The notes beneath the pieces are model-generated. The model saw only the letters and a list, made by a program, of their open reading frames with translations. It was not told where the DNA came from and ran no database searches. Positions 1 through 64,000 of a stretch of 64,000 nucleotides of DNA are shown piece by piece (position 1 is the stretch's first letter; every line of letters begins with the position of its first letter). This stretch comes from Lactiplantibacillus pentosus (GTDB lineage: Bacteria; Bacillota; Bacilli; Lactobacillales; Lactobacillaceae), in contig NZ_CP032757.1 of NCBI RefSeq assembly GCF_003641185.1, forward strand, positions 372,001 to 436,000, written 5' to 3'. Position numbers and translations under genes: made by a program.

Positions 1-66
1 CTCTTCTTACCGTTACGTGCCGGGGGTCGGCTGCCCGTGACGACCATGTCGCGACTGCTCCAATAG
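1..66 (+). CDS. C-terminal end of an unidentified gene (partial)
   Basis: Frame 1 is open from the window edge to a TAG at 64-66 and encodes only 21 residues ending in PVTTMSRLLQ. The stretch is too short to assign to a family. It is taken as the end of a gene because it has no internal stop and an ordinary intergenic stretch follows. It could equally be chance. Confidence 0.3.
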   Translation, partial: LFLPLRAGGRLPVTTMSRLLQ

Positions 67-160
67 AATTCTCATGGAACTCTTAGCGATAAGGCCTAGT
101 AAGCGATATCAGACGTGTTAAACTCGTGGTGACTAATAAATAGAAATGAGGTTAACACAG

Positions 161-346
161 ATGATTAAGCATTGGGGAAAAGCGGACACTGGGATGTTAA
201 TTGCATCCGTCTTACTATTAATGGTGATTTTCACGTTTTTCGAAATTACCGCTAGTTTGACAGTCAGTGCGATTGCTTTTCCGATTAGTTTGATTGTGTT
301 GATGGCGATTATGGAATACGCCGCAACGGAACTACGGCGCAAATAA
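161..346 (+). CDS. Small hypothetical membrane protein (61 aa)
   Basis: The 61-residue protein begins MIKHWGKAD and has two hydrophobic stretches, roughly residues 12-30 and 34-53, so it probably spans the membrane twice with a basic C-terminus (ELRRK). The ATG at 161 is preferred over the in-frame ATG at 146 because a GAGG lies eight bases upstream. A strong hairpin terminator follows 30 bases after the stop, so the gene is probably a single transcription unit. No family is recognised and the function is unknown. Confidence 0.6.
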   Translation: MIKHWGKADTGMLIASVLLLMVIFTFFEITASLTVSAIAFPISLIVLMAIMEYAATELRRK

Positions 347-376
347 GTGACTCGCAGCTAAATCGCAACCTAAATA

Positions 377-414
377 AGCGCCCGTACTTGTCATTGGCAA
401 GTGCGGGCGCTTTT
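377..414 (+). terminator. Rho-independent terminator
   Basis: A 13-bp inverted repeat (GCGCCCGTACTTG and its near-perfect complement) around a 7-base loop is followed by TTTTA. It ends the small membrane protein gene. Confidence 0.85.
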
Positions 415-493
415 ACTCGTAAAAAAGTTGTTAACGCATTGTGATTGGCTGTTTGTCGGGAGTTGTGGTGGAATGTGACGGTTATTTGGATTG

Positions 494-790
494 CTGTTCG
501 TCAGCCGGTGATCTTCCTATTCCGACTTCCGGGGCCGGCTGACAACGCTGGAACAGGGCGGACATCGATTTGAACTCACGCAGAACCCCACTGCGCAATT
601 TCAAATACGAGTCTTCTTCTAGCCCGGGAACCCCACCCGAACAAGAAGAACTTCGCCCTTGAGCATTGTCCGCCGGCCCCTCCAGTCGGGAAGCCGCTCG
701 AATGGCGGATGAACAGCCGCCCATCTGGGTACAATTGGCCATTGAATAATTAGGAGACAGGTCCTTCGAGCAAACTTTGAATTGGCAATA
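494..790 (-). repeat. Dispersed structured repeat, subtype A, copy A1
   Basis: The core runs from CTGTTCGTCAGCC (494) to GGCGGATGAACAG (ending 716), which pair as the outermost stem. Inside are a GGGGCCGGC/GCCGGCCCC stem and two side hairpins: TTTGAA..CGCAG/CTGCG..TTCAAA and CTTCTT..CCGGG/CCCGGG..GAAGAAG. Further conserved sequence runs to about 790. Related copies lie near 17643, 27320, 32859, 36605, 46339 and 50721. A long open frame on the minus strand through this copy is judged not to be a gene. Confidence 0.85.
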
Positions 791-1065
791 AAACTCACCT
801 GGAATTTGCAGGTCAAGATTTTGTTGAGTGAATCTAATCGAAACTGCCTTGTTGGTAGATGACAGGATTACTGATTTCAAAGCATTAACGACTAGTTCAT
901 ATTTAGTCTGATTTGAAAACGTATCGAGTAAGGGATAATAATCTAGACACTCCTGTACTGACGGCACTAGACGATAGCCTAATGATTAAGAAAAAGTTTT
1001 AGACAAAACAAATCTGACAGTCAGATAACAGCTGTATGGTTTGATATGAATCAGTGATCAGTCTT

Positions 1066-1455
1066 TAAAAAAGTTGGGTCCGCACATGTCCGCCTTTCGA
1101 ATACCATCCCCGGTTGGAAGGCGTTTCTGACAATGCTCAGCGTTTTTCAGAGTGTGAGGTTCAGACGGGTTGGGACTGAGGATTAGCCTAGCTAGAGCGT
1201 TAAGCGGTGAATTTCCGCTTGGCGCTCTGGCGTAGCTAACCGGAAGTCCCATTCTGACCCGAACACGTTTCATCCATACTGCAGCTAACGTGGAAGACCA
1301 GTATTTAAGACGCGATTTGTCGGCTTAAATCTGTGTCCATCGCGTTCCAGCGTTGTCAGAAATGCCTGGAAGCCGGTGTAGGATGCATCTATCACAGAAA
1401 GTTTACGCCGATTTGCCCTATTTTCCAGCGGTTCTAAGCTGGCTGTACTTCAAAG
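1066..1455 (+). repeat. Dispersed structured repeat, subtype B, copy B1
   Basis: This ~390-bp element starts with AAAAAAGTTGGGTCCGCAC and ends near the CCAGC..GCTGG hairpin at about 1430-1450. The core stem is GCGTTTCTGACAA with TTGTCAGAAATGC. Side arms are a long hairpin built from TGGGACT, TTAGC, AGAGCG and AAGCGG with their complements, and an ACGCGAT..ATCGCGT stem. It is recognisably homologous to subtype A read on the opposite strand, for example the shared TTCCAGCGTTGTCAG. Confidence 0.8.
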
Positions 1456-1483
1456 GTCTACAGAATGTTAAGACTTTCTTACC

Positions 1484-1525
1484 TTGTCAGTAACTGTACT
1501 ATGCTGTACTATGTTGTTTAAACAA
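1484..1525 (+). promoter_or_regulatory. Promoter and candidate operator of the GntR/ABC operon
   Basis: TTGTCA (1484-1489) and TACTAT (1507-1512) are separated by 17 bases. The tandem decamer CTGTACTATG occurs twice (1494-1503 and 1504-1513) across the -10. A perfect palindrome TTGTTTAAACAA (1514-1525) lies just downstream. GntR/YtrA regulators commonly autoregulate, so either element may be the operator. That role is inferred. Confidence 0.6.
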
Positions 1526-1557
1526 AGCAGTCGTCGGATTGCAAATGGAGGTGGGCC

Positions 1558-1914
1558 ATGCAAATTGACCATGGGAGCAGGCAGCCGTATTATGCGCAGT
1601 TGGTAACCGGAATTGAACAAGATATCGCGCACGGGGTGTTGCAGCCTGGTGAACAGTTGCCGTCGGTGCGGGAGATGGCGCGCCAACATTTGCTCAATCC
1701 GAATACGGTCAGCAAGGCTTACAAGCAGTTGGAGGCGCAACAGATCATTCAGACGGTTCCGGGTAAGGGGACTTACGTGCAGGCCGCGGATTCAAGCTTG
1801 TTGCAAGCGGAATTGCGCGAACGGTTCACACAAATCGTCAAGCTAGCGTATCAGAGTGGGGTCAGTATCGCTGAACTCCACGACTGGCTGGATAAAACGG
1901 GGGAAATGTTATGA
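1558..1914 (+). CDS. GntR-family (YtrA-type) transcriptional regulator
   Basis: The 118-residue protein has an N-terminal winged helix (about residues 8-75) with the GntR signature LPSVREMARQHLLNPNTVSKAY and a wing at VPGKGTYV. The short C-terminal tail (residues 76-118) lacks the UTRA or FCD ligand domains of larger GntR proteins, as in the YtrA subfamily, whose members usually repress adjacent ABC transporter operons. A GGAGG precedes the ATG. The stop overlaps the start of the following ATPase gene (ATGA), indicating translational coupling. It probably represses its own operon through the sites just upstream. Confidence 0.9.
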   Translation: MQIDHGSRQPYYAQLVTGIEQDIAHGVLQPGEQLPSVREMARQHLLNPNTVSKAYKQLEAQQIIQTVPGKGTYVQAADSSLLQAELRERFTQIVKLAYQSGVSIAELHDWLDKTGEML

Positions 1915-2804
1915 GTTTAGTGATTAATCAGTTAAGCAAACAAATCGACCATCACCAGACGTTGGATGAGATTAGTTTTGAAATTGGCTTAGGACAAATC
2001 GTGGGCGTGGTCGGTCGTAACGGTGTCGGTAAGACGACGCTGTTTCGGACTATCAACGGTCAGTATCTCAGCGACCAGGGGACCGTCACAGTCGATGGTC
2101 AAAATGTGGCAACGCAACCAGCGTCTCGTACGCAGTTGTGCTTCATTGACCCATTGACGAATTTCTTCAAGGGCGCGACGATCAGACAAATTCAGTGGTA
2201 CTACCAAGCCGCTTATCCGGCCTTTGATAATGCCAAATTTGAGCAATTACTCGACCGTTATCAATTAACTTCTAAGCAAAAATTACGGCATTTCTCAAAG
2301 GGAACCTTTGGCTTATTTACCATCATTCTTAGCGTGGCGACGCAAGCACCATACCTCTTTCTCGATGAACCGCTAGATGGTTTGGACGTCCTGATTCGCA
2401 AGAATATTCTGGGCATCTTGATTGATGAAGTCGCAACCGGCGAGCGGTCGATCGTGATTGCGTCGCATAACTTGGTCGAACTAGAAGGCGTGATCGACCG
2501 GGCATTGATGTTGAAGCACGGGCAAATCGTCAACGATTATCAGTTGGAATCGATGCGGCATAATGCGCGCAAAGTTCAACTGGTCTACCGTGATAAGCAG
2601 ATTCCAGCGGTGATTAAGCAGTTGGGACACATCGTCCACGTGTCAGGGCGGGTAATCGTCGTCGTTTTCGAGAATTTCGACGAAGCGCTCCAGGCACAAT
2701 TGGCCGCGACTAAGCCAGTCTTTCAAGAAGAGTTACCACTCTCATTGGCTGACTTGTTCATGGCGAATTTGACGGACGAAGCGGACTTTGAATTATTATC
2801 TTAG
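1911..2804 (+). CDS. ABC transporter ATP-binding protein (YtrB-like)
   Basis: This is the nucleotide-binding subunit of an ABC system, 297 residues. Walker A is VGRNGVGKTTL (about 34-44) and Walker B is YLFLDEPLDGLD (about 145-156). The signature motif is degenerate: FSKGT stands where LSGGQ is expected, which is common in YtrB-type exporters paired with GntR regulators. A ~100-residue C-terminal extension follows the ATPase core. The gene overlaps the regulator by four bases and lies 11 bases before the permease gene, so the three form one operon. The substrate is unknown; peptide antibiotics or envelope stress are typical for the class. Confidence 0.88.
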   Translation: MSLVINQLSKQIDHHQTLDEISFEIGLGQIVGVVGRNGVGKTTLFRTINGQYLSDQGTVTVDGQNVATQPASRTQLCFIDPLTNFFKGATIRQIQWYYQAAYPAFDNAKFEQLLDRYQLTSKQKLRHFSKGTFGLFTIILSVATQAPYLFLDEPLDGLDVLIRKNILGILIDEVATGERSIVIASHNLVELEGVIDRALMLKHGQIVNDYQLESMRHNARKVQLVYRDKQIPAVIKQLGHIVHVSGRVIVVVFENFDEALQAQLAATKPVFQEELPLSLADLFMANLTDEADFELLS

Positions 2805-2815
2805 GGGGCGGGGAC

Positions 2816-3829
2816 ATGACCAAACGAACATTATGGCAGTTGTTGTGGCGGCACTATCGCGTCATTGTATTGACAGGAATAGTGGCTTTATTGCTGGCTG
2901 GTATTAAGGAAGGTTATAGTATCGTGCAGCGTCCGTCCTTATACATTGCGGTGAATGAGACCAGTTTTACATTGACCAGTGCGAACGGTATTCGAATGGG
3001 GCTGGTCGTCAGTATTTTAGTCAGCCTAGTCATAGGCGTCGTGCTATTTTTGAATGATAATTTTACAAACTTTGATCAGTATTTATTTAGCTTGCCAGTT
3101 CCGCGACGTCAGATCTATCGCCGCAAAATCGGTCTCCTGATTGGGACGGTGGTGAGTGCGTATGTCTTGGCAGAAGCGATTTATGGCTTGATTACTTGGC
3201 GGGTGCTGGTCAATCGGCATGTTGGGGTGAACTGGGTTGGCTCAATCTATGAGGAAGTTGAAATCTTAGCACTGATTATCACGCTAAGCCTAGTCGCGGC
3301 CACGTTTGGCTTGTGGGTCGGCCGCGTCTTTGCAAGTGCCCTGGCGACGTTCGTCTTCACTTGCAGTCTGCCGTTTGCCTACGATGGCTTGATCAACATT
3401 GTGGCTGGAGTGACTGGTCAGACTTATCGCCAAGCGGATATTTTAGGGACGTTGTCGAGTCAGCACCCCAGCGGTCTGTTAATTGTCCTGGTGATTTGTG
3501 GTGTCATTAGTGGGGGCCTCTACTGGCTCAACCAATGGGCGTTTGACCACTTATCGTTAGAAAATGGGCAGGACTTTTTCCGTTTCCCACAATTGCGCGG
3601 CGCTGTTCTGAGTTTTTCAATCGGCTATTTGATTATTGCCATCAGCTGTTCGCAATTTGGTGCTGGGATTGTTGGCTTACTGACCGATCATTATAAACCG
3701 CAATTACCGCTAGTTACTTTTATTCTATTGACGATTGCGGTCGCTTACCTCACTTGGAGTCTGGGGCGTTGGTTCTTATATCGACCGGACCGGTTCCGGG
3801 ATGCTTGGACGTTCAAGAAGCTGGCGTAA
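2816..3829 (+). CDS. ABC transporter permease, membrane subunit
   Basis: The 337-residue integral membrane protein has about six to seven hydrophobic segments, for example near residues 15-30, 58-80, 105-125, 145-170, 178-205, 220-240 and 270-330. It belongs with the preceding ATPase, 11 bases away, and has a GGGGG-rich ribosome binding site. Sequence similarity is too weak to name a substrate. It most likely forms the transmembrane half of an exporter with the YtrB-like ATPase. A strong terminator follows. Confidence 0.8.
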   Translation: MTKRTLWQLLWRHYRVIVLTGIVALLLAGIKEGYSIVQRPSLYIAVNETSFTLTSANGIRMGLVVSILVSLVIGVVLFLNDNFTNFDQYLFSLPVPRRQIYRRKIGLLIGTVVSAYVLAEAIYGLITWRVLVNRHVGVNWVGSIYEEVEILALIITLSLVAATFGLWVGRVFASALATFVFTCSLPFAYDGLINIVAGVTGQTYRQADILGTLSSQHPSGLLIVLVICGVISGGLYWLNQWAFDHLSLENGQDFFRFPQLRGAVLSFSIGYLIIAISCSQFGAGIVGLLTDHYKPQLPLVTFILLTIAVAYLTWSLGRWFLYRPDRFRDAWTFKKLA

Positions 3830-3851
3830 CAATTGAATCAGTTTGAACCTA

Positions 3852-3895
3852 AAACGTGCCCACTGAAGTGAAATGACTTCGGTGGGCACGTTTAT
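3852..3895 (+). terminator. Rho-independent terminator of the GntR/ABC operon
   Basis: AACGTGCCCACTGAAGT pairs with ACTTCGGTGGGCACGTT across a 6-base loop and is followed by TTTATT. The flanking A-rich side suggests it could also act on convergent transcription from the minus-strand gene. Confidence 0.85.
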
Positions 3896-3957
3896 TAGCG
3901 GCAGTTTGAATTCTCTTGGGTCTATTATCAGTGACCTGAATGAGTTATCTTATGAAG

Positions 3958-5328
3958 TTAGCGAATTTTATCCAAACGCTTGGCGACGGTCTTGATATTG
4001 AGCAAGTCCCAGTCTTCCAAGTTATGTGAAATCGAGTTATGACCCCATGTCCCGCAACCGAGTGTTAGGGAAGGCGCCACGTTGTCGTACTTGTAACCGA
4101 TCGCCCCTTGTGAGGATGGGACGTTGATTAACGCCCGGCAAGCGGTCATTTCCAAGGCAAACTTGTTCATGACGGCTTCGTCAGTCGTGTGCAAGGCGGC
4201 CGTGTGACCCAAGCCACCCAGTGACAGACTGCGTTTCATCAAGTTGAAGCCCGTCTTAGTATCTTTGGCATGTACGACCGCGAGTACTGGCGATAACTTC
4301 TCACGTGATAAGACTTGGTCGCCACCGATGCTTGGTAGTTCAACGGCTAAGACCTTGGTGTCGGTAGGAACGTCGAAACCGGCCCACTGTGCAATCTGCC
4401 ATGGTGTTTGCCCAGCAACCTTTGGATCAACGGCCTGCTTATCGAGGTTCATGACGGTTGCTTCTAAGGCCTTAAAATTGTCAGGACCAACGAAATAGAC
4501 GCCCTGTTGACTGAGTTCGGTCTTGACCTGGTCATAAATCTGGTCGGCCACGATAAGGTTCGATTCGGACGCACAAATCATGCCGTTATCAAACGACTTG
4601 GACGTGACGACATCACTAACGGCTTGATGCACGTCAGCGGTCTGTTCGATAAAGCAGGGCACGTTGCCGGGACCAACGCCGAGCGCGGGCTTACCGGTGG
4701 AATACGCCGTCTTGACCATGCCGGCACCCCCGGTTGCAATAATCGTTGCCACACCAGGGTGGTTCATTAAGGTGTTAGTTGCTTCCAGACTAGGCGTTTT
4801 GATCCATTGAATCCAATCTTTGGGTGCGCCCGCGGTAACCGCGGCATCACGGATGATTTTGCCAGTTTCGACACATGATTTTTGTGCAAACGGGTGGAAA
4901 CCGAAGATAATCGGATTACGGGTCTTTAAGGCCAGCATCGCGTTGAAGATGACGGTCGACGTGGGATTAGTGACTGGCGTAACGCCGGCAATAATACCGA
5001 CTGGCTCAGCCACTTTCATGACGCCACTGACCGGATCGTCGTTAATGATGCCCACGGTCTTGTCATCCTTGATGTAATCGTAAATGTGTTTGGCCGCGAA
5101 ATCATTCTTGGCGACCTTATCGCGATAATTTCCCCGTCCGGTCTCCTCAACTGCCATGGCTGCTAACATGCCACGAGCTGCGTGGGCTGCGCGAGCCATG
5201 GCGGCCACGGCTTGGTCAACTTGTTCTTGGTTCATCACTTCTAGCCGAGTGGCGGCTAATGAGGCGTTCAAGACTAACCGATCAATCGATTGTGACACGG
5301 TGGTGTGTTCATCAATTTCTTTCAACAT
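3958..5328 (-). CDS. acdH: Acetaldehyde dehydrogenase (CoA-acylating), stand-alone
   Basis: The 456-residue enzyme of the aldehyde dehydrogenase superfamily matches the N-terminal half of bifunctional AdhE but lacks the iron alcohol dehydrogenase half. The catalytic cysteine is Cys252 in NGMICASESN. Residues around 199-223 (ATGGAGMVKTAYSTGKPALG) form the conserved nucleotide/CoA region. It should interconvert acetyl-CoA and acetaldehyde with NADH. The ATG at 5328 has AGGGGG upstream. It is a single gene with two TTGT-N10-ACAA Rex-like boxes upstream, one overlapping the expected transcription start, consistent with control by the NADH/NAD ratio. Confidence 0.9.
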   Translation of the reverse strand: MLKEIDEHTTVSQSIDRLVLNASLAATRLEVMNQEQVDQAVAAMARAAHAARGMLAAMAVEETGRGNYRDKVAKNDFAAKHIYDYIKDDKTVGIINDDPVSGVMKVAEPVGIIAGVTPVTNPTSTVIFNAMLALKTRNPIIFGFHPFAQKSCVETGKIIRDAAVTAGAPKDWIQWIKTPSLEATNTLMNHPGVATIIATGGAGMVKTAYSTGKPALGVGPGNVPCFIEQTADVHQAVSDVVTSKSFDNGMICASESNLIVADQIYDQVKTELSQQGVYFVGPDNFKALEATVMNLDKQAVDPKVAGQTPWQIAQWAGFDVPTDTKVLAVELPSIGGDQVLSREKLSPVLAVVHAKDTKTGFNLMKRSLSLGGLGHTAALHTTDEAVMNKFALEMTACRALINVPSSQGAIGYKYDNVAPSLTLGCGTWGHNSISHNLEDWDLLNIKTVAKRLDKIR

Positions 5329-5356
5329 TAACGGTTCCCCCTATGCAAAAACCAAT

Positions 5357-5374
5357 TTGTTATTTCTTTCACAA
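5357..5374. promoter_or_regulatory. Rex-like operator 1 upstream of acdH
   Basis: TTGTTATTTCTTTCACAA has the 18-bp TTGT-N10-ACAA architecture of the redox repressor Rex. It lies just downstream of the predicted acdH -10, where a bound repressor would block initiation. A second copy occurs at 5517-5534. Confidence 0.7.
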
Positions 5375-5379
5375 CCATT

Positions 5380-5407
5380 ATTATAAAACCTTTTTCACAA
5401 ATGTAAA
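5380..5407 (-). promoter_or_regulatory. acdH promoter
   Basis: On the minus strand TTTACA (5407-5402) and TATAAT (5385-5380) are 16 bases apart, about 50 bases upstream of the acdH start codon. Confidence 0.7.
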
Positions 5408-5516
5408 TAGCTGATTTGAGATTTCATGATTTAGCCTTTGATTGTTAATATTGCTGTGTTTAAGGCGTTTGATAATGTAAATAAGTTGGCTGCTTACATT
5501 TTATAATCATTAATGG

Positions 5517-5534
5517 TTGTTATTTCCGTCACAA
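5517..5534. promoter_or_regulatory. Rex-like operator 2
   Basis: TTGTTATTTCCGTCACAA is identical to the first box except at two positions. It lies about 160 bp further upstream, between acdH and the divergent fba gene. A looping role, or influence on the fba side, is possible but inferred. Confidence 0.6.
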
Positions 5535-5684
5535 AATCCTAAACCTTGATTTTATAGCTAATTTTGACAGGAATTCCGACATTGGGAAATGATTTAAAAA
5601 TCGATGGAAGGGTTTACAATTCGATAGGTATCAAAAAGACGGCAAATTACCGGCAATCGTTGGTTAAGAAATATGCCAAATCGG

Positions 5685-5714
5685 TTATCACTCCTATCTA
5701 AAATGTGCTAAAAT
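5685..5714 (+). promoter_or_regulatory. fba promoter
   Basis: An extended -10, TG-C-TAAAAT (5706-5714), with a weak -35 TTATCA (5685-5690) lies about 50 bases before the fba start, whose ribosome binding site is AGGAGGG. Confidence 0.6.
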
Positions 5715-5764
5715 GAATGTGATTCAAAAATCGTATCTCTTAATTAACCTAGGAGGGTTATTTT

Positions 5765-6628
5765 ATGTCATTTGTAAATGCTGTTGATATGACACAAGAC
5801 GCATACAAGAACCATTATGCTATTGGTGCGTTCAACACAAACAACCTTGAATGGACTCGTTGCATCTTGAAGGGTGCTCAAGACACTAACACCCCAGTTA
5901 TTATCCAAGTTTCAATGGGTGCTGCTAAGTACATGGGCGGCTACAAGCTCGTTATGGACTTAGTTGCTGATGAAATGGAAAGCATGAACATCACTGTTCC
6001 TGTTGTTATGCACTTAGACCACGGTAACTACGAAGCTGCCAAGGAATGTATCGAAGTTGGTTACTCATCAGTTATGTTTGATGGCCATGACTTACCATTT
6101 GCCGAAAACTTAGAAAAGACTAAGGAAATCGTCAAATTAGCTCATGCTAAGGGCATCTCTGTTGAAGCCGAAGTTGGTTCAATTGGTGGTGAAGAAGACG
6201 GTATCATCGGTGAAGGTGAATTAGCTGATGTTGAAGAAGCTAAGACTTTAGCTGACACTGGTATCGACATCTTAGCCGCTGGGATTGGTAACATCCACGG
6301 CAAGTACCCAGAAAACTGGACTGGCTTACACTTCGATCGTCTTCAAGAAATCTCAGAAGCCGTTAAGATGCCATTGGTACTTCACGGTGGTTCTGGTATT
6401 CCTAAGGACCAAATCGTTAAGGCTGTTGAATTGGGTATTAGCAAGGTTAACGTTAACACCGAAAACCAAGTTGCTTTTGCCAATGCAACTCGTGCTTACA
6501 TCGAATCTGGCGCAGACCAAATCGGTAAAGGCTACGATCCTCGTAAGTTATTGGCACCTGGTAAGAAAGCCATCGTTGATGTTGTTACATCACGTATTGG
6601 CTGGTTCAAGACTCCAGCTGTTAAATAA
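5765..6628 (+). CDS. fba: Fructose-bisphosphate aldolase, class II
   Basis: This 287-residue zinc-dependent aldolase splits fructose 1,6-bisphosphate into glyceraldehyde 3-phosphate and dihydroxyacetone phosphate in glycolysis. Zinc ligands and active-site segments are visible: HLDHG (about 81-85), EAEVGSIGGEEDG (about 134-146), HGKYP (about 178-182), LVLHGGSGIP (about 204-213) and the phosphate-binding KVNVNTENQ (about 228-236). Codon use is much more biased than in neighbours (GGT, AAG, GTT, TTA), as expected for an abundant enzyme. The ribosome binding site is very strong. It is monocistronic, with its own promoter and terminator. Confidence 0.98.
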   Translation: MSFVNAVDMTQDAYKNHYAIGAFNTNNLEWTRCILKGAQDTNTPVIIQVSMGAAKYMGGYKLVMDLVADEMESMNITVPVVMHLDHGNYEAAKECIEVGYSSVMFDGHDLPFAENLEKTKEIVKLAHAKGISVEAEVGSIGGEEDGIIGEGELADVEEAKTLADTGIDILAAGIGNIHGKYPENWTGLHFDRLQEISEAVKMPLVLHGGSGIPKDQIVKAVELGISKVNVNTENQVAFANATRAYIESGADQIGKGYDPRKLLAPGKKAIVDVVTSRIGWFKTPAVK

Positions 6629-6648
6629 TTGGATTTTTGATTCAGAAA

Positions 6649-6677
6649 AAGTCGACTCTTCGGAGCCGGCTTTTTTC
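6649..6677 (+). terminator. fba terminator
   Basis: AGTCGACTC and GAGCCGGCT pair around a TTCG tetraloop, with one mismatch, and are followed by a T6 run. Confidence 0.8.
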
Positions 6678-6820
6678 ATGCGTTTTTTGGGGTTGGTATA
6701 GTGATTAGTTGATGGATTCGATGATTATGGATTTTATTTTGGGTAGCCGTAACCCAGTTCATTAAAATATTGCTGAGACGAGCTGTACTGAGAACGTGAG
6801 TCTTGTTATACTTGTGATGT

Positions 6821-6837
6821 AAAGTAAACATTACTTT
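6821..6837. promoter_or_regulatory. Palindromic operator of the Xre/membrane pair
   Basis: AAAGTAA-aca-TTACTTT is a perfect 7-3-7 inverted repeat 20 bases before the regulator gene and just after a possible -10 TATACT (6807-6812). This is a typical place for Xre autorepression. The role is inferred. Confidence 0.55.
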
Positions 6838-6857
6838 TTGTAAAGAAGGCATTACCT

Positions 6858-7052
6858 GTGATTCATAATAAAATCAAAGTATTACGAGCCGAACGGGATT
6901 GGACTCAGGCCGAACTTGCTGGGCGTTTGGATATCTCACGGCAAGCGGTTATTTCAATCGAAAAGGCTAAATACTATCCATCATTGGAGTTAGCCTTCAA
7001 GATTGCGGCAGTTTTTGATTGTCAGATTGAAGACGTTTTTTACCGGGGGTGA
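6858..7052 (+). CDS. Small Xre-family HTH regulator
   Basis: The 64-residue protein is almost entirely one HTH_3 domain (RAERDWTQAELAGRLDISRQ, then AVISIEKAKYYPSLELA). It belongs to the compact group ending ...DVFYRG that is usually paired with a small membrane protein. The start is GTG at 6858, with AAGAAGG eight bases upstream. The stop lies seven bases before the start of the next gene, so the two are cotranscribed. It probably autoregulates through the AAAGTAA palindrome. Confidence 0.88.
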   Translation: MIHNKIKVLRAERDWTQAELAGRLDISRQAVISIEKAKYYPSLELAFKIAAVFDCQIEDVFYRG

Positions 7053-7059
7053 AATCTGT

Positions 7060-7380
7060 ATGGAACAAGTTGGATTAATGAGTATCATACTGGTTGTGTT
7101 GGTGAGTTATTTATATGTATTGGGTAGGATGAGTAAGCTCAAAAGGATTTATCACAATGACGAGCGCTGGCAGCAGCTTAAACTTAGAGCTGGTCAGATT
7201 ACGAAAGCTTACTATGAAGGCTTGATTATACTGATTGCTATTTTATTGGTGATTCTATTGTGGATGCCCACGCCTATGCTGGTACCGTTAGACCGGATAC
7301 TCGGGATTGGTGCAATTGCTATTATGGTTGGCCAACTTATTGAATATTTAGCGGTGAGACGTTTAGATGGTATGATGTGA
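7060..7380 (+). CDS. Membrane protein partner of the Xre regulator
   Basis: The 106-residue protein starts at the ATG at 7060 (MEQVGLMS), with GGGGGTGA upstream overlapping the regulator stop. It has an N-terminal hydrophobic helix (about 6-22), a basic central stretch (GRMSKLKRIYHNDERWQQLKL region), then two hydrophobic helices (about 55-70 and 82-98). The layout recalls DUF2178/DUF3796 membrane proteins that travel with compact Xre regulators. Membrane anchoring or modulation of the regulator is inferred from the pairing only. Confidence 0.7.
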   Translation: MEQVGLMSIILVVLVSYLYVLGRMSKLKRIYHNDERWQQLKLRAGQITKAYYEGLIILIAILLVILLWMPTPMLVPLDRILGIGAIAIMVGQLIEYLAVRRLDGMM

Positions 7381-7394
7381 TGTTCGGATTGGCC

Positions 7395-7510
7395 GGGAAG
7401 CTAGCCAGAATGCCTGGAAGCCGGAGCAGGACGAATCCATGACTGCAGGTTTACATTAACTCGCTTTGTTTCCAGCGTTTCTAAGCTGGTTGATTTTGAA
7501 CTTAAGAACT
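7395..7510 (+). repeat. Truncated subtype B repeat, copy B2
   Basis: Only the 3' end of element B is present: GCCAGAATGCCTGGAAGCCG, then the CCAGCGTTTCTAAGCTGG hairpin and the AACTAGCAC tail. It matches the ends of copies near 18370-18480 and 36680-36760. Confidence 0.7.
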
Positions 7511-7537
7511 AGCACAGTGCTTGAAAACCACTCAACC

Positions 7538-7588
7538 AAAAACATGAGGTCCGCAACCCAACTAAGTGGCGACGGACCTCATGTTTTT
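7538..7588 (-). terminator. Bidirectional terminator
   Basis: AAAAACATGAGGTCCG pairs with CGGACCTCATGTTTTT. A and T runs on both sides allow use from either strand. It ends the minus-strand sugar transporter gene. Confidence 0.85.
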
Positions 7589-7590
7589 AG

Positions 7591-8907
7591 TTAAGCGTCA
7601 ATTGCGTCTTGTAATTGGCGTTCATTATAGAAAATCAAAACGAGGAACATGATGACGTAGAGTAACAGCGGGAGCCAAGCGTAGTTCAAGGTAATCATGT
7701 GTTGCGTGGCGATGTTTTGCGCGTGGTTGGCGGTGTAGCCGCTCAGATGAAAGAGGCCGGCAGTAACTAAGCCACCCAGGCCTAAGCCAACGTTCACGCC
7801 GAAGTCATCGGTAGAGGCTAAGATGCCTTCCGCTTGAATGCCTAGGGCGGTACCGTAACGAATCGTGTCGGCAATCATGATGGAGACTAGCCCAATAATG
7901 AGCCCGTTACCCACGGCATTGACGAGGGTGCCACCGAAGACGAGCGTCAACTGATTGATGGCTGTTCCGAGTCCGAGAATGAGTTGACCCACAGCCGCAA
8001 TCGCGATACCGGCCAACATGGTATTCTTCTTGCCGTGGTGGTTCGCGAGTCGAACGATCAGAATCACGCCAATCAGTGACGCAAACGTGAAGCCGTTAAC
8101 GACTGGAACCAAGTCTTCGCGTTGAATCAGGTATTTGAAGTAGTAAATGGTCGTCTGGTTTTTGATTGCAGTCGTTAGCCAATAGAGCAAAATAACGCTC
8201 GATAAAATAAACCAGGGTTGGTTTTGTTTGAGCATACCCCAGACCGCGCTGAGTGATTGGTGCGGGCGCTCTGGCTGACTAAAGCGTTCTTTAACTTGAA
8301 AGAACGTGTTTAGTATCAGCACTAATGAAATGATGCCGAATAAGACGATGGTGAGTAAAAAGCCCCGTTGCTGGTTGCCCTGACCGAATAATGCCACTAG
8401 CGGTAAGGTAAAGACGGCGACGATAATTTGGACACTACTGCCGAAAAATTGGCGAATCACGCCAAGCAGTGTCAATTCACGCTCGTTTTTCGAGAGTGCC
8501 GGTAAGATGGATGTGATTGGTAAGTTAACGGCAGTATAAAAGAAGCCTAATCCGAGGTAGGTGACATACGCCCACACGAGTTTACCAGTCGCACCAAAGT
8601 CAGGGGTGACGAAGGTCAGGACTGCAAACAGGACGTAGGGTAATGCGTACCATAAGAAAAATGGGCGACTTTTACCGAAGCGCGAATGGGTATGGTCAAT
8701 CATGACACCGATAATCAAACTTTCGACGACATCGGCCAAGCGCGCAACGACAAATAAAATCGCGGCGGCACTAGTTGAAAGTCCGTAGACATCCGTGTAG
8801 AAGAATAGTAAGTAAGTGGTCATCATCTGAAAGACTAAGTTATCCGCGGCATCGCTAAGCCCGTAACTAATCCGCTCTGGCCAAGCAGTTTGCCAAGGTT
8901 GATTCAA
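7591..8907 (-). CDS. GPH-family sugar:cation symporter (MFS-like)
   Basis: The 438-residue transporter has about 12 transmembrane segments. The N-terminal segment PERISYGLSDAADNLVFQ and the loop DHTHSRFGKSRPFFLW are hallmarks of the glycoside-pentoside-hexuronide symporters. It lacks the C-terminal EIIA domain found in LacS types. The start is taken as TTG at 8907, because AGAGG is eight bases upstream; a GTG at 8916 in the same frame would overlap that ribosome binding site. It stands alone with no glycosidase beside it, so the substrate cannot be named. Confidence 0.88.
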   Translation of the reverse strand: MNQPWQTAWPERISYGLSDAADNLVFQMMTTYLLFFYTDVYGLSTSAAAILFVVARLADVVESLIIGVMIDHTHSRFGKSRPFFLWYALPYVLFAVLTFVTPDFGATGKLVWAYVTYLGLGFFYTAVNLPITSILPALSKNERELTLLGVIRQFFGSSVQIIVAVFTLPLVALFGQGNQQRGFLLTIVLFGIISLVLILNTFFQVKERFSQPERPHQSLSAVWGMLKQNQPWFILSSVILLYWLTTAIKNQTTIYYFKYLIQREDLVPVVNGFTFASLIGVILIVRLANHHGKKNTMLAGIAIAAVGQLILGLGTAINQLTLVFGGTLVNAVGNGLIIGLVSIMIADTIRYGTALGIQAEGILASTDDFGVNVGLGLGGLVTAGLFHLSGYTANHAQNIATQHMITLNYAWLPLLLYVIMFLVLIFYNERQLQDAIDA

Positions 8908-9043
8908 TATTAACACCTCTAAGTATGGTTTTGCACAACCTAATTCTAACCTAATTGACCGACGAAACCTAACGGAAAGGTTTACAAAATTGATAATAAC
9001 CAGATTGATGGCGTGCGGTGACGATACTAATCGTTTGATAAGT

Positions 9044-9085
9044 CAAAAAAAGTCCTCGAGTGGCAACGCGCCATTTGAGGACTTC
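9044..9085 (-). terminator. Terminator of the SPFH/NfeD operon
   Basis: On the minus strand AAGTCCTC..GGC and GCC..GAGGACTT form a stem followed by a T7 run, about 30 bases after the SPFH gene stop. Confidence 0.8.
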
Positions 9086-9113
9086 TAAGTTAAACAGGTG
9101 ATAAAAATTTCAA

Positions 9114-10013
9114 TTACTTCGTGGATTTACCGACTTTGGTGAGTGCGGGAATCAAGCCTAAGCTATCTAAAGTCTGGTTTGGCAAGACGACCGTGTTAGC
9201 GGAACCGTCAGCTAAGGCTTTGACGGCCTCGGTGTTTTGGAAGATGAAGTAGTTTTCTGACGACTGGGCCAGGGCTTCATTCAAAATGCGGGTCCGATAA
9301 GCATCGGCGTCGGCCTCAGTCTGGACCGCGGTGGCCTTCGCTTTAGCGCTGTTCACCAGTGCTTCGTTTTGCGCCTTGTTCGTTGCTAATAACGCGCGGT
9401 TGTTGGCTTCGTTTTCCAGCGTGATCGACTTACTCTTCCCTTCAGCGGTGGCGATGGTCGCGTCCCGTTCCCGGGTGGCTTGCAACAGCTTGTTCATTGA
9501 AGCTTGAATGTCAGCGGAGGGGTTGACGGAATCGATGTTGACCCGGTCAACGTTCAGCCCATAACCGGCAGTCACGGATGAGATTTCTTTGAACAGGGCA
9601 GCGTTGATTTCCTGCGTCCCGTTCAAAACCTCGTTTAATTCTTTATTCCCAATGATCCCCCGCAATGCCGCCCGCGTATCTTGAATCATACTGCGGACCG
9701 AGTCTTCGTTTTTGAAGACGAAATCTTCAATATTAGTGACGTGGTATTTGAGTGAGATTTTAACCGAGATTTCGGCGTTATCCTTCGTAATCACGACTTG
9801 TTGATTCAGGTCGACCGGCGTTTGCGCGGTGTTGACGGTGATGATGCGTGAAATGAATGGCTTGATGAAGTGGAAGCCAGAACTGAGTACCCGCTCGAAT
9901 TTCCCAAAAGTCAAAACGACCCCTTGATTAGGTTGCGTAATGATGCGGATGGATGCGGCGAGAATCAGAATGACTAAGCAAATGATGATGATTGCAACGA
10001 TGATGCCTACCAT
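9114..10013 (-). CDS. SPFH/band 7 (stomatin-like) membrane protein
   Basis: The 299-residue protein has one N-terminal membrane helix (about residues 3-24), then an SPFH domain from about 27 to 190 (TQPNQGVVLTFGKFERVLSSG near the start). An alanine/glutamate-rich coiled-coil region follows (about 185-245, with NKAQNEALVNSAKAKATAVQ). It resembles QmcA/HflK-type scaffold proteins that oligomerise at functional membrane microdomains. The NfeD-type partner lies 12 bases upstream in the same operon, a frequent pairing. The ribosome binding site is GGGGGA. Confidence 0.92.
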   Translation of the reverse strand: MVGIIVAIIIICLVILILAASIRIITQPNQGVVLTFGKFERVLSSGFHFIKPFISRIITVNTAQTPVDLNQQVVITKDNAEISVKISLKYHVTNIEDFVFKNEDSVRSMIQDTRAALRGIIGNKELNEVLNGTQEINAALFKEISSVTAGYGLNVDRVNIDSVNPSADIQASMNKLLQATRERDATIATAEGKSKSITLENEANNRALLATNKAQNEALVNSAKAKATAVQTEADADAYRTRILNEALAQSSENYFIFQNTEAVKALADGSANTVVLPNQTLDSLGLIPALTKVGKSTK

Positions 10014-10025
10014 AATAAAATCCCC

Positions 10026-10226
10026 CTATTGTTGTGGCGCGACGATCGTTACCGTTAAGCCGTGCGCGCTGACCGCCGTAATTTCAACGGTGTCGCCAGC
10101 GTGGAGCGGCGTTGCGGCGTGCAAATGGTAAAAGATGCCATAGAATGCGACGCCATCGGTTAAATCGGTCGGTTTGAGAATGAAGCGCTGGCCGATTAAG
10201 CGCTGATCTAAGTATCCCTCTTGCAT
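10026..10226 (-). CDS. NfeD-like short OB-fold protein
   Basis: The 66-residue protein is a single beta-rich domain (GQRFILKPTDLTDGVAFYG, then LHAGDTVEITAVSAHGLTV) matching the soluble C-terminal OB-fold of NfeD proteins, without their membrane or protease segments. A GGTGGG site precedes the ATG. It is the first gene of a two-gene operon with the SPFH protein, and NfeD/SPFH pairs interact in other bacteria. The functional link here is inferred from family knowledge. Confidence 0.8.
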   Translation of the reverse strand: MQEGYLDQRLIGQRFILKPTDLTDGVAFYGIFYHLHAATPLHAGDTVEITAVSAHGLTVTIVAPQQ

Positions 10227-10444
10227 AGATGACCCACCTTTAATGTGATGATAATTAAATTATAAGCTGTTTTCAGTGAGATTGATAGGGGTGCGACTTG
10301 TAATCCCCTAGCGAACAGTGCGACGTTAGGCCGTGTTACTTCGACTGATGCGAGAAATAATACGCGATATACCAATGAAAAAGGTGTCTCGCGGCAAGCT
10401 GCCAATCAAGGCCAACTATTATGGCCGCACCGTGATTTGGGCAC

Positions 10445-10474
10445 AAAAAAACCTTCGTACGGGAATACGAAGGT
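10445..10474 (-). terminator. Minus-strand terminator without an obvious gene
   Basis: Read on the minus strand, ACCTTCGTA and TACGAAGGT pair around a 6-base loop and are followed by a T6-7 run. No convincing minus-strand gene lies just to the right, so a small RNA or short transcript may end here. Confidence 0.6.
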
Positions 10475-10559
10475 CAAAAGGAGTAGGTCAGCATACGACG
10501 GGGAATCATATGCTGATAACTTGATGAGCGTTTATTCATATAAGCGGGGGGACGTTCAC

Positions 10560-10694
10560 ATGCCGCTCACCAAGCTGTCAAAGTTGTTACGCTTTGACGG
10601 ATTTCATTACTTTGGAGGAGTAAATGAAAAGAATGTTAATTATTATAGTAGCAATCTTGGAGGGGGATCCTTAATTGCTATGAGTACATCATAA
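10560..10694 (+). CDS. Possible small peptide gene (44 aa)
   Basis: The frame from ATG 10560, after a GGGGGG-rich site, encodes 44 residues: a basic N-terminus (MPLTKLSKLLRF), then FHYFGG, then an asparagine/tyrosine/glycine-rich tail. A GG at residues 19-20 recalls a double-glycine leader, but the preceding leader consensus is poor. A second overlapping frame (10624-10674, 16 aa, MKRMLIIIVAILEGDP) has the better ribosome binding site, GGAGGAG. Whether either is translated is unclear. Confidence 0.3.
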   Translation: MPLTKLSKLLRFDGFHYFGGVNEKNVNYYSSNLGGGSLIAMSTS

Positions 10695-11146
10695 CAACGA
10701 ATTGTGAAGAAAATGTGATGACGATTTTTCAAATTTAAGAATTATTGATTAGATTACGAAAAGATTTATGGAATTCGATAACTAATATGGTTCTTTTTGA
10801 CGTGAATTATTATGGTAATCGATGGGGATAAATGCCGTTGTGGCGCTGATTTTTGCGAGTTGTGTCGGCCACTTAGCGTTAGTCACATTAATTTGTACAA
10901 ACAAATTTACGAAATTAAATTGGACTGGCAAATAATTATCAGTATGGCGACTTGTGACTAACGTAATCGTTGAAAAAGTCGTGGACGGGAGATTTTTCTC
11001 GCAATTTAGGACAAAATCAGGTGTAATAGTGGTGGTAATTTGAAGTGGGATGAGCTGCAATGCTTGGCGTCTTGGCAGGCTTGGACGTTTGGCTCACTCA
11101 GATTGAAGCACAGTGTCATGCAGCAGTGATAGAAAGGTGATAACGA
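10695..11146. other. Intergenic stretch with no recognised gene
   Basis: This is about 450 AT-rich bases. A 92-codon minus-strand frame (11060-10782) has no ribosome binding site that I can see and a composition unlike its neighbours, so it is not called. No clear repeat or terminator was found apart from ordinary promoter-like AT tracts. Confidence 0.5.
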
Positions 11147-11392
11147 ATGAGTAAATTGGTGATGTGGGCGAAAGCGCTCAGCAGATGGATTCTGACGACG
11201 ATCATTGCCTTCGCGCAGCGATTAACAGGACGTTTTAAAGGGCATCGGGAACCAGCCAATACGGTTGAACCCAGTGGCCGGCCAAATATTTTTAGTGACC
11301 CAGATTGGCAGAATTATGATTACCAGCACGATATGGCCACCGACCCGGAATTACAGCCGCTCAGCCCAGTCGGTCGTGAACACCTAGAATGA
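11147..11392 (+). CDS. Hypothetical protein (81 aa)
   Basis: The N-terminal ~28 residues form an amphipathic to hydrophobic helix (LVMWAKALSRWILTTIIAFA) and may attach to the membrane. The rest is polar, proline-rich and acidic (PNIFSDPDWQNYDYQHDMAT region). GAAAGGTGATAACG before the ATG supplies a ribosome binding site. No family is recognised and there is no operon partner; the next gene begins 150 bases later. Confidence 0.6.
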   Translation: MSKLVMWAKALSRWILTTIIAFAQRLTGRFKGHREPANTVEPSGRPNIFSDPDWQNYDYQHDMATDPELQPLSPVGREHLE

Positions 11393-11545
11393 TGGCCGTT
11401 AAACGGATGACTACTTTGAATGTCGATGACTTTTTATAAAATAGTGAGACAAATTAGTTATAAAAACGGTCAAAATATGGTAAAACTAAAGCATTCAGAT
11501 TTTCTGAGTATTAACCGGTCATCGTTCAATGGAAGGTGAGGTCGC

Positions 11546-11797
11546 ATGAAAGACAGCAAAGTAATTAAAGTAGATGATGGATTAGCCGTGACCATTCCAG
11601 CTGAAATGGCGAAACGGTTGCAGTTAACTGCTGGCAGTCAAGTTGAACTGGAACTGACAGCGGATCATAAATTGACGCTCACGCGGGCGCAAAAATCGCC
11701 GTTGACGCCGACTGATCCCAAGTACGTGGCGGCGGCTGAACATGCCATGCAGAAATACGGCAAAGCGCTGCAAATGTTGGCAGCGAGTGACCAATAA
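11546..11797 (+). CDS. AbrB/SpoVT-type (MazE-like) DNA-binding protein, copy 1
   Basis: The 83-residue protein has an N-terminal swapped-hairpin AbrB domain (about residues 3-50: KVIKVDDGLAVTIPAEMAKR, then LQLTAGSQVELEL) and a variable helical tail. Such proteins act as antitoxins or transition-state regulators. No toxin gene follows. A second copy with nearly the same first 50 residues lies 61 bases downstream, and the upstream TTTCTGAGTAT sequence is also duplicated, so a ~313-bp unit was tandemly duplicated. Confidence 0.85.
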   Translation: MKDSKVIKVDDGLAVTIPAEMAKRLQLTAGSQVELELTADHKLTLTRAQKSPLTPTDPKYVAAAEHAMQKYGKALQMLAASDQ

Positions 11798-11858
11798 GTT
11801 GTGGTAGCCGTTTTTTCTGAGTATCAAACGATTATCATCTAACGAAAGGTGTAGCAAC

Positions 11859-12113
11859 ATGAAAGACAGCAAAGTAATCAAAACAGATGATGGATTAGCC
11901 GTGACCATTCCAGCTGAAGTGGCGGAACGGTTGCAGTTAACTGCTGGTAGTCAAGTTGAATTGGAACTGACAGCGGATAATAAATTAGCGCTCACGCGGG
12001 CTGAAGAGCCGATAAAGAAAATGTCTGATTCCGAGTTCTGGGCAGCGGTGGCATATGCTAAAAAGAAGTATGCCAAAACGCTTCAAATGTTGGCAGAAAG
12101 TGATCGACAGTGA
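11859..12113 (+). CDS. AbrB/SpoVT-type (MazE-like) DNA-binding protein, copy 2
   Basis: The 84-residue paralogue differs from copy 1 mainly after residue 50. The AbrB domain is almost identical (KVIKTDDGLAVTIPAEVAER), while the tail has diverged (MSDSEFWAAVAYAKKKYAKT) and resembles toxin-binding helices of MazE-like antitoxins. Both copies end in a similar LQMLAxSD motif. It is probably cotranscribed with copy 1 and followed by a terminator. With no toxin in sight, the pair could be orphan antitoxins or regulators; heterodimer formation is possible. Confidence 0.85.
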   Translation: MKDSKVIKTDDGLAVTIPAEVAERLQLTAGSQVELELTADNKLALTRAEEPIKKMSDSEFWAAVAYAKKKYAKTLQMLAESDRQ

Positions 12114-12147
12114 TGGGTATGGCGTTGCAAGTTGAAGCAAGTCATTG

Positions 12148-12187
12148 ATAACGAGGTAGGAAACTCAGACTGCCTCGTTATTTTTTT
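12148..12187 (+). terminator. Terminator after the AbrB pair
   Basis: ATAACGAGG pairs with CCTCGTTAT across a 16-base loop, followed by T7. Confidence 0.8.
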
Positions 12188-12368
12188 ACTTCAACAAACA
12201 AGTATGGCGCCTAAATATTTCGGTACACTAATCGGCCTTACCCCAGCAACCACCACCAGACATTAAAATCCAGTCAAATTTAGTTGTCAGCGCTTCCGCA
12301 ATGGTGGTTTTTTCGCGCAGAGCGTGTATCATTGGTATTGATAATCGATAATAAAAGACAGGAGAGAT

Positions 12369-13787
12369 ATGCTGATGTACGAACAAGCTTGTACCACCAT
12401 TTTAGTCGGGAAAAAGGCCTCAGTTGACGGATCAACGATGATTGCCCGTAACGATGATACGTTTATGCCGATTACCCCGCAAAAGTTCATTGTTCACCCC
12501 GCCGTTCACGGTCGCCACGAGACGTTAACGTCCGGTAAGAACGGCTTTACGGCGCCACTTCCAGCGGATGGCTACCGTTATCAAGCGGTACCTAATATTG
12601 AAGTTGCAGAAAAAGGGGTCTTTGAAGAAAACGGGTTTAATGAGAAAAACGTAGGGGTATCGGCAACTGAAAGTGTCTACGGAAATGAACATACGTTGAC
12701 CTTCGACCCCTTTGTTCCCAATGGCTTAGCGGAAGATTCCCTCCCAACGATGGTCACGCCATTCATTGATTCAGCGCGAGGCGGGGTCGAATATTTGGGC
12801 CAATTAATTGCTAAGTATGGTTCACCAGAAGGTAACGGCGTCTTGTTCAATGATAAAGACGACGTGTGGTATATGGAAATCGTGACTGGTCACCATTGGG
12901 TCGCACAACGGATTCCAGACGATGCTTACGCCGTCGCTGCCAATCAAGTGGCGATTCAGTGGGTGGATTTCGATGATCCTGATAACTTCATGTGGTCAGA
13001 TGGTCTTCAAGAATTTGTCGAAGAACACCATTTGAATCCTGATAAGGAAGGTTTCAATTTCCGGCATATTTTTGGGACCGACAATGAAAAGGACCGTCAC
13101 TACAATACGCCACGGGTCTGGTATGGCCAACGGTACTTCAATCCTGAAATCGAACAGGATCCACAATCGAGTGAACTCCCATTTATTTGTCATGCTGCTA
13201 AGAAAATCTCAGTGGCGGATGTCGAATTCGTGCTAGGGTCTCACTACAACGAGACGAAGTATGATCCATTCTTAAATACGCCAGAAGCGAAGAAGTTCCG
13301 GCCAATTTCAATGAATCGGACCCAAAATTCGCACGTGATGCAGATTCGTAACGATGTCCCTGAAGAACAAAGTGCCATCATGTGGATGACCTTTGGGGTA
13401 CCCGCGTTTGCACCGTATCTTCCATTCCATGCCAACGTGACTGAAACTGACCCAAGCTTCGCTAATACGCCGTTGAAGCACGATATGAAGAGTGCCTACT
13501 GGTTGTATCGGACGTTGTCGATGATCGTTGAATCACACTACGCTGACTTTGTTCAAGATGACATCGACTATTTGAAGGAATGCCGTATCGAACTAGGTCA
13601 ATTTGTCGCTGAAACGGACAAGCAGGCTGCTAAGTTGTCTGGTGACGAATTGACGGCCTTCTTAACGGAACAAGACAAAGTGATGGTCGCTAAGATGCGT
13701 GACAAGGCCCAAGCTTTGATTGGACAACTGGTCACGAAGGGGTTGACGCTATCCAAATTAACGTATAACGTCGACATCAATCTTTAA
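12369..13787 (+). CDS. pepD: C69-family dipeptidase
   Basis: The 472-residue Ntn-hydrolase of peptidase family C69 (PepD) cleaves a broad range of dipeptides in the cytoplasm. The N-terminal ACTTILVGKKASVDGSTMIARNDD carries the putative nucleophile Cys8, and the segment NEKNVGVSATESVYGN is typical of the family. In C69 enzymes the nucleophilic Cys may be exposed by removal of a short propeptide. Two starts are possible, ATG 12369 or ATG 12375; AGGAGAG lies just upstream. It is monocistronic and fits the amino-acid-auxotroph life of lactobacilli on peptides. Confidence 0.93.
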   Translation: MLMYEQACTTILVGKKASVDGSTMIARNDDTFMPITPQKFIVHPAVHGRHETLTSGKNGFTAPLPADGYRYQAVPNIEVAEKGVFEENGFNEKNVGVSATESVYGNEHTLTFDPFVPNGLAEDSLPTMVTPFIDSARGGVEYLGQLIAKYGSPEGNGVLFNDKDDVWYMEIVTGHHWVAQRIPDDAYAVAANQVAIQWVDFDDPDNFMWSDGLQEFVEEHHLNPDKEGFNFRHIFGTDNEKDRHYNTPRVWYGQRYFNPEIEQDPQSSELPFICHAAKKISVADVEFVLGSHYNETKYDPFLNTPEAKKFRPISMNRTQNSHVMQIRNDVPEEQSAIMWMTFGVPAFAPYLPFHANVTETDPSFANTPLKHDMKSAYWLYRTLSMIVESHYADFVQDDIDYLKECRIELGQFVAETDKQAAKLSGDELTAFLTEQDKVMVAKMRDKAQALIGQLVTKGLTLSKLTYNVDINL

Positions 13788-13848
13788 ACTTTCTTTGGCA
13801 TGGTGCCAGCGTGTATAATTAAGATACTCAGAAAGGGGCTGACGGTAT

Positions 13849-14097
13849 ATGGATGAAAATGTCTTATTTAATCCCGGCGACGCAATTTCAGAATCCCACG
13901 ATTACAATGAAGCGCTGCGTAGCGCGGACATTTATAATGCCCGCCATGGTCGTAAACGCGGCCTAATGATTGCGCGACCACTAGAACAGGACCATGGTTA
14001 TTCAGTGTTTTATGCGGACGATCTCCTTTCAGCGGATACGCCACGACCAGAGGCACGGCAATATCATGTTGAAAAACGGATTCCTAAAGAAGAATAA
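13849..14097 (+). CDS. Hypothetical protein (82 aa)
   Basis: The soluble, charged 82-residue protein has no membrane segment or recognised motif. AGAAAGGGGCTGACGGTAT precedes the ATG and a TATAAT lies near 13813. A terminator follows about 40 bases after the stop, so it is a single unit. Function unknown. Confidence 0.65.
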   Translation: MDENVLFNPGDAISESHDYNEALRSADIYNARHGRKRGLMIARPLEQDHGYSVFYADDLLSADTPRPEARQYHVEKRIPKEE

Positions 14098-14135
14098 GCA
14101 GGGCATCACAGTAAGTTAACTGTGAAATGTTAATC

Positions 14136-14184
14136 ACAACCAGGATGGGTCATCATAACGATGGCAGGTCCTGGTTGTTTTTTT
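14136..14184 (+). terminator. Rho-independent terminator
   Basis: ACAACCAGGA pairs with TCCTGGTTGT and is followed by T7. It ends the 82-residue hypothetical gene. Confidence 0.85.
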
Positions 14185-14382
14185 GCGCTAATTAACTTGA
14201 ATTTTGACGTGTTGGCTAAAAAAGTTGGGACAATAATGTGCGTTGAAATGACCGGCGAACTACTGTCACTTGGTTACCGGGTGTGCACTTACTTTGCGGC
14301 TAATACCTACTAACCTGACCGCTATGATAAGTAGATGTGCGGGTAAATGATAAGAAAAATTGCAATTAGATTAAAATATTAT

Positions 14383-14413
14383 TTGATTATGATGTGTTTA
14401 GTGCTATTATAAT
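14383..14413 (+). promoter_or_regulatory. Promoter of the MFS/ABC exporter operon
   Basis: A perfect TATAAT (14408-14413) has TTGATT 19 bases upstream. That spacing is longer than ideal and may indicate a need for activation. The next 190 bases are an untranslated leader. Confidence 0.5.
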
Positions 14414-14516
14414 CACATCTAACGCTAAAAGGAGTGGTGTACAAGCAGGCTCTTTATTTGAGAGTCTGAACTTTCAGAATAGCATCAGCGGATTGACCTG
14501 ATTCTTGGTGTGGGGG

Positions 14517-14563
14517 CCTCAGTAATTATGAAAGTCACGCGTTGGTAACGTGCTTTTCTGAGG
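14517..14563 (+). promoter_or_regulatory. Leader hairpin upstream of the exporter operon (possible attenuator)
   Basis: CCTCAG pairs with CTGAGG, and GAAAG-CACG pairs with CGTG-CTTTTC inside it, giving a stable stem followed by ATTTT. It ends about 25 bases before the ribosome binding site of the MFS gene. A smaller CTGAA/TTCAG hairpin near 14466-14478 could compete. Attenuation or a riboswitch is inferred. Confidence 0.5.
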
Positions 14564-14612
14564 ATTTTCGTTATCGGATTTAGTAGGTCATCTTAGAAAG
14601 GAGGACGACTAA

Positions 14613-15821
14613 ATGAGCAACAAAAGAATTATCCTAGTTAGTCAGTTTATCAATAATTTTGGCACGGCATTTTCCCGAATTGCCTTAATTATCTTAGTCA
14701 CGACTTGGTACAAGAATGCGATCTACGTCGGAATTTACTCGTTCTTCTTGTTTATTCCGCAAGTGGTCCTTGCAACGCCGATTGGTTATCTGATTGACTC
14801 GAGGCGTGATGAAAAACGTTTATTGCTGGTCTCTAGCTTCTTAGCGGCCCTGGCAATTCTGTGTGTGGCCGCCATGGACTATTTCCAAGTGCATTCATTC
14901 GTCTTATTGGTCGCGTTGGCGGTGGTGTATTCAGTGATTTCTGACATCTATGCGCCATGTATTACTAAGGTGACCGTGTATTTATTTGATAAGTCAGATT
15001 TTAATGATATCAATGCGTCAATCAGTGGTGCCATGACTGCCGCTAATCTTTTCTCGGGAATCATCGTCACCTATTTCATCAGCTTTTTACCATTTACAGC
15101 ATTGTTTTTGTTTGATTTTGTCTCGTACATAGTAGTGATGGTGCTGTTGATGTTTTTACATATCCCACCCACCAACACGGCTACGGATGGCGTTGCAGCA
15201 ACTGCAGCCCAATCTACCTCAATGTGGAATAGTTTTAAGATCGTTAAAGATTTTTTGTCGATGTTTCCTTATATCGTTCCCGTCTATTTTTCAGCAATCC
15301 TGTTTAATATTTTACTGGCGCCGATGAATGTTTATTTAACCCAAGTGGCCTATCAGATTTTTGACAATGCCAAAACGACTGGGCTACTGGAATCATTTTA
15401 TTCGCTGGGCTTCTTAATTGGGTCGTTAACGTATAAGTTCCTGTGCACCAAATTCCCGATGAGTCGCTTGATTCAAACATCGTTGCTGTTAGTGCCAATC
15501 ACCTTGGCTATCTTCGGGAGTGCCCATTCGTTACCAGTGGCGCTACTGGGGCTAGCTGGATTGGGAATCGTCATTCCGTTCTTCAATATTTCATCGAAGA
15601 CAATTATTCAAAATAAGGTGCCACAAGCGAAATTAGGGGTTATTTTTAACAGCTACTTTGCGTTGATGAACTTGTCACAGCCAATTGGGCTACTAGGGAT
15701 TCCCGTGTTGATTGGCGTGTTCGGGGTGACTAGTGTCTTGCTGGTCGGCGGCGCATTTTACTTGATTGCGGCAATCATGCTGGTTCTGTTCAATCAGATT
15801 TCTGTGGAACTGAATGAATAA
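14613..15821 (+). CDS. MFS efflux transporter
   Basis: The 402-residue, 12-helix major facilitator protein resembles macrolide/drug exporters of the MefA/MdtG type. The first loop carries IGYLIDSRRDEKR, a form of MFS motif A. The ribosome binding site is strong (AAAGGAGG). The ABC half-transporter gene begins 54 bases after the stop, so the two are probably cotranscribed from the leader-bearing promoter. Export of a drug or peptide is inferred; the substrate cannot be read from sequence. Confidence 0.85.
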   Translation: MSNKRIILVSQFINNFGTAFSRIALIILVTTWYKNAIYVGIYSFFLFIPQVVLATPIGYLIDSRRDEKRLLLVSSFLAALAILCVAAMDYFQVHSFVLLVALAVVYSVISDIYAPCITKVTVYLFDKSDFNDINASISGAMTAANLFSGIIVTYFISFLPFTALFLFDFVSYIVVMVLLMFLHIPPTNTATDGVAATAAQSTSMWNSFKIVKDFLSMFPYIVPVYFSAILFNILLAPMNVYLTQVAYQIFDNAKTTGLLESFYSLGFLIGSLTYKFLCTKFPMSRLIQTSLLLVPITLAIFGSAHSLPVALLGLAGLGIVIPFFNISSKTIIQNKVPQAKLGVIFNSYFALMNLSQPIGLLGIPVLIGVFGVTSVLLVGGAFYLIAAIMLVLFNQISVELNE

Positions 15822-15875
15822 CTAATTACTATGTGGCACGAGGTTGGACGATAGCTGTTTTTTGAGGAGGAGTCT

Positions 15876-17525
15876 ATGCCTATTTATTCGTATTTATTTC
15901 GACACAAGTTAGCGGTTTTGGGGTTATTGATATTAGGTGTGTTTTGGATGGGATTTCAGATGATTGATAGCATCTACTTTGGGAATGCGATTACGGCAAT
16001 TGCTAATCGTGATTTTCAAACGTTTATTCGTGACATGATCATTGCGTTCAGTGCCATCACGCTCTTTGCAATTTGTATTCCCATCAACGATCATTTTCGC
16101 GAACGCTTAAAACAAACGATGGAAGCAGAATTACGGAACGATATTGCGGATTCGATTAATGGATTGAAGTATGCGCAGGTCAAAGAAAACGATACGGGTA
16201 AGTACGTCTCGTGGATGACTAACGATCTAACCATTATTGATGAACAAGGATTTGAAAATGTCTTTGATGCGCTGCAGTCGCTGACGGCCGTGTTGATTAA
16301 TGCCATCATGATCGTCAAATATCACTATAGCCTGCTGATTTTGACACTGATCTTGGCGGCGTTGATGATTCTAGGTCCTAAAATCTTACAAGCCAAGCTT
16401 GAACGCGAATCGAAATCATACAGTCAAGCTAATGAACAACTGACGGAGACCATGACGGATACCTTTGACGGGTATAATGCGCTCTATATTCTGGGGCAAA
16501 AACACTTGATCAACCAGCGCGTTCGGCATGCATCTAAGCGGTTTGGTAAATACAAGGTCGCTTTTGTGACAGCTAAGGCGGAAAATAATGGGCTGATTAA
16601 TTGGATCAGCGTTCTGAGTCAAGCGGCGATTGGTGTCTTGGCTGGTTCGCTGGCCCTCAATGGTATTATGAAAGTGGGGAATGTCATCACGTGCTCGTCA
16701 TTGGCCGGGGTGATTTTTGGTAACTTAACGGCTTTGAGTTTTGCGATTGTAGGATTGCGGACGGTTAAACCCATTATTAAAAAGTTTCAGTTGGCTTCAA
16801 GCAATTCAGCAACCCAAGCGACATCTCAAGCAACAACCCAATCAACGGCTAACTTGACGAATTTCCAACGAGCCATTGATTTTGATGACGTGACTTTTAC
16901 ATATGATAATCAAAGCACCCCAACACTGCGGAAGCTTAATTTACGGCTTGAAAAGAATCATAAGTATGCCTTGGTTGCGCCATCCGGGTTTGGAAAAACG
17001 ACAATTTTGAATTTGATTTTTGGGATGTATACGGATTATCAAGGGACTTTGACGATTGATGGTCAAGATTATCGTCAGTTACCAGAAAGTCAGATTCAAG
17101 CGCAAATGTTATATGTAGACCAGCATCCCTATATCTTTACCGGGAATTTACGGGAGAACATCTTAATGGGACGGACGGTCGATGACCAAACATTCGCCGC
17201 TGTTTGCCGGATCTGCGGTATCGATGAATTTGTCGACGAGCTACCAGATGGATTCGCGACGCAATTACGACATGGTGGGGCCAATTTGTCCGGTGGTCAG
17301 ATGCAACGGGTGGCGATGGCGAGAATGTTATTAAGTGATCGACCAATCTTGTTATTAGATGAAATCACCTCTGCGTTGGATCTGGAAACCGCATTACGCG
17401 TGGAAACAAATATTCTACAACAGTCGAATAAGACGGTAATCATGGTGACCCATAATCTGCATCAGCAGACCAAACCTTTATTTGACGAAATCATCGATTT
17501 GACCGCAGATGTACGCCAAGCCTAG
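15876..17525 (+). CDS. ABC transporter, fused permease and ATPase
   Basis: The 549-residue half-transporter of the exporter type has six N-terminal membrane helices (about 1-310), then a low-complexity Ala/Thr/Gln/Ser linker near 310-330. The ATPase follows: Walker A APSGFGKTT, signature LSGGQMQR, Walker B ILLLDEITSALD and a switch histidine in VTHN. It would work as a homodimer, or with an unseen partner. The small size and Walker A form are like peptide or drug exporters next to MFS pumps. GAGGAGG precedes the ATG and a terminator follows. Confidence 0.9.
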   Translation: MPIYSYLFRHKLAVLGLLILGVFWMGFQMIDSIYFGNAITAIANRDFQTFIRDMIIAFSAITLFAICIPINDHFRERLKQTMEAELRNDIADSINGLKYAQVKENDTGKYVSWMTNDLTIIDEQGFENVFDALQSLTAVLINAIMIVKYHYSLLILTLILAALMILGPKILQAKLERESKSYSQANEQLTETMTDTFDGYNALYILGQKHLINQRVRHASKRFGKYKVAFVTAKAENNGLINWISVLSQAAIGVLAGSLALNGIMKVGNVITCSSLAGVIFGNLTALSFAIVGLRTVKPIIKKFQLASSNSATQATSQATTQSTANLTNFQRAIDFDDVTFTYDNQSTPTLRKLNLRLEKNHKYALVAPSGFGKTTILNLIFGMYTDYQGTLTIDGQDYRQLPESQIQAQMLYVDQHPYIFTGNLRENILMGRTVDDQTFAAVCRICGIDEFVDELPDGFATQLRHGGANLSGGQMQRVAMARMLLSDRPILLLDEITSALDLETALRVETNILQQSNKTVIMVTHNLHQQTKPLFDEIIDLTADVRQA

Positions 17526-17580
17526 TCGTGGCAAGTCATTGCAATTGCGGTGAGCAAATCATTTGAGACGAACAATTAGT

Positions 17581-17622
17581 TAATCAGTCGGCCAGACAAC
17601 GAGCTTTGGTCGACTGATTTTC
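17581..17622 (+). terminator. Terminator of the exporter operon
   Basis: AATCAGTCG pairs with CGACTGATT, with an additional GGCCA/TGGTC-like inner pairing, and is followed by TTTTC. Confidence 0.7.
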
Positions 17623-17642
17623 ATGAACAGTTGTTTGGATTA

Positions 17643-17930
17643 CTGTTCGTCAGCAATGATCTCCTTAGTCCGACCTCCAGGGCTGGCTGACAACGCTGGA
17701 ACAGGGCGGACATCGATTTGAACTCACGCAGAAACCCACTGCGCAATTTCAAATACGAGTCTTCTTCTAGCCCGGGAACCCCACCCGGACAAGAAGAACT
17801 TTGCCCTTGAGCATTGTCCGCCAGCCCCTACAGTCGGGAACCCGTTCGAATGGCAGATGAACGGCCACCTATCTGGGTACAATTGACCACTGAATATTAG
17901 GTAACTGGTCTTTCAGGAATACCTTTCTGA
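17643..17930 (-). repeat. Subtype A structured repeat, copy A2
   Basis: Same architecture as the copy at 494. The GGCTGGC/GCCAGCC stem differs from GGCCGGC/GCCGGCC in copy A1 by a compensating base-pair change. A subtype B copy follows 250 bases later in the opposite sense, as at 494-1455. Confidence 0.85.
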
Positions 17931-18179
17931 ATCGTTATCGATGGTGAGTTATAGCATTTGTATACTGAGGCGCTTGTCTAAGTACTATTCCCTAATTTCC
18001 ATTCTTTGAGCATTCCGGACTTTTTTCATTTCAGGCGGCTAAAGATGATGCGACTCATGTTCTGGAATGTTACTGACTCCGAAAGCAAAACATGAGTATG
18101 CTGACTTGGCCATTTTCAGAGACAAGTCTTACAGTTAAATACCAAAATAACTGGTTTCTAAGAATCAACGACCAATTCA

Positions 18180-18475
18180 CAAAAAAGTTGGGTACGCACA
18201 TGTCTGCCTTTCGAATAGAATCCCGGCTGGAAGGTATTCTGGGCAAGGCCCAGTGGTGAAATTTCACTTAGCAAGCGTTTTGTGCTTGGTTAGTGAAAGA
18301 CCAGTATTTAAGACGTGGGCTGTCGGCTTAAATCTGTGTCCACCACGTTCCGGCCATTGCCCAGAATGCCTGAAAGCCGGCGTAGGACGATCCTAGCACT
18401 GCACGTTTACGCTAACTCGCTTTGTTTCCAGCGGTTCTCAGCTGGCTGCTTTTGACCTGAAGAACTGCCACGTTC
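18180..18475 (+). repeat. Subtype B structured repeat, copy B3
   Basis: It starts ACAAAAAAGTTGGGTACGCAC and ends with the CCAGCGGTTCTCAGCTGG hairpin. Core stem TTCTGGGCAA/TTGCCCAGAA replaces TTCTGACAA/TTGTCAGAA of copy B1, and ACGTGG/CCACGT replaces ACGCGAT/ATCGCGT, both with pairing kept. The central side arm is shorter, built from TTTCACT..AGTGAAA. Confidence 0.85.
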
Positions 18476-18513
18476 TAGTCATGTTGCATGTTAATTTGAA
18501 TAGCACGTATCAA

Positions 18514-18549
18514 AATAGTAACCCATACTATTGATTTAAGGTTACTATT
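18514..18549. promoter_or_regulatory. BirA operator
   Basis: AATAGTAACC and GGTTACTATT form a perfect 10-bp inverted repeat with a 16-base spacer, the architecture of BirA biotin operators. It covers the -35 and spacer of the bioY promoter, so biotinoyl-AMP-bound BirA should repress. Confidence 0.85.
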
Positions 18550-18559
18550 GGTGCATAAT
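18531..18559 (+). promoter_or_regulatory. bioY-birA promoter
   Basis: TTGATT (18531-18536) and CATAAT (18554-18559) are 17 bases apart and are overlapped by the BirA palindrome. Confidence 0.7.
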
Positions 18560-18591
18560 AGCGGTTAAATTGATTAACTAGGGGTGCAGGT

Positions 18592-19155
18592 ATGACAAAT
18601 CAACAGACAGTCAAACATTTGACGCAGACGGCGATGGTAACGGCGCTAATCATTGTTCTGGGGTTCTTTCCGGGGATTCCGGTGGGGATTATTCCAGTGC
18701 CAATCGTGCTGCAAAATATGGGGATTTTCTTGGCGGCTGAATTATTGGGTCGCAAATATGGCACGATTGCCGTGGCATTGTTCCTGGGCTTAGTGGCATT
18801 AGGCTTGCCGCTGTTGTCAGGTGGTCGCGGTGGGGCGGCCGTGTTCTTAGGACCAACCGGTGGCTACCTCGTGGCGTGGTTGTTGGCGCCCGTCTTGATT
18901 GGGACGTTAATGAAGTTGACGTCGGCAACGACAAGTGGCTACTGGTGGTTGGAAGTTGGCATCGTGTGGTTAGCCGGTATTGCGTTTGTCGACATTGTCG
19001 GGGCGGTCTGGCTGGCAATTCAGTCCAATATGACGCTTTCGGCTGCTTTATTATCGAACTTGGCCTTTATTCCGGGAGATATTATTAAGGCGACGCTAGC
19101 TGTTTTGATTGCGCGGCGCGTCCGGGCCGTCATCGATTTTGGCGTTGCAGCATAA
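18592..19155 (+). CDS. bioY: Biotin transporter substrate-binding subunit BioY
   Basis: The 187-residue membrane protein of the BioY family is the biotin-specific S component of an ECF transporter. About six hydrophobic helices are present. The motif GGRGGAAVFLGPTGGYL is the family hallmark. No EcfAA'T genes are nearby, so it should use the shared cellular energising module. AGGGGTGCAG precedes the ATG. It is cotranscribed with birA under the BirA operator, giving a biotin-supply feedback loop. Confidence 0.95.
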   Translation: MTNQQTVKHLTQTAMVTALIIVLGFFPGIPVGIIPVPIVLQNMGIFLAAELLGRKYGTIAVALFLGLVALGLPLLSGGRGGAAVFLGPTGGYLVAWLLAPVLIGTLMKLTSATTSGYWWLEVGIVWLAGIAFVDIVGAVWLAIQSNMTLSAALLSNLAFIPGDIIKATLAVLIARRVRAVIDFGVAA

Positions 19156-19218
19156 GCTGATGGTCGAGCGACGAACAAAGCACCGAACAAAGCGCCGAAC
19201 AAGATGAGGAGTGGCAAA

Positions 19219-20190
19219 ATGACAACGAAAGAACAAGTCTTAATGACATTAGTGGCACACCCCGGGACATGGCTATCGGGGGATCAATTGGCTCAGCAGA
19301 TTGGCCGCAGTCGTGAAAGTGTCTGGAAAGCAATCAACGCGCTCAAAAAGCAGGGCCATCAGATTGAGAGTCGTAAAAATCGCGGGTATTGTTACCAGGG
19401 TAGTCAGCAGTTGGACGCGACGGCGATTCAAGTCCATGGTCAACATCAGTTTCCAGGGCCGATTGAGGTGGTGGCCGAGACGACATCGACGCAGCTACTG
19501 GCTAAAGAATTTTTGAGCCAGCATCCCGCCCAAATCGCGGCTTTCTTGGCGGATCAGCAAACGGCCGGCTATGGGCGACAGGGGCGTCATTTTTACTCGC
19601 CAGCCAATACGGGGCTCTATCTGAGTGTGGTTATTCCCAATCCGACGCAAGCCTTGGCTAATGTCGGGCTACTGACCACCGGTATCTCGGTGAGTGTGCT
19701 GAAAGTGTTACAACAATTTTACCCAACTAAGGACTTTCAGCTGAAATGGGTCAATGATATTTATCTGGACCATCATAAGGTCGGTGGCATCATTACCGAG
19801 GCAAGTCTTGAACTAGAATCGAGTTCAACCATGGCTTTCATTGTCGGCATCGGTCTGAATTTGACGACGACTGATTTTCCACAGGAACTGCGAACACGTG
19901 CGCAAGCCGTCGATACAACGGTGGCGGTCAATCGTAATCAGCTGGCCGCGGCGCTATTGGCTGAAGTTGTAGCGCTATCGAAACGCTATACTAGCGCTGA
20001 CTTCTTGCCAGCGTACCGGGCTAAATCTGCCGTTCTCGGCAAACAAGTCACGTTGCAAGTGGGACGGCAGGTCGTGACGGGGCTGGCCGAAGATATCGAT
20101 GCTCATGGTGGCTTGGTCTTACGATTACCGTCTGGGGATCACCAAATCTTTACGAGTGGTGAGGTGGTCAAAGTCGGTGTTGAAGCATGA
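19219..20190 (+). CDS. birA: Bifunctional biotin-protein ligase and biotin operon repressor
   Basis: The 323-residue protein has an N-terminal winged helix (about 1-65: HPGTWLSGDQLAQQIGRSRE) that makes it a repressor. The ligase domain contains the biotin/ATP-binding motif QTAGYGRQGRHFYSP, the conserved KWVNDIYL and VGGIITEA. A C-terminal SH3-like domain follows (LGKQVTLQVG..GEVVKVG). It biotinylates acetyl-CoA carboxylase/pyruvate carboxylase carriers. ATG 19219 is chosen because GAGGAG lies upstream; an ATG 15 bases earlier lacks one. Its stop overlaps the next gene. Confidence 0.95.
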   Translation: MTTKEQVLMTLVAHPGTWLSGDQLAQQIGRSRESVWKAINALKKQGHQIESRKNRGYCYQGSQQLDATAIQVHGQHQFPGPIEVVAETTSTQLLAKEFLSQHPAQIAAFLADQQTAGYGRQGRHFYSPANTGLYLSVVIPNPTQALANVGLLTTGISVSVLKVLQQFYPTKDFQLKWVNDIYLDHHKVGGIITEASLELESSSTMAFIVGIGLNLTTTDFPQELRTRAQAVDTTVAVNRNQLAAALLAEVVALSKRYTSADFLPAYRAKSAVLGKQVTLQVGRQVVTGLAEDIDAHGGLVLRLPSGDHQIFTSGEVVKVGVEA

Positions 20191-20507
20191 GGCAGTCGTG
20201 GCTTCAGATTGACGGGTTAAATCTCGACCAGGCGGGGCGCTGCCAACATTATCATCAAGCAACCGACATTGCCGCCTTGTGGTGCTCGCAATGTCAACGA
20301 TATTATGCGTGCTATCACTGCCATGATGCATTATGTACGCATCGTTTTGTCCCGGCCAGTCGCCAGTCGCTAGCCGTGATGTGTGGCAATTGTCGCTATC
20401 GAATGACCGTTGCACAGTATCACACTGGGGCTTGTCCCAATTGTCAGGCAGCGTTCAATCCCCGTTGTAAGCGCCATGATACGTTGTACTTTAAGCCTGA
20501 CGAGTGA
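20187..20507 (+). CDS. CHY-type zinc finger protein
   Basis: The 106-residue protein is rich in Cys/His pairs: CQHYH, CSQC, CYHCHD, CTH, CGNC, CPNC and a final CKRH. This is the CHY zinc finger arrangement, binding probably three zinc ions. Its ATG overlaps the birA stop (ATGA), so translation is coupled. The role is not established; a link to biotin-protein maturation or metal handling is only suggested by the coupling. Confidence 0.85.
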   Translation: MRQSWLQIDGLNLDQAGRCQHYHQATDIAALWCSQCQRYYACYHCHDALCTHRFVPASRQSLAVMCGNCRYRMTVAQYHTGACPNCQAAFNPRCKRHDTLYFKPDE

Positions 20508-20683
20508 GGCCCGTTGCCTCCTGTTTGCGTTCAATTGCCGTATTTTAGGGTCGGTAGTGAAGATAGTTTGTAAGGATTTGAATCGACAATGACAAATTTT
20601 CGCAGAAGACTGTGAGCACCGTCATCTCGGAGTGTCGCTAAGCTAAATACGTACACCGGTCTCATTTTTAATTAATAAATTCC

Positions 20684-20712
20684 TTGACATATTCTAATCT
20701 AAAACTCATAAT
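20684..20712 (+). promoter_or_regulatory. Promoter of the methionine T-box operon
   Basis: TTGACA (20684-20689) and CATAAT (20707-20712) are 17 bases apart and directly precede the T-box leader. Confidence 0.8.
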
Positions 20713-20714
20713 AT

Positions 20715-20977
20715 GACTTATCACGAAAGATGAGTAGCGATTGCGCGCCGGTAACAGAGAGTCATCAACTGCTGAAAGATGATCCGGTAAACGTTGTGAA
20801 GATGGTCTTTCTTAATGAACGATCGGTGAGCAGTCATGTTAAGTGGTCGCGGTTAATGCCCGTTAGCGCAGCAGTTAGTTCTGCATGAGTTGGTGTCCAA
20901 TTGGATGCTATTGAGGTGGTACCGCGGCGACAGTCGTCCTTGTTATGTAAAAGCATAACCGGGGCGACTTTTTTAGT
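20715..20977 (+). promoter_or_regulatory. T-box riboswitch, methionine specific
   Basis: This ~260-base leader ends in the T-box sequence AGGTGGTACCGCGG (20914-20927), whose TGGT can pair with an ACCA tRNA end. A terminator follows at 20932-20974 (AGTCGTCC..GTTATG/CATAAC..GGGCGACT, then T6). The specifier is read as ATG (20802-20804) in the GAAGATGG context of the stem I loop, implying uncharged tRNA-Met as inducer. This fits the metQNI genes that follow. Confidence 0.93.
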
Positions 20978-21009
20978 CGTCGCATAAAAAAAGAGATGGG
21001 GTATGGAGA

Positions 21010-21849
21010 ATGAGAAGAAATACAAAGTGGTTGTTAGCGTTAGGCGGCATTCTAGTCGTATTGGTCGCCATTATTGGCTTGAGTCGCGGTGGCGGTTCTC
21101 AGGCGAGTTCCAATAAATTGACAACGGTGAAGATTGGGGTCGCGCCTGGGCCATATGGGGACATGGCGACTAAAGTGATTGGCCCGTTACTAGAGAAGAA
21201 GGGTTATAAGGTCGTGACCAAGGAATTCAACGATTACGTGCAGCCCAACAAGGCTTTGAATTCTGGCGAGATTGACGCTAACCTGTTCCAACACACGCTG
21301 TATCTCAAGACATTTGCCAAAGCGAACCATTTGAAACTATCAGCGATCGGTGAAACGCCCACGCTAGGCATGGGGATCTATTCTAAAAAGATTTCCGCAC
21401 TCAGCGATTTGCAACGCGGCGACACCGTCTCGCTACCGAATGATCCGTCTAACTTGGCGCGGGCCTTACAATTGCTGGCAGCTCAAAAGTTGATCACGTT
21501 GAAGAAGAATATCAACGTGGCCACAGCTAGCACCGCTGATATCGCTTCGAACCCGCATCAATTGAAGATTAAAACGCTGGATGCGGCGCAATTACCACAA
21601 TCAATGAGCAACGTGACGATTGCCTTGATTCCCGGAAACTATTCTTGGAATGCTAAGTTGAAGCCATCCAAAGCGTTGGCGCTTGAAAAATTGAAGGAAG
21701 ATTACAAGGAAGTCTTCGTCGTTAAGACGAGTCAACGCAATTCCAAGTTTGCAAAAGCTGTTAAGTCAGTCTTGAATAGCGCGGCTTTCAAGAAGGCCAT
21801 CGCCAAATCTGAATTTAAGGATTTCGATAAGCCCGCATCGTGGCAGTAG
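21010..21849 (+). CDS. metQ: Methionine ABC transporter substrate-binding protein
   Basis: The 279-residue NlpA/MetQ-family protein delivers methionine to the MetNI transporter. After a membrane segment (about 7-24) come KIGVAPGPYGDMATKVIGPL and NLFQHTLYLKTFA, both typical of the family. Unlike usual MetQ lipoproteins there is no cysteine after the hydrophobic stretch (IIGLSRGGGSQASS), so it is either membrane-anchored by an uncleaved helix or released by signal peptidase I. It is the first gene of the T-box operon and is followed 12 bases later by metN. Confidence 0.93.
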   Translation: MRRNTKWLLALGGILVVLVAIIGLSRGGGSQASSNKLTTVKIGVAPGPYGDMATKVIGPLLEKKGYKVVTKEFNDYVQPNKALNSGEIDANLFQHTLYLKTFAKANHLKLSAIGETPTLGMGIYSKKISALSDLQRGDTVSLPNDPSNLARALQLLAAQKLITLKKNINVATASTADIASNPHQLKIKTLDAAQLPQSMSNVTIALIPGNYSWNAKLKPSKALALEKLKEDYKEVFVVKTSQRNSKFAKAVKSVLNSAAFKKAIAKSEFKDFDKPASWQ

Positions 21850-21861
21850 GAGGTCAATGGG

Positions 21862-22890
21862 ATGAGTCAGATTGAATTAAAACATATTGATGTGACCTTT
21901 CAGCAGAAGAAGCGGACGGTCCAAGCGGTCAAGGACGTGTCGCTGACGGTTGAAAAAGGCGAAATATTTGGCATCGTCGGCTTATCCGGTGCCGGGAAGT
22001 CGACCCTAGTGCGGATGATCAACTACTTGCAGGCCCCGAGTCGCGGACAAGTTGTGGTCGATGGTCAGGAACTGACTAAGGCCAACCGGCGAGAGATTGC
22101 AGCGATTCGCAAGAAAATTGGCTTTATCTTTCAGAACTTTAACTTGGTTGGTAATCGGACCATTGCCCAAAACCTCGCGTTTGCATTAACCGCGGGCGGC
22201 TATCCGGAGAAGCAACAGCCGGCTCGGATCCAAGAATTATTATCGCTAGTAGGCTTAGCGGAGCGACAGGACAACTATCCGAGCCAACTCTCTGGTGGTC
22301 AGAAGCAACGGGTCGGGATTGCCCGCGCATTGGCGAATGATCCTGATATTTTGCTCTGTGACGAAGCGACCAGTGCCTTAGACGTTGAAACGGCCGAGGA
22401 AATCATTCAGATTCTAAAAGACATCAACCAACGTTTGCACATTACCATCGTCTTTATTACCCACCAGTTGGAAGTTGCTCGGAGCTTATTTGACCGCGTG
22501 GCAGTCATGGAAGCGGGCCGATTAGTCGAACAGTCGGCGACGTATGATTTATTTGCCGCACCACAGTCGGACATGGGGCAGCGGTTGGTCAATCGTTTCT
22601 TAGATACCCAGTTACCGCCAAAAGTCGCCGCGCAGCTCGCTCAACAGGAAGGCCAGTTACTAGCGTTACGCTACCGTGGCAGTGACTCGCTGACGCCGAT
22701 TATCACGGAAATCGCCAAGGCGACGGATGTGGATATCAACATTATTCAAGGACGCATCGAATTTATTCAGGAACGCGCCATCGGGGTGCTGGCCGTGTAC
22801 TTAACGGGGCAAACCGAAGCGGTGAAACGGGCGATTGCTGCGTTTCGGCAACGGGTCGATTACGTCGAGGAGGTCAACGCACATGAATGA
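21862..22890 (+). CDS. metN: Methionine ABC transporter ATP-binding protein
   Basis: The 342-residue ATPase has Walker A GLSGAGKST, signature LSGGQKQR, Walker B ILLCDEATSALD and switch histidine ITHQ. The C-terminal ~100 residues form the NIL domain that senses methionine for trans-inhibition in MetN (LLALRYRGSDSLTPIITEIA region). Its end overlaps the metI start. RBS GGAGG lies ahead of the ATG. Confidence 0.95.
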   Translation: MSQIELKHIDVTFQQKKRTVQAVKDVSLTVEKGEIFGIVGLSGAGKSTLVRMINYLQAPSRGQVVVDGQELTKANRREIAAIRKKIGFIFQNFNLVGNRTIAQNLAFALTAGGYPEKQQPARIQELLSLVGLAERQDNYPSQLSGGQKQRVGIARALANDPDILLCDEATSALDVETAEEIIQILKDINQRLHITIVFITHQLEVARSLFDRVAVMEAGRLVEQSATYDLFAAPQSDMGQRLVNRFLDTQLPPKVAAQLAQQEGQLLALRYRGSDSLTPIITEIAKATDVDINIIQGRIEFIQERAIGVLAVYLTGQTEAVKRAIAAFRQRVDYVEEVNAHE

Positions 22891-23545
22891 GACATGGACG
22901 ATTTTACAACAGAATTTAGGAACCGCCTTATGGGATACCGCTAAAATGGTCTTCATCTCGGGTTTTATCGGCGTGGTCTTCGGCACGATTATTGGCTTAT
23001 TACTCTACTACTATGCCAACCCGTTATTTGCGCCCCATCCGCTAGTCAATAGCGTTGCGGGCTTTGTCATCAATGCGATTCGGTCATTACCATTTTTGAT
23101 TTTGATGGTCGTCTTGATTCCATTTGCCAAATTCGTGGCGGGCGATCCATATACGCCATTAGGAGGCGCCGTCTCACTTTCAGTCGCGGCAATTCCGTTT
23201 TTTGCCCGGCTGGCGGAAGGGGCCTTTGCGGATATTGATGCCGGGGTCGTGGAAGCTGCCCGGTCGACCGGGGCTAACTTCTGGTTGACGTTTCAAGAGG
23301 TCTTATTCCCAGAAGCCTTACCAGCTTTGATTCGAGGCGTCGTTTTGACCCTGATCAGTTTGCTGGGCTATTCCGCCATGGTCGGGACGATTGGGGCGGG
23401 CGGTATCGGTGATTTAGCGATTCAATATGGCTACAATCGCTATAATACCGGCGTTTTGATTAGTGTCATCGTTATTTTGATCGTTATCGTGCAGATCGTT
23501 CAGTGGTGTGGCGACCGTTTGGCAGACCACTACACACGGTCGTAA
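22883..23545 (+). CDS. metI: Methionine ABC transporter permease
   Basis: The 220-residue permease has about five membrane helices and the EAA loop (VVEAARSTGANFWLTFQEVL). The start is placed at ATG 22883, overlapping the metN stop, with GAGGAGG upstream. An in-frame ATG at 22835 lies deep inside metN and would add a basic, non-membrane extension. It forms the channel of MetNIQ. Confidence 0.93.
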   Translation: MNETWTILQQNLGTALWDTAKMVFISGFIGVVFGTIIGLLLYYYANPLFAPHPLVNSVAGFVINAIRSLPFLILMVVLIPFAKFVAGDPYTPLGGAVSLSVAAIPFFARLAEGAFADIDAGVVEAARSTGANFWLTFQEVLFPEALPALIRGVVLTLISLLGYSAMVGTIGAGGIGDLAIQYGYNRYNTGVLISVIVILIVIVQIVQWCGDRLADHYTRS

Positions 23546-23565
23546 TTAGGAAGGAAGCTTTTTCA

Positions 23566-24549
23566 ATGAAGTATGCAGTATTAGGCGCAGGTGCTATGGG
23601 ATTACGGTACGGGGTATTGTTACAGGAGGCTGGCCAACACGTGGATTTTGTCGATACGTGGGACCAACAAGTCCAAACGATTCAGGAACAAGGCGGCGTT
23701 TACGTGGCGCGTGATGGACAGAACCGTCACCTAGTCCCGATTCGAATTAGCACGCCAGAAGATTACCACGGGACGCCGGACGTGTTGATTATCTTCACTA
23801 AGCAAATGGGCTTAGCGGAAATGTTGACGCGTTCAGCGCATTTCTTCAACGCAGACCAGTACGTGGTCACTGCCATGAACGGCATGGGCCATATCGAAAA
23901 AATCAACCAGTATTTCAAGCCGGAAAAGGTGCTCGGCGGAACCGCGCTGATTGGGACCGTTTTGAAGCAGGCCGGCGATGTGGACTTTATTGGCGCAGCG
24001 GGTGCCGGTTCAATGAATATTGCCAATCAGACGGAACAACCGGATGAAGTGACGCATCAAATCGTGGCTGACTTGCAGGCGGCCAATTTGAATCCGACGT
24101 TAACGACCAATTTCCTCGGAACGTTGCTCGCTAAGGTGATTTTCAACTCGGTCATCAATACGTTATGCACGATGTTTCAAATCCAAATGGGCGAATTTAT
24201 TCAGTCACCGGTCGCTCAGAAATTGGGACGGCAGCTGATTGATGAAGCCTTTGATGTCTGTGAACGCGCCGGCATTACGCTGCTGAATACCCGCGAAGAA
24301 GAATGGGCGACCATCGATTATGTGAGTCGCAAGACCAATCCGCTACATTTTCCTTCCATGTATCAAGATATTTCAAAACATCGGCCCACGGAAGTTGATT
24401 ATATCAATGGTTATCTTTATGATTTAGGCGTGCAGTATCACTATGAAGCGAAGACCCATGATTTCTTACGCAACTTGGTCCACTTGGCAGAATTTGCCGG
24501 GACCTTTGACGTTGCCAGTCTGAAGCCGTTAACAGAAGGGGAGCACTAG
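23566..24549 (+). CDS. PanE/ApbA-family ketoacid reductase (2-dehydropantoate 2-reductase-like)
   Basis: The 327-residue NAD(P)-dependent reductase starts at ATG 23566 with GGAAGGAAGC upstream. The Rossmann motif GAGAMGLRYG is near residues 7-16, and LAKVIFNSVINTL holds the catalytic lysine and asparagine typical of ketopantoate reductases. In lactococci a PanE homologue acts as a D-2-hydroxyacid dehydrogenase on amino-acid-derived ketoacids. Its place between metNIQ and an aminotransferase under a methionine T-box suggests it may reduce or recycle 4-methylthio-2-oxobutanoate rather than make pantoate. That role is inferred. Confidence 0.85.
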   Translation: MKYAVLGAGAMGLRYGVLLQEAGQHVDFVDTWDQQVQTIQEQGGVYVARDGQNRHLVPIRISTPEDYHGTPDVLIIFTKQMGLAEMLTRSAHFFNADQYVVTAMNGMGHIEKINQYFKPEKVLGGTALIGTVLKQAGDVDFIGAAGAGSMNIANQTEQPDEVTHQIVADLQAANLNPTLTTNFLGTLLAKVIFNSVINTLCTMFQIQMGEFIQSPVAQKLGRQLIDEAFDVCERAGITLLNTREEEWATIDYVSRKTNPLHFPSMYQDISKHRPTEVDYINGYLYDLGVQYHYEAKTHDFLRNLVHLAEFAGTFDVASLKPLTEGEH

Positions 24550-24551
24550 GT

Positions 24552-25724
24552 TTGAAATTTGAAGAATCCAAGATTTTACAGCAGTTACCAAAACAGTTCT
24601 TTGCGAATTTGGTTCGCAAGGTCAATGCGAAAGCCGCGTCGGGTGCGGATGTGATTAATTTAGGCCAGGGAAATCCGGACCAGCCCACGCCAGACTTCGT
24701 CGTGAAGGCGATGCAGGCTGCGACTGCCGACCCAGCTGACCATAAGTATTCGCTATTTCGCGGGCTACCGCGTTTTAAACAGGCCGCGGCAGATTTTTAT
24801 CAGCGCGAATACGGGGTACAACTGGATCCAGAGACTGAGATTGCCGTTTTAGGTGGCAGTAAAATCGGACTAGTCGAATTACCTTTTGCACTCCTGAACC
24901 CTGGCGATACGATGATTTTACCGGACCCCGGCTACCCCGATTACTTGTCAGGAATCACCTTAGCCCAAGTCAAACTTGAATTATTGCGGTTAACTGAACA
25001 ACATCACTTCTTACCAGACTATTCTCAGGTCGATCCACAGGTGGCTGATGCGGCGAAATTGTTGTACTTGAATTATCCAAATAACCCGACTGGTGCGGTA
25101 GCCACGCCGGACTTTTTCCGTGACACGGTCGACTTTGCAAACGAGCATCAGATTGGGATTGTTCACGACTTTGCTTACGGGGCGATTGGGTTTGATGGGC
25201 AACGTCCCGTCAGTTTCTTACAAACACCAGGCGCCAAGGATGTTGGCATCGAAATGTACACCTTGTCGAAATCCTTTAACATGGCCGGCTGGCGAGTCGG
25301 TTTTGCGGCGGGTAATCCAGATATGATCGAAGCCTTGAACCTGATTCAAGACCATTTATTCGTCAGCGTCTTCCCGGCGATTCAGGATGCCGCCATCGCG
25401 GCCTTAAATAGTGATCAACAGACCGTTCGTAACCTAGTCGGGTTATATGAACGTCGGCGCAACCAATTCTTTGCGGCCGCACGCAAAATTGGCTGGGAAC
25501 CGTACCCCTCAGGCGGCTCGTTTTACGCGTGGATGCCAGTTCCAGCTGGCTATACGAGTGAAAGCTTCGCTGACCTGTTGCTCGACCAAGCAGCCGTCGC
25601 CGTGGCGCCAGGAAATGGCTTCGGTGCCGGTGGTGAAGGCTATGTGCGCGTGGGTTTACTGATTGACGAACCCCGATTCACGGAAGCTTGCCAACGAATT
25701 GCTAAGTTGCACTTGTTCGATTAG
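24552..25724 (+). CDS. Class I/II PLP-dependent aminotransferase
   Basis: The 390-residue aminotransferase of fold type I has the PLP lysine at Lys240 in YTLSKSFNMAGWRVGF, with NYPNNPTGA and the C-terminal YVRVGLL also present. The start is TTG at 24552, two bases after the preceding stop, with GGGGAG upstream. It is the last gene of the methionine T-box operon. A likely job is conversion of methionine to or from its 2-oxo acid, feeding the neighbouring reductase. A terminator follows 155 bases later. Confidence 0.9.
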   Translation: MKFEESKILQQLPKQFFANLVRKVNAKAASGADVINLGQGNPDQPTPDFVVKAMQAATADPADHKYSLFRGLPRFKQAAADFYQREYGVQLDPETEIAVLGGSKIGLVELPFALLNPGDTMILPDPGYPDYLSGITLAQVKLELLRLTEQHHFLPDYSQVDPQVADAAKLLYLNYPNNPTGAVATPDFFRDTVDFANEHQIGIVHDFAYGAIGFDGQRPVSFLQTPGAKDVGIEMYTLSKSFNMAGWRVGFAAGNPDMIEALNLIQDHLFVSVFPAIQDAAIAALNSDQQTVRNLVGLYERRRNQFFAAARKIGWEPYPSGGSFYAWMPVPAGYTSESFADLLLDQAAVAVAPGNGFGAGGEGYVRVGLLIDEPRFTEACQRIAKLHLFD

Positions 25725-25878
25725 CGACTGGCGGACGTGTTGGTGACTAGCCCGGTTGGTTGATGGCCGAGGCTGATTATCGGCCGGTGAAGCAGCACAA
25801 AATCGCTACGAGCAGGCATTGTCGACCAGTAGAAACCAGAATCAGTACAAGCAGAATCATTGAAAATATTGTTAAAAT

Positions 25879-25920
25879 GGCGTGACTAGCAGAAATCCTG
25901 CTAGTCGCGCCGCTTTTTTT
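25879..25920 (+). terminator. Terminator of the methionine operon
   Basis: GGCGTGACTAGCAG pairs with CTGCTAGTCGCGCC around a 5-base loop, followed by T7. Confidence 0.9.
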
Positions 25921-25957
25921 GGAATTGGTCAACACGCCAGTCTAGTTGGGCCAAACT

Positions 25958-26000
25958 AAAAAAACTAGCAGCCATTCCGCGAATGAAATGGCTGCTAGTT
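25958..26000 (-). terminator. Terminator of the beta-barrel repeat protein gene
   Basis: On the minus strand AACTAGCAGCCATT pairs with AATGGCTGCTAGTT and is followed by T7. The stem core (CTAGCAG) resembles that of the convergent terminator 50 bases to the left. Confidence 0.85.
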
Positions 26001-26015
26001 CAGGTTTGTTGCTGA

Positions 26016-27182
26016 TTATAGATTTCCAGTACTCTTCAAGCGCTTTTCTAGCAGGTAAGCGTCCATGTAACCGAATGATAATTCGACGACCTGGTCGAGT
26101 TCAATCATCGTGCCAACGTGATTGATCTGGTTATCATCATCGACGTTATAGAAGATGAAGTGGCCATTAGTCAACGCACCCGGATAACCGGTCATCGCCG
26201 GCAACATTGGATTTTCAGTCGTGATATGGACGAGATTATTGAAAGTCGCTGCTTGCCGTAAAATCGACTCAAATAAATCAGTCGTGCCGTCAAAGAGGCG
26301 TTCGTCGTTTAAGACCGGCTGGACATTTAACTCATACTGACGGTTCAATTCAATAAAACCGCGCATTGTCTGCAAGTAGTCCGATTGAGTCGTGACTGAT
26401 TCAATCAGCGAGCGTCGGCACAGCGTGTAGCCGCCAAATTGGCCGGTCATGTCAATCAAGTTGAGCAAGACGCTATCGGCGTTTAACGTGTTAATGAAGC
26501 CGACAAAGAACATATCGGAACCATCTGCCGAGCGGATTGCAATCAGCTGATGTTGGGCCAAAGCGTTATTAAGCGTCGCATCAACGTCATCGGGTTCGCT
26601 GACTTTGACGGTTTCCTGGTGAGCGTGAGCAGTTTTAACAAAGGCACTTTCCAGCAATAATTCATTGCCGCAGAATTCGAGAATTTGAATCGAATCTAGC
26701 GGAATGACTTGCTGAGTCTTATTTTTAAAATCAAATTTATCAAAAGTTGTGAACGTGATCGTCTGATCGGTGATTGCTTGAACTTGACCTTCAAGGTAAT
26801 TGTCATTGTCCGCTAACACGAGCAGGACGACTTGGTGGTCAGAATGGGCGTGGTCGACTAACTGAGCGAGTGCTGGCTGTTGGTCATCGATTGCCAGCGC
26901 TGGTTGTGGCACACTATTTAATCCTTCAGTCGTTGCATTCTTGAGTCGAAAGGCCATGTTATCGAGGTCTTCGCTCATCATTTCAACTTCATCGATGACG
27001 TCGTAACGCATGAAGACGGCGCCGTCCTGGAGCCCTGCATCGTCGTAAGTGTTCACGACAACGCCATCGGGTGCCAGACGGTCGATGTAGCCGGTATAAA
27101 CCACTTCGCTATTGGCTTGATATAGGTTGATGAGGTGAACCTGTTGTGCGGCTAATTGTAAATTTTCAATAATTGAACTCAT
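26016..27182 (-). CDS. Four-repeat small-beta-barrel protein, function unknown
   Basis: The 388-residue acidic cytoplasmic protein is built from four related ~62-residue units at about 15-76, 116-180, 211-273 and 316-380. Each has the pattern hydrophobic strand, V/F-x-G-x-I/V turn, a strand around VVVNTYDD/VLLNLIDM/FIFYNVDD, then a strand ending in a V/I-x-x-V/I-E motif. This resembles an Sm-like or SH3-like barrel (for example VHLINLYQANSEVVYTGYID). No enzymatic motif is seen. GGGGG precedes the ATG. It is monocistronic with its own terminator. A role in binding RNA, or an adapter role, is speculative. Confidence 0.75.
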   Translation of the reverse strand: MSSIIENLQLAAQQVHLINLYQANSEVVYTGYIDRLAPDGVVVNTYDDAGLQDGAVFMRYDVIDEVEMMSEDLDNMAFRLKNATTEGLNSVPQPALAIDDQQPALAQLVDHAHSDHQVVLLVLADNDNYLEGQVQAITDQTITFTTFDKFDFKNKTQQVIPLDSIQILEFCGNELLLESAFVKTAHAHQETVKVSEPDDVDATLNNALAQHQLIAIRSADGSDMFFVGFINTLNADSVLLNLIDMTGQFGGYTLCRRSLIESVTTQSDYLQTMRGFIELNRQYELNVQPVLNDERLFDGTTDLFESILRQAATFNNLVHITTENPMLPAMTGYPGALTNGHFIFYNVDDDNQINHVGTMIELDQVVELSFGYMDAYLLEKRLKSTGNL

Positions 27183-27318
27183 CGTGTCTAACCCCCTTAG
27201 TTAATGTTCCCTCATCATAGCACTTTTTGGGCCAAAGACGCCATTATAAGTCATTATTCAGCTGGTTTGGTAAGTGTGTTATGACTACGCGGATGAACGA
27301 ACGGTGTGGGGGTGGATT

Positions 27319-27610
27319 GTTGTTCGTCAGCCGGGGCGCTTCATACTCCGACCTCTGGGGCTGGCTGACAATTGCTGGAACAGAGCGGACATCGATTTGA
27401 ACTCACGCAGAAGCCCACTGCGCAATTTCAAATACGAGTCTTCTTCTAGCCCGGGAAAACCACCCGGACAAGAAGAATTTCGCCCTTGAGCATTGTCAGC
27501 CAGCCCCGCCGGTCGGGAACCCGCTCGAATGGCAGATGAACGACCACCTAATTAGGTACAATTGGCCATTAAATGATAGAAGACTGGTTCTTTGTGTAAA
27601 CTTTGAATCA
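27319..27610 (-). repeat. Subtype A structured repeat, copy A3
   Basis: The full core is present. The main stem GGGGCTGGCTGACAA/TTGTCAGCCAGCCCC is perfectly paired in this copy. No subtype B partner follows; the RelB-like gene starts 210 bases later. Confidence 0.85.
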
Positions 27611-27823
27611 GAATCGCTAATGATATATGTCAGTTAAATACTAAGAAAATTATTGGCTAACTCAATGTGGATTGTCATTCACAGGTAGATAACAGCATTG
27701 CTATTTGAGTCCAATTCAAGATTTTGAACTCAAGAACAATTATCTATCCCCAATGGTAAATAATAACGGCCGCAACGTGGTTATTATATAATCAAGGTAT
27801 TAACAGAGAGAGGGATGGTTGGC

Positions 27824-28117
27824 ATGACTCGAGTATCAACTTCTATTCGTATAGACGCTGATTTGAAGCAAGCAGCTAGCAAGCAACTTGCAAGTATGGG
27901 GCTATCAATGAATACCTATCTGAACATGGCGTTAAGGCAATTAGTCTTGCAGCAAGCGGTCCAGTTTGAAAGTGACGAGCCGTCGTGGGTGCCAAATGAA
28001 GAGACGGAAAAGGCCCTAGTCCTGGCGCACGCCGAAGGATTAGGGCTCATTCCTGATAACGCGCCCGCCTTCGATGATCCCAAGCGTGCGATTCGCTATC
28101 TCAACGATGAACAGTAA
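27824..28117 (+). CDS. RelB/DinJ-family antitoxin, orphan
   Basis: The 97-residue protein begins TRVSTSIRIDADLKQAASKQ, a ribbon-helix-helix N-terminus, followed by LGLSMNTYLNM-type sequence (here MGLSMNTYLNMALRQLV), diagnostic of RelB/DinJ antitoxins. The C-terminal half is acidic and could wrap a toxin. No toxin ORF follows before the terminator at 28243. ATG 27824 is preferred to the ATG nine bases earlier. It may be a relic or act in trans on a toxin elsewhere. Confidence 0.85.
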   Translation: MTRVSTSIRIDADLKQAASKQLASMGLSMNTYLNMALRQLVLQQAVQFESDEPSWVPNEETEKALVLAHAEGLGLIPDNAPAFDDPKRAIRYLNDEQ

Positions 28118-28568
28118 GCCTGATTGGGTGTTGTCATGGATAAAGTGATAGTGGCTGAACCCAATCTGATGTAAAACTCAGATTTCAACAGGCACTGATT
28201 GCGTTAAATGCCGCCGATTGACTATGTCATATTCCAGTTTGCAGGACTCAAACGCTGAGTCCTTTTTTTGTTTTCATTAATAATTACGCAACAATAATGA
28301 AATTCCGCTAAATTCAGTCCAAAATCGCGCTGATTGCAGCGTTTTTTACCAACAAATCGGTAAGGGCTTACTTTATTGACCGCACACTACTTTTTAGCAC
28401 TAAATACAGCGCGAGAAGAAGTAAATATTTGATAAAAAATGTTATTTTCTATGCTATTCGTCGGGTTTATCGTTATAATGTAAGCTGCGGTTCACCTTGA
28501 CCGTAAATCTGCCATGACCTTTCAAGAGGCGCTTGATCGTGTTGTGACATTCAATTAAGGAGCGCATT
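28118..28568. other. Intergenic region before tagG
   Basis: No gene is seen. It holds the terminator at 28243-28269 and a TATAAT at 28474-28479 without a clear -35, which is probably the tagGH promoter. The transcript would have a leader of about 85 bases. Confidence 0.5.
28243..28269 (+). terminator. Terminator after the RelB-like gene
   Basis: AGGACTCA pairs with TGAGTCCT around a 5-base loop, followed by T7. Confidence 0.85.
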
Positions 28569-29384
28569 ATGTTTACGATGTTTAAGACGATTGGTGATCA
28601 GTTCGCCAATTTCAAGATTATTCGGCGAATGGCCAAGTATGATGACCGAGCCACATACCAAAGCCATTACCTTGGGTTAGCATGGGAATTTCTGAATCCA
28701 CTGATCCAAATCGGAATTTACTACTTAGTATTCGGGGTCGCGTTAAAACGTGGCGATCCGATGCCTGGAATCCCGTACCTACCTTGGATGGTTGTCGGGA
28801 TCGCACCGTGGTTATATATGAACAAAACGACGCTGGACGCGTCTTCTAGTATTTATCGGCAAGTTGGGTTAGTTTCCAAGATGAAGTTCCCGGTCAACGT
28901 GTTACCGTCCATTAAGATTTACGGAAATCTCTATAGTTTCTGGACGATGATTGCTTTCGGGATTTTCCTGATGTTTCTAAATGGCATCTGGCCATCACTT
29001 GCCTGGTTCCAGTTTATTTATTACTTCGGGTGCATGATCGTTCTCATGTATTCGCTAGGGATTCTCAATGCCACGGTCAGTGTTCTGATTCGTGACTGGC
29101 ATATTACCTTGCAATCCGTATTGCGGATGCTGTTCTACATGAGTGGGGTATTGTTCAACTTTACGACCTCTAACTTCCCAGCCGTCTTTGTCCGGTTGCT
29201 GGAATTGAACCCATTTTATTACGTCCTCAACGGGATGCGGGAATCGCTATTGAATCGTGGTTGGATCTGGCAACAGCCGAACATTACGTTGACGATTGTC
29301 TTCTGGTTGTTCAATCTCGTCGCAATTCTGCTTGGAACGTATCTCTATAACAAGTTCCGTTCGAACTTTGTGGATTTGATTTAG
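28569..29384 (+). CDS. tagG: Teichoic acid ABC exporter, permease TagG
   Basis: The 271-residue ABC-2 type permease has about six membrane helices and an N-terminal amphipathic segment (IIRRMAKYDDRATYQSHYLG, LAWEFLNPLIQIGIYYLVFG). These, and the LNPFYYVLNGMRE loop, are hallmarks of TagG/polysaccharide exporters. It flips undecaprenyl-linked wall teichoic acid across the membrane with TagH, whose gene starts 12 bases later. The ribosome binding site is AAGGAG. Confidence 0.96.
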   Translation: MFTMFKTIGDQFANFKIIRRMAKYDDRATYQSHYLGLAWEFLNPLIQIGIYYLVFGVALKRGDPMPGIPYLPWMVVGIAPWLYMNKTTLDASSSIYRQVGLVSKMKFPVNVLPSIKIYGNLYSFWTMIAFGIFLMFLNGIWPSLAWFQFIYYFGCMIVLMYSLGILNATVSVLIRDWHITLQSVLRMLFYMSGVLFNFTTSNFPAVFVRLLELNPFYYVLNGMRESLLNRGWIWQQPNITLTIVFWLFNLVAILLGTYLYNKFRSNFVDLI

Positions 29385-29396
29385 GAGGCGGAACTG

Positions 29397-30488
29397 ATGG
29401 AAAACCAATATAAAGTTGAATTGCATAATGTCACTAAAGAATATGATTTATATCGTAGTAACAATGATAAGTTAAAACACTTTTTTAACATTGGTAACGT
29501 TGAAGTCCCGCGGTTCTGGTCACTTAAAGGGGTCAGTCTGAATGTCAAACCCGGGGAAGCACTCGGGATTATTGGAATCAATGGTTCTGGTAAGTCGACC
29601 ATCTCCAACATTATTTCGGGAATCATTCCTCAAACGACGGGGACGGTCGATGTGCATGGTGACACGTCGATCATCTCGATTGGTGCCGGTCTTAAGTGGA
29701 ACTTGACGGGTGATGAAAATATCCGGTTAAAAGGGCTCATGCAAGGCTTGAGTATTAAGGAAATCCAAGAAGTCCGTGATGATATCGTTGATTTTGCGGA
29801 TATCGGTGATTTTATTGGACAACCCGTTAAAGACTACTCAACTGGGATGCGGTCGCGGTTAGGCTTTGCCATCGCGGTTCACATCAATCCAGATATCATG
29901 ATTATTGATGAAGCGTTATCCGTTGGTGATGATACTTTCTATCAAAAGTGTGTGGATAAAATCATGGAATTCAAGAAGCAAGGCAAGACGATTATCTTCG
30001 TCAGCCATAACTTGCGCCAAGTTGAATTACTATGTGACCGGGTGGCTTGGATGCACTTTGGTGACCTGCTAGAAGTCGGTGATACCAAGGAAACGGTCGG
30101 CCATTACCGGAAATTCTCTAAGGACTTCAAAGCGCAAACGGCCGCTTATCGTAAGAAGTACCAAGTTGCTAAGAAGAAAGAACAAGCGGACTTTGATATT
30201 GAGGCTTACGAGCGTCAATTAGTCGAAGAGCGCGCTAAAGATAGCGATAAGAGCAAGCAAGCGATTAGTCGGGATGTTCACCGGACGCTGTACAAACAAA
30301 TCTTGCCAGAAAAGATGACGGTCACGACCAAAATCGTGATGTGGGTGGCAATCCTATTGTTCATCTTTACTGGACTCGTCAACATTTCGGGGCATTCGTT
30401 TACGTCCGCAATTGAGAATCCGACGGTACTGTTACATCCAGTTGACCACTATATTAAGAGTCAGTCGGTCTTATTCAATAATAACTGA
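29397..30488 (+). CDS. tagH: Teichoic acid ABC exporter, ATPase TagH
   Basis: The 363-residue protein has an ABC ATPase domain to about residue 245: Walker A GINGSGKST, signature YSTGMRSRL, Walker B IMIIDEALSVGD and switch H in VSHN. A charged coiled-coil-like linker (about 240-305) and a C-terminal membrane helix (about 318-336) follow, with a short extracytoplasmic tail. This extended TagH form is typical of Gram-positive wall teichoic acid exporters. GGAGGCGG lies ahead of the ATG. Confidence 0.96.
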   Translation: MENQYKVELHNVTKEYDLYRSNNDKLKHFFNIGNVEVPRFWSLKGVSLNVKPGEALGIIGINGSGKSTISNIISGIIPQTTGTVDVHGDTSIISIGAGLKWNLTGDENIRLKGLMQGLSIKEIQEVRDDIVDFADIGDFIGQPVKDYSTGMRSRLGFAIAVHINPDIMIIDEALSVGDDTFYQKCVDKIMEFKKQGKTIIFVSHNLRQVELLCDRVAWMHFGDLLEVGDTKETVGHYRKFSKDFKAQTAAYRKKYQVAKKKEQADFDIEAYERQLVEERAKDSDKSKQAISRDVHRTLYKQILPEKMTVTTKIVMWVAILLFIFTGLVNISGHSFTSAIENPTVLLHPVDHYIKSQSVLFNNN

Positions 30489-30525
30489 TGCTGGCCTATA
30501 AGCGACTGGATTAGCTGCTTAATCA

Positions 30526-30565
30526 AAATATGGGTGATTGCAAAAGCAATCACCCATATTTTTTA
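30526..30565 (+). terminator. Terminator of tagGH
   Basis: AAATATGGGTGATTGC pairs with GCAATCACCCATATTT around AAAA, with trailing T residues. Confidence 0.92.
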
Positions 30566-30819
30566 CGCTAATGGCGCGGGGTGCGTCGATGCGATTGCTG
30601 CATGCGGTTGTGGCGACTTCAATCGTTGGCTTCAGGGTAGTGCAATGTCTGGATTGTGTTAACAGTTTGATAGGAAAACAGCTGAACAACAAACCTCAAT
30701 TTTTCAGCTGATTTCGAACTGATTGAGGCTTGGTTAGTGGCAGTGTTACTGTAATCAGGTTATATTAACGATAAGTATTAGACTATTTGTTGCTCGGCAT
30801 TAGAAAGGGGTGTCATGCG

Positions 30820-31092
30820 ATGAATCTCCCATTACCATACAGTGTTGCGGCCTATGTGCTTCTAATATTAGTGCTGCAATATATCAAATATAAGTTTCCA
30901 GACAGTGCTTTTATCCGTTTCTTCCAGAAATACGGTTGGTGGCTAATTGGGATGTGCTTTGTCGTCATATTGGTGCTCGCGGCCGGGCCACAATTTGAGC
31001 ATCCCATCAACGCGCTAGATGTTCCGATTATCGGCGTCATGTTGGTATTTGGGTACTTCTTCATTAAAGACAACAAGTCAAAACGCCAGTAA
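30820..31092 (+). CDS. Small membrane protein (90 aa)
   Basis: Three hydrophobic helices (about 8-24, 40-57 and 66-82) and a basic tail (KDNKSKRQ) make it an integral membrane protein of unknown function. ATG 30820 is preferred, with GAAAGGGGTGTC upstream; an earlier in-frame ATG at 30787 would add a short basic extension. It is followed at once by a strong terminator. Confidence 0.65.
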   Translation: MNLPLPYSVAAYVLLILVLQYIKYKFPDSAFIRFFQKYGWWLIGMCFVVILVLAAGPQFEHPINALDVPIIGVMLVFGYFFIKDNKSKRQ

Positions 31093-31095
31093 ACA

Positions 31096-31150
31096 AAAAA
31101 AGTCATGTTTCAGAAAAGCGGATCGCCGCCTTCTGAAACATGACTTTTTA
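31096..31150 (+). terminator. Bidirectional terminator
   Basis: AAAAAGTCATGTTTCAGAA pairs with TTCTGAAACATGACTTTTT, with A and T runs on both ends. Confidence 0.9.
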
Positions 31151-31288
31151 ATTGGTATTTAGTGTGGCACAGAACCAAGTAGCACCCGTGTGCAACGATT
31201 TTGCAACCAAATCTAACGAGTGGCTGTTCTTGGTGAGCTTGAAACAGAGCCTGGCGAGGACTCGTTTTTAGCAAGTTTGAAGGCGCCG

Positions 31289-32605
31289 CTAACGGAACCG
31301 TTCCTGCTTATTCAGCAATTGCGCGAGTTGTCCGCGGAATTCATCGCTGTGGTGTTGGATATTAGTTAATTCATGACTCATTTGAACCGTGTAATCGGCA
31401 ACTTCGCCGTGTTCGCCTTGGTCTAACCCCAGTTCTTCTTCTTGTTCGTCAACGCGCATTCTAATGACCCGTTTCAATAGCACGATAATGACGATGCAAG
31501 CGATGGTGGTAAAGATGATGGTAAACGCGGTTGCGAGTAGTTGTAGGCCGAATAGTTTGAAACCACCGCCGTAGAACAGACCGTTGAGTGAGATGGAACT
31601 GTTGACGGCTTTGCTGGCAAAGAGGCCAGTCATGATACTGCCGACCATCCCAGAGACGCCGTGGCAACCAAAGGCGTCAAGGGCGTCGTCAATTCCTAAA
31701 CGCGGCTTGATAAACGTGATGAAGCCGTAACTTGTGAGGGTCGCAACCAAGCCAATCCAGAAAGCTCCAGAGACCGTGACGTACCCACAAGCTGGCGTAA
31801 TGCCAACTAACCCACACAGGGTCCCGGTACAGACACCAACGAGGGTTGGTTTGCCCTTCGTCAGCATATCGACGACCATCCAAGTCATCATGGAAGTGGC
31901 AGTCGCAACCGTCGTAGTCAGGAAGGCCTGAATCGCGATGTCATTCATTGCTAATGCGGAGCCGGCGTTGAATCCGTACCAGCCGATCCACAAAATCGCC
32001 GTCCCGAGTAAGACCCATAAAATATTGTAGTGCTGCGTCGCGTCCTTGCCATATTTGTGCCGAGCACCTAAAAAGGCAGAGAGGACTAACGCGGTAATTC
32101 CGGCATTGATATGGACGACCGTTCCGCCGGCGAAGTCGATTACGCCGAGTTTCGCAAGCAACCCGTTATCCCACACCATGTGAACCATTGGGTAGTAGAT
32201 CAGTAGTGACCAGAAGATAATGAAGGTCAGTAGGAATTTGAAGCGAATCCGCCCAACGACGGCTCCCACGAATAGGGCCGGTGTAATAATGGCGAACATC
32301 ATTTGGAAAATCAGGTATAAGCCGTTTGGAATTTTAGTGGCCGTTAGTGCGGTTAGGTCGACACCATGCAACCACAATGCCTTGAAGTTACCGACCACGC
32401 CACCAATATCACCAGAGAACGACAGTGAGTAGCCAAAAGCTAGCCATAATAGAATTGCTAGGCCACAAATCATGAAGACAGATAGCATCGTGTTAACAAC
32501 GTTACGTTTGGAGACCAGCCCACCATAGAAGAAGGCCAATCCGGGCGTTATGAATAATACCAATATACTAGATAAAACTAAAAACGTTGAATTTGCAGCG
32601 TTCAT
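31289..32605 (-). CDS. amtB: Ammonium transporter
   Basis: The 438-residue Amt-family channel has about 11 membrane helices. Conserved segments include FFYGGLVSKRNVVNTM, the pore region DFAGGTVVHINAG with the first pore histidine, and AFGCHGVSGMVGSIMTGLFA with the second. A ~45-residue cytoplasmic tail follows the last helix. The start is ATG 32605, with AGGGG eight bases upstream, rather than the ATG 24 bases earlier. No GlnK/PII gene is adjacent, unlike the classical glnK-amtB pair. Confidence 0.95.
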   Translation of the reverse strand: MNAANSTFLVLSSILVLFITPGLAFFYGGLVSKRNVVNTMLSVFMICGLAILLWLAFGYSLSFSGDIGGVVGNFKALWLHGVDLTALTATKIPNGLYLIFQMMFAIITPALFVGAVVGRIRFKFLLTFIIFWSLLIYYPMVHMVWDNGLLAKLGVIDFAGGTVVHINAGITALVLSAFLGARHKYGKDATQHYNILWVLLGTAILWIGWYGFNAGSALAMNDIAIQAFLTTTVATATSMMTWMVVDMLTKGKPTLVGVCTGTLCGLVGITPACGYVTVSGAFWIGLVATLTSYGFITFIKPRLGIDDALDAFGCHGVSGMVGSIMTGLFASKAVNSSISLNGLFYGGGFKLFGLQLLATAFTIIFTTIACIVIIVLLKRVIRMRVDEQEEELGLDQGEHGEVADYTVQMSHELTNIQHHSDEFRGQLAQLLNKQERFR

Positions 32606-32794
32606 ACTCCCAACCCCTATCCATACCATTTGATGTTAGGAATTATAACATTGATTATTAATGGACGCACTACTTTTTTATATTTAGGTTAAATTCCAAA
32701 CATACAAAAGGGCGGGAGAGGGCAGTGATAACTAGCAATGTTAGATTATATTACATTTATGTATCGTGCTGGTTAATTGGTCGTGAGATATGAA

Positions 32795-33015
32795 TGAAAG
32801 TGCCAATTTTCAAAAACCGCCAGCTTAGGCCCGCTGGGAAAGAGCCCGAGTTGGATTGCTGTTCGTCAGTGGAGGCGCGCCCGATTCCGACCTCCGAGGC
32901 TGGCTGACAACGCTGGAACAGGGCAGACCTTGATTTGAACTCACGCAGAAGTTCACTGCGTAAGTTCAAATACGAGTCTTCTTCTAGCCTGGGAGCCCCA
33001 CCCGGACAAGCCGAA
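32795..33015 (-). repeat. Truncated A repeat joined to an inverted B end (copy A4)
   Basis: 32795-32845 resembles the reverse of a subtype B end (CAGCTTAGGCCCGCTGG). From 32859 a subtype A element starts but loses homology after CACCCGGACAAG near 33010, so one outer arm is missing. The inner hairpin CACGCAG..CTGCGTA is re-paired compared with other copies (CGCAG..CTGCGC). Confidence 0.7.
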
Positions 33016-33261
33016 CCACAGTTAAGTTTGGAAACCGACCAATCGGCCGAATCGACCACGGAAGTTAATTATATTAAGTTAATCTTGTGGGTTACTGCAT
33101 AAAAGCTGGAAAATTCATTAAGATAATGATGATTTTAAAGTTGAACCGTTTTCATGGATTGACGTTATTGGGATCCAGCAGTAAAGTTATCACCACATAA
33201 ATTAAAGAATGATGAGACGTTACATAATATTCTTAATAATTAAAACATGGAGGTTCAGCTT

Positions 33262-34221
33262 ATGCGGAAATATGCGATTATTGGGGTCGGTCACGTTGGT
33301 GCAACGATTGCTTATACATTGGTTTGTAAAGGAATTGCGGATGAATTAATCTTAATTGATACGAATGTCGGTAAGGCCCGCGCGGAACAATTAGATTTAC
33401 AAGATGCCCAAGCCCGATTAGATAGTCGGACAATCATTAAAATCAATGATTACCATGAATTAGACGATACCGATATTTTATTCGTGACTAGTGGCAATAT
33501 TCATGCCCTTGACCATGCGTCTGGCAATCGCTGGGCGGAGTTTGAATATACTAAGCAGATCGTGCAAGACATTGCGCCTAAGGTTAAAGCCACGAAATTC
33601 GATGGTGTGGTGATTGATACGATGAATCCGTGTGATGCCATCACGCATTATTTCCAACGTGCGACCGGATTATCCCGGCAACAAGTCTTCGGGACGGGGA
33701 CTTTCCTCGATACGGCACGGATGCAAAAAGTCGTCGCAGAAGCGTTTGATTGTGATCCGAAGAATATCAGCGGTTACGTCTATGGCGAACATGGCGAATC
33801 TCAATTCAGCGCTTGGTCAACGGTTCAAGTGAACGGCATTCCAATCACGTCGTTAGTCGACAAGTATCACTTAGACTTGGATGCGCTGGAAGCCGCCGCA
33901 CGGCATGGTGGCTGGGCCGTTCACTCCGGCAAAGGCTATACGAGCTTCGCCATCGCAACTTGTGCGGTCAAGTTAAGCGAAGCCGTCTTCGCGAATGCGC
34001 GGTTAGCTTGTCCAGTCTCTGCATATAGTGAGACGTTCGGTACCTACGTCGGTCAGCCAGCGATTATTGGCAAGGATGGCGTTGAAAGTGTAACGACTTT
34101 GGCCCTGACAGAAGACGAACAAGCGAAGTTCCGGAATTCAGCGGATACGATCATTGAGAAATTCCACGCGTTTGATGACGTTTTAAGTGAACAATCTGCC
34201 CAAAAACGTCAACAAGCCTAA
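33262..34221 (+). CDS. hicD: L-2-hydroxyisocaproate dehydrogenase
   Basis: The 319-residue member of the L-lactate/malate dehydrogenase family has the NAD motif GVGHVGATIA (about 8-17) and the substrate segment GTGTFLDTARMQK. GYVYGEHGESQFSAWS carries the catalytic histidine. The NAD-site and GTFLDTARM forms suit the HicDH group, which reduces branched-chain 2-ketoacids, rather than strict lactate dehydrogenase. The start is ATG 33262, with GGAGG eight bases upstream. It probably disposes of amino-acid-derived ketoacids and regenerates NAD. Confidence 0.9.
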   Translation: MRKYAIIGVGHVGATIAYTLVCKGIADELILIDTNVGKARAEQLDLQDAQARLDSRTIIKINDYHELDDTDILFVTSGNIHALDHASGNRWAEFEYTKQIVQDIAPKVKATKFDGVVIDTMNPCDAITHYFQRATGLSRQQVFGTGTFLDTARMQKVVAEAFDCDPKNISGYVYGEHGESQFSAWSTVQVNGIPITSLVDKYHLDLDALEAAARHGGWAVHSGKGYTSFAIATCAVKLSEAVFANARLACPVSAYSETFGTYVGQPAIIGKDGVESVTTLALTEDEQAKFRNSADTIIEKFHAFDDVLSEQSAQKRQQA

Positions 34222-34323
34222 AAAGTGTCGGTTGTTAATTGTCTTGTTTGGCAAATATCTCCCAAAATGTTAAAATTTTACTAAGCAGAACGTTGACTGC
34301 ATTAACTATATGGTGGGATGAAT

Positions 34324-34593
34324 ATGCGCCGACAATTAACAAACCGTCAGCGATGGTTAGTGATTATCGTTGCGACGATCTTGGGAGTGGGCTGTGCCTT
34401 GCTAGGTCAATGGGGACAGTTACTCGGGGTCGTTGCGGCGGCACTGGCACTCATGTTGTTGACCAGTGGCTGTTTGACTTTTTGTCATCACCGCGGCTGG
34501 CAACCTGGGAGTGGCATGCTGCTAGCATTAGCTATGGCGACTGGATATGTCATTATTATTTTAGGAAGTTACGGCTATTTACTACGCAGCTAA
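34324..34593 (+). CDS. Small membrane protein (89 aa)
   Basis: After a basic N-terminus (MRRQLTNRQRW) come three hydrophobic segments, about 12-28, 32-50 and 62-83. There are two cysteines and a CHHRG turn. ATG 34324 has GGTGGG upstream; another ATG two codons earlier is possible. No family is recognised. A terminator follows directly. Confidence 0.6.
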   Translation: MRRQLTNRQRWLVIIVATILGVGCALLGQWGQLLGVVAAALALMLLTSGCLTFCHHRGWQPGSGMLLALAMATGYVIIILGSYGYLLRS

Positions 34594-34597
34594 TAAG

Positions 34598-34645
34598 CAG
34601 AACACCTTGAAACGAGCATTGGACTTGTTTCAAGGTGTTCTTTTG
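34598..34645 (+). terminator. Rho-independent terminator
   Basis: AGAACACCTTGAAAC pairs with GTTTCAAGGTGTTCT around a 13-base loop, followed by TTTT. Confidence 0.9.
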
Positions 34646-34739
34646 CGCACTGATCCGTTAATGGAGCCGCGTCATGATGTCAGTAGTACGCTGGTAAGTG
34701 TGTCGTCGACTACCATGCTGCCCGTTGCGACAGTACTAA

Positions 34740-34955
34740 ACCAACGTGCACTGGTTTGCAGTAATCCGTAGCTAAGTCACGTGCACCTGTTTACATCAAT
34801 CCGTAGCTAAGTCACGTGCACCTGTTTACATCAATCCATAGCAAAACCAACGTGCACTTGTTTTCAACAATCCGTAGCTAAGTCACGTACACCTGTTTGC
34901 AGCAATCCGTAGCTAAGTCACGTAAACTTGGTTGTAGCAATTCATGGCTAAACGG
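34740..34955. repeat. Tandem array of six imperfect 35-36 bp repeats
   Basis: The phrase ACGTGCAC (or variants) recurs at 34744, 34779, 34814, 34850, 34885 and 34920, followed in each unit by CTGTTT.CA..AATCCGTAGCTAAGTC. The whole unit is conserved and nothing behaves as a variable spacer, so it is a minisatellite and not a CRISPR array. Confidence 0.88.
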
Positions 34956-35031
34956 CAGTTCGTCTTGAATTTGTATGGCGCATCGCAATCAATTAGAGTT
35001 AGCTGAGTCCAAGCATCCCAGCCGGCACTAA

Positions 35032-35063
35032 AAAAGGTCCCAACTCATCATCGGGGCCTTCTC
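35032..35063 (-). terminator. Possible terminator of the matrixin-like gene
   Basis: On the minus strand AAGGCCCC and GGGACCTT pair and are followed by T6, about 90 bases after the protease stop. Confidence 0.6.
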
Positions 35064-35153
35064 GGGTATTGTGTTGATTAAGAATAACCAAAGTGGGGTC
35101 ACCATACCCAAGGCATCAATGGCAAACCTAGTTGTTAGATTGACAACTTTGCC

Positions 35154-35717
35154 TTACAGCCTGCCAACCGGTAATCGGTAGCGCAACCGGACAGCGGTAC
35201 TGTCCGCACTGCTGATGCCGTTATAACGATTATCGGCAAGCATGACACTGTGGCGATCACGGCTGTGTTCGAGGCCAATCGTATGGCCGAGTTCGTGTTC
35301 CGCCACGTGCACCTGATCTGAATAGGAATAATGGTAGCGTGTGAAGTTGCGAGTTAATAGATAGACTTGGGCTTTCGTATAGTAGCCATTAGGATAGCCA
35401 GTCGAAAACGTGATACCGGCCAGGCGATAGTATTGTCCGGTCGTGGCGTTACTCGTTCCCAGTGTCACTTGATGGTGAGCAGTGGTCCCCTGAACGAATT
35501 TGAATTGACCGGTGGCATTCCAAGCGCGAATCGCTGCTTGATAAACGCGCCGCTCGGAAGCAGACGCTTGAATGACATAGGTGACCTGCGCGTGTGGCCA
35601 CCGACTACGTGAGATTGGCGTCGCAATTGACTTGGCGTTGGCAATCGGAGTCAGCCCAATTCCGACGATAATCGTTAACGTTGTTAAACCTAACTTTGCA
35701 CGATATTTACGTTTCAT
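35154..35717 (-). CDS. Secreted matrixin-like zinc metalloprotease
   Basis: The 187-residue protein has a signal peptide (about 1-28, cleavage predicted after ANA). The zinc motif HELGHTIGLEH (141-151) is complete with its third histidine and a following methionine turn (SVMLA), placing it in the metzincin/M10A-like group. At about 160 mature residues it is a bare catalytic domain without a prodomain or hemopexin domain. ATG 35717 is chosen, with AGAGGG upstream; an upstream in-frame ATG at 35801 would hide the signal peptide. Monocistronic. Confidence 0.85.
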   Translation of the reverse strand: MKRKYRAKLGLTTLTIIVGIGLTPIANAKSIATPISRSRWPHAQVTYVIQASASERRVYQAAIRAWNATGQFKFVQGTTAHHQVTLGTSNATTGQYYRLAGITFSTGYPNGYYTKAQVYLLTRNFTRYHYSYSDQVHVAEHELGHTIGLEHSRDRHSVMLADNRYNGISSADSTAVRLRYRLPVGRL

Positions 35718-35910
35718 TGTTGTAACCCTCTTTCCCCCAAAAACGAAGGTCGCCATCAATGATTGTATTTTAAGCCGATAACCCGGAGAAGACCTACTCA
35801 ATCGTTCGAATTAATGCGGAAATTCCTCATTTTTTAGTCGCCAGCAGTTAGTTAAATAGGTTATCGCGTGCTATGATTAAAACATCTTATGATGAATGGA
35901 AGGATTTCAG

Positions 35911-36579
35911 ATGACGATCAAACAAGCAATCGTTCAGCAGGCGCTCACGCTAATCAAACCGCAGATGGTAGTAGGTTTCGGTGGGGGCACGACCGTGGGG
36001 GAACTCGTCAAGGAAGCGGCCAACCTGGTCAATGACATTACGGTCGTGACCCCGTCGCCCACGACACGTCAATTGGCAACGGTATTAGGATATACGGTCG
36101 TCGATACGGCTTATTGCGACCGCGTTGATATTGCTTTTGACGGCTGTGATCAGTTGGACCATCACGGTAACGCCCTCAAAAGTGGTGGTGGCATTCATGC
36201 GAACGAAAAAATTATTGCCAGTCTGGCGGATGAATACTGGCTACTGACGATGCAGGACCGCTTAGTCGATCAATTTGATATCAAAACGCCACTCGTGCTG
36301 GAAGTCTTACCGGGCGCGCTATCATTAGTGATGCGCAGTGTCAGCGACCTTGGTGGCCAAGCCACTATTCGGACCGCTGAGAATCGCGACGGCTTTACGC
36401 TGACCGACAGTGGTAACCTCCTAATCGATTGCCATTTCCCGACCTATGCTAACTTACCAACACTCAATACCGCGTTAGCAACGCTGGCTGGCGTAGTTGA
36501 GACCAGCTATTTTGACCGGCTAGTGACGAATGCCTGGCTAGGCGATGCAGCCACTAACACTGTGCGGGCATTATTTTAA
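35911..36579 (+). CDS. rpiA: Ribose-5-phosphate isomerase A
   Basis: The 222-residue enzyme converts ribose 5-phosphate and ribulose 5-phosphate. VVGFGGGTTVGELV near the N-terminus, DIAFDGCDQLD and LKSGGGIHANEKIIA (catalytic region) are present, though the first motif is GGGTT rather than the commoner GTGST. The start is ATG 35911 with GGAAGG upstream. It stands alone, so it may be a second, specialised isomerase. Confidence 0.9.
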   Translation: MTIKQAIVQQALTLIKPQMVVGFGGGTTVGELVKEAANLVNDITVVTPSPTTRQLATVLGYTVVDTAYCDRVDIAFDGCDQLDHHGNALKSGGGIHANEKIIASLADEYWLLTMQDRLVDQFDIKTPLVLEVLPGALSLVMRSVSDLGGQATIRTAENRDGFTLTDSGNLLIDCHFPTYANLPTLNTALATLAGVVETSYFDRLVTNAWLGDAATNTVRALF

Positions 36580-36604
36580 GGACGAACAGTTTGTTATTTA
36601 AATT

Positions 36605-36758
36605 GCTGTTCGTCAGCGGGGGACGCGTCCTGGTCCGATCTACGAGGCTGGCCGACAACGCTGGAACAGGGCGCAACCGTACTGCAAGTTCACGCTAATT
36701 CACTTTATTTCCAGCGGGTCTCAGCTGGCAGTCTTTGAACTGAAAAACTAGCACGCGT
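36605..36758. repeat. Hybrid of the A start and B end (copies A5/B4)
   Basis: The first 60 bases (CTGTTCGTCAGC..GGCTGGCCGACAACGCTGG) are subtype A. From about 36665 the sequence is the end of subtype B (ACTGCAAGTTCACGC, then CCAGCGGGTCTCAGCTGG and AACTAGCAC). It looks like the scar of a deletion between an A and a B element. Confidence 0.7.
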
Positions 36759-36924
36759 TAATCATCATTTTTGACAACTAACTAACAAAATGCGCGCCGG
36801 ATTATCTTTGACTAGTGCGCAATCGAGTTTGACACTCTTTTAAAATAATTCTAAACTGAAGGTGACGTGTAAAAGCGCCACCATTTTTAATTTAGTAACT
36901 TTAACGATATAAGGGGATGTCAAG

Positions 36925-38430
36925 ATGGCAAAAAAAGTCTATACTGATTATTTTTTTGATGAACCTGCTTACAACACACATGACGGTGGCTATATTCCGT
37001 TAGTGACTCCGAAAGTCGACCCACAGCCGTTAGCGATTCCGCCGTTACTGCAACCGGACCGTCAGACCGATACGGATGACTATTATACGGTCACGGCCCA
37101 AGAGAGCGAAACCCAGTTTTTGCCGGGGAAGAAGACCAAGACTTGGGGCTACAATGCAGGCTTTTTAGGTCAAACAATCGTTTTTCGGAATGGTAAGCAG
37201 ACCCATATTGACTTACAGAACAAACTCCCAGAATTAACCACCTTCCACTGGCACGGATTGAACGTTCCCGGGCCAATTACGGATGGTGGCTGTCATGCAC
37301 CCGTTTATCCAGGTCAGACGAACCACATTGATTTTAAGGTACACCAACCCGCCGCAACCACTTGGCTACATGCTCATCCATGTCCATCGACCGCGACCCA
37401 AGTCTGGAAAGGGTTAGCAACGATGGTCATTATCAAGGATGACGTCGAAGACCAATTGCCATTACCACGCAACTACGGGGTCGATGATATTCCAATGGTC
37501 CTACAAGATCGTGAATTCCATGAAGATAATCAATTTGATTACCGTGCTGACTACGATCCTGATGGCGTTCAAGGCCACACTGCCTTAGTTAACGGGACGG
37601 TCAACCCATACTTTGATGTCACCACTCAACGCGTTCGGTTACGGATCTTAGACGGTTCCAACCGGCGTGAATGGCGGTTGCATTTTAACGATGACTTGGA
37701 ATTTGCACAAGTTGGTTCTGATGGCGGGATTTTACCAGCACCCGTCTATATGACCAAAGTGATGATGACTTGTGCCGAACGTGATGAAATCGTGGTCGAC
37801 TTTGGCAAATATCAACCAGGCGATGAAGTGACCTTGATGACTGACGATACGCCACTATGCCGCTTCAGAATCAAAGCCTTCGAACCAGACGATACCACGT
37901 TGCCAGACCACTTAGTCGATATTCCAGACGAAGCACCAACTGCTGACTTGCCTGTTCGGAAGATCACGATGGACGGGATGGACGATGAAGTTGCGCTCAA
38001 CGGCAAGAAGTTCGACATGGAACGGATCGACGCCCGTCAAAAAGTCGGCGACGTTGCCATTTGGGAAATCCGGAATACGAATAGTACCGAAAATGGTATG
38101 GTTCACCCATTCCACGTCCACGGGACACAGTTCACCGTGTTATCCAGAAACGGCGGCCCGGTCTATCCAAACGAACATGGTTTGAAAGATACGGTGGGCG
38201 TCAACCCTGGTGAGACGGTTCGCATCAAGGTCAAGTTTGAATTGACCGGGGTCTACATGTATCACTGCCACATCATCGAACATGAAGATGGTGGGATGAT
38301 GGCCCAAATCGAATCTTACGACCCAGAACATCCACAAACCTATCATTTAATGGATATGGACACGTTACGGAATGCCTTCGCTGAAGAGCAAGGCGTCAAA
38401 CCCGAAGACGTCTGGATGCCAGGAATGTAA
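36925..38430 (+). CDS. Multicopper oxidase (CueO/laccase-like)
   Basis: The 501-residue protein has three cupredoxin domains. Copper ligands are visible as HWHG (108-111), HAHP (149-152, where HSH is more usual), HPFHVHG and HCHIIEHEDGGMM near the C-terminus. No signal peptide or Tat motif is present, so it should be cytoplasmic, unlike CueO. Lactobacillus enzymes of this kind have laccase activity and have been linked to biogenic amine oxidation. AAGGGGATGTC precedes the ATG. Monocistronic with a terminator. Confidence 0.92.
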   Translation: MAKKVYTDYFFDEPAYNTHDGGYIPLVTPKVDPQPLAIPPLLQPDRQTDTDDYYTVTAQESETQFLPGKKTKTWGYNAGFLGQTIVFRNGKQTHIDLQNKLPELTTFHWHGLNVPGPITDGGCHAPVYPGQTNHIDFKVHQPAATTWLHAHPCPSTATQVWKGLATMVIIKDDVEDQLPLPRNYGVDDIPMVLQDREFHEDNQFDYRADYDPDGVQGHTALVNGTVNPYFDVTTQRVRLRILDGSNRREWRLHFNDDLEFAQVGSDGGILPAPVYMTKVMMTCAERDEIVVDFGKYQPGDEVTLMTDDTPLCRFRIKAFEPDDTTLPDHLVDIPDEAPTADLPVRKITMDGMDDEVALNGKKFDMERIDARQKVGDVAIWEIRNTNSTENGMVHPFHVHGTQFTVLSRNGGPVYPNEHGLKDTVGVNPGETVRIKVKFELTGVYMYHCHIIEHEDGGMMAQIESYDPEHPQTYHLMDMDTLRNAFAEEQGVKPEDVWMPGM

Positions 38431-38451
38431 CCACTTAATTCAATCAATTTT

Positions 38452-38486
38452 AAAACCGGCTGCAAAATATTGCGACCGGTTTTTTG
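38452..38486 (+). terminator. Terminator of the multicopper oxidase gene
   Basis: AAAACCGG pairs with CCGGTTTT, with an inner GCAA/TTGC pairing, followed by T6. Confidence 0.85.
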
Positions 38487-38722
38487 GTAGCGAGATGCGT
38501 TGCCTGCGTTCGGAATGACGTCAACCAAAGCGCCTCGCATTTCAGTTAGAGGCGCGTCCCACAAATCCCTGGGCGTGTCTGTTTTCAGCTTGAAAGACCG
38601 TATGGTATGATGAAAATAACCATATCGGTCCGTTGCGTTGCGAATTTGGCGACAACCAGCTGGCCGGTGATTCGTGACCTAATGGGTTGTGTTAACTAAT
38701 GTTAAAAAAGGGGGCGTCAAAC

Positions 38723-39091
38723 ATGCATATTGCAGCAACAATCATGGCACTAGTCGTCGCCGTTGAACATCTCTTCATTTTGTGGCTGGAAATGTTCAAT
38801 GCGGATAGCGAACTGGCGTCGAAGTCATTCGGCATTCCACGACAAACGCTACAATCACCAGCCGTGCAATTATTATTTAAAAATCAGGGGCTCTATAATG
38901 GCTTTTTGGCCGTCGGAATTCTATACAGCTTATTCGTCATTCCGGCAGTAGCGAGTGCGGGAGCGACGTTATTCTTCCTAGCCTGCGTGATGGTGGCAGC
39001 GGTTTACGGCAGTATCACGGTCAGCCGGGCGATCGTCGTTATTCAAGGCTTGCCAGCACTGATCGCCTTTATCTTAATGTACTTTGTTTAA
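38723..39091 (+). CDS. DUF1304-family membrane protein
   Basis: The 122-residue protein has four hydrophobic helices. The N-terminus (MHIAATIMALVVAVEHLFIL, WLEMF) and the internal NQGLYNGFLAVG are the typical DUF1304 signature. ATG 38723 has GGGGG eight bases upstream; the in-frame ATG at 38699 lacks a site. The family has no established function. Confidence 0.88.
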   Translation: MHIAATIMALVVAVEHLFILWLEMFNADSELASKSFGIPRQTLQSPAVQLLFKNQGLYNGFLAVGILYSLFVIPAVASAGATLFFLACVMVAAVYGSITVSRAIVVIQGLPALIAFILMYFV

Positions 39092-39226
39092 GTGAGATGG
39101 AGGCGTGTCAGTCGCCTTAATCATTGTGAGTCGCGATGGCCTGATAATTAGGCCCAGACTAGAATGGATTAGTGTGACGGCGCGATTCGTGACACTTTAG
39201 TGAGTGCAAATGCGAGTGCAAAATAA

Positions 39227-39269
39227 AAAGTCGTTTCAAGCATGCGAAAGTTGCTTGAAACGACTTTTT
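39227..39269. terminator. Bidirectional terminator
   Basis: AAAAAGTCGTTTCAAGC pairs with GCTTGAAACGACTTTTT. It separates the DUF1304 gene from the convergent PEBP gene. Confidence 0.9.
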
Positions 39270-39294
39270 GAATGTCTTCATTGGGTACGGTGTA

Positions 39295-39804
39295 TTAAAC
39301 TCGACCAATCACAGTGGTCTTCGCGGTTGCGAGTACGTGTCCGGCGATGGCGTCATGGAATTCGTTCAGCCAGTAACCGGGTTGTAAATCTAGTTCAGTA
39401 TCCAGTGCAAATAGCTTGAATGAATAGCGATGATCCTTGTCTGGCGGGTAAGGGCCGACATAGTGTTGGCTGACTTTCGGGTCAGTTTCGTGAACATAGC
39501 CACCGGCAGTCGAGTTGTTGCCCTGCACCATTGGAATCGCACCAGTTTGGCTGGCGTTTTCCGGAATATGGGTCGTGGTTGCGGGTAGGTTGGCCGCAAT
39601 CCAGTGAATCCACGTGAAACCACCCACGGGAATCGCATCGTGGTCGACGAAGGTGAAGGCTAGTGAGTGCGTCCCAGCAGGCACGTCACTGATATCGACC
39701 GGAAATGAGATGATGGGGTGGCCCTTATAAATTTGCGCGGGTGCCGCTTGTTTTGAATAGGTCGCAGCTAAAGCACCGTCAGTGGTCGGAATTGATAGTT
39801 GCAT
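39295..39804 (-). CDS. YbhB/YbcL-type PEBP protein
   Basis: The 169-residue phosphatidylethanolamine-binding-protein family member has the ligand-site segments TFVDHDAIPVGGFTWIHWIA (with DxDxP variant DHDAIP) and YVGPYPPDKDHRYSFKLFAL (GPxPP..HRY). No signal peptide is present. Bacterial homologues are of uncertain function. AGGAGG precedes the start. The DUF2075 gene lies 30 bases upstream on the same strand, so cotranscription is likely. Confidence 0.9.
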   Translation of the reverse strand: MQLSIPTTDGALAATYSKQAAPAQIYKGHPIISFPVDISDVPAGTHSLAFTFVDHDAIPVGGFTWIHWIAANLPATTTHIPENASQTGAIPMVQGNNSTAGGYVHETDPKVSQHYVGPYPPDKDHRYSFKLFALDTELDLQPGYWLNEFHDAIAGHVLATAKTTVIGRV

Positions 39805-39834
39805 GGCAGATTCCTCCTCGTGTTGTTAGCTCAA

Positions 39835-41031
39835 TTATAACGCTAATAGTCGCTCCCGTAACGCAGGGTCCACCGCATAAATGTAAAGCCCGTAGCGCCC
39901 GCGTTTCATCAAAACGTTGATCGAGTTGAAGATGATTTGTTGCTTGAGTGGCTCGAGGTCACCCAGGTCGGCGCGTTGCTTGAAGGCTTCCTGGTCTTCA
40001 TAGCGTTCGGGACGGACGATGACCCGGTCGTGGACAGCATCGTAGCCAACCGATGGCCCGAGAATCACGCCAGCGTAGTTCAAATCAAAGCCTTGAATGG
40101 TGTAAATTGACCCCACCTCATTCAGCGTTTCGGGCCGTAAAGCCCACGGGTCGTCGGTCAAGTTGACTTTATCCCAGGGAAGCTTGAGTTGGCCGGCCGT
40201 GACGTACCAGGTGCCGTGATTGACGACGTATGGAAAATCAGCGGTGGCGACCATCCGTGCCAGCCCGAAGCGGTGGTCCTGTTGACGGATGAGGTCGTAC
40301 ATCGGTTGGCCGTCATCGAAGAAGCGCAGGTCAAAATCAGGTGTGGCAGGTTTTTCAAGCAATTGGCCATGGGTAAAGTGATCGATCCAGTTGACGACTG
40401 CTGGACCACCGGTGACACGAAATTGCTCGTCGAGGTTATAACTCGCATGTGGATAATGGGCCAAAAATGGCTCAAGATCGTTTTCATGCCAATAACTCTT
40501 GAGCTTCAAGACTTGGCGGGTATCGAAGACGAGCACGACCACGTGCGCATGCTGAATCAGTTCTGTGAGTTGATTATGCCCGTCGAAGCGGTTGTAGCGG
40601 TCTGGTTGCGTCAACAACAGGTGTGCTTCATCGATAAAAATGACATCAGCGCGCTGGTGCGTCTTGGTGAGTCGATTAATGAGTGGCGTTGGTTTTTGAA
40701 AGTCCTTTTTGCGCAGGTCGGGATCGTCGCCTGCCAAGCGTTTGTAAATTTTGAGCATTTCGTTATGATTGACGACCAAATAATTCTCCGTGGCGTGGAG
40801 GTCGTTAGCGGTCGTACTGCGGCTAAGGGCTTGAAGTCGGCCGAATGCCGCAGCGAGGACGGCACTTTTACCGGTCCCCGCATCGCCATGAATCACGAAG
40901 AGACTGGATTGGTCCTGATGGCGATGCGACCGAATGAAGGTGAGCAGTTGTTGCTCCAAAGATTGTTGTGCCGGCGATAACGCAGCTTGTTCGTTCAGCT
41001 TGAATGTCGCGGCACTAATTGTAGATGACAT
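39835..41031 (-). CDS. DUF2075-family P-loop ATPase/helicase-like protein
   Basis: The 398-residue protein has Walker A VIHGDAGTGKSAVL (about 50-63), Walker B VIFIDEAHLLL (about 132-142) and a later NEVGSIYTIQGFDLNYAGVI segment typical of superfamily 1 helicase-like DUF2075 proteins. It is the core domain without the usual nuclease or DEAD extensions. ATG 41031 is chosen, with GGGAG eight bases upstream. It is divergent from an Rrf2 regulator across a 110-base region holding an AATGAG-T-CTCATT palindrome. DNA/RNA processing or stress response is inferred. Confidence 0.85.
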   Translation of the reverse strand: MSSTISAATFKLNEQAALSPAQQSLEQQLLTFIRSHRHQDQSSLFVIHGDAGTGKSAVLAAAFGRLQALSRSTTANDLHATENYLVVNHNEMLKIYKRLAGDDPDLRKKDFQKPTPLINRLTKTHQRADVIFIDEAHLLLTQPDRYNRFDGHNQLTELIQHAHVVVLVFDTRQVLKLKSYWHENDLEPFLAHYPHASYNLDEQFRVTGGPAVVNWIDHFTHGQLLEKPATPDFDLRFFDDGQPMYDLIRQQDHRFGLARMVATADFPYVVNHGTWYVTAGQLKLPWDKVNLTDDPWALRPETLNEVGSIYTIQGFDLNYAGVILGPSVGYDAVHDRVIVRPERYEDQEAFKQRADLGDLEPLKQQIIFNSINVLMKRGRYGLYIYAVDPALRERLLAL

Positions 41032-41049
41032 ATAATTCACTCCCGGCCC

Positions 41050-41110
41050 TTATTATACCTGGATTATCGTGTGAATTGAAATGAGTCTCATTACAGTTGG
41101 TGGTAAAATG
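41050..41110. promoter_or_regulatory. Shared promoter/operator between DUF2075 and Rrf2 genes
   Basis: On the minus strand TTCAAT and TATAAT (41056-41051) are 17 bases apart. A perfect palindrome AATGAG-T-CTCATT lies at 41080-41092, next to the -35 and ahead of a TAAAAT for the plus-strand regulator. It is a candidate Rrf2 operator. Confidence 0.6.
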
Positions 41111-41141
41111 GAGGTACGACAAATAGTGGAGGAAAGTAAAT

Positions 41142-41612
41142 ATGAAGCTTGATTTTTCGGTTGCCGTGCATAGCATTTTGTACCTGGATGCCCACCGTGA
41201 TAGCAAAGTTGCTAGTCGCGAACTGGCCCAATCATTGCACCTGAATCCGGTGATGATTCGTAATATCTTGTCAGTCCTACATAAACACGGTTATTTAACC
41301 GGAACAGTGGGCAAAAATGGGGGTTATCAGCTAGATTTGCCGCTAGTTGAAATGAACTTAGGGGATCTCTATGATTTGACGATTCCACCAACCATCAGTT
41401 ACGCCCGCTTCATCACGGGACCGTCCAAGACGGATGAACAGGCATCCCAATCACCAATTGCTGCGAATATTAGTGAAACGTTGACGGACTTGTTCACGGT
41501 CGCGGATCGACAATACCGAGCCTATTATCATCAATTCACCATGGCTGATCTGCAACAAGATTTGAAGCAACATGGGCTATTTTTGAAACGTGAACGTGAT
41601 TCAGAATCTTAA
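41142..41612 (+). CDS. Rrf2-family transcriptional regulator
   Basis: The 156-residue protein has an N-terminal winged helix (about 3-65: SVAVHSILYLDAHRDSKVAS, HLNPVMIRNILSVLHKHGYL, then the wing GKNGGYQL). It contains no cysteine, so unlike IscR/NsrR it cannot hold a cysteine-ligated Fe-S cluster. It belongs to the YwnA-like branch. GTGGAGG precedes the ATG. It probably controls itself and the divergent DUF2075-PEBP operon through the palindrome at 41080. Confidence 0.88.
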   Translation: MKLDFSVAVHSILYLDAHRDSKVASRELAQSLHLNPVMIRNILSVLHKHGYLTGTVGKNGGYQLDLPLVEMNLGDLYDLTIPPTISYARFITGPSKTDEQASQSPIAANISETLTDLFTVADRQYRAYYHQFTMADLQQDLKQHGLFLKRERDSES

Positions 41613-41765
41613 GTAAAACTGCGTACTTGATTGGAAAATAAGGCTTCTGTGATTAAGAACCTTAATTTGAAACGGGTTGGTCGTTAGGGATTGTCAGCGG
41701 GACGTCCCGGTGCTATCGTGAATGCCATGATGTAAGTGGCATGGTGATAGAAAGGGGCCAGGACA

Positions 41766-42086
41766 ATGGCAGCACGGTTAGTATTGATTCATGAAGTTGG
41801 ACGGTATCAAGAATTATCGGAACCCCGCTATTGGTTGGAATCAGCTGATTTTTGGGGCGTTGACGGGCGCGGTGAGACGGTCAATGAAGCAGTCGGGAAT
41901 TTTTTGACGAACTTGGTACAGTATTGCCGTGACTACTACCAACGGGGCTTATGGCAATTAGATGACCGACTACTGCAGTTAGACCACGTGGATGCCGTAT
42001 TGGCATATGCTCAGGCTGGTCACTCGCCAGCGCCGTTGTTTCATTTTAAAGTGATTCCTGCGCATCAACAATTAGCCTCCGCTTAG
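41766..42086 (+). CDS. Hypothetical protein (106 aa)
   Basis: The soluble 106-residue protein contains SADFWGVDGRGETVNEAVGN, loosely like the G-x-G-T-x-x-E-A turn of HicB-type folds, but without the rest of that family. GAAAGGGGCCAGGACA precedes the ATG. It lies 130 bases upstream of the BCCP-like gene. Function unknown. Confidence 0.6.
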   Translation: MAARLVLIHEVGRYQELSEPRYWLESADFWGVDGRGETVNEAVGNFLTNLVQYCRDYYQRGLWQLDDRLLQLDHVDAVLAYAQAGHSPAPLFHFKVIPAHQQLASA

Positions 42087-42219
42087 CAAATATTGACGAA
42101 TTCTTAAAGAAGCGTTCATACTTCCACCACACTCCTGCGCTAAACTATGCGGTATAATCAAAGCGTTAGTTCAGGTCGCGCCTGATATTTGCCGACCGAC
42201 GTTTACTGGAGGGTATTGT

Positions 42220-42828
42220 ATGGAATTAGATAAAATCTATCAGTTAATGGACAAGTTTGAACAAAGTAGTCTCACGAGTTTTGAATATCGTGACCAGGAT
42301 TTTGAAATCCAAATGGGCAAGAAAGGTCACAACAGTAAGGCGACGACAGCGGCTTCTGAGCCAGCGCCATTGCCTAATCAGCCGGTCATTGATCCGACAC
42401 CGGTCACGCCAACGCCAATCGCAAACGCGAGCGCGGCTTCAGTGGTGGAACCAACGCCAGCGGCTACGGTAACGAGTACGGCTGCTGCGACGCCAACTAG
42501 TATCGCACCGGAATCAACACCGGAACCGGAACCCGCGCCAACACCAGAACCAGCACCGGTCCAAGTCGATCCAAAAGAGTGCGTCACAGCACCAGTTGTC
42601 GGGATCTACTATCCAGCGCATTCTTCGGAAGAAGCCCCGTACGTCAAGTTGGGTGACCACGTTAGCGTCGGCCAACAAGTCGGCTTGATTCAGGCCATGC
42701 AGATGATGCGGCCCGTCGTTGCTAAGCAAGCTGGGACGGTCAAGGCATTCCTCGTTAAAAATGGCGAAGAAGTCAATTTCGGTCAACCGTTGATTCAATT
42801 GATTCCAGATACACCGGATGATATTTAG
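42220..42828 (+). CDS. BCCP-like protein lacking the biotinyl lysine
   Basis: The 202-residue AccB-type protein has an N-terminal helical segment (MELDKIYQLMDKFEQSSLTS), a long Pro/Ala/Thr/Glu-rich linker (about 43-115) and a C-terminal lipoyl/biotinyl domain (about 121-196). The biotinylation tetrapeptide, normally AMKM, reads AMQM, so Gln161 replaces the modified lysine (codon CAG). The rest of the fold is intact. It cannot carry biotin and may be a structural or regulatory mimic of carboxyl carrier protein. No other acc genes are adjacent. GGAGGGTATTGT precedes the ATG. Confidence 0.88.
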   Translation: MELDKIYQLMDKFEQSSLTSFEYRDQDFEIQMGKKGHNSKATTAASEPAPLPNQPVIDPTPVTPTPIANASAASVVEPTPAATVTSTAAATPTSIAPESTPEPEPAPTPEPAPVQVDPKECVTAPVVGIYYPAHSSEEAPYVKLGDHVSVGQQVGLIQAMQMMRPVVAKQAGTVKAFLVKNGEEVNFGQPLIQLIPDTPDDI

Positions 42829-42864
42829 ACCCGGCACTAGCCGTTAAATCGCGCAGATAACGAT

Positions 42865-43045
42865 GCGTATCAAGCTTCGGTGGGCAGTCAGTGAAGCTAA
42901 TACAATCGGATGATAAGAGCGTGTCAAGCTTTAGTGGGTAGCCAGTGAAGCTAATACAATCGAATGATAAGAGCGTATCAAGCTTCAGTGGGTAGCCAGT
43001 GAAGCTAGTACAATCGGATGACAAGAGTGTATCGAGCTTTAGCGA
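42865..43045. repeat. Tandem 54-bp repeats (about 3.3 units)
   Basis: TCAAGCTT recurs at 42870, 42924 and 42978, with a variant at 43032, giving an exact 54-base period. Each unit contains an AGCTTCA..TGAAGCT hairpin and AATCGGATGATAAGAG. Because 54 is a multiple of three, an open frame appears on the minus strand, but it is not considered a gene. Confidence 0.85.
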
Positions 43046-43082
43046 GACAGCCGGATAACGATAATTCACGATAATCAAGAAA

Positions 43083-43132
43083 AGCGGACCTGTCAAACAC
43101 TGAATAATGGTGTTTGGCAGGTCCGCTATTAT
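43083..43132. terminator. Bidirectional terminator
   Basis: AGCGGACCTGTCAAACAC pairs with GTGTTTGGCAGGTCCGCT with one G-T pair. It lies between the repeat tract and the convergent nucleoside hydrolase gene. Confidence 0.85.
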
Positions 43133-43141
43133 TTATTTTGA

Positions 43142-44062
43142 TTAAAGTTGTTCGTCGATTGCTTTGACGGTTGCCAAGAACCACTTGTTGAACGCTGCTG
43201 CGTCGATATCAACACAGACATTGGCGTTGGTCTTGCCATCGTGGTAAGCCCCGCGAATATCGCCGACGGTCTCACCATTGGCCGGACCATCCGTCTGAAC
43301 ATCGATCCACATGGCTTCGGTCGTAAAGGCTTCTGGATGGAGTAGGTAGAAGAGCGTGTTAACGTCATGCATGGCAACGCCGGTCTGGTTGCGGTCGTTA
43401 TAGTGGCCGAAGAGGGCGTGTAACATCTCGCCGGTCTTGCCGAATGCTGGCAGTTGTTCGATGGATTCGCGAGTCAAGAGTGCTTTCATCGTGACGTCCA
43501 AACCAACCATCGTGATGGGAACGCCGGATTGATACATGATTTCAGCGGCATGGGGGTCGGTGAAAACATTGAATTCAGCGGCACTGGTCATATTGCCCTT
43601 TCCTAGCGCGCCACCCATTGCGACGATTTCCTTGATGTGAGGTAACACTTCAGGGTAGGTCTTGAAGAGCAGTGCGATATTGGTATACGCACCAGTTGGC
43701 ACCAACGTAATGGGTTGCTCGGCAGCCATGATGTAATCACGTAAAGCTTCAACGGCCGTTTCAGGTAATGGGTCGGCCAAGTCAGTTGGAAAGTCGTAGC
43801 CCGGCATGCCAGAAACACCGTGAATACGGACGGCGTCTTCAAATGGTTTGATGAGTGGCTGAGGTGCGCCACCCGCGACGGGAACGTCACTGTTGAAGAA
43901 GCGCGTGAGTTTCAGCGCATTGAGCGTCGTTTTATCGACGGTCACGTTACCAGCGACCGTTGTAATTAATTGTAAGTCCAAGTCAGGATGATTTAATGCA
44001 ATCGTGATCGCAGCGGCATCATCAATACCAGGATCAGTGTCCATGATAATCTTTGTTGACAT
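43142..44062 (-). CDS. Inosine-uridine-preferring nucleoside hydrolase
   Basis: The 306-residue enzyme of the IunH/RihA family has the calcium-binding signature IMDTDPGIDDAAAI at its N-terminus, with MGGALGKGNMTSAAEFNVFTDPHAA later contributing ligands. It hydrolyses ribonucleosides to base and ribose. ATG 44062 is chosen over the one two codons earlier because GGAGG then sits eight bases away. It is single, with no transporter adjacent. Confidence 0.93.
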   Translation of the reverse strand: MSTKIIMDTDPGIDDAAAITIALNHPDLDLQLITTVAGNVTVDKTTLNALKLTRFFNSDVPVAGGAPQPLIKPFEDAVRIHGVSGMPGYDFPTDLADPLPETAVEALRDYIMAAEQPITLVPTGAYTNIALLFKTYPEVLPHIKEIVAMGGALGKGNMTSAAEFNVFTDPHAAEIMYQSGVPITMVGLDVTMKALLTRESIEQLPAFGKTGEMLHALFGHYNDRNQTGVAMHDVNTLFYLLHPEAFTTEAMWIDVQTDGPANGETVGDIRGAYHDGKTNANVCVDIDAAAFNKWFLATVKAIDEQL

Positions 44063-44198
44063 GTTCATTCCTCCAATTAAATAGACGTGCTTGAAATTAG
44101 TTCTATTTTAGCATACTACGGCCAATGAATTCGATTGCAATTACATGGGGTTTGACGTAGCATGACAGTAAATACAGTTAACGATGGAGGAACGGATT

Positions 44199-45110
44199 AT
44201 GAGTCAACCACGGGTTATCTTAATTACAGGGGCGTCTTCAGGGATCGGTAAGGCCACCGCATTAAAGTTACAAGCACAGGGCAACATTGTGTACGGTGCG
44301 GCCCGGCGAATCGAGAAAATGACGGATTTAGCCGCTGCCGGCGTGCACGTTTTAAAAGTCGATGTGACGGATGAAGCCACGTTGATTGCGGCTGTCAAAA
44401 CGATTCAAGTCGAACAGGGCCGCATTGATGTGCTGATCAATAATGCCGGTTATGGGTCATACGGCGCGTTGGAAGACGTGCCGGTCACAGAAGGTGAGTA
44501 CCAGTTCAAGGTGAACGTCTTTGGTGTGATGCGCTTAACCCAACTCGTCTTGCCATTAATGCGTGCGCAACACCGTGGCCGCATCATCAACGTCTCTTCG
44601 ATTGGCGGTAAGATCTACCAGCCGCTGAGTGCATGGTACATGGGAACTAAGCATGCCATCGAAGGGATGAGCGACTCATTGCGGATGGAAGTCGCACCAT
44701 TCGGGATTGACGTGGTCATCATTGAACCGGGTGGCATTAAGACTGAGTGGGCCGGCATCGCCGAAAAGAAACTGTTGGCGGTATCTGGTGAGACGGCTTA
44801 TCGCGACCAGGCCATCAAGGTCGGTGCGATGCTCTCGTTGTTCGACCAGTTCGCCTCTAATCCAGGAGTGATTGCGAAACTGATGGTGCGTGCGGTCAAT
44901 GATGTCAAACCTAAGACGCGGTATCACGCTGGAATGGGTGCTAGTTTGTCATTAACCGGCCGCCGCTGGTTGAGTGATCGCCAGTTTGATCGCATGATGA
45001 CTTCGGCCGTCAACGGGGCGGCCAAGTTATCCAAAGTGACACGCCGCAAAGACCGGCGCGCAGGTAGCCGTCATTATCAACATGGCAATTCAACGAACGA
45101 AACCAATTAA
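44199..45110 (+). CDS. Short-chain dehydrogenase/reductase
   Basis: The 303-residue classical SDR has the cofactor motif TGASSGIGKA, NNAG, the catalytic serine in NVSSIGG, and YMGTK supplying Tyr and Lys. The arginine pair in YGAARRIEKM after strand two favours NADPH. The C-terminal ~50 residues are basic and longer than usual (RRKDRRAGSRHYQHGN). ATG 44199 has GATGGAGGAAC upstream. Substrate unknown. Confidence 0.9.
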   Translation: MSQPRVILITGASSGIGKATALKLQAQGNIVYGAARRIEKMTDLAAAGVHVLKVDVTDEATLIAAVKTIQVEQGRIDVLINNAGYGSYGALEDVPVTEGEYQFKVNVFGVMRLTQLVLPLMRAQHRGRIINVSSIGGKIYQPLSAWYMGTKHAIEGMSDSLRMEVAPFGIDVVIIEPGGIKTEWAGIAEKKLLAVSGETAYRDQAIKVGAMLSLFDQFASNPGVIAKLMVRAVNDVKPKTRYHAGMGASLSLTGRRWLSDRQFDRMMTSAVNGAAKLSKVTRRKDRRAGSRHYQHGNSTNETN

Positions 45111-45116
45111 GACGTT

Positions 45117-45157
45117 TGGGGCCTCGTTTCACCAAGAACGGTGAGACGGGGCTTTTT
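45117..45157 (+). terminator. Rho-independent terminator
   Basis: GGCCTCGTTTCACC pairs with GGTGAGACGGGGC (with G-T pairs) around a 6-base loop, followed by T6. Confidence 0.85.
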
Positions 45158-45167
45158 TCGTTCTCCG

Positions 45168-45614
45168 CTACAGTTTGGTCATCACCGCCGTTAGTGTCGT
45201 CGTAGCCGTCGTCATGGTCGGGTCGTCGACTGGATGGTACGTGACCTGCAAGTCCGGGTAAGCCTCAATTAGTGGCACCAGCTGTTGCCATTGTGTGAGA
45301 TTGTCTTGCTCATCGTCCGGTAGCTGCCAATCATTTTGACGCCAGGTCAAGTAACGCTGCTCGCTGATGATGGTCGCCACGATTTCAGTAGTCGTATGCA
45401 CGTGGACGGGTAAGTCATGACGTTTGAGTGTCGTCAGGGCTTCAATGAGTGCACTTAACGTCAACTGGGTTTCGGTATGGCCGTAACCAGCGTCGTTCAG
45501 TGCTTTTTGGTGATCTGCATAGCGCAAGATGACGACCCAAGCCGCGGGAGTTGTCGCGGTGATGGGGGTTGCTTGATGCATCGTACTGGCCAAATAGAGA
45601 TGAATCGTTGTCAT
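45168..45614 (-). CDS. RNase H-like protein with lost catalytic residues
   Basis: The 148-residue protein follows the strand/helix order of RNase HI. LYLASTMHQ stands in place of the first strand, TETQLTLSALIEALTTL in place of the helix with the catalytic Glu, and TEIVATIISEQRYLTW.QNDW in place of the handle-type helix. The expected first Asp (YTDGS) is Ala-Ser, and the Glu and second Asp positions are not acidic. It may be a catalytically dead paralogue that binds nucleic acid. The family assignment is by pattern only. AGGAGG lies ahead of the ATG. Confidence 0.55.
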   Translation of the reverse strand: MTTIHLYLASTMHQATPITATTPAAWVVILRYADHQKALNDAGYGHTETQLTLSALIEALTTLKRHDLPVHVHTTTEIVATIISEQRYLTWRQNDWQLPDDEQDNLTQWQQLVPLIEAYPDLQVTYHPVDDPTMTTATTTLTAVMTKL

Positions 45615-45756
45615 GGAGGTCCTCCTCGTAATCGTAATGGGGTGTTAGAAGCATGGTTCATTTAATAAATACGGTAATTCGCTGGATTTCCGTTAAAAAA
45701 GTACAAGTTAATACGCGTTGTGGTAGTTAATCTGTCATGAGTCATGATTAAAACGT

Positions 45757-46027
45757 GCCAGTTTCTAAATTCAAGTGCTGCCAGCTGAGACCTGCTAGAA
45801 ACAGTGCGAGTCAGCGTAAAATTGCCATTGTAGAGACGTCCTACGCCAGAACGCCCAGTGGAAGTTCACCGCTTAACGCTCCGGCTAGGCCAATCCTCAG
45901 CCCCAACCCGTCTAAACCTGACATTCTGAAAGTCACTGGGCCTTGCCCAGAATGCCTTCCAGCCTGGATGGTATTCGAAAGGCAGACATATGCGGACCCA
46001 ACTTTTGAAGAGTTGGTCGTTGACGTT
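45757..46027 (-). repeat. Subtype B structured repeat, copy B5 (inverted)
   Basis: This is the reverse complement of element B: it starts with the GCCAGCTGAGACCTGCTAG end hairpin and finishes GCGGACCCAACTTTTGAAGAG. Core stem TTCTGAAAGTCACTGGGCCTT... has diverged and pairs with GCCCAGAATGCC only partly. Confidence 0.75.
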
Positions 46028-46094
46028 TAGTAAACAGTCATTTTGACACTTAGATGTAAAACTGGCCGTCAATAAGCACCTACTCGTATTGGCG

Positions 46095-46565
46095 AAACCT
46101 CAATATTACTGAAAGGGGCATGGATTTTCTTTAGTCGTCCAATAAAGCAAAGGCTTGAAGGCTAAATGAAAATCAATACTATTAGCCTAATCTCAAGAGT
46201 AATTACTATTAGAAAATAATCTTCAGGCAATCCTACTGGTACACGAATACCACAAATCATCACTGTTGTTGATTCAAAATTTACATGAAGGACCAGTCTC
46301 ACAAAATTCAATGGTCAATTGCACCAAGATAAGTGGTCGTTTATCTGCCATTCGAGCGGTTTCCCGACTGTAGGGGCCGGCTGACAATGCTCAAGGGCGA
46401 AGTTCTTCTTGTCCGGGTGGTCTTCCCGGGCTAGAAGAAGACTCGTATTTGAAATTGCGCAGTGGGCTTCTGCGTGAGTTCAAATCGATGTCCGCCCTGT
46501 TCCAGCGTTGTCAGCCAGCCCCGGAGGTCGGACTAAGACGCGCACCGGCTGACGAACAGGAATCA
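46095..46565 (+). repeat. Extended subtype A repeat, copy A6 (left arm of a long inverted repeat)
   Basis: The core 46339-46559 is subtype A in the opposite orientation to other copies. The preceding ~240 bases (from CTCAATATTACTGAAAGG) match the reverse complement of 50945-51185 at roughly 90% identity by eye. Together the two copies form an inverted repeat of about 470 bp around the genes at 46724-50649. Confidence 0.85.
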
Positions 46566-46723
46566 TCCAACGACATGTTTCAACTCCATATGAAACCACA
46601 AAAGTTACAATCAGTTGCGATTTTGGGTGCGTATTACTATGATTTTGGACGGAGTATGCTACGATTAAATACATAGATAATCAGGAAGTTATCATGATTA
46701 AAGCTGGGCACTGGGAGGTACTT

Positions 46724-48250
46724 ATGCAGACATTAATACAGACATTTATGGATCGGCAGAGTGATTTACTCACTGCGTTGTGGCAACACTTGGGGATTTC
46801 TTTGGCCGCGCTAGTCATTGCAATGGTGATTGCGATTCCGTTGGCCATTTGGGTCGTTCGCCGACCACGGTGGGCCGAGGGGTTGTTGCAACTGACCAGT
46901 GTTTTGCAGACCATTCCGTCGCTGGCACTATTGGGATTGCTGATTCCGCTAGTCGGTATTGGCACGGTGCCCGCGGTGATTGCGCTAGTGATTTACGCGT
47001 TGTTACCAATTTTTCAAAATACTTACTTAGGGATCTCAGAGATCGACGCGTCAATTGAAGAGGCGGCCGATGCATTTGGGATGTCTCGGATGCGCAAGTT
47101 GTTCAAAGTTGAACTGCCGATTGCCTTGCCACAAATCATTGCCGGGATTCGGACCGCCTTAGTGCTCATTATCGGGACGGCGACGTTAGCGGCTTTGATT
47201 GGCGCTGGGGGTCTAGGGACGTTTATCATGCTTGGGATTGACCGTAATGATACGTCGTTGCTGTTGATTGGGGCCATTTCGTCAGCGCTATTGGCGATTC
47301 TGTTGAGTGCACTTGTGCGCTGGTTCCAGACGGCCAAGCCCCGCCATGCGCTGATTGTGTTCGTGGGTATTTTGGCGTTACTCGGTGGTGGTGGCGCGTA
47401 CAGCGTTTACGCCAATCGAGTTGAAACAATTACAATTGCAGGTAAACTCGGTTCGGAGCCTGACATCTTGATCAATATGTACAAACAGTTGATTGAGGCT
47501 GAAGACGACCACATCCACGTGACCTTGAAACCGAACTTTGGTAAGACGACCTTCTTATTCAGTGCTCTGAAGAATAATCAGATCGACATTTACCCAGAAT
47601 TCACTGGTTCCGTATTGGAAACTTTGGTGAAGGGCAATAATCCGGCCAGTCAAACGGCTAATCAGACTTATCAGTTAGCCAAAAAGCGGCTAGCTAAGCA
47701 GGAACAGATGACTTACTTGAAGCCGATGCAGTACAACAATACGTACGCCCTGGCCGTCACTAAGAAGTTCCAACAAGAACACCATTTGAAGACCATCAGC
47801 GATTTAACACAAGTCGAATCAATCCTCAAACCAGGGATGACACTTGAATTCATTGACCGCGATGATGGCTTGAAGGGAATCAAGAAGACGTATGGCTTGG
47901 ACGTCACGGCCAAATCGATGGAACCGGCGTTGCGCTATGAAGCGATTAGCAAGGGGAAGATCAATCTGGTGGACGCCTACGCAACGGATAGTGAATTGCG
48001 ACAATACAACTTGGCGCTGCTGAAGGATGATAAGCACTTCTTCCCGACGTATCAAGGGGCGCCACTCATGAAGACCAGCTTTGCTAACAAGCACCCGAAA
48101 GTCGTCCAAGCATTGAATAAGTTAGCTGGTAAGATTTCTGAAACCGATATGCAAGAGATGAACTATGAAGTCAACGTCAAAAAGAAATCGGCTTCCACAG
48201 TCGCACATAACTATCTCGTCAAACACGGCTTGTTAAAGGAGGGACGCTAA
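46724..48250 (+). CDS. Osmoprotectant ABC transporter, fused permease and substrate-binding protein
   Basis: The 508-residue fusion has an N-terminal permease (about 1-235) with an EAA-type loop (SIEEAADAFGMSRMRKLFKV) and a C-terminal OpuAC/ProX-type binding domain (about 240-508). The latter starts ITIAGKLGSEPDILINMYKQ and is tethered on the outer membrane face. Such fusions (BusAB/OpuCB-C, ChoS types) import glycine betaine, carnitine or choline under osmotic stress. ATG 46724 is chosen, with GGAGG nearby, rather than ATG 46694. Its stop overlaps the ATPase start. Confidence 0.92.
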   Translation: MQTLIQTFMDRQSDLLTALWQHLGISLAALVIAMVIAIPLAIWVVRRPRWAEGLLQLTSVLQTIPSLALLGLLIPLVGIGTVPAVIALVIYALLPIFQNTYLGISEIDASIEEAADAFGMSRMRKLFKVELPIALPQIIAGIRTALVLIIGTATLAALIGAGGLGTFIMLGIDRNDTSLLLIGAISSALLAILLSALVRWFQTAKPRHALIVFVGILALLGGGGAYSVYANRVETITIAGKLGSEPDILINMYKQLIEAEDDHIHVTLKPNFGKTTFLFSALKNNQIDIYPEFTGSVLETLVKGNNPASQTANQTYQLAKKRLAKQEQMTYLKPMQYNNTYALAVTKKFQQEHHLKTISDLTQVESILKPGMTLEFIDRDDGLKGIKKTYGLDVTAKSMEPALRYEAISKGKINLVDAYATDSELRQYNLALLKDDKHFFPTYQGAPLMKTSFANKHPKVVQALNKLAGKISETDMQEMNYEVNVKKKSASTVAHNYLVKHGLLKEGR

Positions 48251-49221
48251 TGACAACGGCAATTGAATTTCAGCACGTCCAAAAAGACTTTAATGGGCAA
48301 ACCGTGATTCCCGATTTGAATCTAACGGTCGATCAGGGTGAACTGTTCGTCCTAGTAGGCACCTCTGGCAGTGGCAAGACGACGTCGCTTAAAATGATCA
48401 ATCGTTTGGAACCCTTAACGGCCGGAAAAATACTGGTCAACGGGGCCGACACCACCACGGTACCGGTACGCGATTTACGGTGGCAGATGGGGTACGTCTT
48501 GCAACAAATCGCCCTCTTTCCAACCATGACGGTGGCACAAAACATCGCAGTGATTCCCGAAATGAAGGGGACGGCGAAGAAGACCATCAATCAAACGATT
48601 GACGAGTTATTGACGGAAGTCGGCCTGGACCCCCAAGAATACCGCGACCGGATGCCATCAGAATTATCCGGTGGTGAACAACAGCGAATCGGTATTTTGC
48701 GGGCAATCGCAGCGCAACCCGATATTGTGTTGATGGATGAACCGTTCAGTGCGCTGGACCCAATTTCGCGGCAACAATTACAAGATCTAGTCCTGGGACT
48801 ACATGCGCGCTATCATAATACGATCGTCTTTGTGACCCATGATATGAACGAGGCGCTCAAATTAGGCGACCGCATTGGGGTCATGCAACATGGACAGCTC
48901 GTCCAAGTCGACACACCAACGGCACTGGCCCAACATCCGGTCAATGACTTCGTGCGGGACTTCTTCGGTGCGAGTCGTGCGAAAAACGTGTATGACGTTT
49001 ACGTGGGCCGCGTCGGGCTCGTCCAAGGCTATCTCAAAACTGCGCCGGACGTGGCGGATGGCCGTATTCAGTCACTAGATATTCAGGCGACGCTGCGGAC
49101 GGCCTTTACCGCCTTTACCGACCATGATTACTTGGCGGTCACGGAAGATGATCACGTGGTGGGTTACCTGGACCGACAACGAGTCGTCGCTTATCTGAGT
49201 CAGCATGAAGAAGTGTCTTAG
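48250..49221 (+). CDS. Osmoprotectant ABC transporter, ATPase with CBS region
   Basis: The 323-residue ATPase has Walker A GTSGSGKTT, signature LSGGEQQR, Walker B IVLMDEPFSALD and switch H in VTHD. The last ~70 residues (IQSLDIQATLRTAFTAFTDH, then LAVTEDDHVVGYLDRQRV) form a single CBS-like module, the ionic-strength sensor of OpuA-type systems. It partners the fused permease/binding protein encoded just upstream with a one-base overlap. Carnitine, choline or betaine uptake is the likely function. Confidence 0.93.
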   Translation: MTTAIEFQHVQKDFNGQTVIPDLNLTVDQGELFVLVGTSGSGKTTSLKMINRLEPLTAGKILVNGADTTTVPVRDLRWQMGYVLQQIALFPTMTVAQNIAVIPEMKGTAKKTINQTIDELLTEVGLDPQEYRDRMPSELSGGEQQRIGILRAIAAQPDIVLMDEPFSALDPISRQQLQDLVLGLHARYHNTIVFVTHDMNEALKLGDRIGVMQHGQLVQVDTPTALAQHPVNDFVRDFFGASRAKNVYDVYVGRVGLVQGYLKTAPDVADGRIQSLDIQATLRTAFTAFTDHDYLAVTEDDHVVGYLDRQRVVAYLSQHEEVS

Positions 49222-49317
49222 TCGTCAACTAGCCCGGATTGCTTTAGACTAGGGGCTAGCTTAGTGAACAATAATTTGATCATGAGAATTTAAGAGTCAA
49301 TTGAGGAGGTCTCAGTA

Positions 49318-50649
49318 ATGACAGAACAGTATGATGTCGTTGTAATTGGTGGTGGCCCGGCTGGTAACGCGATGGCAAGCGGCTTACAGGCGCAAGGTAA
49401 GTCGGTGCTGATCGTTGAAGCTGATTTATGGGGTGGCACTTGTCCGAACCGCGGGTGTGACCCGAAAAAGATCTTGTTGAGCGCCGTTGAAGCCCAACAG
49501 GCAGCCCAACATCTCCAGCATCAAGGCTTAACAGGAACACCGACGATTGATTGGCCGGCCCTGATGGCGCATAAACGAGGCTATACCGATGGCATTAATG
49601 ATGGCACGCTCAAGGGGCTGCAGCACCAAGGCATCGCGACTTTACATGGCCAGGCCCATTTTCAAAATGATGGCCAGTTAGCAGTCGGTGACCAAGTCGT
49701 AAGTGCGACGGATTACGTGATTGCGACCGGACAGCGCCCAGCGATTTTGCCGATTACCGGGCAGGAATATTTCAAGACTAGTACGGACTTTTTAGACTTA
49801 GATGAGATGCCTAAGCGCGTGACTTTCGTGGGTGGGGGCTATGTTGGCTTCGAACTGGCAGCAATTGCGAATGCTGCCGGCGCCGATGTCCATGTGATTC
49901 ATCATAATGACCGGCCACTCAAAGCCTTCGATGCGGACCTCGTCCAAGATTTGATGGCGGCCATGACTGCGGACGGTGTTACTTTTGACTTGAACACGGA
50001 CCTCCAAGCCATCGAACAGACCGACGCCGGCCTACGATTGACGGCACCTGACTTTGAGCTGACGACGGACCTCGTGATTAGTTCGGCGGGCCGGATTCCG
50101 AATGCGGACCAGTTAGGACTTGAAAACGTCGGTGTCACGTTTAACCGTCACGGGATTCAAGTGAACGATCGACTGCAGACGGCTAATCCGCATATTTACG
50201 CGATTGGTGATGTGAGCGATACGCCCGTGCCTAAGTTAACGCCAGTAGCGGGTTACGAAGCGCGCTACTTGGTCCAGCAACTGACCCATCCGGAAGCGGC
50301 AATCACGTATCCCGTCATCCCGACCCAAGTCTTTGCGGCACCTAAGCTGGCGCAAGTGGGCCTTAGTGCGACGGATGCGGCTGACCAGCCGGATAAATAT
50401 CGCGTGAATACGCTGGATATGACCAAATGGTTCTCTTATTACCGTTTTGGCGCACAACAAGCACAGGCCAAGGTCATTATTGATCAGACTAGCGGGCAAG
50501 TCGTCGGTGCGACACTGTTGAGTGATGTCGCGGATGAAATGATCAATTACCTGACGTTACTGATTGAAAAACATGTCACGTTAGCCCAATTACAGCAACT
50601 CGTATTAGCCTACCCAACACCAGCCAGTGACCTGCAGTATCTGTACTAG
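49318..50649 (+). CDS. FAD-dependent disulfide reductase (glutathione reductase-like)
   Basis: The 443-residue flavoprotein has an FAD motif GGGPAGNAMA, the redox pair Cys42/Cys47 in GGTCPNRGCDPKK, a second Rossmann motif VGGGYVGFELA and YAIGDVSD. The GGTCPNRGCDPKK form is like glutathione reductases of lactobacilli. At the C-terminus, where most family members have the catalytic HPTxxE, this protein reads YPTPASD, so the active-site histidine is replaced. Substrate specificity is therefore uncertain. GAGGAGG precedes the ATG. It may be cotranscribed with the transporter or read from its own promoter. Confidence 0.85.
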   Translation: MTEQYDVVVIGGGPAGNAMASGLQAQGKSVLIVEADLWGGTCPNRGCDPKKILLSAVEAQQAAQHLQHQGLTGTPTIDWPALMAHKRGYTDGINDGTLKGLQHQGIATLHGQAHFQNDGQLAVGDQVVSATDYVIATGQRPAILPITGQEYFKTSTDFLDLDEMPKRVTFVGGGYVGFELAAIANAAGADVHVIHHNDRPLKAFDADLVQDLMAAMTADGVTFDLNTDLQAIEQTDAGLRLTAPDFELTTDLVISSAGRIPNADQLGLENVGVTFNRHGIQVNDRLQTANPHIYAIGDVSDTPVPKLTPVAGYEARYLVQQLTHPEAAITYPVIPTQVFAAPKLAQVGLSATDAADQPDKYRVNTLDMTKWFSYYRFGAQQAQAKVIIDQTSGQVVGATLLSDVADEMINYLTLLIEKHVTLAQLQQLVLAYPTPASDLQYLY

Positions 50650-50714
50650 CTAGCGAGAACTGGCAACTGGTTGAAAAAATAGGTATGAATTATGATTAAA
50701 ATGAGTTAGTTAGT

Positions 50715-51185
50715 GGATTCCTGTTCGTCTGCCGGTGCGCGCCTTATTCCGACTTCCGGGGCCGGCTGACAACGCTGGAACAGGGCGGACATCGATTTGA
50801 ACTCACGCAGAAACCCACTGCGCAATTTCAAATACGAGTCTTCTTCTAGCCCGGGAACCCCACCCGGACAAGAAGAATTTCGCCCTTGAGCATTGTCAGC
50901 CAGCCCCTCCAGTCGGGAAAACGCTCGAATGGCGGATGAACGACCACCTATCTGGGTACAATTGACCACTGGATTTCGGGAGACTGGTCCTTCATGCAAA
51001 CTTTGAATCAACAACAGTGGTGATTTATGGGATTCGTGTACCAGTAGAATTGTCTGAAGATTGCTTTCTAATTCCATAGTAATTACTCTTGAGATTAGGC
51101 TATAGTATTGATTTTCGGTTAGCCTTCAAGACTTTACCCTATTGGACGACTAAATAAAATTCATACCCCTTCCAGTAATATTGAA
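50715..51185 (-). repeat. Extended subtype A repeat, copy A7 (right arm of a long inverted repeat)
   Basis: The core 50721-50942 is a complete A element; 50943-51185 continues the homology with the inverted copy at 46095-46565. The main stem reads GGGGCCGGCTGACAA against TTGTCAGCCAGCCCC. Confidence 0.85.
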
Positions 51186-51191
51186 CATTCA

Positions 51192-51236
51192 AAACGTTGT
51201 GACAAGAACTAATTCTTCCTGTCACAACGTTTTTTT
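51192..51236 (+). terminator. Rho-independent terminator
   Basis: AAACGTTGTGACA pairs with TGTCACAACGTTT, followed by T7. It abuts the end of the A7 repeat, with no gene immediately upstream. Confidence 0.85.
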
Positions 51237-53157
<1,921 letters not shown>

Positions 53158-53171
53158 AGGAGGACAACAAC

Positions 53172-55001
53172 ATGGCATTTTCAGCAACGACGCGTCAACA
53201 AAATATTGAGCGCTTACAAAATGAAACGTTAGATCTATTAGTAATTGGTGGTGGTATCACCGGTGCCGGAGTCGCTATTCAAGCAACGGCCATGAACATG
53301 AAGACCGGTCTGATCGACATGCAAGACTTCGCTGAAGGAACGTCGTCACGGTCGACCAAGCTCGTCCACGGTGGGATTCGTTATCTGAAGACTTTTGATG
53401 TGGGGGTTGTCGCCGATACAGTTAAGGAACGGGCAGTCGTTCAAGGTATCGCGCCCCACATTCCTAAGCCCGACCCAATGTTACTCCCCATCTATAATGA
53501 GACGGGTGCGACTTTTGACCTCTTTTCAGTCAAAGTGGCGATGGATCTCTATGACAAGTTAGCGGAAGTCAAAGATCCAAAATTCACCAACTACACGCTT
53601 TCTAAGGAAGAAGTCTTACAACGCGAACCCCAACTGAGTCCGAAAAACTTAGTCGGTGGTGGCGTCTACCTTGACTTCCGAAACAACGATGCCCGTTTGG
53701 TAATTGAAAACATCAAGAAGGCTCATGAAAATGGCGGTATCATGGCCAGTCATGTCAAGGCCACTGGGTTATTACATGACGATGACGGCCATATCAACGG
53801 GATTACCGCTGAAGACTTGTTCACCGGCGAAACCTTTGAAATTCATGCCCGGGTCGTCATCAACACGACTGGCCCTTGGTCCGACACGATTCGGAAGATG
53901 GACCATGGTGAAACTTATCAATCACAGATGCGCCCAACTAAAGGGGTCCACTTGGTAGTCGATGCTGAAAAACTGCCGGTGCCACAACCAACCTACTTTG
54001 ATTCAGGCGACCAAGATGGCCGGATGATTTTCGTGGTACCACGTGAGAACAAGACTTACTTCGGGACGACCGATACTGATTATCACGGTGACTTGGAACA
54101 TCCAACGGTGACCCAAGAAGATGTTGATTACCTGCTTGAAATCGTGAACCGGCGCTACCCAACGGCGAAGATTACCTTAGATGATATTGAAGCAAGCTGG
54201 GCTGGGTTACGGCCATTGATCGCCGCTAATGGGAGTTCAGACTACAACGGTGGTAATTCTGGCAAAATCAGCGACAAGAGTTTCAAAGAAGTCATCAAAG
54301 TAGTCGACCAATTTGAAAATCAAGAAGCGAGCCGTGAAGATGTTGAGAGCGTGCTGAATGACCTCGAAAGTTCGCTGGCTGAAGACAAGTTAAGTCCATC
54401 GGCGGTATCACGGGGTAGTTCATTAACCAGTAGTCCGGATGGCCTGTTAACGTTGGCCGGTGGTAAGATTACCGATTACCGTAAAATGGCCGCGGGTGCC
54501 ATGGCGTTGGTCGCCAAAATTCTGGCGGACAAGTTTGATGCCCACTTTAACGAAATCAATTCTAAGAATCTCCCGGTCTCTGGTGGCGATATTGATCCGC
54601 ACAACGTTGATGCGACGATTGCCTTTTACGCAAAACAGGGGACGGATAACGGATTGACCAATGATGAAGCGCTACGGATTGCGAACATGTATGGCTCCAA
54701 TGCGGCTCGGGTCTTCAGTCTGATTGGTAAGGTCGAACCGACACACGGGCTGAGTTTAGCTGAAACGATTAGCCTTCGTTACGCCTTGGATGAAGAAATG
54801 ACGTTGACACCGGTTGATTATCTACTTCGGCGTACGAATCACTTACTCTTCATGCGTGACACGCTGGATGACCTGAAAGACGGTGTCATTGCGACGATGG
54901 CTGACTATCTCGGCTGGGATGCCGCAACGACGAAGGAACAAACGGATCGTTTGAACCAAACGATTGCTGAATCGGACTTAACGGCACTCAAGCAGGGCTA
55001 A
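53172..55001 (+). CDS. glpD: Glycerol-3-phosphate dehydrogenase/oxidase (FAD)
   Basis: The 609-residue flavoprotein oxidises glycerol 3-phosphate to dihydroxyacetone phosphate. LVIGGGITGAGVAIQATAMN is the FAD motif, and GTSSRSTKLVHGGIRYL is the GlpD/GlpO hallmark. An inserted segment around 375-425 (acidic, Ser-rich) is typical of the alpha-glycerophosphate oxidases of lactobacilli and streptococci that pass electrons to oxygen giving peroxide, so GlpO is an alternative name. ATG 53172 is chosen, with GAGGAGG; the frame extends upstream into glpK. Confidence 0.96.
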   Translation: MAFSATTRQQNIERLQNETLDLLVIGGGITGAGVAIQATAMNMKTGLIDMQDFAEGTSSRSTKLVHGGIRYLKTFDVGVVADTVKERAVVQGIAPHIPKPDPMLLPIYNETGATFDLFSVKVAMDLYDKLAEVKDPKFTNYTLSKEEVLQREPQLSPKNLVGGGVYLDFRNNDARLVIENIKKAHENGGIMASHVKATGLLHDDDGHINGITAEDLFTGETFEIHARVVINTTGPWSDTIRKMDHGETYQSQMRPTKGVHLVVDAEKLPVPQPTYFDSGDQDGRMIFVVPRENKTYFGTTDTDYHGDLEHPTVTQEDVDYLLEIVNRRYPTAKITLDDIEASWAGLRPLIAANGSSDYNGGNSGKISDKSFKEVIKVVDQFENQEASREDVESVLNDLESSLAEDKLSPSAVSRGSSLTSSPDGLLTLAGGKITDYRKMAAGAMALVAKILADKFDAHFNEINSKNLPVSGGDIDPHNVDATIAFYAKQGTDNGLTNDEALRIANMYGSNAARVFSLIGKVEPTHGLSLAETISLRYALDEEMTLTPVDYLLRRTNHLLFMRDTLDDLKDGVIATMADYLGWDAATTKEQTDRLNQTIAESDLTALKQG

Positions 55002-55018
55002 AGAATGGGGTGGTCATG

Positions 55019-55738
55019 ATGAAAGATCCATTAGCATTACAATTATTGGGGGAATTTCTCGGGACCTTTATCTTGATTCTATTAGGTGATGGGGTCGTTG
55101 CTGGGGTAACCCTCAACAAATCTAAAGCGCAAAATGCGGGCTGGGTCGCGATTACCTTAGGCTGGGGTTTTGCCGTCACGATGGGCGTCTATGCGTCCAG
55201 CTTCATGAGCCCGGCACACTTGAATCCCGCCGTTTCGTTAGGTATGGCGGTTGCGGGCAAGTTTCCATGGGCATACGTCTTGCCCTATAGTGCCGCTCAA
55301 ATTGCCGGTGGGATCGTTGGTGGCCTGGCAGTCTGGCTACACTACTACCCACATTGGCAAGCCACAAAGGACGCCGGCGCCATTCTCGGAATCTTCTCGA
55401 CTGGCCCTGGTATTCGGCAATATTTCTGGAACTTCATCAGTGAAGTGATTGGAACCTTTGTCCTAGTTTTCGGCTTGTTAGCCTTCACGAAAGGCCAGTT
55501 CACCGCGGGTTTGAATCCAATCGTCGTCGGAATTCTGATCATTGCGATTGGGTTGTCACTCGGTGGAACGACCGGGTACGCCATCAATCCAGCGCGGGAC
55601 TTGGGACCACGGATTGCGCATGCCGTCTTACCAATCGCGAATAAAGGCACTTCTGATTGGGCCTACAGTTGGGTGCCGATTGCTGGACCATTGGTTGGTG
55701 GTGCGTTAGGTGCACTGTTGTTTAATGTATTGCCATAA
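55019..55738 (+). CDS. glpF: Glycerol facilitator (aquaglyceroporin)
   Basis: The 239-residue MIP channel has six helices and two NPA boxes: HLNPAVSLG after helix 2 and INPARDLG near the end, the second in the aquaglyceroporin form with Asp. The start is ATG 55019 (or the adjacent ATG 55016), with GGGGTGG upstream. Third gene of glpKDF, 17 bases after glpD. It passes glycerol (and possibly lactic acid or water, as reported for lactobacillus homologues). Confidence 0.95.
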   Translation: MKDPLALQLLGEFLGTFILILLGDGVVAGVTLNKSKAQNAGWVAITLGWGFAVTMGVYASSFMSPAHLNPAVSLGMAVAGKFPWAYVLPYSAAQIAGGIVGGLAVWLHYYPHWQATKDAGAILGIFSTGPGIRQYFWNFISEVIGTFVLVFGLLAFTKGQFTAGLNPIVVGILIIAIGLSLGGTTGYAINPARDLGPRIAHAVLPIANKGTSDWAYSWVPIAGPLVGGALGALLFNVLP

Positions 55739-55757
55739 TTTTAGGACTGATTTGATA

Positions 55758-55806
55758 TAAACCGTGATTACTGTTGGAATTAGCAACGGTAACCACGGTT
55801 TTATTT
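55758..55806 (+). terminator. Terminator of glpKDF
   Basis: AACCGTGATTACTGTTG pairs with CAACGGTAACCACGGTT (some G-T pairs) and is followed by TTATTT. Confidence 0.8.
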
Positions 55807-55840
55807 GTGGGTAACGATTGAAATGGTTAAAATATGTCAA

Positions 55841-56080
55841 TTCTTAAAATCAAAGCAGCCAGCTGAGGCCCGCTGGAAACAGTGCAGGATCGTGTAAAAT
55901 TGCAGTGGGAGAGGCAGCCTATACCGGCTGACAGGCATTTCTGACAGTGGTGGGCACAGAGTTAAGCCGATAGCCCGCGTCTTAAATTCTGGCATTCCAT
56001 GCTAGCTGCAGTAGGGATGAAACGTGTTCGGGTCAGACTGGGACTTCCGGTTAGGCCAATCTTCTGTGGGCAATTAAAGG
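55841..56080 (-). repeat. Truncated subtype B repeat, copy B6 (inverted)
   Basis: It begins with the B end hairpin GCCAGCTGAGGCCCGCTGG and runs through TTCTGACAG and the GTGTTCGGGTCAGACTGGGA arm, stopping near GGTTAGGCCAAT. The start half of the element is missing and the AT-rich genes begin soon after, so this is probably an insertion breakpoint. Confidence 0.75.
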
Positions 56081-56210
56081 AATCAATTCAATTAAGGTGG
56101 TACTATTATTCCAGTAGTGGACTTCATGATTTGGGCGATTCTGGCCGTGATGATGCAAATACGGCGTGGTTACTGGAACCCCAATTCAAATTCTTGAGAA
56201 GTGGTATGGG

Positions 56211-56711
56211 ATGAATAAAATAAAGTTACATTTGAAAGATCTACAAGAATACAAGGCGGTTTACGAATGGTGTACGTTTTATGTGGGAATAGAAGAGGCC
56301 TATTTTAGTAAAGAAATTTTAACTGAATTTGCCATTGAATTAATGCAGAAGGGTGAAGATAGCGAATTAATAAGTGCTTTGGCATGGGGAATAGCCGAAG
56401 AAGACTTTACCGGCATTATGGCGAGCATCAAACAAGAGCATCGTCAATTTTTAGAGCAAGGAACAGATTCCTGGGAAGCCGAGTATCGAAAATTGAGATA
56501 TGTTTATCTGAAAAAAGTAGAAGAAGCTACTAGTAAAAATGAGTTACTAGATGCAATCGCGCAATTTTATGATAATTTTGGTTATCCGGAAGATATGTCT
56601 GGATTTATAAATTATATGCCACAAGATTTACCAACTTCTTCTGCTGAGTTGTTAAATAGATTTAACTGCTTTTTGGCGGCTGAAAGAAGATTTACACTTA
56701 TCACTTATTGA
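56211..56711 (+). CDS. DUF2247-like protein (possible orphan immunity protein)
   Basis: The 166-residue acidic, mostly helical protein (KLHLKDLQEYKAVYEWCTFY, then AIELMQKGEDSELISALAWG, EEDF) matches the general pattern of DUF2247. That family is found in toxin-immunity neighbourhoods. Base composition is clearly more AT-rich than the surroundings. ATG 56211 is used, with a weak GGTATGGG site. No toxin is nearby. The family assignment is moderately sure; the role as immunity protein is inferred. Confidence 0.65.
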   Translation: MNKIKLHLKDLQEYKAVYEWCTFYVGIEEAYFSKEILTEFAIELMQKGEDSELISALAWGIAEEDFTGIMASIKQEHRQFLEQGTDSWEAEYRKLRYVYLKKVEEATSKNELLDAIAQFYDNFGYPEDMSGFINYMPQDLPTSSAELLNRFNCFLAAERRFTLITY

Positions 56712-56816
56712 CGTCTATGAATATAGCAATTGGGACGTCCAACAAGGCAGTTGATGTTTACGTGTACCGTGTTGTTTGGAAACGAAAACGGTTCAATAAT
56801 TAGGAGAAGACTTGCG

Positions 56817-57233
56817 ATGGCAAAAGTCACAAAGAAGTTTTACTACAATGATGAACTGGAAACGACGGCGTTTTATACCGAAACTTGGCGGCTGGAGAAG
56901 ACGCAGGTGAAAGATATCTCGGACTTGCTCGTCTGGCACCACTACTGGATAGATTCGGATGGGGAACTTTGGAGTGACTTTGATGACCCGATGGAAAATC
57001 CTAAAGCCGATTTTGAGGCGTATCGAACCAAGGAGAATTATCTGAAACCTGAACAAATCAAACAATTTCGTCAGAATACCGGCTTAACGGTTCAGGCGTT
57101 AGCCTCTTATGTAGGTATGGATTCATCAACGTTATCTCAGTTGGAGAACAATGATCGCGTGCAAACCAAAGAACAGGATAGTTTGTTGAAAGGGGTTATT
57201 GACTATTTTCAGTCGAATAGCAGGTTGCCCTAA
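56817..57233 (+). CDS. Xre-like HTH protein with N-terminal extension
   Basis: The 138-residue protein has a ~85-residue acidic/aromatic N-terminal part (DELETTAFYTETWRLEKTQV, LLVWHHYWIDSDGELW) and a C-terminal HTH_3 domain (EQIKQFRQNTGLTVQALASY, VGMDSSTLSQLENND). It could be an antitoxin-type regulator (HigA/MqsA-like layout) without a visible toxin. ATG 56817 has AGGAGA upstream. It lies 105 bases after the DUF2247-like gene. Confidence 0.75.
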   Translation: MAKVTKKFYYNDELETTAFYTETWRLEKTQVKDISDLLVWHHYWIDSDGELWSDFDDPMENPKADFEAYRTKENYLKPEQIKQFRQNTGLTVQALASYVGMDSSTLSQLENNDRVQTKEQDSLLKGVIDYFQSNSRLP

Positions 57234-57370
57234 CACTATCTGCCCACGAATACCCGGGCACTTCTGACTCAAAATGGCAAACTGTCAATTATGCTTGGTA
57301 GTATAAACGTATTTTATTGCCGTGTATGAAACAGATGAGTGATTTTGTGGAGCTTGCATTTAAACTTTAA

Positions 57371-57580
57371 ATCCGGCTTTCCTTTAAGTTTTTACCGACT
57401 GATAATTCTGGGCATGTAGAAATAGAGCTTGATATGGAGATTGACGATAATCCTGATAGAAAACATAGATGTGAATTTTATATTTACAGCGAGTTGGGAT
57501 TGGTTGAGCAATTTGGCAGAAGCCTTATTCTGCTATCTGAAAATAAAAGTGACGATATCTCATTGAATATTAGAAATTAA
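57371..57580 (+). pseudogene. Remnant of an AT-rich gene, no start codon
   Basis: A 69-codon open frame runs after an in-frame TAA and ends at TAA 57580. It is very acidic with alternating hydrophobics (HVEIELDMEIDDNPDR, then CEFYIYSELG and LILLSENKSDD). No plausible start codon or ribosome binding site is present, and the composition matches the next gene. It looks like the C-terminal part of a decayed immunity-like gene. Confidence 0.45.
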
Positions 57581-57608
57581 ATTAGGACCGGACAATAAAG
57601 AGGACAAT

Positions 57609-58124
57609 ATGAAAGTGGAAAAGTTGGAAAATAGTATTTCCAAAGAAGAAATGGAAATAGACAACTATGTACCAGTGTCGATTAGTTTTCCGGAAAACGA
57701 TCTGGAAGCAGAAGGACTTTATTACTATAGGTTTATTAATAAGGAATATTCTTTTGTTGAATTTAAAATTAATTCTGTTAGTAAGAAAATTGTGAATGTA
57801 ACAGTTACTTCTATCAATGATATTCAAAACAGTGATTTTATTTTTAATGGAAGTATACCCGAGGCTAACCCTATTATTAACATATATGAGTTCGAATATG
57901 GGGATGTCATTACTAACAATCGTAGTTTTGAATTTTATATAGGGGAGAAGAAAATATTCTTTATACTTGATGATGAAGAAATTTCTGCCATGATTATGAT
58001 CTCAAATCACTTTTTTGCTCTTTTAAATCGTGAGAATGATATCGTTGGGGCGCAAATTGCCAATTTTAATGATGAGGACTGGAACGCTTTGGTCAGAAAT
58101 TTAAAAGAAGCGGGGAAAATTTGA
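57609..58124 (+). CDS. Hypothetical AT-rich gene product (171 aa), possible immunity protein
   Basis: The acidic 171-residue soluble protein has alternating beta-like segments (VPVSISFPENDLEAEGLYYY, FVEFKINSVSKKIVNVTVTS) and a short helical end (DDEDWNALVRNLKEAGKI region). Codon use is strongly AT-rich. AAGAGGACAAT precedes the ATG. It is not recognised as a known family. With the DUF2247-like gene and the remnant it resembles a string of orphan immunity genes left after acquisition. Confidence 0.6.
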   Translation: MKVEKLENSISKEEMEIDNYVPVSISFPENDLEAEGLYYYRFINKEYSFVEFKINSVSKKIVNVTVTSINDIQNSDFIFNGSIPEANPIINIYEFEYGDVITNNRSFEFYIGEKKIFFILDDEEISAMIMISNHFFALLNRENDIVGAQIANFNDEDWNALVRNLKEAGKI

Positions 58125-58248
58125 ATCATTAACGTTTTAAAGTCATGTGATGAAAAATCCTGCAAAAAAAGAGTGGCTTCGGTTATTTTATCGTCCGGTT
58201 AGTTCTTGGAAAAAGACCAATAATGTGCTCATTTTGCGTAATTAATCA

Positions 58249-58303
58249 TCAACAGCCCGTTGTGTTCTGCCGTAATCAGGCGAAACACAACGGGCTGTTT
58301 ATT
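58249..58303. terminator. Bidirectional terminator
   Basis: AACAGCCCGTTGTGTT pairs with AACACAACGGGCTGTT around a ~20-base loop. It separates the convergent hypothetical gene and the acetyltransferase gene. Confidence 0.88.
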
Positions 58304-58313
58304 TGATTTGACA

Positions 58314-58931
58314 TTAATCCAACAAACTCGGATCAATCTTACGGTCCTTAAAATAATATTCACGGTCATGATCACTGACCTGGCGTAAGATATGAGCCGG
58401 ATTACCGACAGCGACGACGTTATCAGGCAAGTCTTTGGTGACGATGCTGCCGGCCCCCACGACGACATTATCGCCAATCGTGATTCCAGGGAGCACGATG
58501 ACGCCGGCACCTAACCAACAATTACGGCCAATGTGGACGGGCATGTTGTATTGGTAAGCTTGTTCACGGAGGCTCGGCAGAATCGGATGGCCCGCGGTCG
58601 CAATGGTGACGTTTGGCCCAAACATGGTGTAGTCGCCAACGTAAATATGGGTATCGTCAACCAGTGTCAGGTTGAAGTTCGCGTACACACCCTTGCCAAA
58701 GTGGACGTGGTGACCGCCAAAGTTACTGCGCAGTGGCGGCTCGATGTAGCAGTTAGGACCGATTTCGGCGAACATTTTGCTGAGCAGGATTTGCCGCTTG
58801 GTCAATTCACTTGGACGGGTCTGGTTAAAGTCATACAGTTGATCCAGGTAGCCGAATTGGCGTTTTTCAAGTTCTGGGTCGTTGGGTAGATAGAGTTCGC
58901 CCGTATGTAGGCGATCATTATTAGATGTCAT
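58314..58931 (-). CDS. Sugar O-acetyltransferase (maltose/galactoside type)
   Basis: The 205-residue left-handed beta-helix transferase of the Maa/LacA family has an N-terminal helical cap ([20 protein letters not shown]). Hexapeptide repeats follow, with [19 protein letters not shown] and the C-terminal [27 protein letters not shown] loop. It transfers acetyl from acetyl-CoA to a sugar hydroxyl. It is the last gene of a minus-strand operon; GGAAG overlaps the MFS stop. Confidence 0.93.
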
Positions 58932-58934
58932 GGT

Positions 58935-60080
58935 TTAAACTTCCTTTCGAGAATGGTGGGTCGCGGTGAGGACGGCTAGGCCACCTAAAATCAGCATGAT
59001 CCAAATTAAAACATTGGCTGTGAGGGACTGAGGCCCCAACTGGCCAAGACCGTTCCAGACGAGGGGCGCGAAGAACGCACTGATGATCGTCGCAATCGTC
59101 AAGTAACTGCTCAAAACGTTGACTTGTGAAGCGTCTAAGCCGGTATTGCTTGTAAAGACTAGGTACGGTCCGGTGTAAGAGTAAATAAAGTTAAAGAACA
59201 CGGCCGCGCCAATCGCAATCGTCGCGTTAGGCGCCAACCATAGGATTAGGACTGAGCCAGCCGCCCCCGCATAGCCCAATGTCAAGGTGTAGCGATGCAA
59301 GATTCGGTGTAGATAGCCAAAGGTCAGCCCGGCCAGCAAACCACCAATGTTCATGGCGGCCAGCGTCAGATTGATCGTGGCAGCGTTGCCAAAATGGCGG
59401 GCGGCAAAGAAGCTGGGTAGTTTGAGTTGGACGCCCCAAATGAGCAGGTAAGTGATAAAGGTCAGTCCTAATAAAAGCCATTGATGACGTGGCAGACTGG
59501 CTTGCTCCGTGGTGGTCACGGGGGCTGCACTGGTCGGTTCCGGGACAAAACGGGCCACTAATCCCGCAATGATGACGAGCCCACCGTATAACCAGAAGAC
59601 CGCGTGCCAGCTAATTCCAATCAACAGGCCGGCCAGACCGAGCAATACCGCGTTACCCAGTGCCGACAGCCCGGTCTGATACCCCAATAGTCGTGCCCGC
59701 AACTCACCCGTAAAACTGTGTGTTAACAGGCTGATGGCGTGCGGTGAGAAGAGGCCCACGCCTAACCCGAGGCCTAAACGACTCAGCATGATGACTGTAA
59801 AGTTGGCGGTGAATGCTGGAATCAAACCCATCACCGCACTGAGTAAGAGGCCACTAATGACAACCGGCCGCAATCCCCAGCGATTCGTCAAGCGGGGATT
59901 GAGTAGCAGGGTAATCAGCGCGCTGCAATTCGCAATCGTGACGACCCATTCAATCAGCGTCGTCGGGACTCGTGGAAAAGCCCGTTTGAGCTGGGGAATG
60001 ATGCCCGTAATGGCGGTCGTGATCCCAGTCACGGTGGAGAGGCTGAGAATGCTGACCGTCGTGGTTAACCGTGGTTGCAT
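58935..60080 (-). CDS. MFS transporter
   Basis: The 381-residue 12-helix protein resembles the CynX/YfkF and AraJ-type major facilitators (VTGITTAITGIIPQLKRAF, ITLLLNPRLTNRWGLRPVVI as motif A). GGAGG lies eight bases upstream, inside the end of the preceding HAD gene, giving tight coupling. Export or import of a sugar or drug cannot be distinguished from sequence. Confidence 0.88.
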   Translation of the reverse strand: MQPRLTTTVSILSLSTVTGITTAITGIIPQLKRAFPRVPTTLIEWVVTIANCSALITLLLNPRLTNRWGLRPVVISGLLLSAVMGLIPAFTANFTVIMLSRLGLGLGVGLFSPHAISLLTHSFTGELRARLLGYQTGLSALGNAVLLGLAGLLIGISWHAVFWLYGGLVIIAGLVARFVPEPTSAAPVTTTEQASLPRHQWLLLGLTFITYLLIWGVQLKLPSFFAARHFGNAATINLTLAAMNIGGLLAGLTFGYLHRILHRYTLTLGYAGAAGSVLILWLAPNATIAIGAAVFFNFIYSYTGPYLVFTSNTGLDASQVNVLSSYLTIATIISAFFAPLVWNGLGQLGPQSLTANVLIWIMLILGGLAVLTATHHSRKEV

Positions 60081-60083
60081 GAC

Positions 60084-60875
60084 CTACGCCTCCAGCCAAT
60101 GATTGATCCATTGTAAGACGCCTTGTTCTTGGTTTGACCCTGTCGTGGCGTTGGCGACCGCCGTCACGTCGGGTTGGGCGTTAGCCATCGCGACCCCGCA
60201 GCCGACTTCCCGTAGCATTTCTAGGTCATTACCACCGTCACCAAATGCGGCCATTTCGGCAAGGTCGATGCCTAAGACTTGGCCCAATTCAGCTAATCCG
60301 GCAGCTTTATTCATCCCAGGCTGGATAATGTCGATATCGCCGTGACCACTACTAGTTGGTTCGCCGAGGCCCACTAATTGGTCGCGCAATGTCGCAACGA
60401 TGGCCATTGTGCGTTCAGGCGGGCATGAGATGGCGAATTTCAAGATATCATCATCGATCTGGGCGTAATCATCGACGACGGCTAAGTGGTGATAATAGTG
60501 CCGCATGTTAGCGACGTGGTCAGGGTCAGTCGTACTGAGTGTGTAGGCACTCTTGGCACCACAGACGAGTATTTTTAAATCTGGAATTGCTTGAATCTTA
60601 TCTAGAATCGTTTGCACTGCCGCGGGTTGAAAGGCGTGTTGGGCGTAAACGCGCTCGGCGTCACGAATATAAGCGCCGTTTTCCGCAACGTAGATCATTT
60701 CCGGATAGTTCTTGAAGAAGGACTTCAATTGAAAGTATTGATTACCACTAGCGACGACGAAGCGGACGCCACGCAGCTGTAGTTGTTGATAAAGTAACGC
60801 AAAGCGCGCCTCATCGTAGGTCATGTCATCGCGAAGAAAAGTCCCATCCATATCAGTTGCCATTAATTTAATCAT
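60084..60875 (-). CDS. HAD-superfamily (Cof-type) sugar-phosphatase
   Basis: The 263-residue IIB-type HAD phosphatase has motif I LMATDMDGTFL, the serine motif VVASGNQ (motif II) and FGDGGNDLEML (motif IV). Such Cof/YbiV proteins dephosphorylate sugar phosphates or FMN. ATG 60875 is chosen, with GGGAG nine bases upstream. It is cotranscribed with the MFS and acetyltransferase genes. Confidence 0.93.
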   Translation of the reverse strand: MIKLMATDMDGTFLRDDMTYDEARFALLYQQLQLRGVRFVVASGNQYFQLKSFFKNYPEMIYVAENGAYIRDAERVYAQHAFQPAAVQTILDKIQAIPDLKILVCGAKSAYTLSTTDPDHVANMRHYYHHLAVVDDYAQIDDDILKFAISCPPERTMAIVATLRDQLVGLGEPTSSGHGDIDIIQPGMNKAAGLAELGQVLGIDLAEMAAFGDGGNDLEMLREVGCGVAMANAQPDVTAVANATTGSNQEQGVLQWINHWLEA

Positions 60876-60944
60876 TGTCAAAACTCCCGTCATTTATTTG
60901 ATAGCCGTAGCTTACCACGGAATCGGCACAATGAAGGGACATTT

Positions 60945-61817
60945 TTAGAGGCAACTAGTATCAATTCGGTGATAGCGTGCGTAGGCTTGGCGGTAATCGG
61001 TCGGTGTCACGCCCTTCCAGGATTTAAAATTACGATTGAAGGTCTTGCTATTGGGAAAGCCGCACGCCATCGCGATGTAGGCGACTTTGTGGTCCGTTTC
61101 TAACAGCAAGCGCCGCGCGTTCATCAATCGAATCAAACGCAGGTAGCGGTTGACGGACATCTGGACGTTGGCGTTGAATTGCTGATTCAATGTCGTCAAT
61201 GAGACGTGAAATTGGTCAGCTAAAGTATTGCCGTCGATCGGGTCAGCATAGTGTTGATTGATGGCCGACATCACGGTATCGGTCAGCGTCTGGTTCGGGT
61301 TGACCGCCGGAGTGCTGATTGGGGCCGTGAACGTTTCCCCAAGCGTGGCGACGAGCTGATAAAAGTGACTGAGCACTTTCAGCCGGACCAAGTCAGTCGT
61401 GGGCGTTGCGAGTAGGTCGTGAATGGCGACTAGGTGTTGACGTACCTGGGCGTAAGCCTGCGGGTGTTCGCTCGCCGAGGACGCGCCGTGTAAGGTCAGC
61501 TGCCAATTCGCACTGGCAGGGACCTGATGCTGGAGAAAATCATCGTCAATAATCAAACCAAATTCGACCCAGTCCACCTCGGCAGGACCGCTGGCACTGT
61601 GTACGACGCGCCGATTAGTGGTCCAGAGGTCGCCTGGTCGATACTCGGTGGTTTGCCCATCAGTGACGAACTTGAGCACCGTCCCGCTGACCAGATAGTT
61701 CAACTCGATACCTTGATGCCAGTGCGGCGCCACCGTAATGTCGGTCAAGGGGTCGTGTTCATAGTATTTAAAGGGGAGGCGGGGAATCGTCTGGACCGCC
61801 TCATGTAAGATTTCCAT
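60945..61817 (-). CDS. AraC-family transcriptional regulator
   Basis: The 290-residue protein has an N-terminal cupin sensor (HWHQGIELNYLVSGTVLKFV, TTNRRVVHSASGPAEVDWVE) and two C-terminal AraC HTH motifs (DGNTLADQFHVSLTTLNQQF, then RLLLETDHKVAYIAMACGFP, KTFNRNFK). A carbohydrate ligand is likely. It heads a minus-strand cluster with the HAD, MFS and acetyltransferase genes, starting 69 bases before the HAD gene, and may control them. Confidence 0.92.
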   Translation of the reverse strand: MEILHEAVQTIPRLPFKYYEHDPLTDITVAPHWHQGIELNYLVSGTVLKFVTDGQTTEYRPGDLWTTNRRVVHSASGPAEVDWVEFGLIIDDDFLQHQVPASANWQLTLHGASSASEHPQAYAQVRQHLVAIHDLLATPTTDLVRLKVLSHFYQLVATLGETFTAPISTPAVNPNQTLTDTVMSAINQHYADPIDGNTLADQFHVSLTTLNQQFNANVQMSVNRYLRLIRLMNARRLLLETDHKVAYIAMACGFPNSKTFNRNFKSWKGVTPTDYRQAYARYHRIDTSCL

Positions 61818-61976
61818 TGTTAGGCCTCGTTTGAATAGTTTGTAAAATCGCCCCGCCTCCTTTTAAAAATCGACCATGTTGATCGTTCGGCTATGCTATA
61901 TTGGAAGTAGCCCATCGTGGAAGCGGTGGCATAACTTAATTGTAACCGTATTCGAGGATGAAAGGAACGATAATTA

Positions 61977-62792
61977 ATGACAATTAAACTAATCGCAATT
62001 GATATCGATGACACCTTGTTGAATTCCAAGGGTGAACTGTTGCCGAGTACGATTACTGCGGTCAAAGCTGCTCGGGATGCCGGCATCAAGGTCGTCCTCT
62101 GCACGGGGCGGCCGTTAGCTGGTGCCAAGCCATATCTGGATGCACTGGGCCTAGCCGGCGACGACCAGTACGTGATTACCTACAATGGCGCTGTGATCGA
62201 GAGTATTGACGGGCGCATCGTTGCCAAACACCTGATCGACAACGCCCATTACCGACAAATGACGGCGTTTGGCCAACAACACCACGTGCCATTCAACGTC
62301 CTCGATGCCGATAGTACGATTTATACCGCTGACCGGGACGTCAACTGGGTCACGGTCGTGCAGGCATGGGAGAACAAGGCCGGCCTGTTAGTGCGTGACC
62401 CTGACGACTTGCCCGCTGATTTTCAGATTGCTAAGGGATTATTCGTTGGGGAAGGTCCCCAACTGGATGCGGTGGAAGACCTAGTGAAGACGACCTTTGG
62501 TGATGAGCTGTACGTCGTTCGGGCCGCCACGAACTTCTTAGAATTGATGCACACTGGTGTCAATAAGGGTCAGGCGGTGCAGGATTTGGCCGCTGAGCTG
62601 CAGATTCAAGCGGACGAAGTGATGGCCCTGGGCGATGAACAAAATGATTTGCCGATGTTTGCCTTTGCCGGGACCGCGGTCGCGATGGGTAACGGGAGCG
62701 CGGTTGCCAAGGAACACGCGGATGCGGTGACGGCGACCAACGATGCGGACGGGGTCGCGAAAGCCATCCGCAAATGGGCGTTGACCGATTAA
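61977..62792 (+). CDS. HAD-superfamily (Cof-type) phosphatase
   Basis: The 271-residue HAD IIB phosphatase has IAIDIDDTLLNSKGEL (motif I), VVLCTGRPLAGAKPYLD (motif II), the lysine of motif III near NKGQAVQDLA and ALGDEQNDLPMF (motif IV). The cap region includes VITYNGAVIESIDGRIV. It resembles YidA, a sugar phosphatase. It is divergent from the AraC gene. AAAGGAACG precedes the ATG. Confidence 0.94.
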   Translation: MTIKLIAIDIDDTLLNSKGELLPSTITAVKAARDAGIKVVLCTGRPLAGAKPYLDALGLAGDDQYVITYNGAVIESIDGRIVAKHLIDNAHYRQMTAFGQQHHVPFNVLDADSTIYTADRDVNWVTVVQAWENKAGLLVRDPDDLPADFQIAKGLFVGEGPQLDAVEDLVKTTFGDELYVVRAATNFLELMHTGVNKGQAVQDLAAELQIQADEVMALGDEQNDLPMFAFAGTAVAMGNGSAVAKEHADAVTATNDADGVAKAIRKWALTD

Positions 62793-62815
62793 GCACGTGA
62801 TTTGCGAAAAAAGTG

Positions 62816-62844
62816 TTGACAAGTCCGCATAATGAGTTTATGAT
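62816..62844 (+). promoter_or_regulatory. Promoter of the brnQ T-box transcript
   Basis: TTGACA (62816-62821) and TATGAT (62839-62844) are 17 bases apart. Confidence 0.8.
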
Positions 62845-62869
62845 TGCAAATATTAAAAATAAATGAGAT

Positions 62870-63160
62870 TGAACGTGATGATCAGGAGAGTATAGTCAGC
62901 CTAATCTTAAGCGAGCCGCTGGATGGTGTGAAGCGGTGATGACACTGACTAGAAAGTAACCTGAGAACTGCTAATGCGACGTGATGAAGTGTTAGCTGGG
63001 TGCCCCCATTAACGGGCCAACGTATCGTGAGTCCTAGGCTGATGCCCGACTGACCGTACGCGAAGGTGACGAGTGTGAACTCGTGACGAAGACAGGTGGT
63101 ACCACGCGGAAGCGTCCTGACAAAATCAAATGATGATTTTGTCAGGACGCTTTTTTTTAA
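62870..63160 (+). promoter_or_regulatory. T-box riboswitch, probably valine specific
   Basis: Stem I has basal TCAGG/CCTGA pairing and the CCGCT..AGCGG distal loop. The T-box motif is AGGTGGTACCACGCGG (63094-63109). A strong terminator AGCGTCCTGACAAAATCA with its complement and a T8 run lies at 63111-63157. In the GAAA-NNN-A specifier context the triplet is GTA (62956-62958), a valine codon, consistent with the branched-chain amino acid carrier downstream. Confidence 0.9.
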
Positions 63161-63181
63161 TCTCATGAGAGGAAGATGAAC

Positions 63182-63256
63182 ATGTTAGTAACGAGTAGTG
63201 ATGGTGGTTTGTATCGAGTGTTAATGGTCACAATGACACAAACGGATGATTGGTGA
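63182..63256 (+). CDS. Possible 24-residue peptide between the T-box and brnQ
   Basis: ATG 63182 has AGAGGAAG seven bases upstream and opens a frame of 24 codons (starting MLVTSSDGGLYR) ending TGA 63256, 24 bases before brnQ. It could be a leader peptide that couples translation to brnQ, or simply chance. Confidence 0.35.
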   Translation: MLVTSSDGGLYRVLMVTMTQTDDW

Positions 63257-63279
63257 CCACTTGTAATGGAGGAAATGCG

Positions 63280-64000
63280 ATGCAAACACAAAAATTAACG
63301 TTCAAACATTATCTGATTATTGGTTCCATGCTCTTTGGAATGTTCTTTGGTGCCGGTAACTTGATCTTCCCGATTCACTTAGGGCAACTCGCGGGCAGTC
63401 ACTGGCTAACGGCTGGGTGGGGCTTCCTGTTAACCGGGACGCTGCTACCACTACTGGGCATTATTGCCATTAGCGTGACGCGCAGTAGTGGGATTTACGA
63501 CTTGGCCCGGCCAATTGGCAAACGGTACGCGACGATTTTTATGGTGTTAACTTGTGCGACGCTGGGACCGCTCTTTGCGACACCCCGAACGGCGACGACC
63601 CCGTTTCAAATCGGGATTGCGAGCCATGTCAGTACCAGTCAGGCGCCGTGGTTCCTGTTCGCCTACTCGTTGATTTTCTTCAGTATCACCTACTGGGCGG
63701 CGCGGCGACCAACGCGTATCATTGATACGATTGGCAAGCTATTGAACCCAGCGTTCCTGATTCTGTTGGCGCTGATCTTTGGGATTGCGTTCAGTCGGCC
63801 ACTGGGGCGGGCAGATGCAACGCCAACTGCCGCCTACCAACACGGGGCTTTTCTAAATGGGTTCTTGCAAGGCTACAACACGATGGATGCATTAGCGGCC
63901 CTGTTATTCGGGATTGCAGTCGTTACGGCGATTCGGGGCATCGGCCAACGTGATGCTGGGGCGATTGCGAAGACTGCGGCCAAGTCTAGCCTGCTGAGCA
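63280..64000 (+). CDS. brnQ: Branched-chain amino acid:cation symporter (partial)
   Basis: The first 240 residues of a LIVCS-family carrier are present; the gene continues beyond the window. The N-terminal segment IIGSMLFGMFFGAGNLIFPI is diagnostic, and ATLGPLFATPRTATTPFQIG is a second family signature. At least six membrane helices are visible. It imports leucine, isoleucine and valine with sodium or protons. GGAGGAAA precedes the ATG, and expression is expected to rise when tRNA-Val is uncharged through the T-box. Confidence 0.96.
   Translation, partial: MQTQKLTFKHYLIIGSMLFGMFFGAGNLIFPIHLGQLAGSHWLTAGWGFLLTGTLLPLLGIIAISVTRSSGIYDLARPIGKRYATIFMVLTCATLGPLFATPRTATTPFQIGIASHVSTSQAPWFLFAYSLIFFSITYWAARRPTRIIDTIGKLLNPAFLILLALIFGIAFSRPLGRADATPTAAYQHGAFLNGFLQGYNTMDALAALLFGIAVVTAIRGIGQRDAGAIAKTAAKSSLLS

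Follow-up and report, generated by a model that had tools for sequence, protein, structure and literature searches.

A dispersed repeat of Lactiplantibacillus pentosus with two inverted, covarying three-way-junction arms that are probably conserved as folded DNA

The 64-kb stretch of Lactiplantibacillus pentosus DNA analysed here (the window) contains several copies of a dispersed repeat of about 1 kb in which two homologous arms, each able to form a three-way junction, face each other across a spacer. Selection on the structure of these arms is strongly supported. We regard the repeats as a family of gene-free, non-autonomous DNA units of the foldback type, and our best explanation, which we hold to be moderately probable as a whole, is that the units are mobilised in trans, that their arms are read as folded DNA, and that arms are exchanged between copies and whole units flipped in place.

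The initial annotation treated A and B as separate elements of a superfamily; that division does not hold, as A and B are the two arms of one unit. Searches of the genome with the A and B sequences as queries gave 60 loci. Under strict criteria, A is followed by B on the same strand at a near-constant spacing in 55 of them (48 distinct); the remaining five are L047 and L042, with parts of both halves, L009 and L023, with A only, and L044, with B only. When reverse-complemented, the B half aligns with A across the arm, which makes the B arm a diverged version of the A arm in inverted orientation. Additionally, a covariance model (R1) trained on 17 5′ arms was applied to 91 own-genome sources and, by hand count from the table, matched 88 5′ arms with 132-176 bits and 46 3′ arms, on the opposite strand, with 75-114 bits. 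Additional 3′ arms with a long extra hairpin scored 20-60 bits, and many 5′ arms also gave weak R1 matches on their own opposite strand (20-34 bits). Because R1 finds the 5′ arms and, on the opposite strand, the 3′ arms, the unit can be written as module M, spacer and inverted M. With the ends included, the order is terminal repeat, arm M, spacer (about 320 nt), inverted M and terminal repeat, over 0.8-1.1 kb; the 28 two-ended units measure 801-1071 nt. Separate, unrelated spacer types were rejected, since 47 spacers of 238-348 nt form one single-linkage component. The three ORFs across the element have no Pfam match and the spacers are just 238-348 nt long, so that a transposase gene is absent from the unit. 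A coding or insertion sequence (IS) origin was rejected on the ORF result.

All 13 intergenic copies listed in the initial annotation were recovered by a repeat search of the window, A in rows D1, D6, D7, I1-I5, I13 and I14, and B in rows D3, D8 and I6-I12. The window holds two full units, one nearly full unit on the minus strand, and other sites that are shortened or decayed. The first full unit, unit 1 (433..1445, plus strand, outer limits approximate), starts with a degenerate terminal repeat, ACGCATTGTG, near 433, followed by the P0 end stem, the 5′ arm at 531..680 (module M, a three-way junction; plus strand, R1 172.4 bits), the spacer at 748..1066 (plus strand), the 3′ arm at 1220..1367, which is M inverted in its long-hairpin form (R1 33.4 bits, minus strand), and P0′. 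Unit 2 (17630..18475, plus strand) has its 5′ arm at 17679..17828 (plus strand, 170.1 bits) and its 3′ arm, found as M on the opposite strand, at 18232..18371 (minus strand, 98.7 bits). The nearly full unit (45713..46571, minus strand) has the terminal repeat TTGTGGTAGTTA at 45718 and a 5′ arm at 46373-46522 with 171.1 bits. The other plus-strand sites are a remnant of the 3′ end of a unit (7395..7515), a unit with the 5′ arm only (27307..27629; arm 27357-27507, 168.6 bits), a decayed 5′ half (32846..33112; arm 32896-33042, 82 bits), a mini-unit that consists chiefly of both ends, with the arms deleted (36593..36776), and a 5′ half unit (50708..51184; arm 50758-50907, 172.8 bits). A 3′ half remains on the minus strand at 55841..56080.

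Arm M is a three-way junction of 51 pairs. Both partners change in 32 of the 51 pairs in a MAFFT alignment of 17 arms. In a second set, which comprises 37 arms of 26 relatives fitted to the model and includes one arm (L186) also used for training, the number is 45 of the 51, and 97.2% of cells are paired. None of 500 shuffles reached any covariation measure in either alignment, and pairing drops to 33-49% when the structure is slid. Selection on structure, which had been claimed from compensatory stem variants with a covariation check proposed, is thereby strongly supported. The quoted variants can be read directly in the sequence: for A, GGCCGGC/GCCGGCC at 531-680 and GGCTGGC/GCCAGCC at 17679-17828; for B, TTCTGACAA/TTGTCAGAA and ACGCGAT/ATCGCGT in the first unit, and TTCTGGGCAA/TTGCCCAGAA and ACGTGG/CCACGT in the unit at 17.6-18.5 kb. 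The long imperfect folds that had been described were also found, as positions 480-1440 of the window fold at -345.5 kcal/mol, versus an average of -279.3 (sd 6.5) over 20 dinucleotide-shuffled sequences (z -10.2), and the other strand of this region gives z -7.3. Of 230 distinct arms with 38 or more Watson-Crick pairs, 221 keep a single A.A mismatch within CTAAG/CTAAG and 229 keep a one-base bulge, in which any letter can stand, and the pair adjacent to the mismatch/bulge is A-U in 131 and G-C in 82. For these counts and the wobble counts given below, arms qualified by 38 or more of the 51 Watson-Crick pairs or by the GCTGGAAC motif, badly decayed arms being left out.

Based on aligned flanks, the terminal inverted repeats start with CGC(A/G)TTGTGCTAGTTA at both ends. 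Allowing at most one mismatch, this pattern occurs at 77 places genome-wide, versus 0 for the reversed pattern. Part of the 77 matches lie outside any element: of 11 stretches read around isolated matches, three (L213, L217 and L220) contain none. A 9-bp target duplication (at least 7 of 9 positions matching) is present in 11 of the 28 two-ended units versus 32 of 1928 controls, where the test was made at a fixed offset on 30 rows, two units being counted twice, and the controls were mismatched pairs made from the flanks of different rows. Examples are TAGAGGACA (L040), TTAATAAGA (L059) and, with a one-base shift, TAGTTATTA (L017). The other 17 units showed no duplication by the fixed-offset test, and for these our best explanation needs decay or exchange between copies. 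By eye, L049, one of the 17, has a 15-bp direct repeat at another offset. Empty sites were also found: the L024 site in relatives G011 and G015 has no element by BLAST, its flanks aligning across the junction with moderate similarity, and the gap between the ammonium-transporter and lactate-dehydrogenase genes has no element in the alignment for three relatives, G007, G011 and G015. The terminal repeats and the 9-bp duplications point to a non-autonomous DNA element and, with the empty sites, they strongly support the earlier suggestion of a non-autonomous mobile element. Judging from these ends, duplications and empty sites, the units inserted at intergenic sites with a 9-bp target duplication, and a putative transposase of the 9-bp-duplicating type, encoded outside the element, would act in trans. 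A weakness of this explanation is that it does not account for why an insertion that makes a duplication would require folding.

To look for an autonomous copy, eleven stretches of the own genome whose end matches are isolated or far apart were read. They contain ordinary units, partial units or no element, and neither an autonomous element with matching ends nor a transposase between two element ends was found in these eleven. One IS256-type transposase lies near an end-like match on the second contig of the genome, and it was rejected as mobiliser because its own ends (AGCGTAAAATATCTTGTG) differ and because carriers such as G007, G015 and G016 gave no PF00872 match. A RAYT was rejected because, of the 16 genomes of the genus that carry the element, six (G001, G004, G007, G010, G011 and G015) have R1 matches but gave none for PF01797 (Y1 transposase), which has two matches in the own genome. 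Neither PF00872 nor PF01797 thus tracks the element. A phage origin was also rejected, since positions 487-760 of the window have no match in 50,697 phage records and two exact patterns have none in viral contigs.

G016, the nearest genome, shows about 94% identity across 5.4 kb. Nine sites have the element or a remnant in both genomes. At three of them, 17.6 kb, 50.7 kb and L024, the two copies lie in opposite orientation, those of G016 at 17.6 kb and L024 being partial, whereas at the other six (0.4, 7.4, 27.3, 32.9, 36.6 and 45.7 kb) the orientation agrees; the 55.8-kb site and L029, where G016 shows no element, were left out of this comparison. The G016 counterpart of unit 2 is an inverted remnant, while the 50.7-kb site in G016 holds a full unit, inverted with respect to 50708..51184. 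Scanning 180 kb of G016 contig C12 for orthologues of own loci found none. Unit 1 and its G016 counterpart agree at 98% in the left flank and at 95% in the spacer, the 5′ arm is 85% identical with its stem type switched as a block, and in the 3′ middle, where the hairpin is replaced, 61% of 38 aligned bases are identical, with 110 gaps. Arm exchange between copies and unit inversion seem to go on after insertion; separate insertions into one site in each genome would be a less likely source of the inversions. The outcome being visible at these fixed sites, the arms may serve as recombination substrates that are exchanged between copies while whole units flip, and recombination between arms or ends would be the probable cause of inversion. 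Because arms exchange and units flip in place, the element may shape rearrangement and gene 3′ ends.

Covariation is usually taken as a sign of RNA, and non-coding RNA had been proposed as an alternative to a mobile element. As a reference, 30 Lactobacillaceae RNase P RNAs (the orientation-check motif being present in 25) were aligned with MAFFT and analysed with RNAalifold, giving G.U in 6.6% and A.C in 0.4% of cells. The same programs gave 0.6% G.U and 2.0% A.C for 127 own arms, 0.9% and 2.2% for 93 arms of other genomes, and 0.6% and 1.3% for all 220 arms jointly. The G.U to A.C ratio is 0.3-0.5 on the M strand and 2.1-3.5 on the other strand, versus 16 for RNase P in the same pipeline; the tolerance of G.U far above A.C that marks an RNA is thus not seen on the M strand, and on the other strand it stays well below that of RNase P. 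In separate counts, 77 own arms had 23 G.U and 72 A.C cells (16 and 25 pair states), and 92 other arms had 49 and 72 cells (26 and 27 pair states). Over both analyses, A.C cells outnumber G.U cells about 1.5 to 3.5 fold. One position, with G.U in all 17 arms of one alignment and 34 of 35 of the other, was left out of the wobble counts. When whole units were folded, 27 of 48 were better on the plus strand, with a mean difference of -2.5 kcal/mol (sd 14.6), and a strand preference in folding energy is therefore absent. Since G.U pairs are few and both strands fold equally well, folded DNA or a structure of both strands is favoured over one-strand RNA; the low wobble and the strand symmetry argue against an ordinary one-strand RNA, more so for the M strand than for the other. 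The arms are probably conserved as folded DNA rather than RNA. In single-stranded or cruciform DNA, each arm may form a three-way junction that carries its fixed A.A mismatch and fixed one-base bulge, and a protein, or a repair or recombination step, that reads this folded DNA would keep the pairs strictly Watson-Crick.

A structured non-coding RNA family made from one strand, whichever it is, would fit the very strong covariation and the near-invariant G.U position, and the A.C excess on the M strand, which is a G.U excess on the other, is a weak hint of RNA from that other strand. Nevertheless, we consider this reading improbable, given the ratios on both strands compared with RNase P, folding energies without strand bias, the two inverted copies in each unit, and the Rfam results. 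A search of Rfam had been proposed in the initial annotation; at gathering scores, Rfam 15 gave a single T-box match in the window and none for the element, and five loci searched at E up to 1 gave just three matches, all far below the gathering scores. The earlier idea of a non-coding RNA is thus disfavoured in its one-strand form, while the symmetric wobble counts leave RNA folded from both strands compatible. In that case the arms would work as RNA in both orientations, each read-through transcript carrying one sense and one antisense M that could act as processing sites, mRNA 3′-end stabilisers or attenuators; both strands would have to pair and neither would tolerate wobble. Symmetric pair-state counts are compatible with such roles, and the conserved mismatch and bulge resemble recognition features. 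Based on the longest flanking ORFs, the genes around 93 loci are tandem in 51, convergent in 23, divergent in 6 and undetermined in 13; because convergent and divergent borders are equal in number on a circular chromosome, promoter regions seem to be avoided. Additionally, stably folded MITE transcripts are described in a published study (PMC10969869). However, selfish elements likewise survive mostly downstream of genes, and the copy number and the 9-bp duplications require a DNA mechanism regardless, so we regard a function as RNA in both orientations as unlikely, though less so than one-strand RNA.

Pairing might also arise from mutation alone, by quasi-palindrome correction or hairpin-templated repair together with gene conversion and with no structural selection, and the strict Watson-Crick pairs with few intermediates, as well as the en bloc change of arm type at unit 1, are what such a process would leave. 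Templated correction should, however, remove the A.A mismatch and the bulge, which nearly all of the 230 arms keep while the adjacent pair varies between A-U and G-C; moreover, conversion spreads variants but makes no new paired stems, and the model finds matches in 14 genera. We therefore give an origin from mutation alone little credence, and return to trans-mobilised units with arms read as folded DNA as the preferred explanation.

MITEs are described as having terminal inverted repeats, a short target duplication, no gene and no transposase of their own, and as lying between genes in many copies (PMC10969869). The element shares the terminal inverted repeats, the short target duplication, the gene-free intergenic nature, the many copies and the lack of its own transposase. 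It differs in its length (0.8-1.1 kb in 28 units) and in its two homologous inward arms, which are covarying three-way junctions found in 14 genera; MITEs are usually smaller, and a matching autonomous element was not found. REPINs are inverted REP doublets linked to RAYTs, extragenic and predicted to fold as single-stranded DNA or mRNA (PMC3116915), with recognition of a bulge (PMC8266576) and long persistence of the population within a genome (PMC8049555). The element is similar in being an extragenic inverted doublet with a spacer, a bulged imperfect palindrome and a long-lived genomic population. In contrast, its arms of about 150 nt form a three-way junction, it has terminal repeats and a 9-bp duplication, and six of the 16 carriers in the genus gave no PF01797 match; REP sequences are far shorter than such arms. 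Y1 transposition is not known to make a target duplication, in contrast to the 9-bp duplications seen here. The foldback transposons of eukaryotes (FB elements) likewise consist for the most part of long modular inverted repeats, although this element is bacterial and its covarying arms are conserved across genera. The element inserts as a MITE does and resembles a REPIN as an inverted doublet with a bulged palindrome, but a RAYT does not accompany it throughout and no parent IS was found in the stretches read and families compared. Our literature search, of partial coverage, found no description of this element in lactobacilli, including in passages of PMC12306157 and PMC10969869, and it may have been published.

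More tentatively, the units may represent a class of bacterial mobile element, kept across at least 14 genera of one family, in which folded DNA is the selected object and is read by a host or trans-acting protein that both spreads and flips the units; we see this as possible but doubtful. Since the family covaries but lacks RNase P-like wobble, nature may offer here an instance of selection acting on folded DNA. Comparing the G.U to A.C ratio with that of a known RNA is a simple test that others can use, and an enzyme that would read the element is a concrete target to look for.

With at most three mismatches, the 45-base arm-core pattern has 128 matches (69 forward, 59 reverse) across the 3.67-Mb genome, and its reversal has 0. 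Among 100 of the 128, 39 lie inside loci already found, and 40 of the other 61 were read. If all 128 were full length, they would make up at most about 3% of the genome. Within the genus, a plain DNA search found the element in 6 of 21 genomes. With R1, it was found in at least 16 of the 21, and in at least 96 of 397 Lactobacillaceae genomes and 14 of 40 genera, these being lower bounds because at most 7 candidates were scored per genome under strict filters. A 29-base pattern that covers only some arm types matched 31 stretches in genomes of named species, all labelled as Lactobacillaceae genera: Lacticaseibacillus, Schleiferilactobacillus, Levilactobacillus, Companilactobacillus, Limosilactobacillus, Lactiplantibacillus fabifermentans and MAGs labelled Lactobacillus. 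Ten plasmid records, seven of Ligilactobacillus salivarius and three of Lactiplantibacillus plantarum, have a copy or part of one. Among 26 loci (L185-L210), taken from 26 relatives of which 21 belong to other genera, nine have a strong second arm, inverted and inward-facing in all nine; one, L205, has a weak same-strand second arm (26.7 bits), and 16 have a single arm. Recently moved copies were considered in G144 and rejected, as the arms are 94-99% identical to the L242 copy only over about 200-220 nt. The ORFs that flank the G144 copy L203 encode an oxidoreductase and a GGDEF protein.

Diverged arms of the element, the three-way-junction modules from which its inverted halves are built, were found by the covariance model in ten genomes of the genus (G010, G004 and G001 among them). 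These same ten genomes were element-free by DNA search; thus, DNA similarity understates how widespread the element is in the genus.

In the window, the genes at positions 46694-50649 annotated as ABC permease/substrate-binding and as ABC ATPase resemble, in order and in annotation, the genes adjoining the element at three loci on Ligilactobacillus salivarius plasmids (L072, L075 and L076), the order being the same and the annotation similar. Additionally, an NAD(P)/FAD oxidoreductase gene is common to this region and to two of these loci, L072 and L076. Based on gene order and annotation, the operon and the truncated element look as if they had moved together.

The repeat search located a direct duplication of 189 nt (D4; 87% alike, starts 313 nt apart) at positions 11500-12001, five overlapping copies of a direct repeat with a period of 35-36 nt (D2) at 34703-34949 on the + strand, and a tandem array of three 54-nt units (D5; 89% alike) at 42865-43042. 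Upstream of the D2 repeats lie a gene resembling that for lactate dehydrogenase and a small ORF. A T-box leader (Rfam RF00230, 112.8 bits) lies at 62869-63122 on the + strand.

On the second contig of the same genome, the stretch read around an isolated end-like match (L213) contains an IS256-type element at its positions 2563-3863, with a 386-aa ORF (PF00872) and 24-bp ends; two places on the 49-kb contig score equally.
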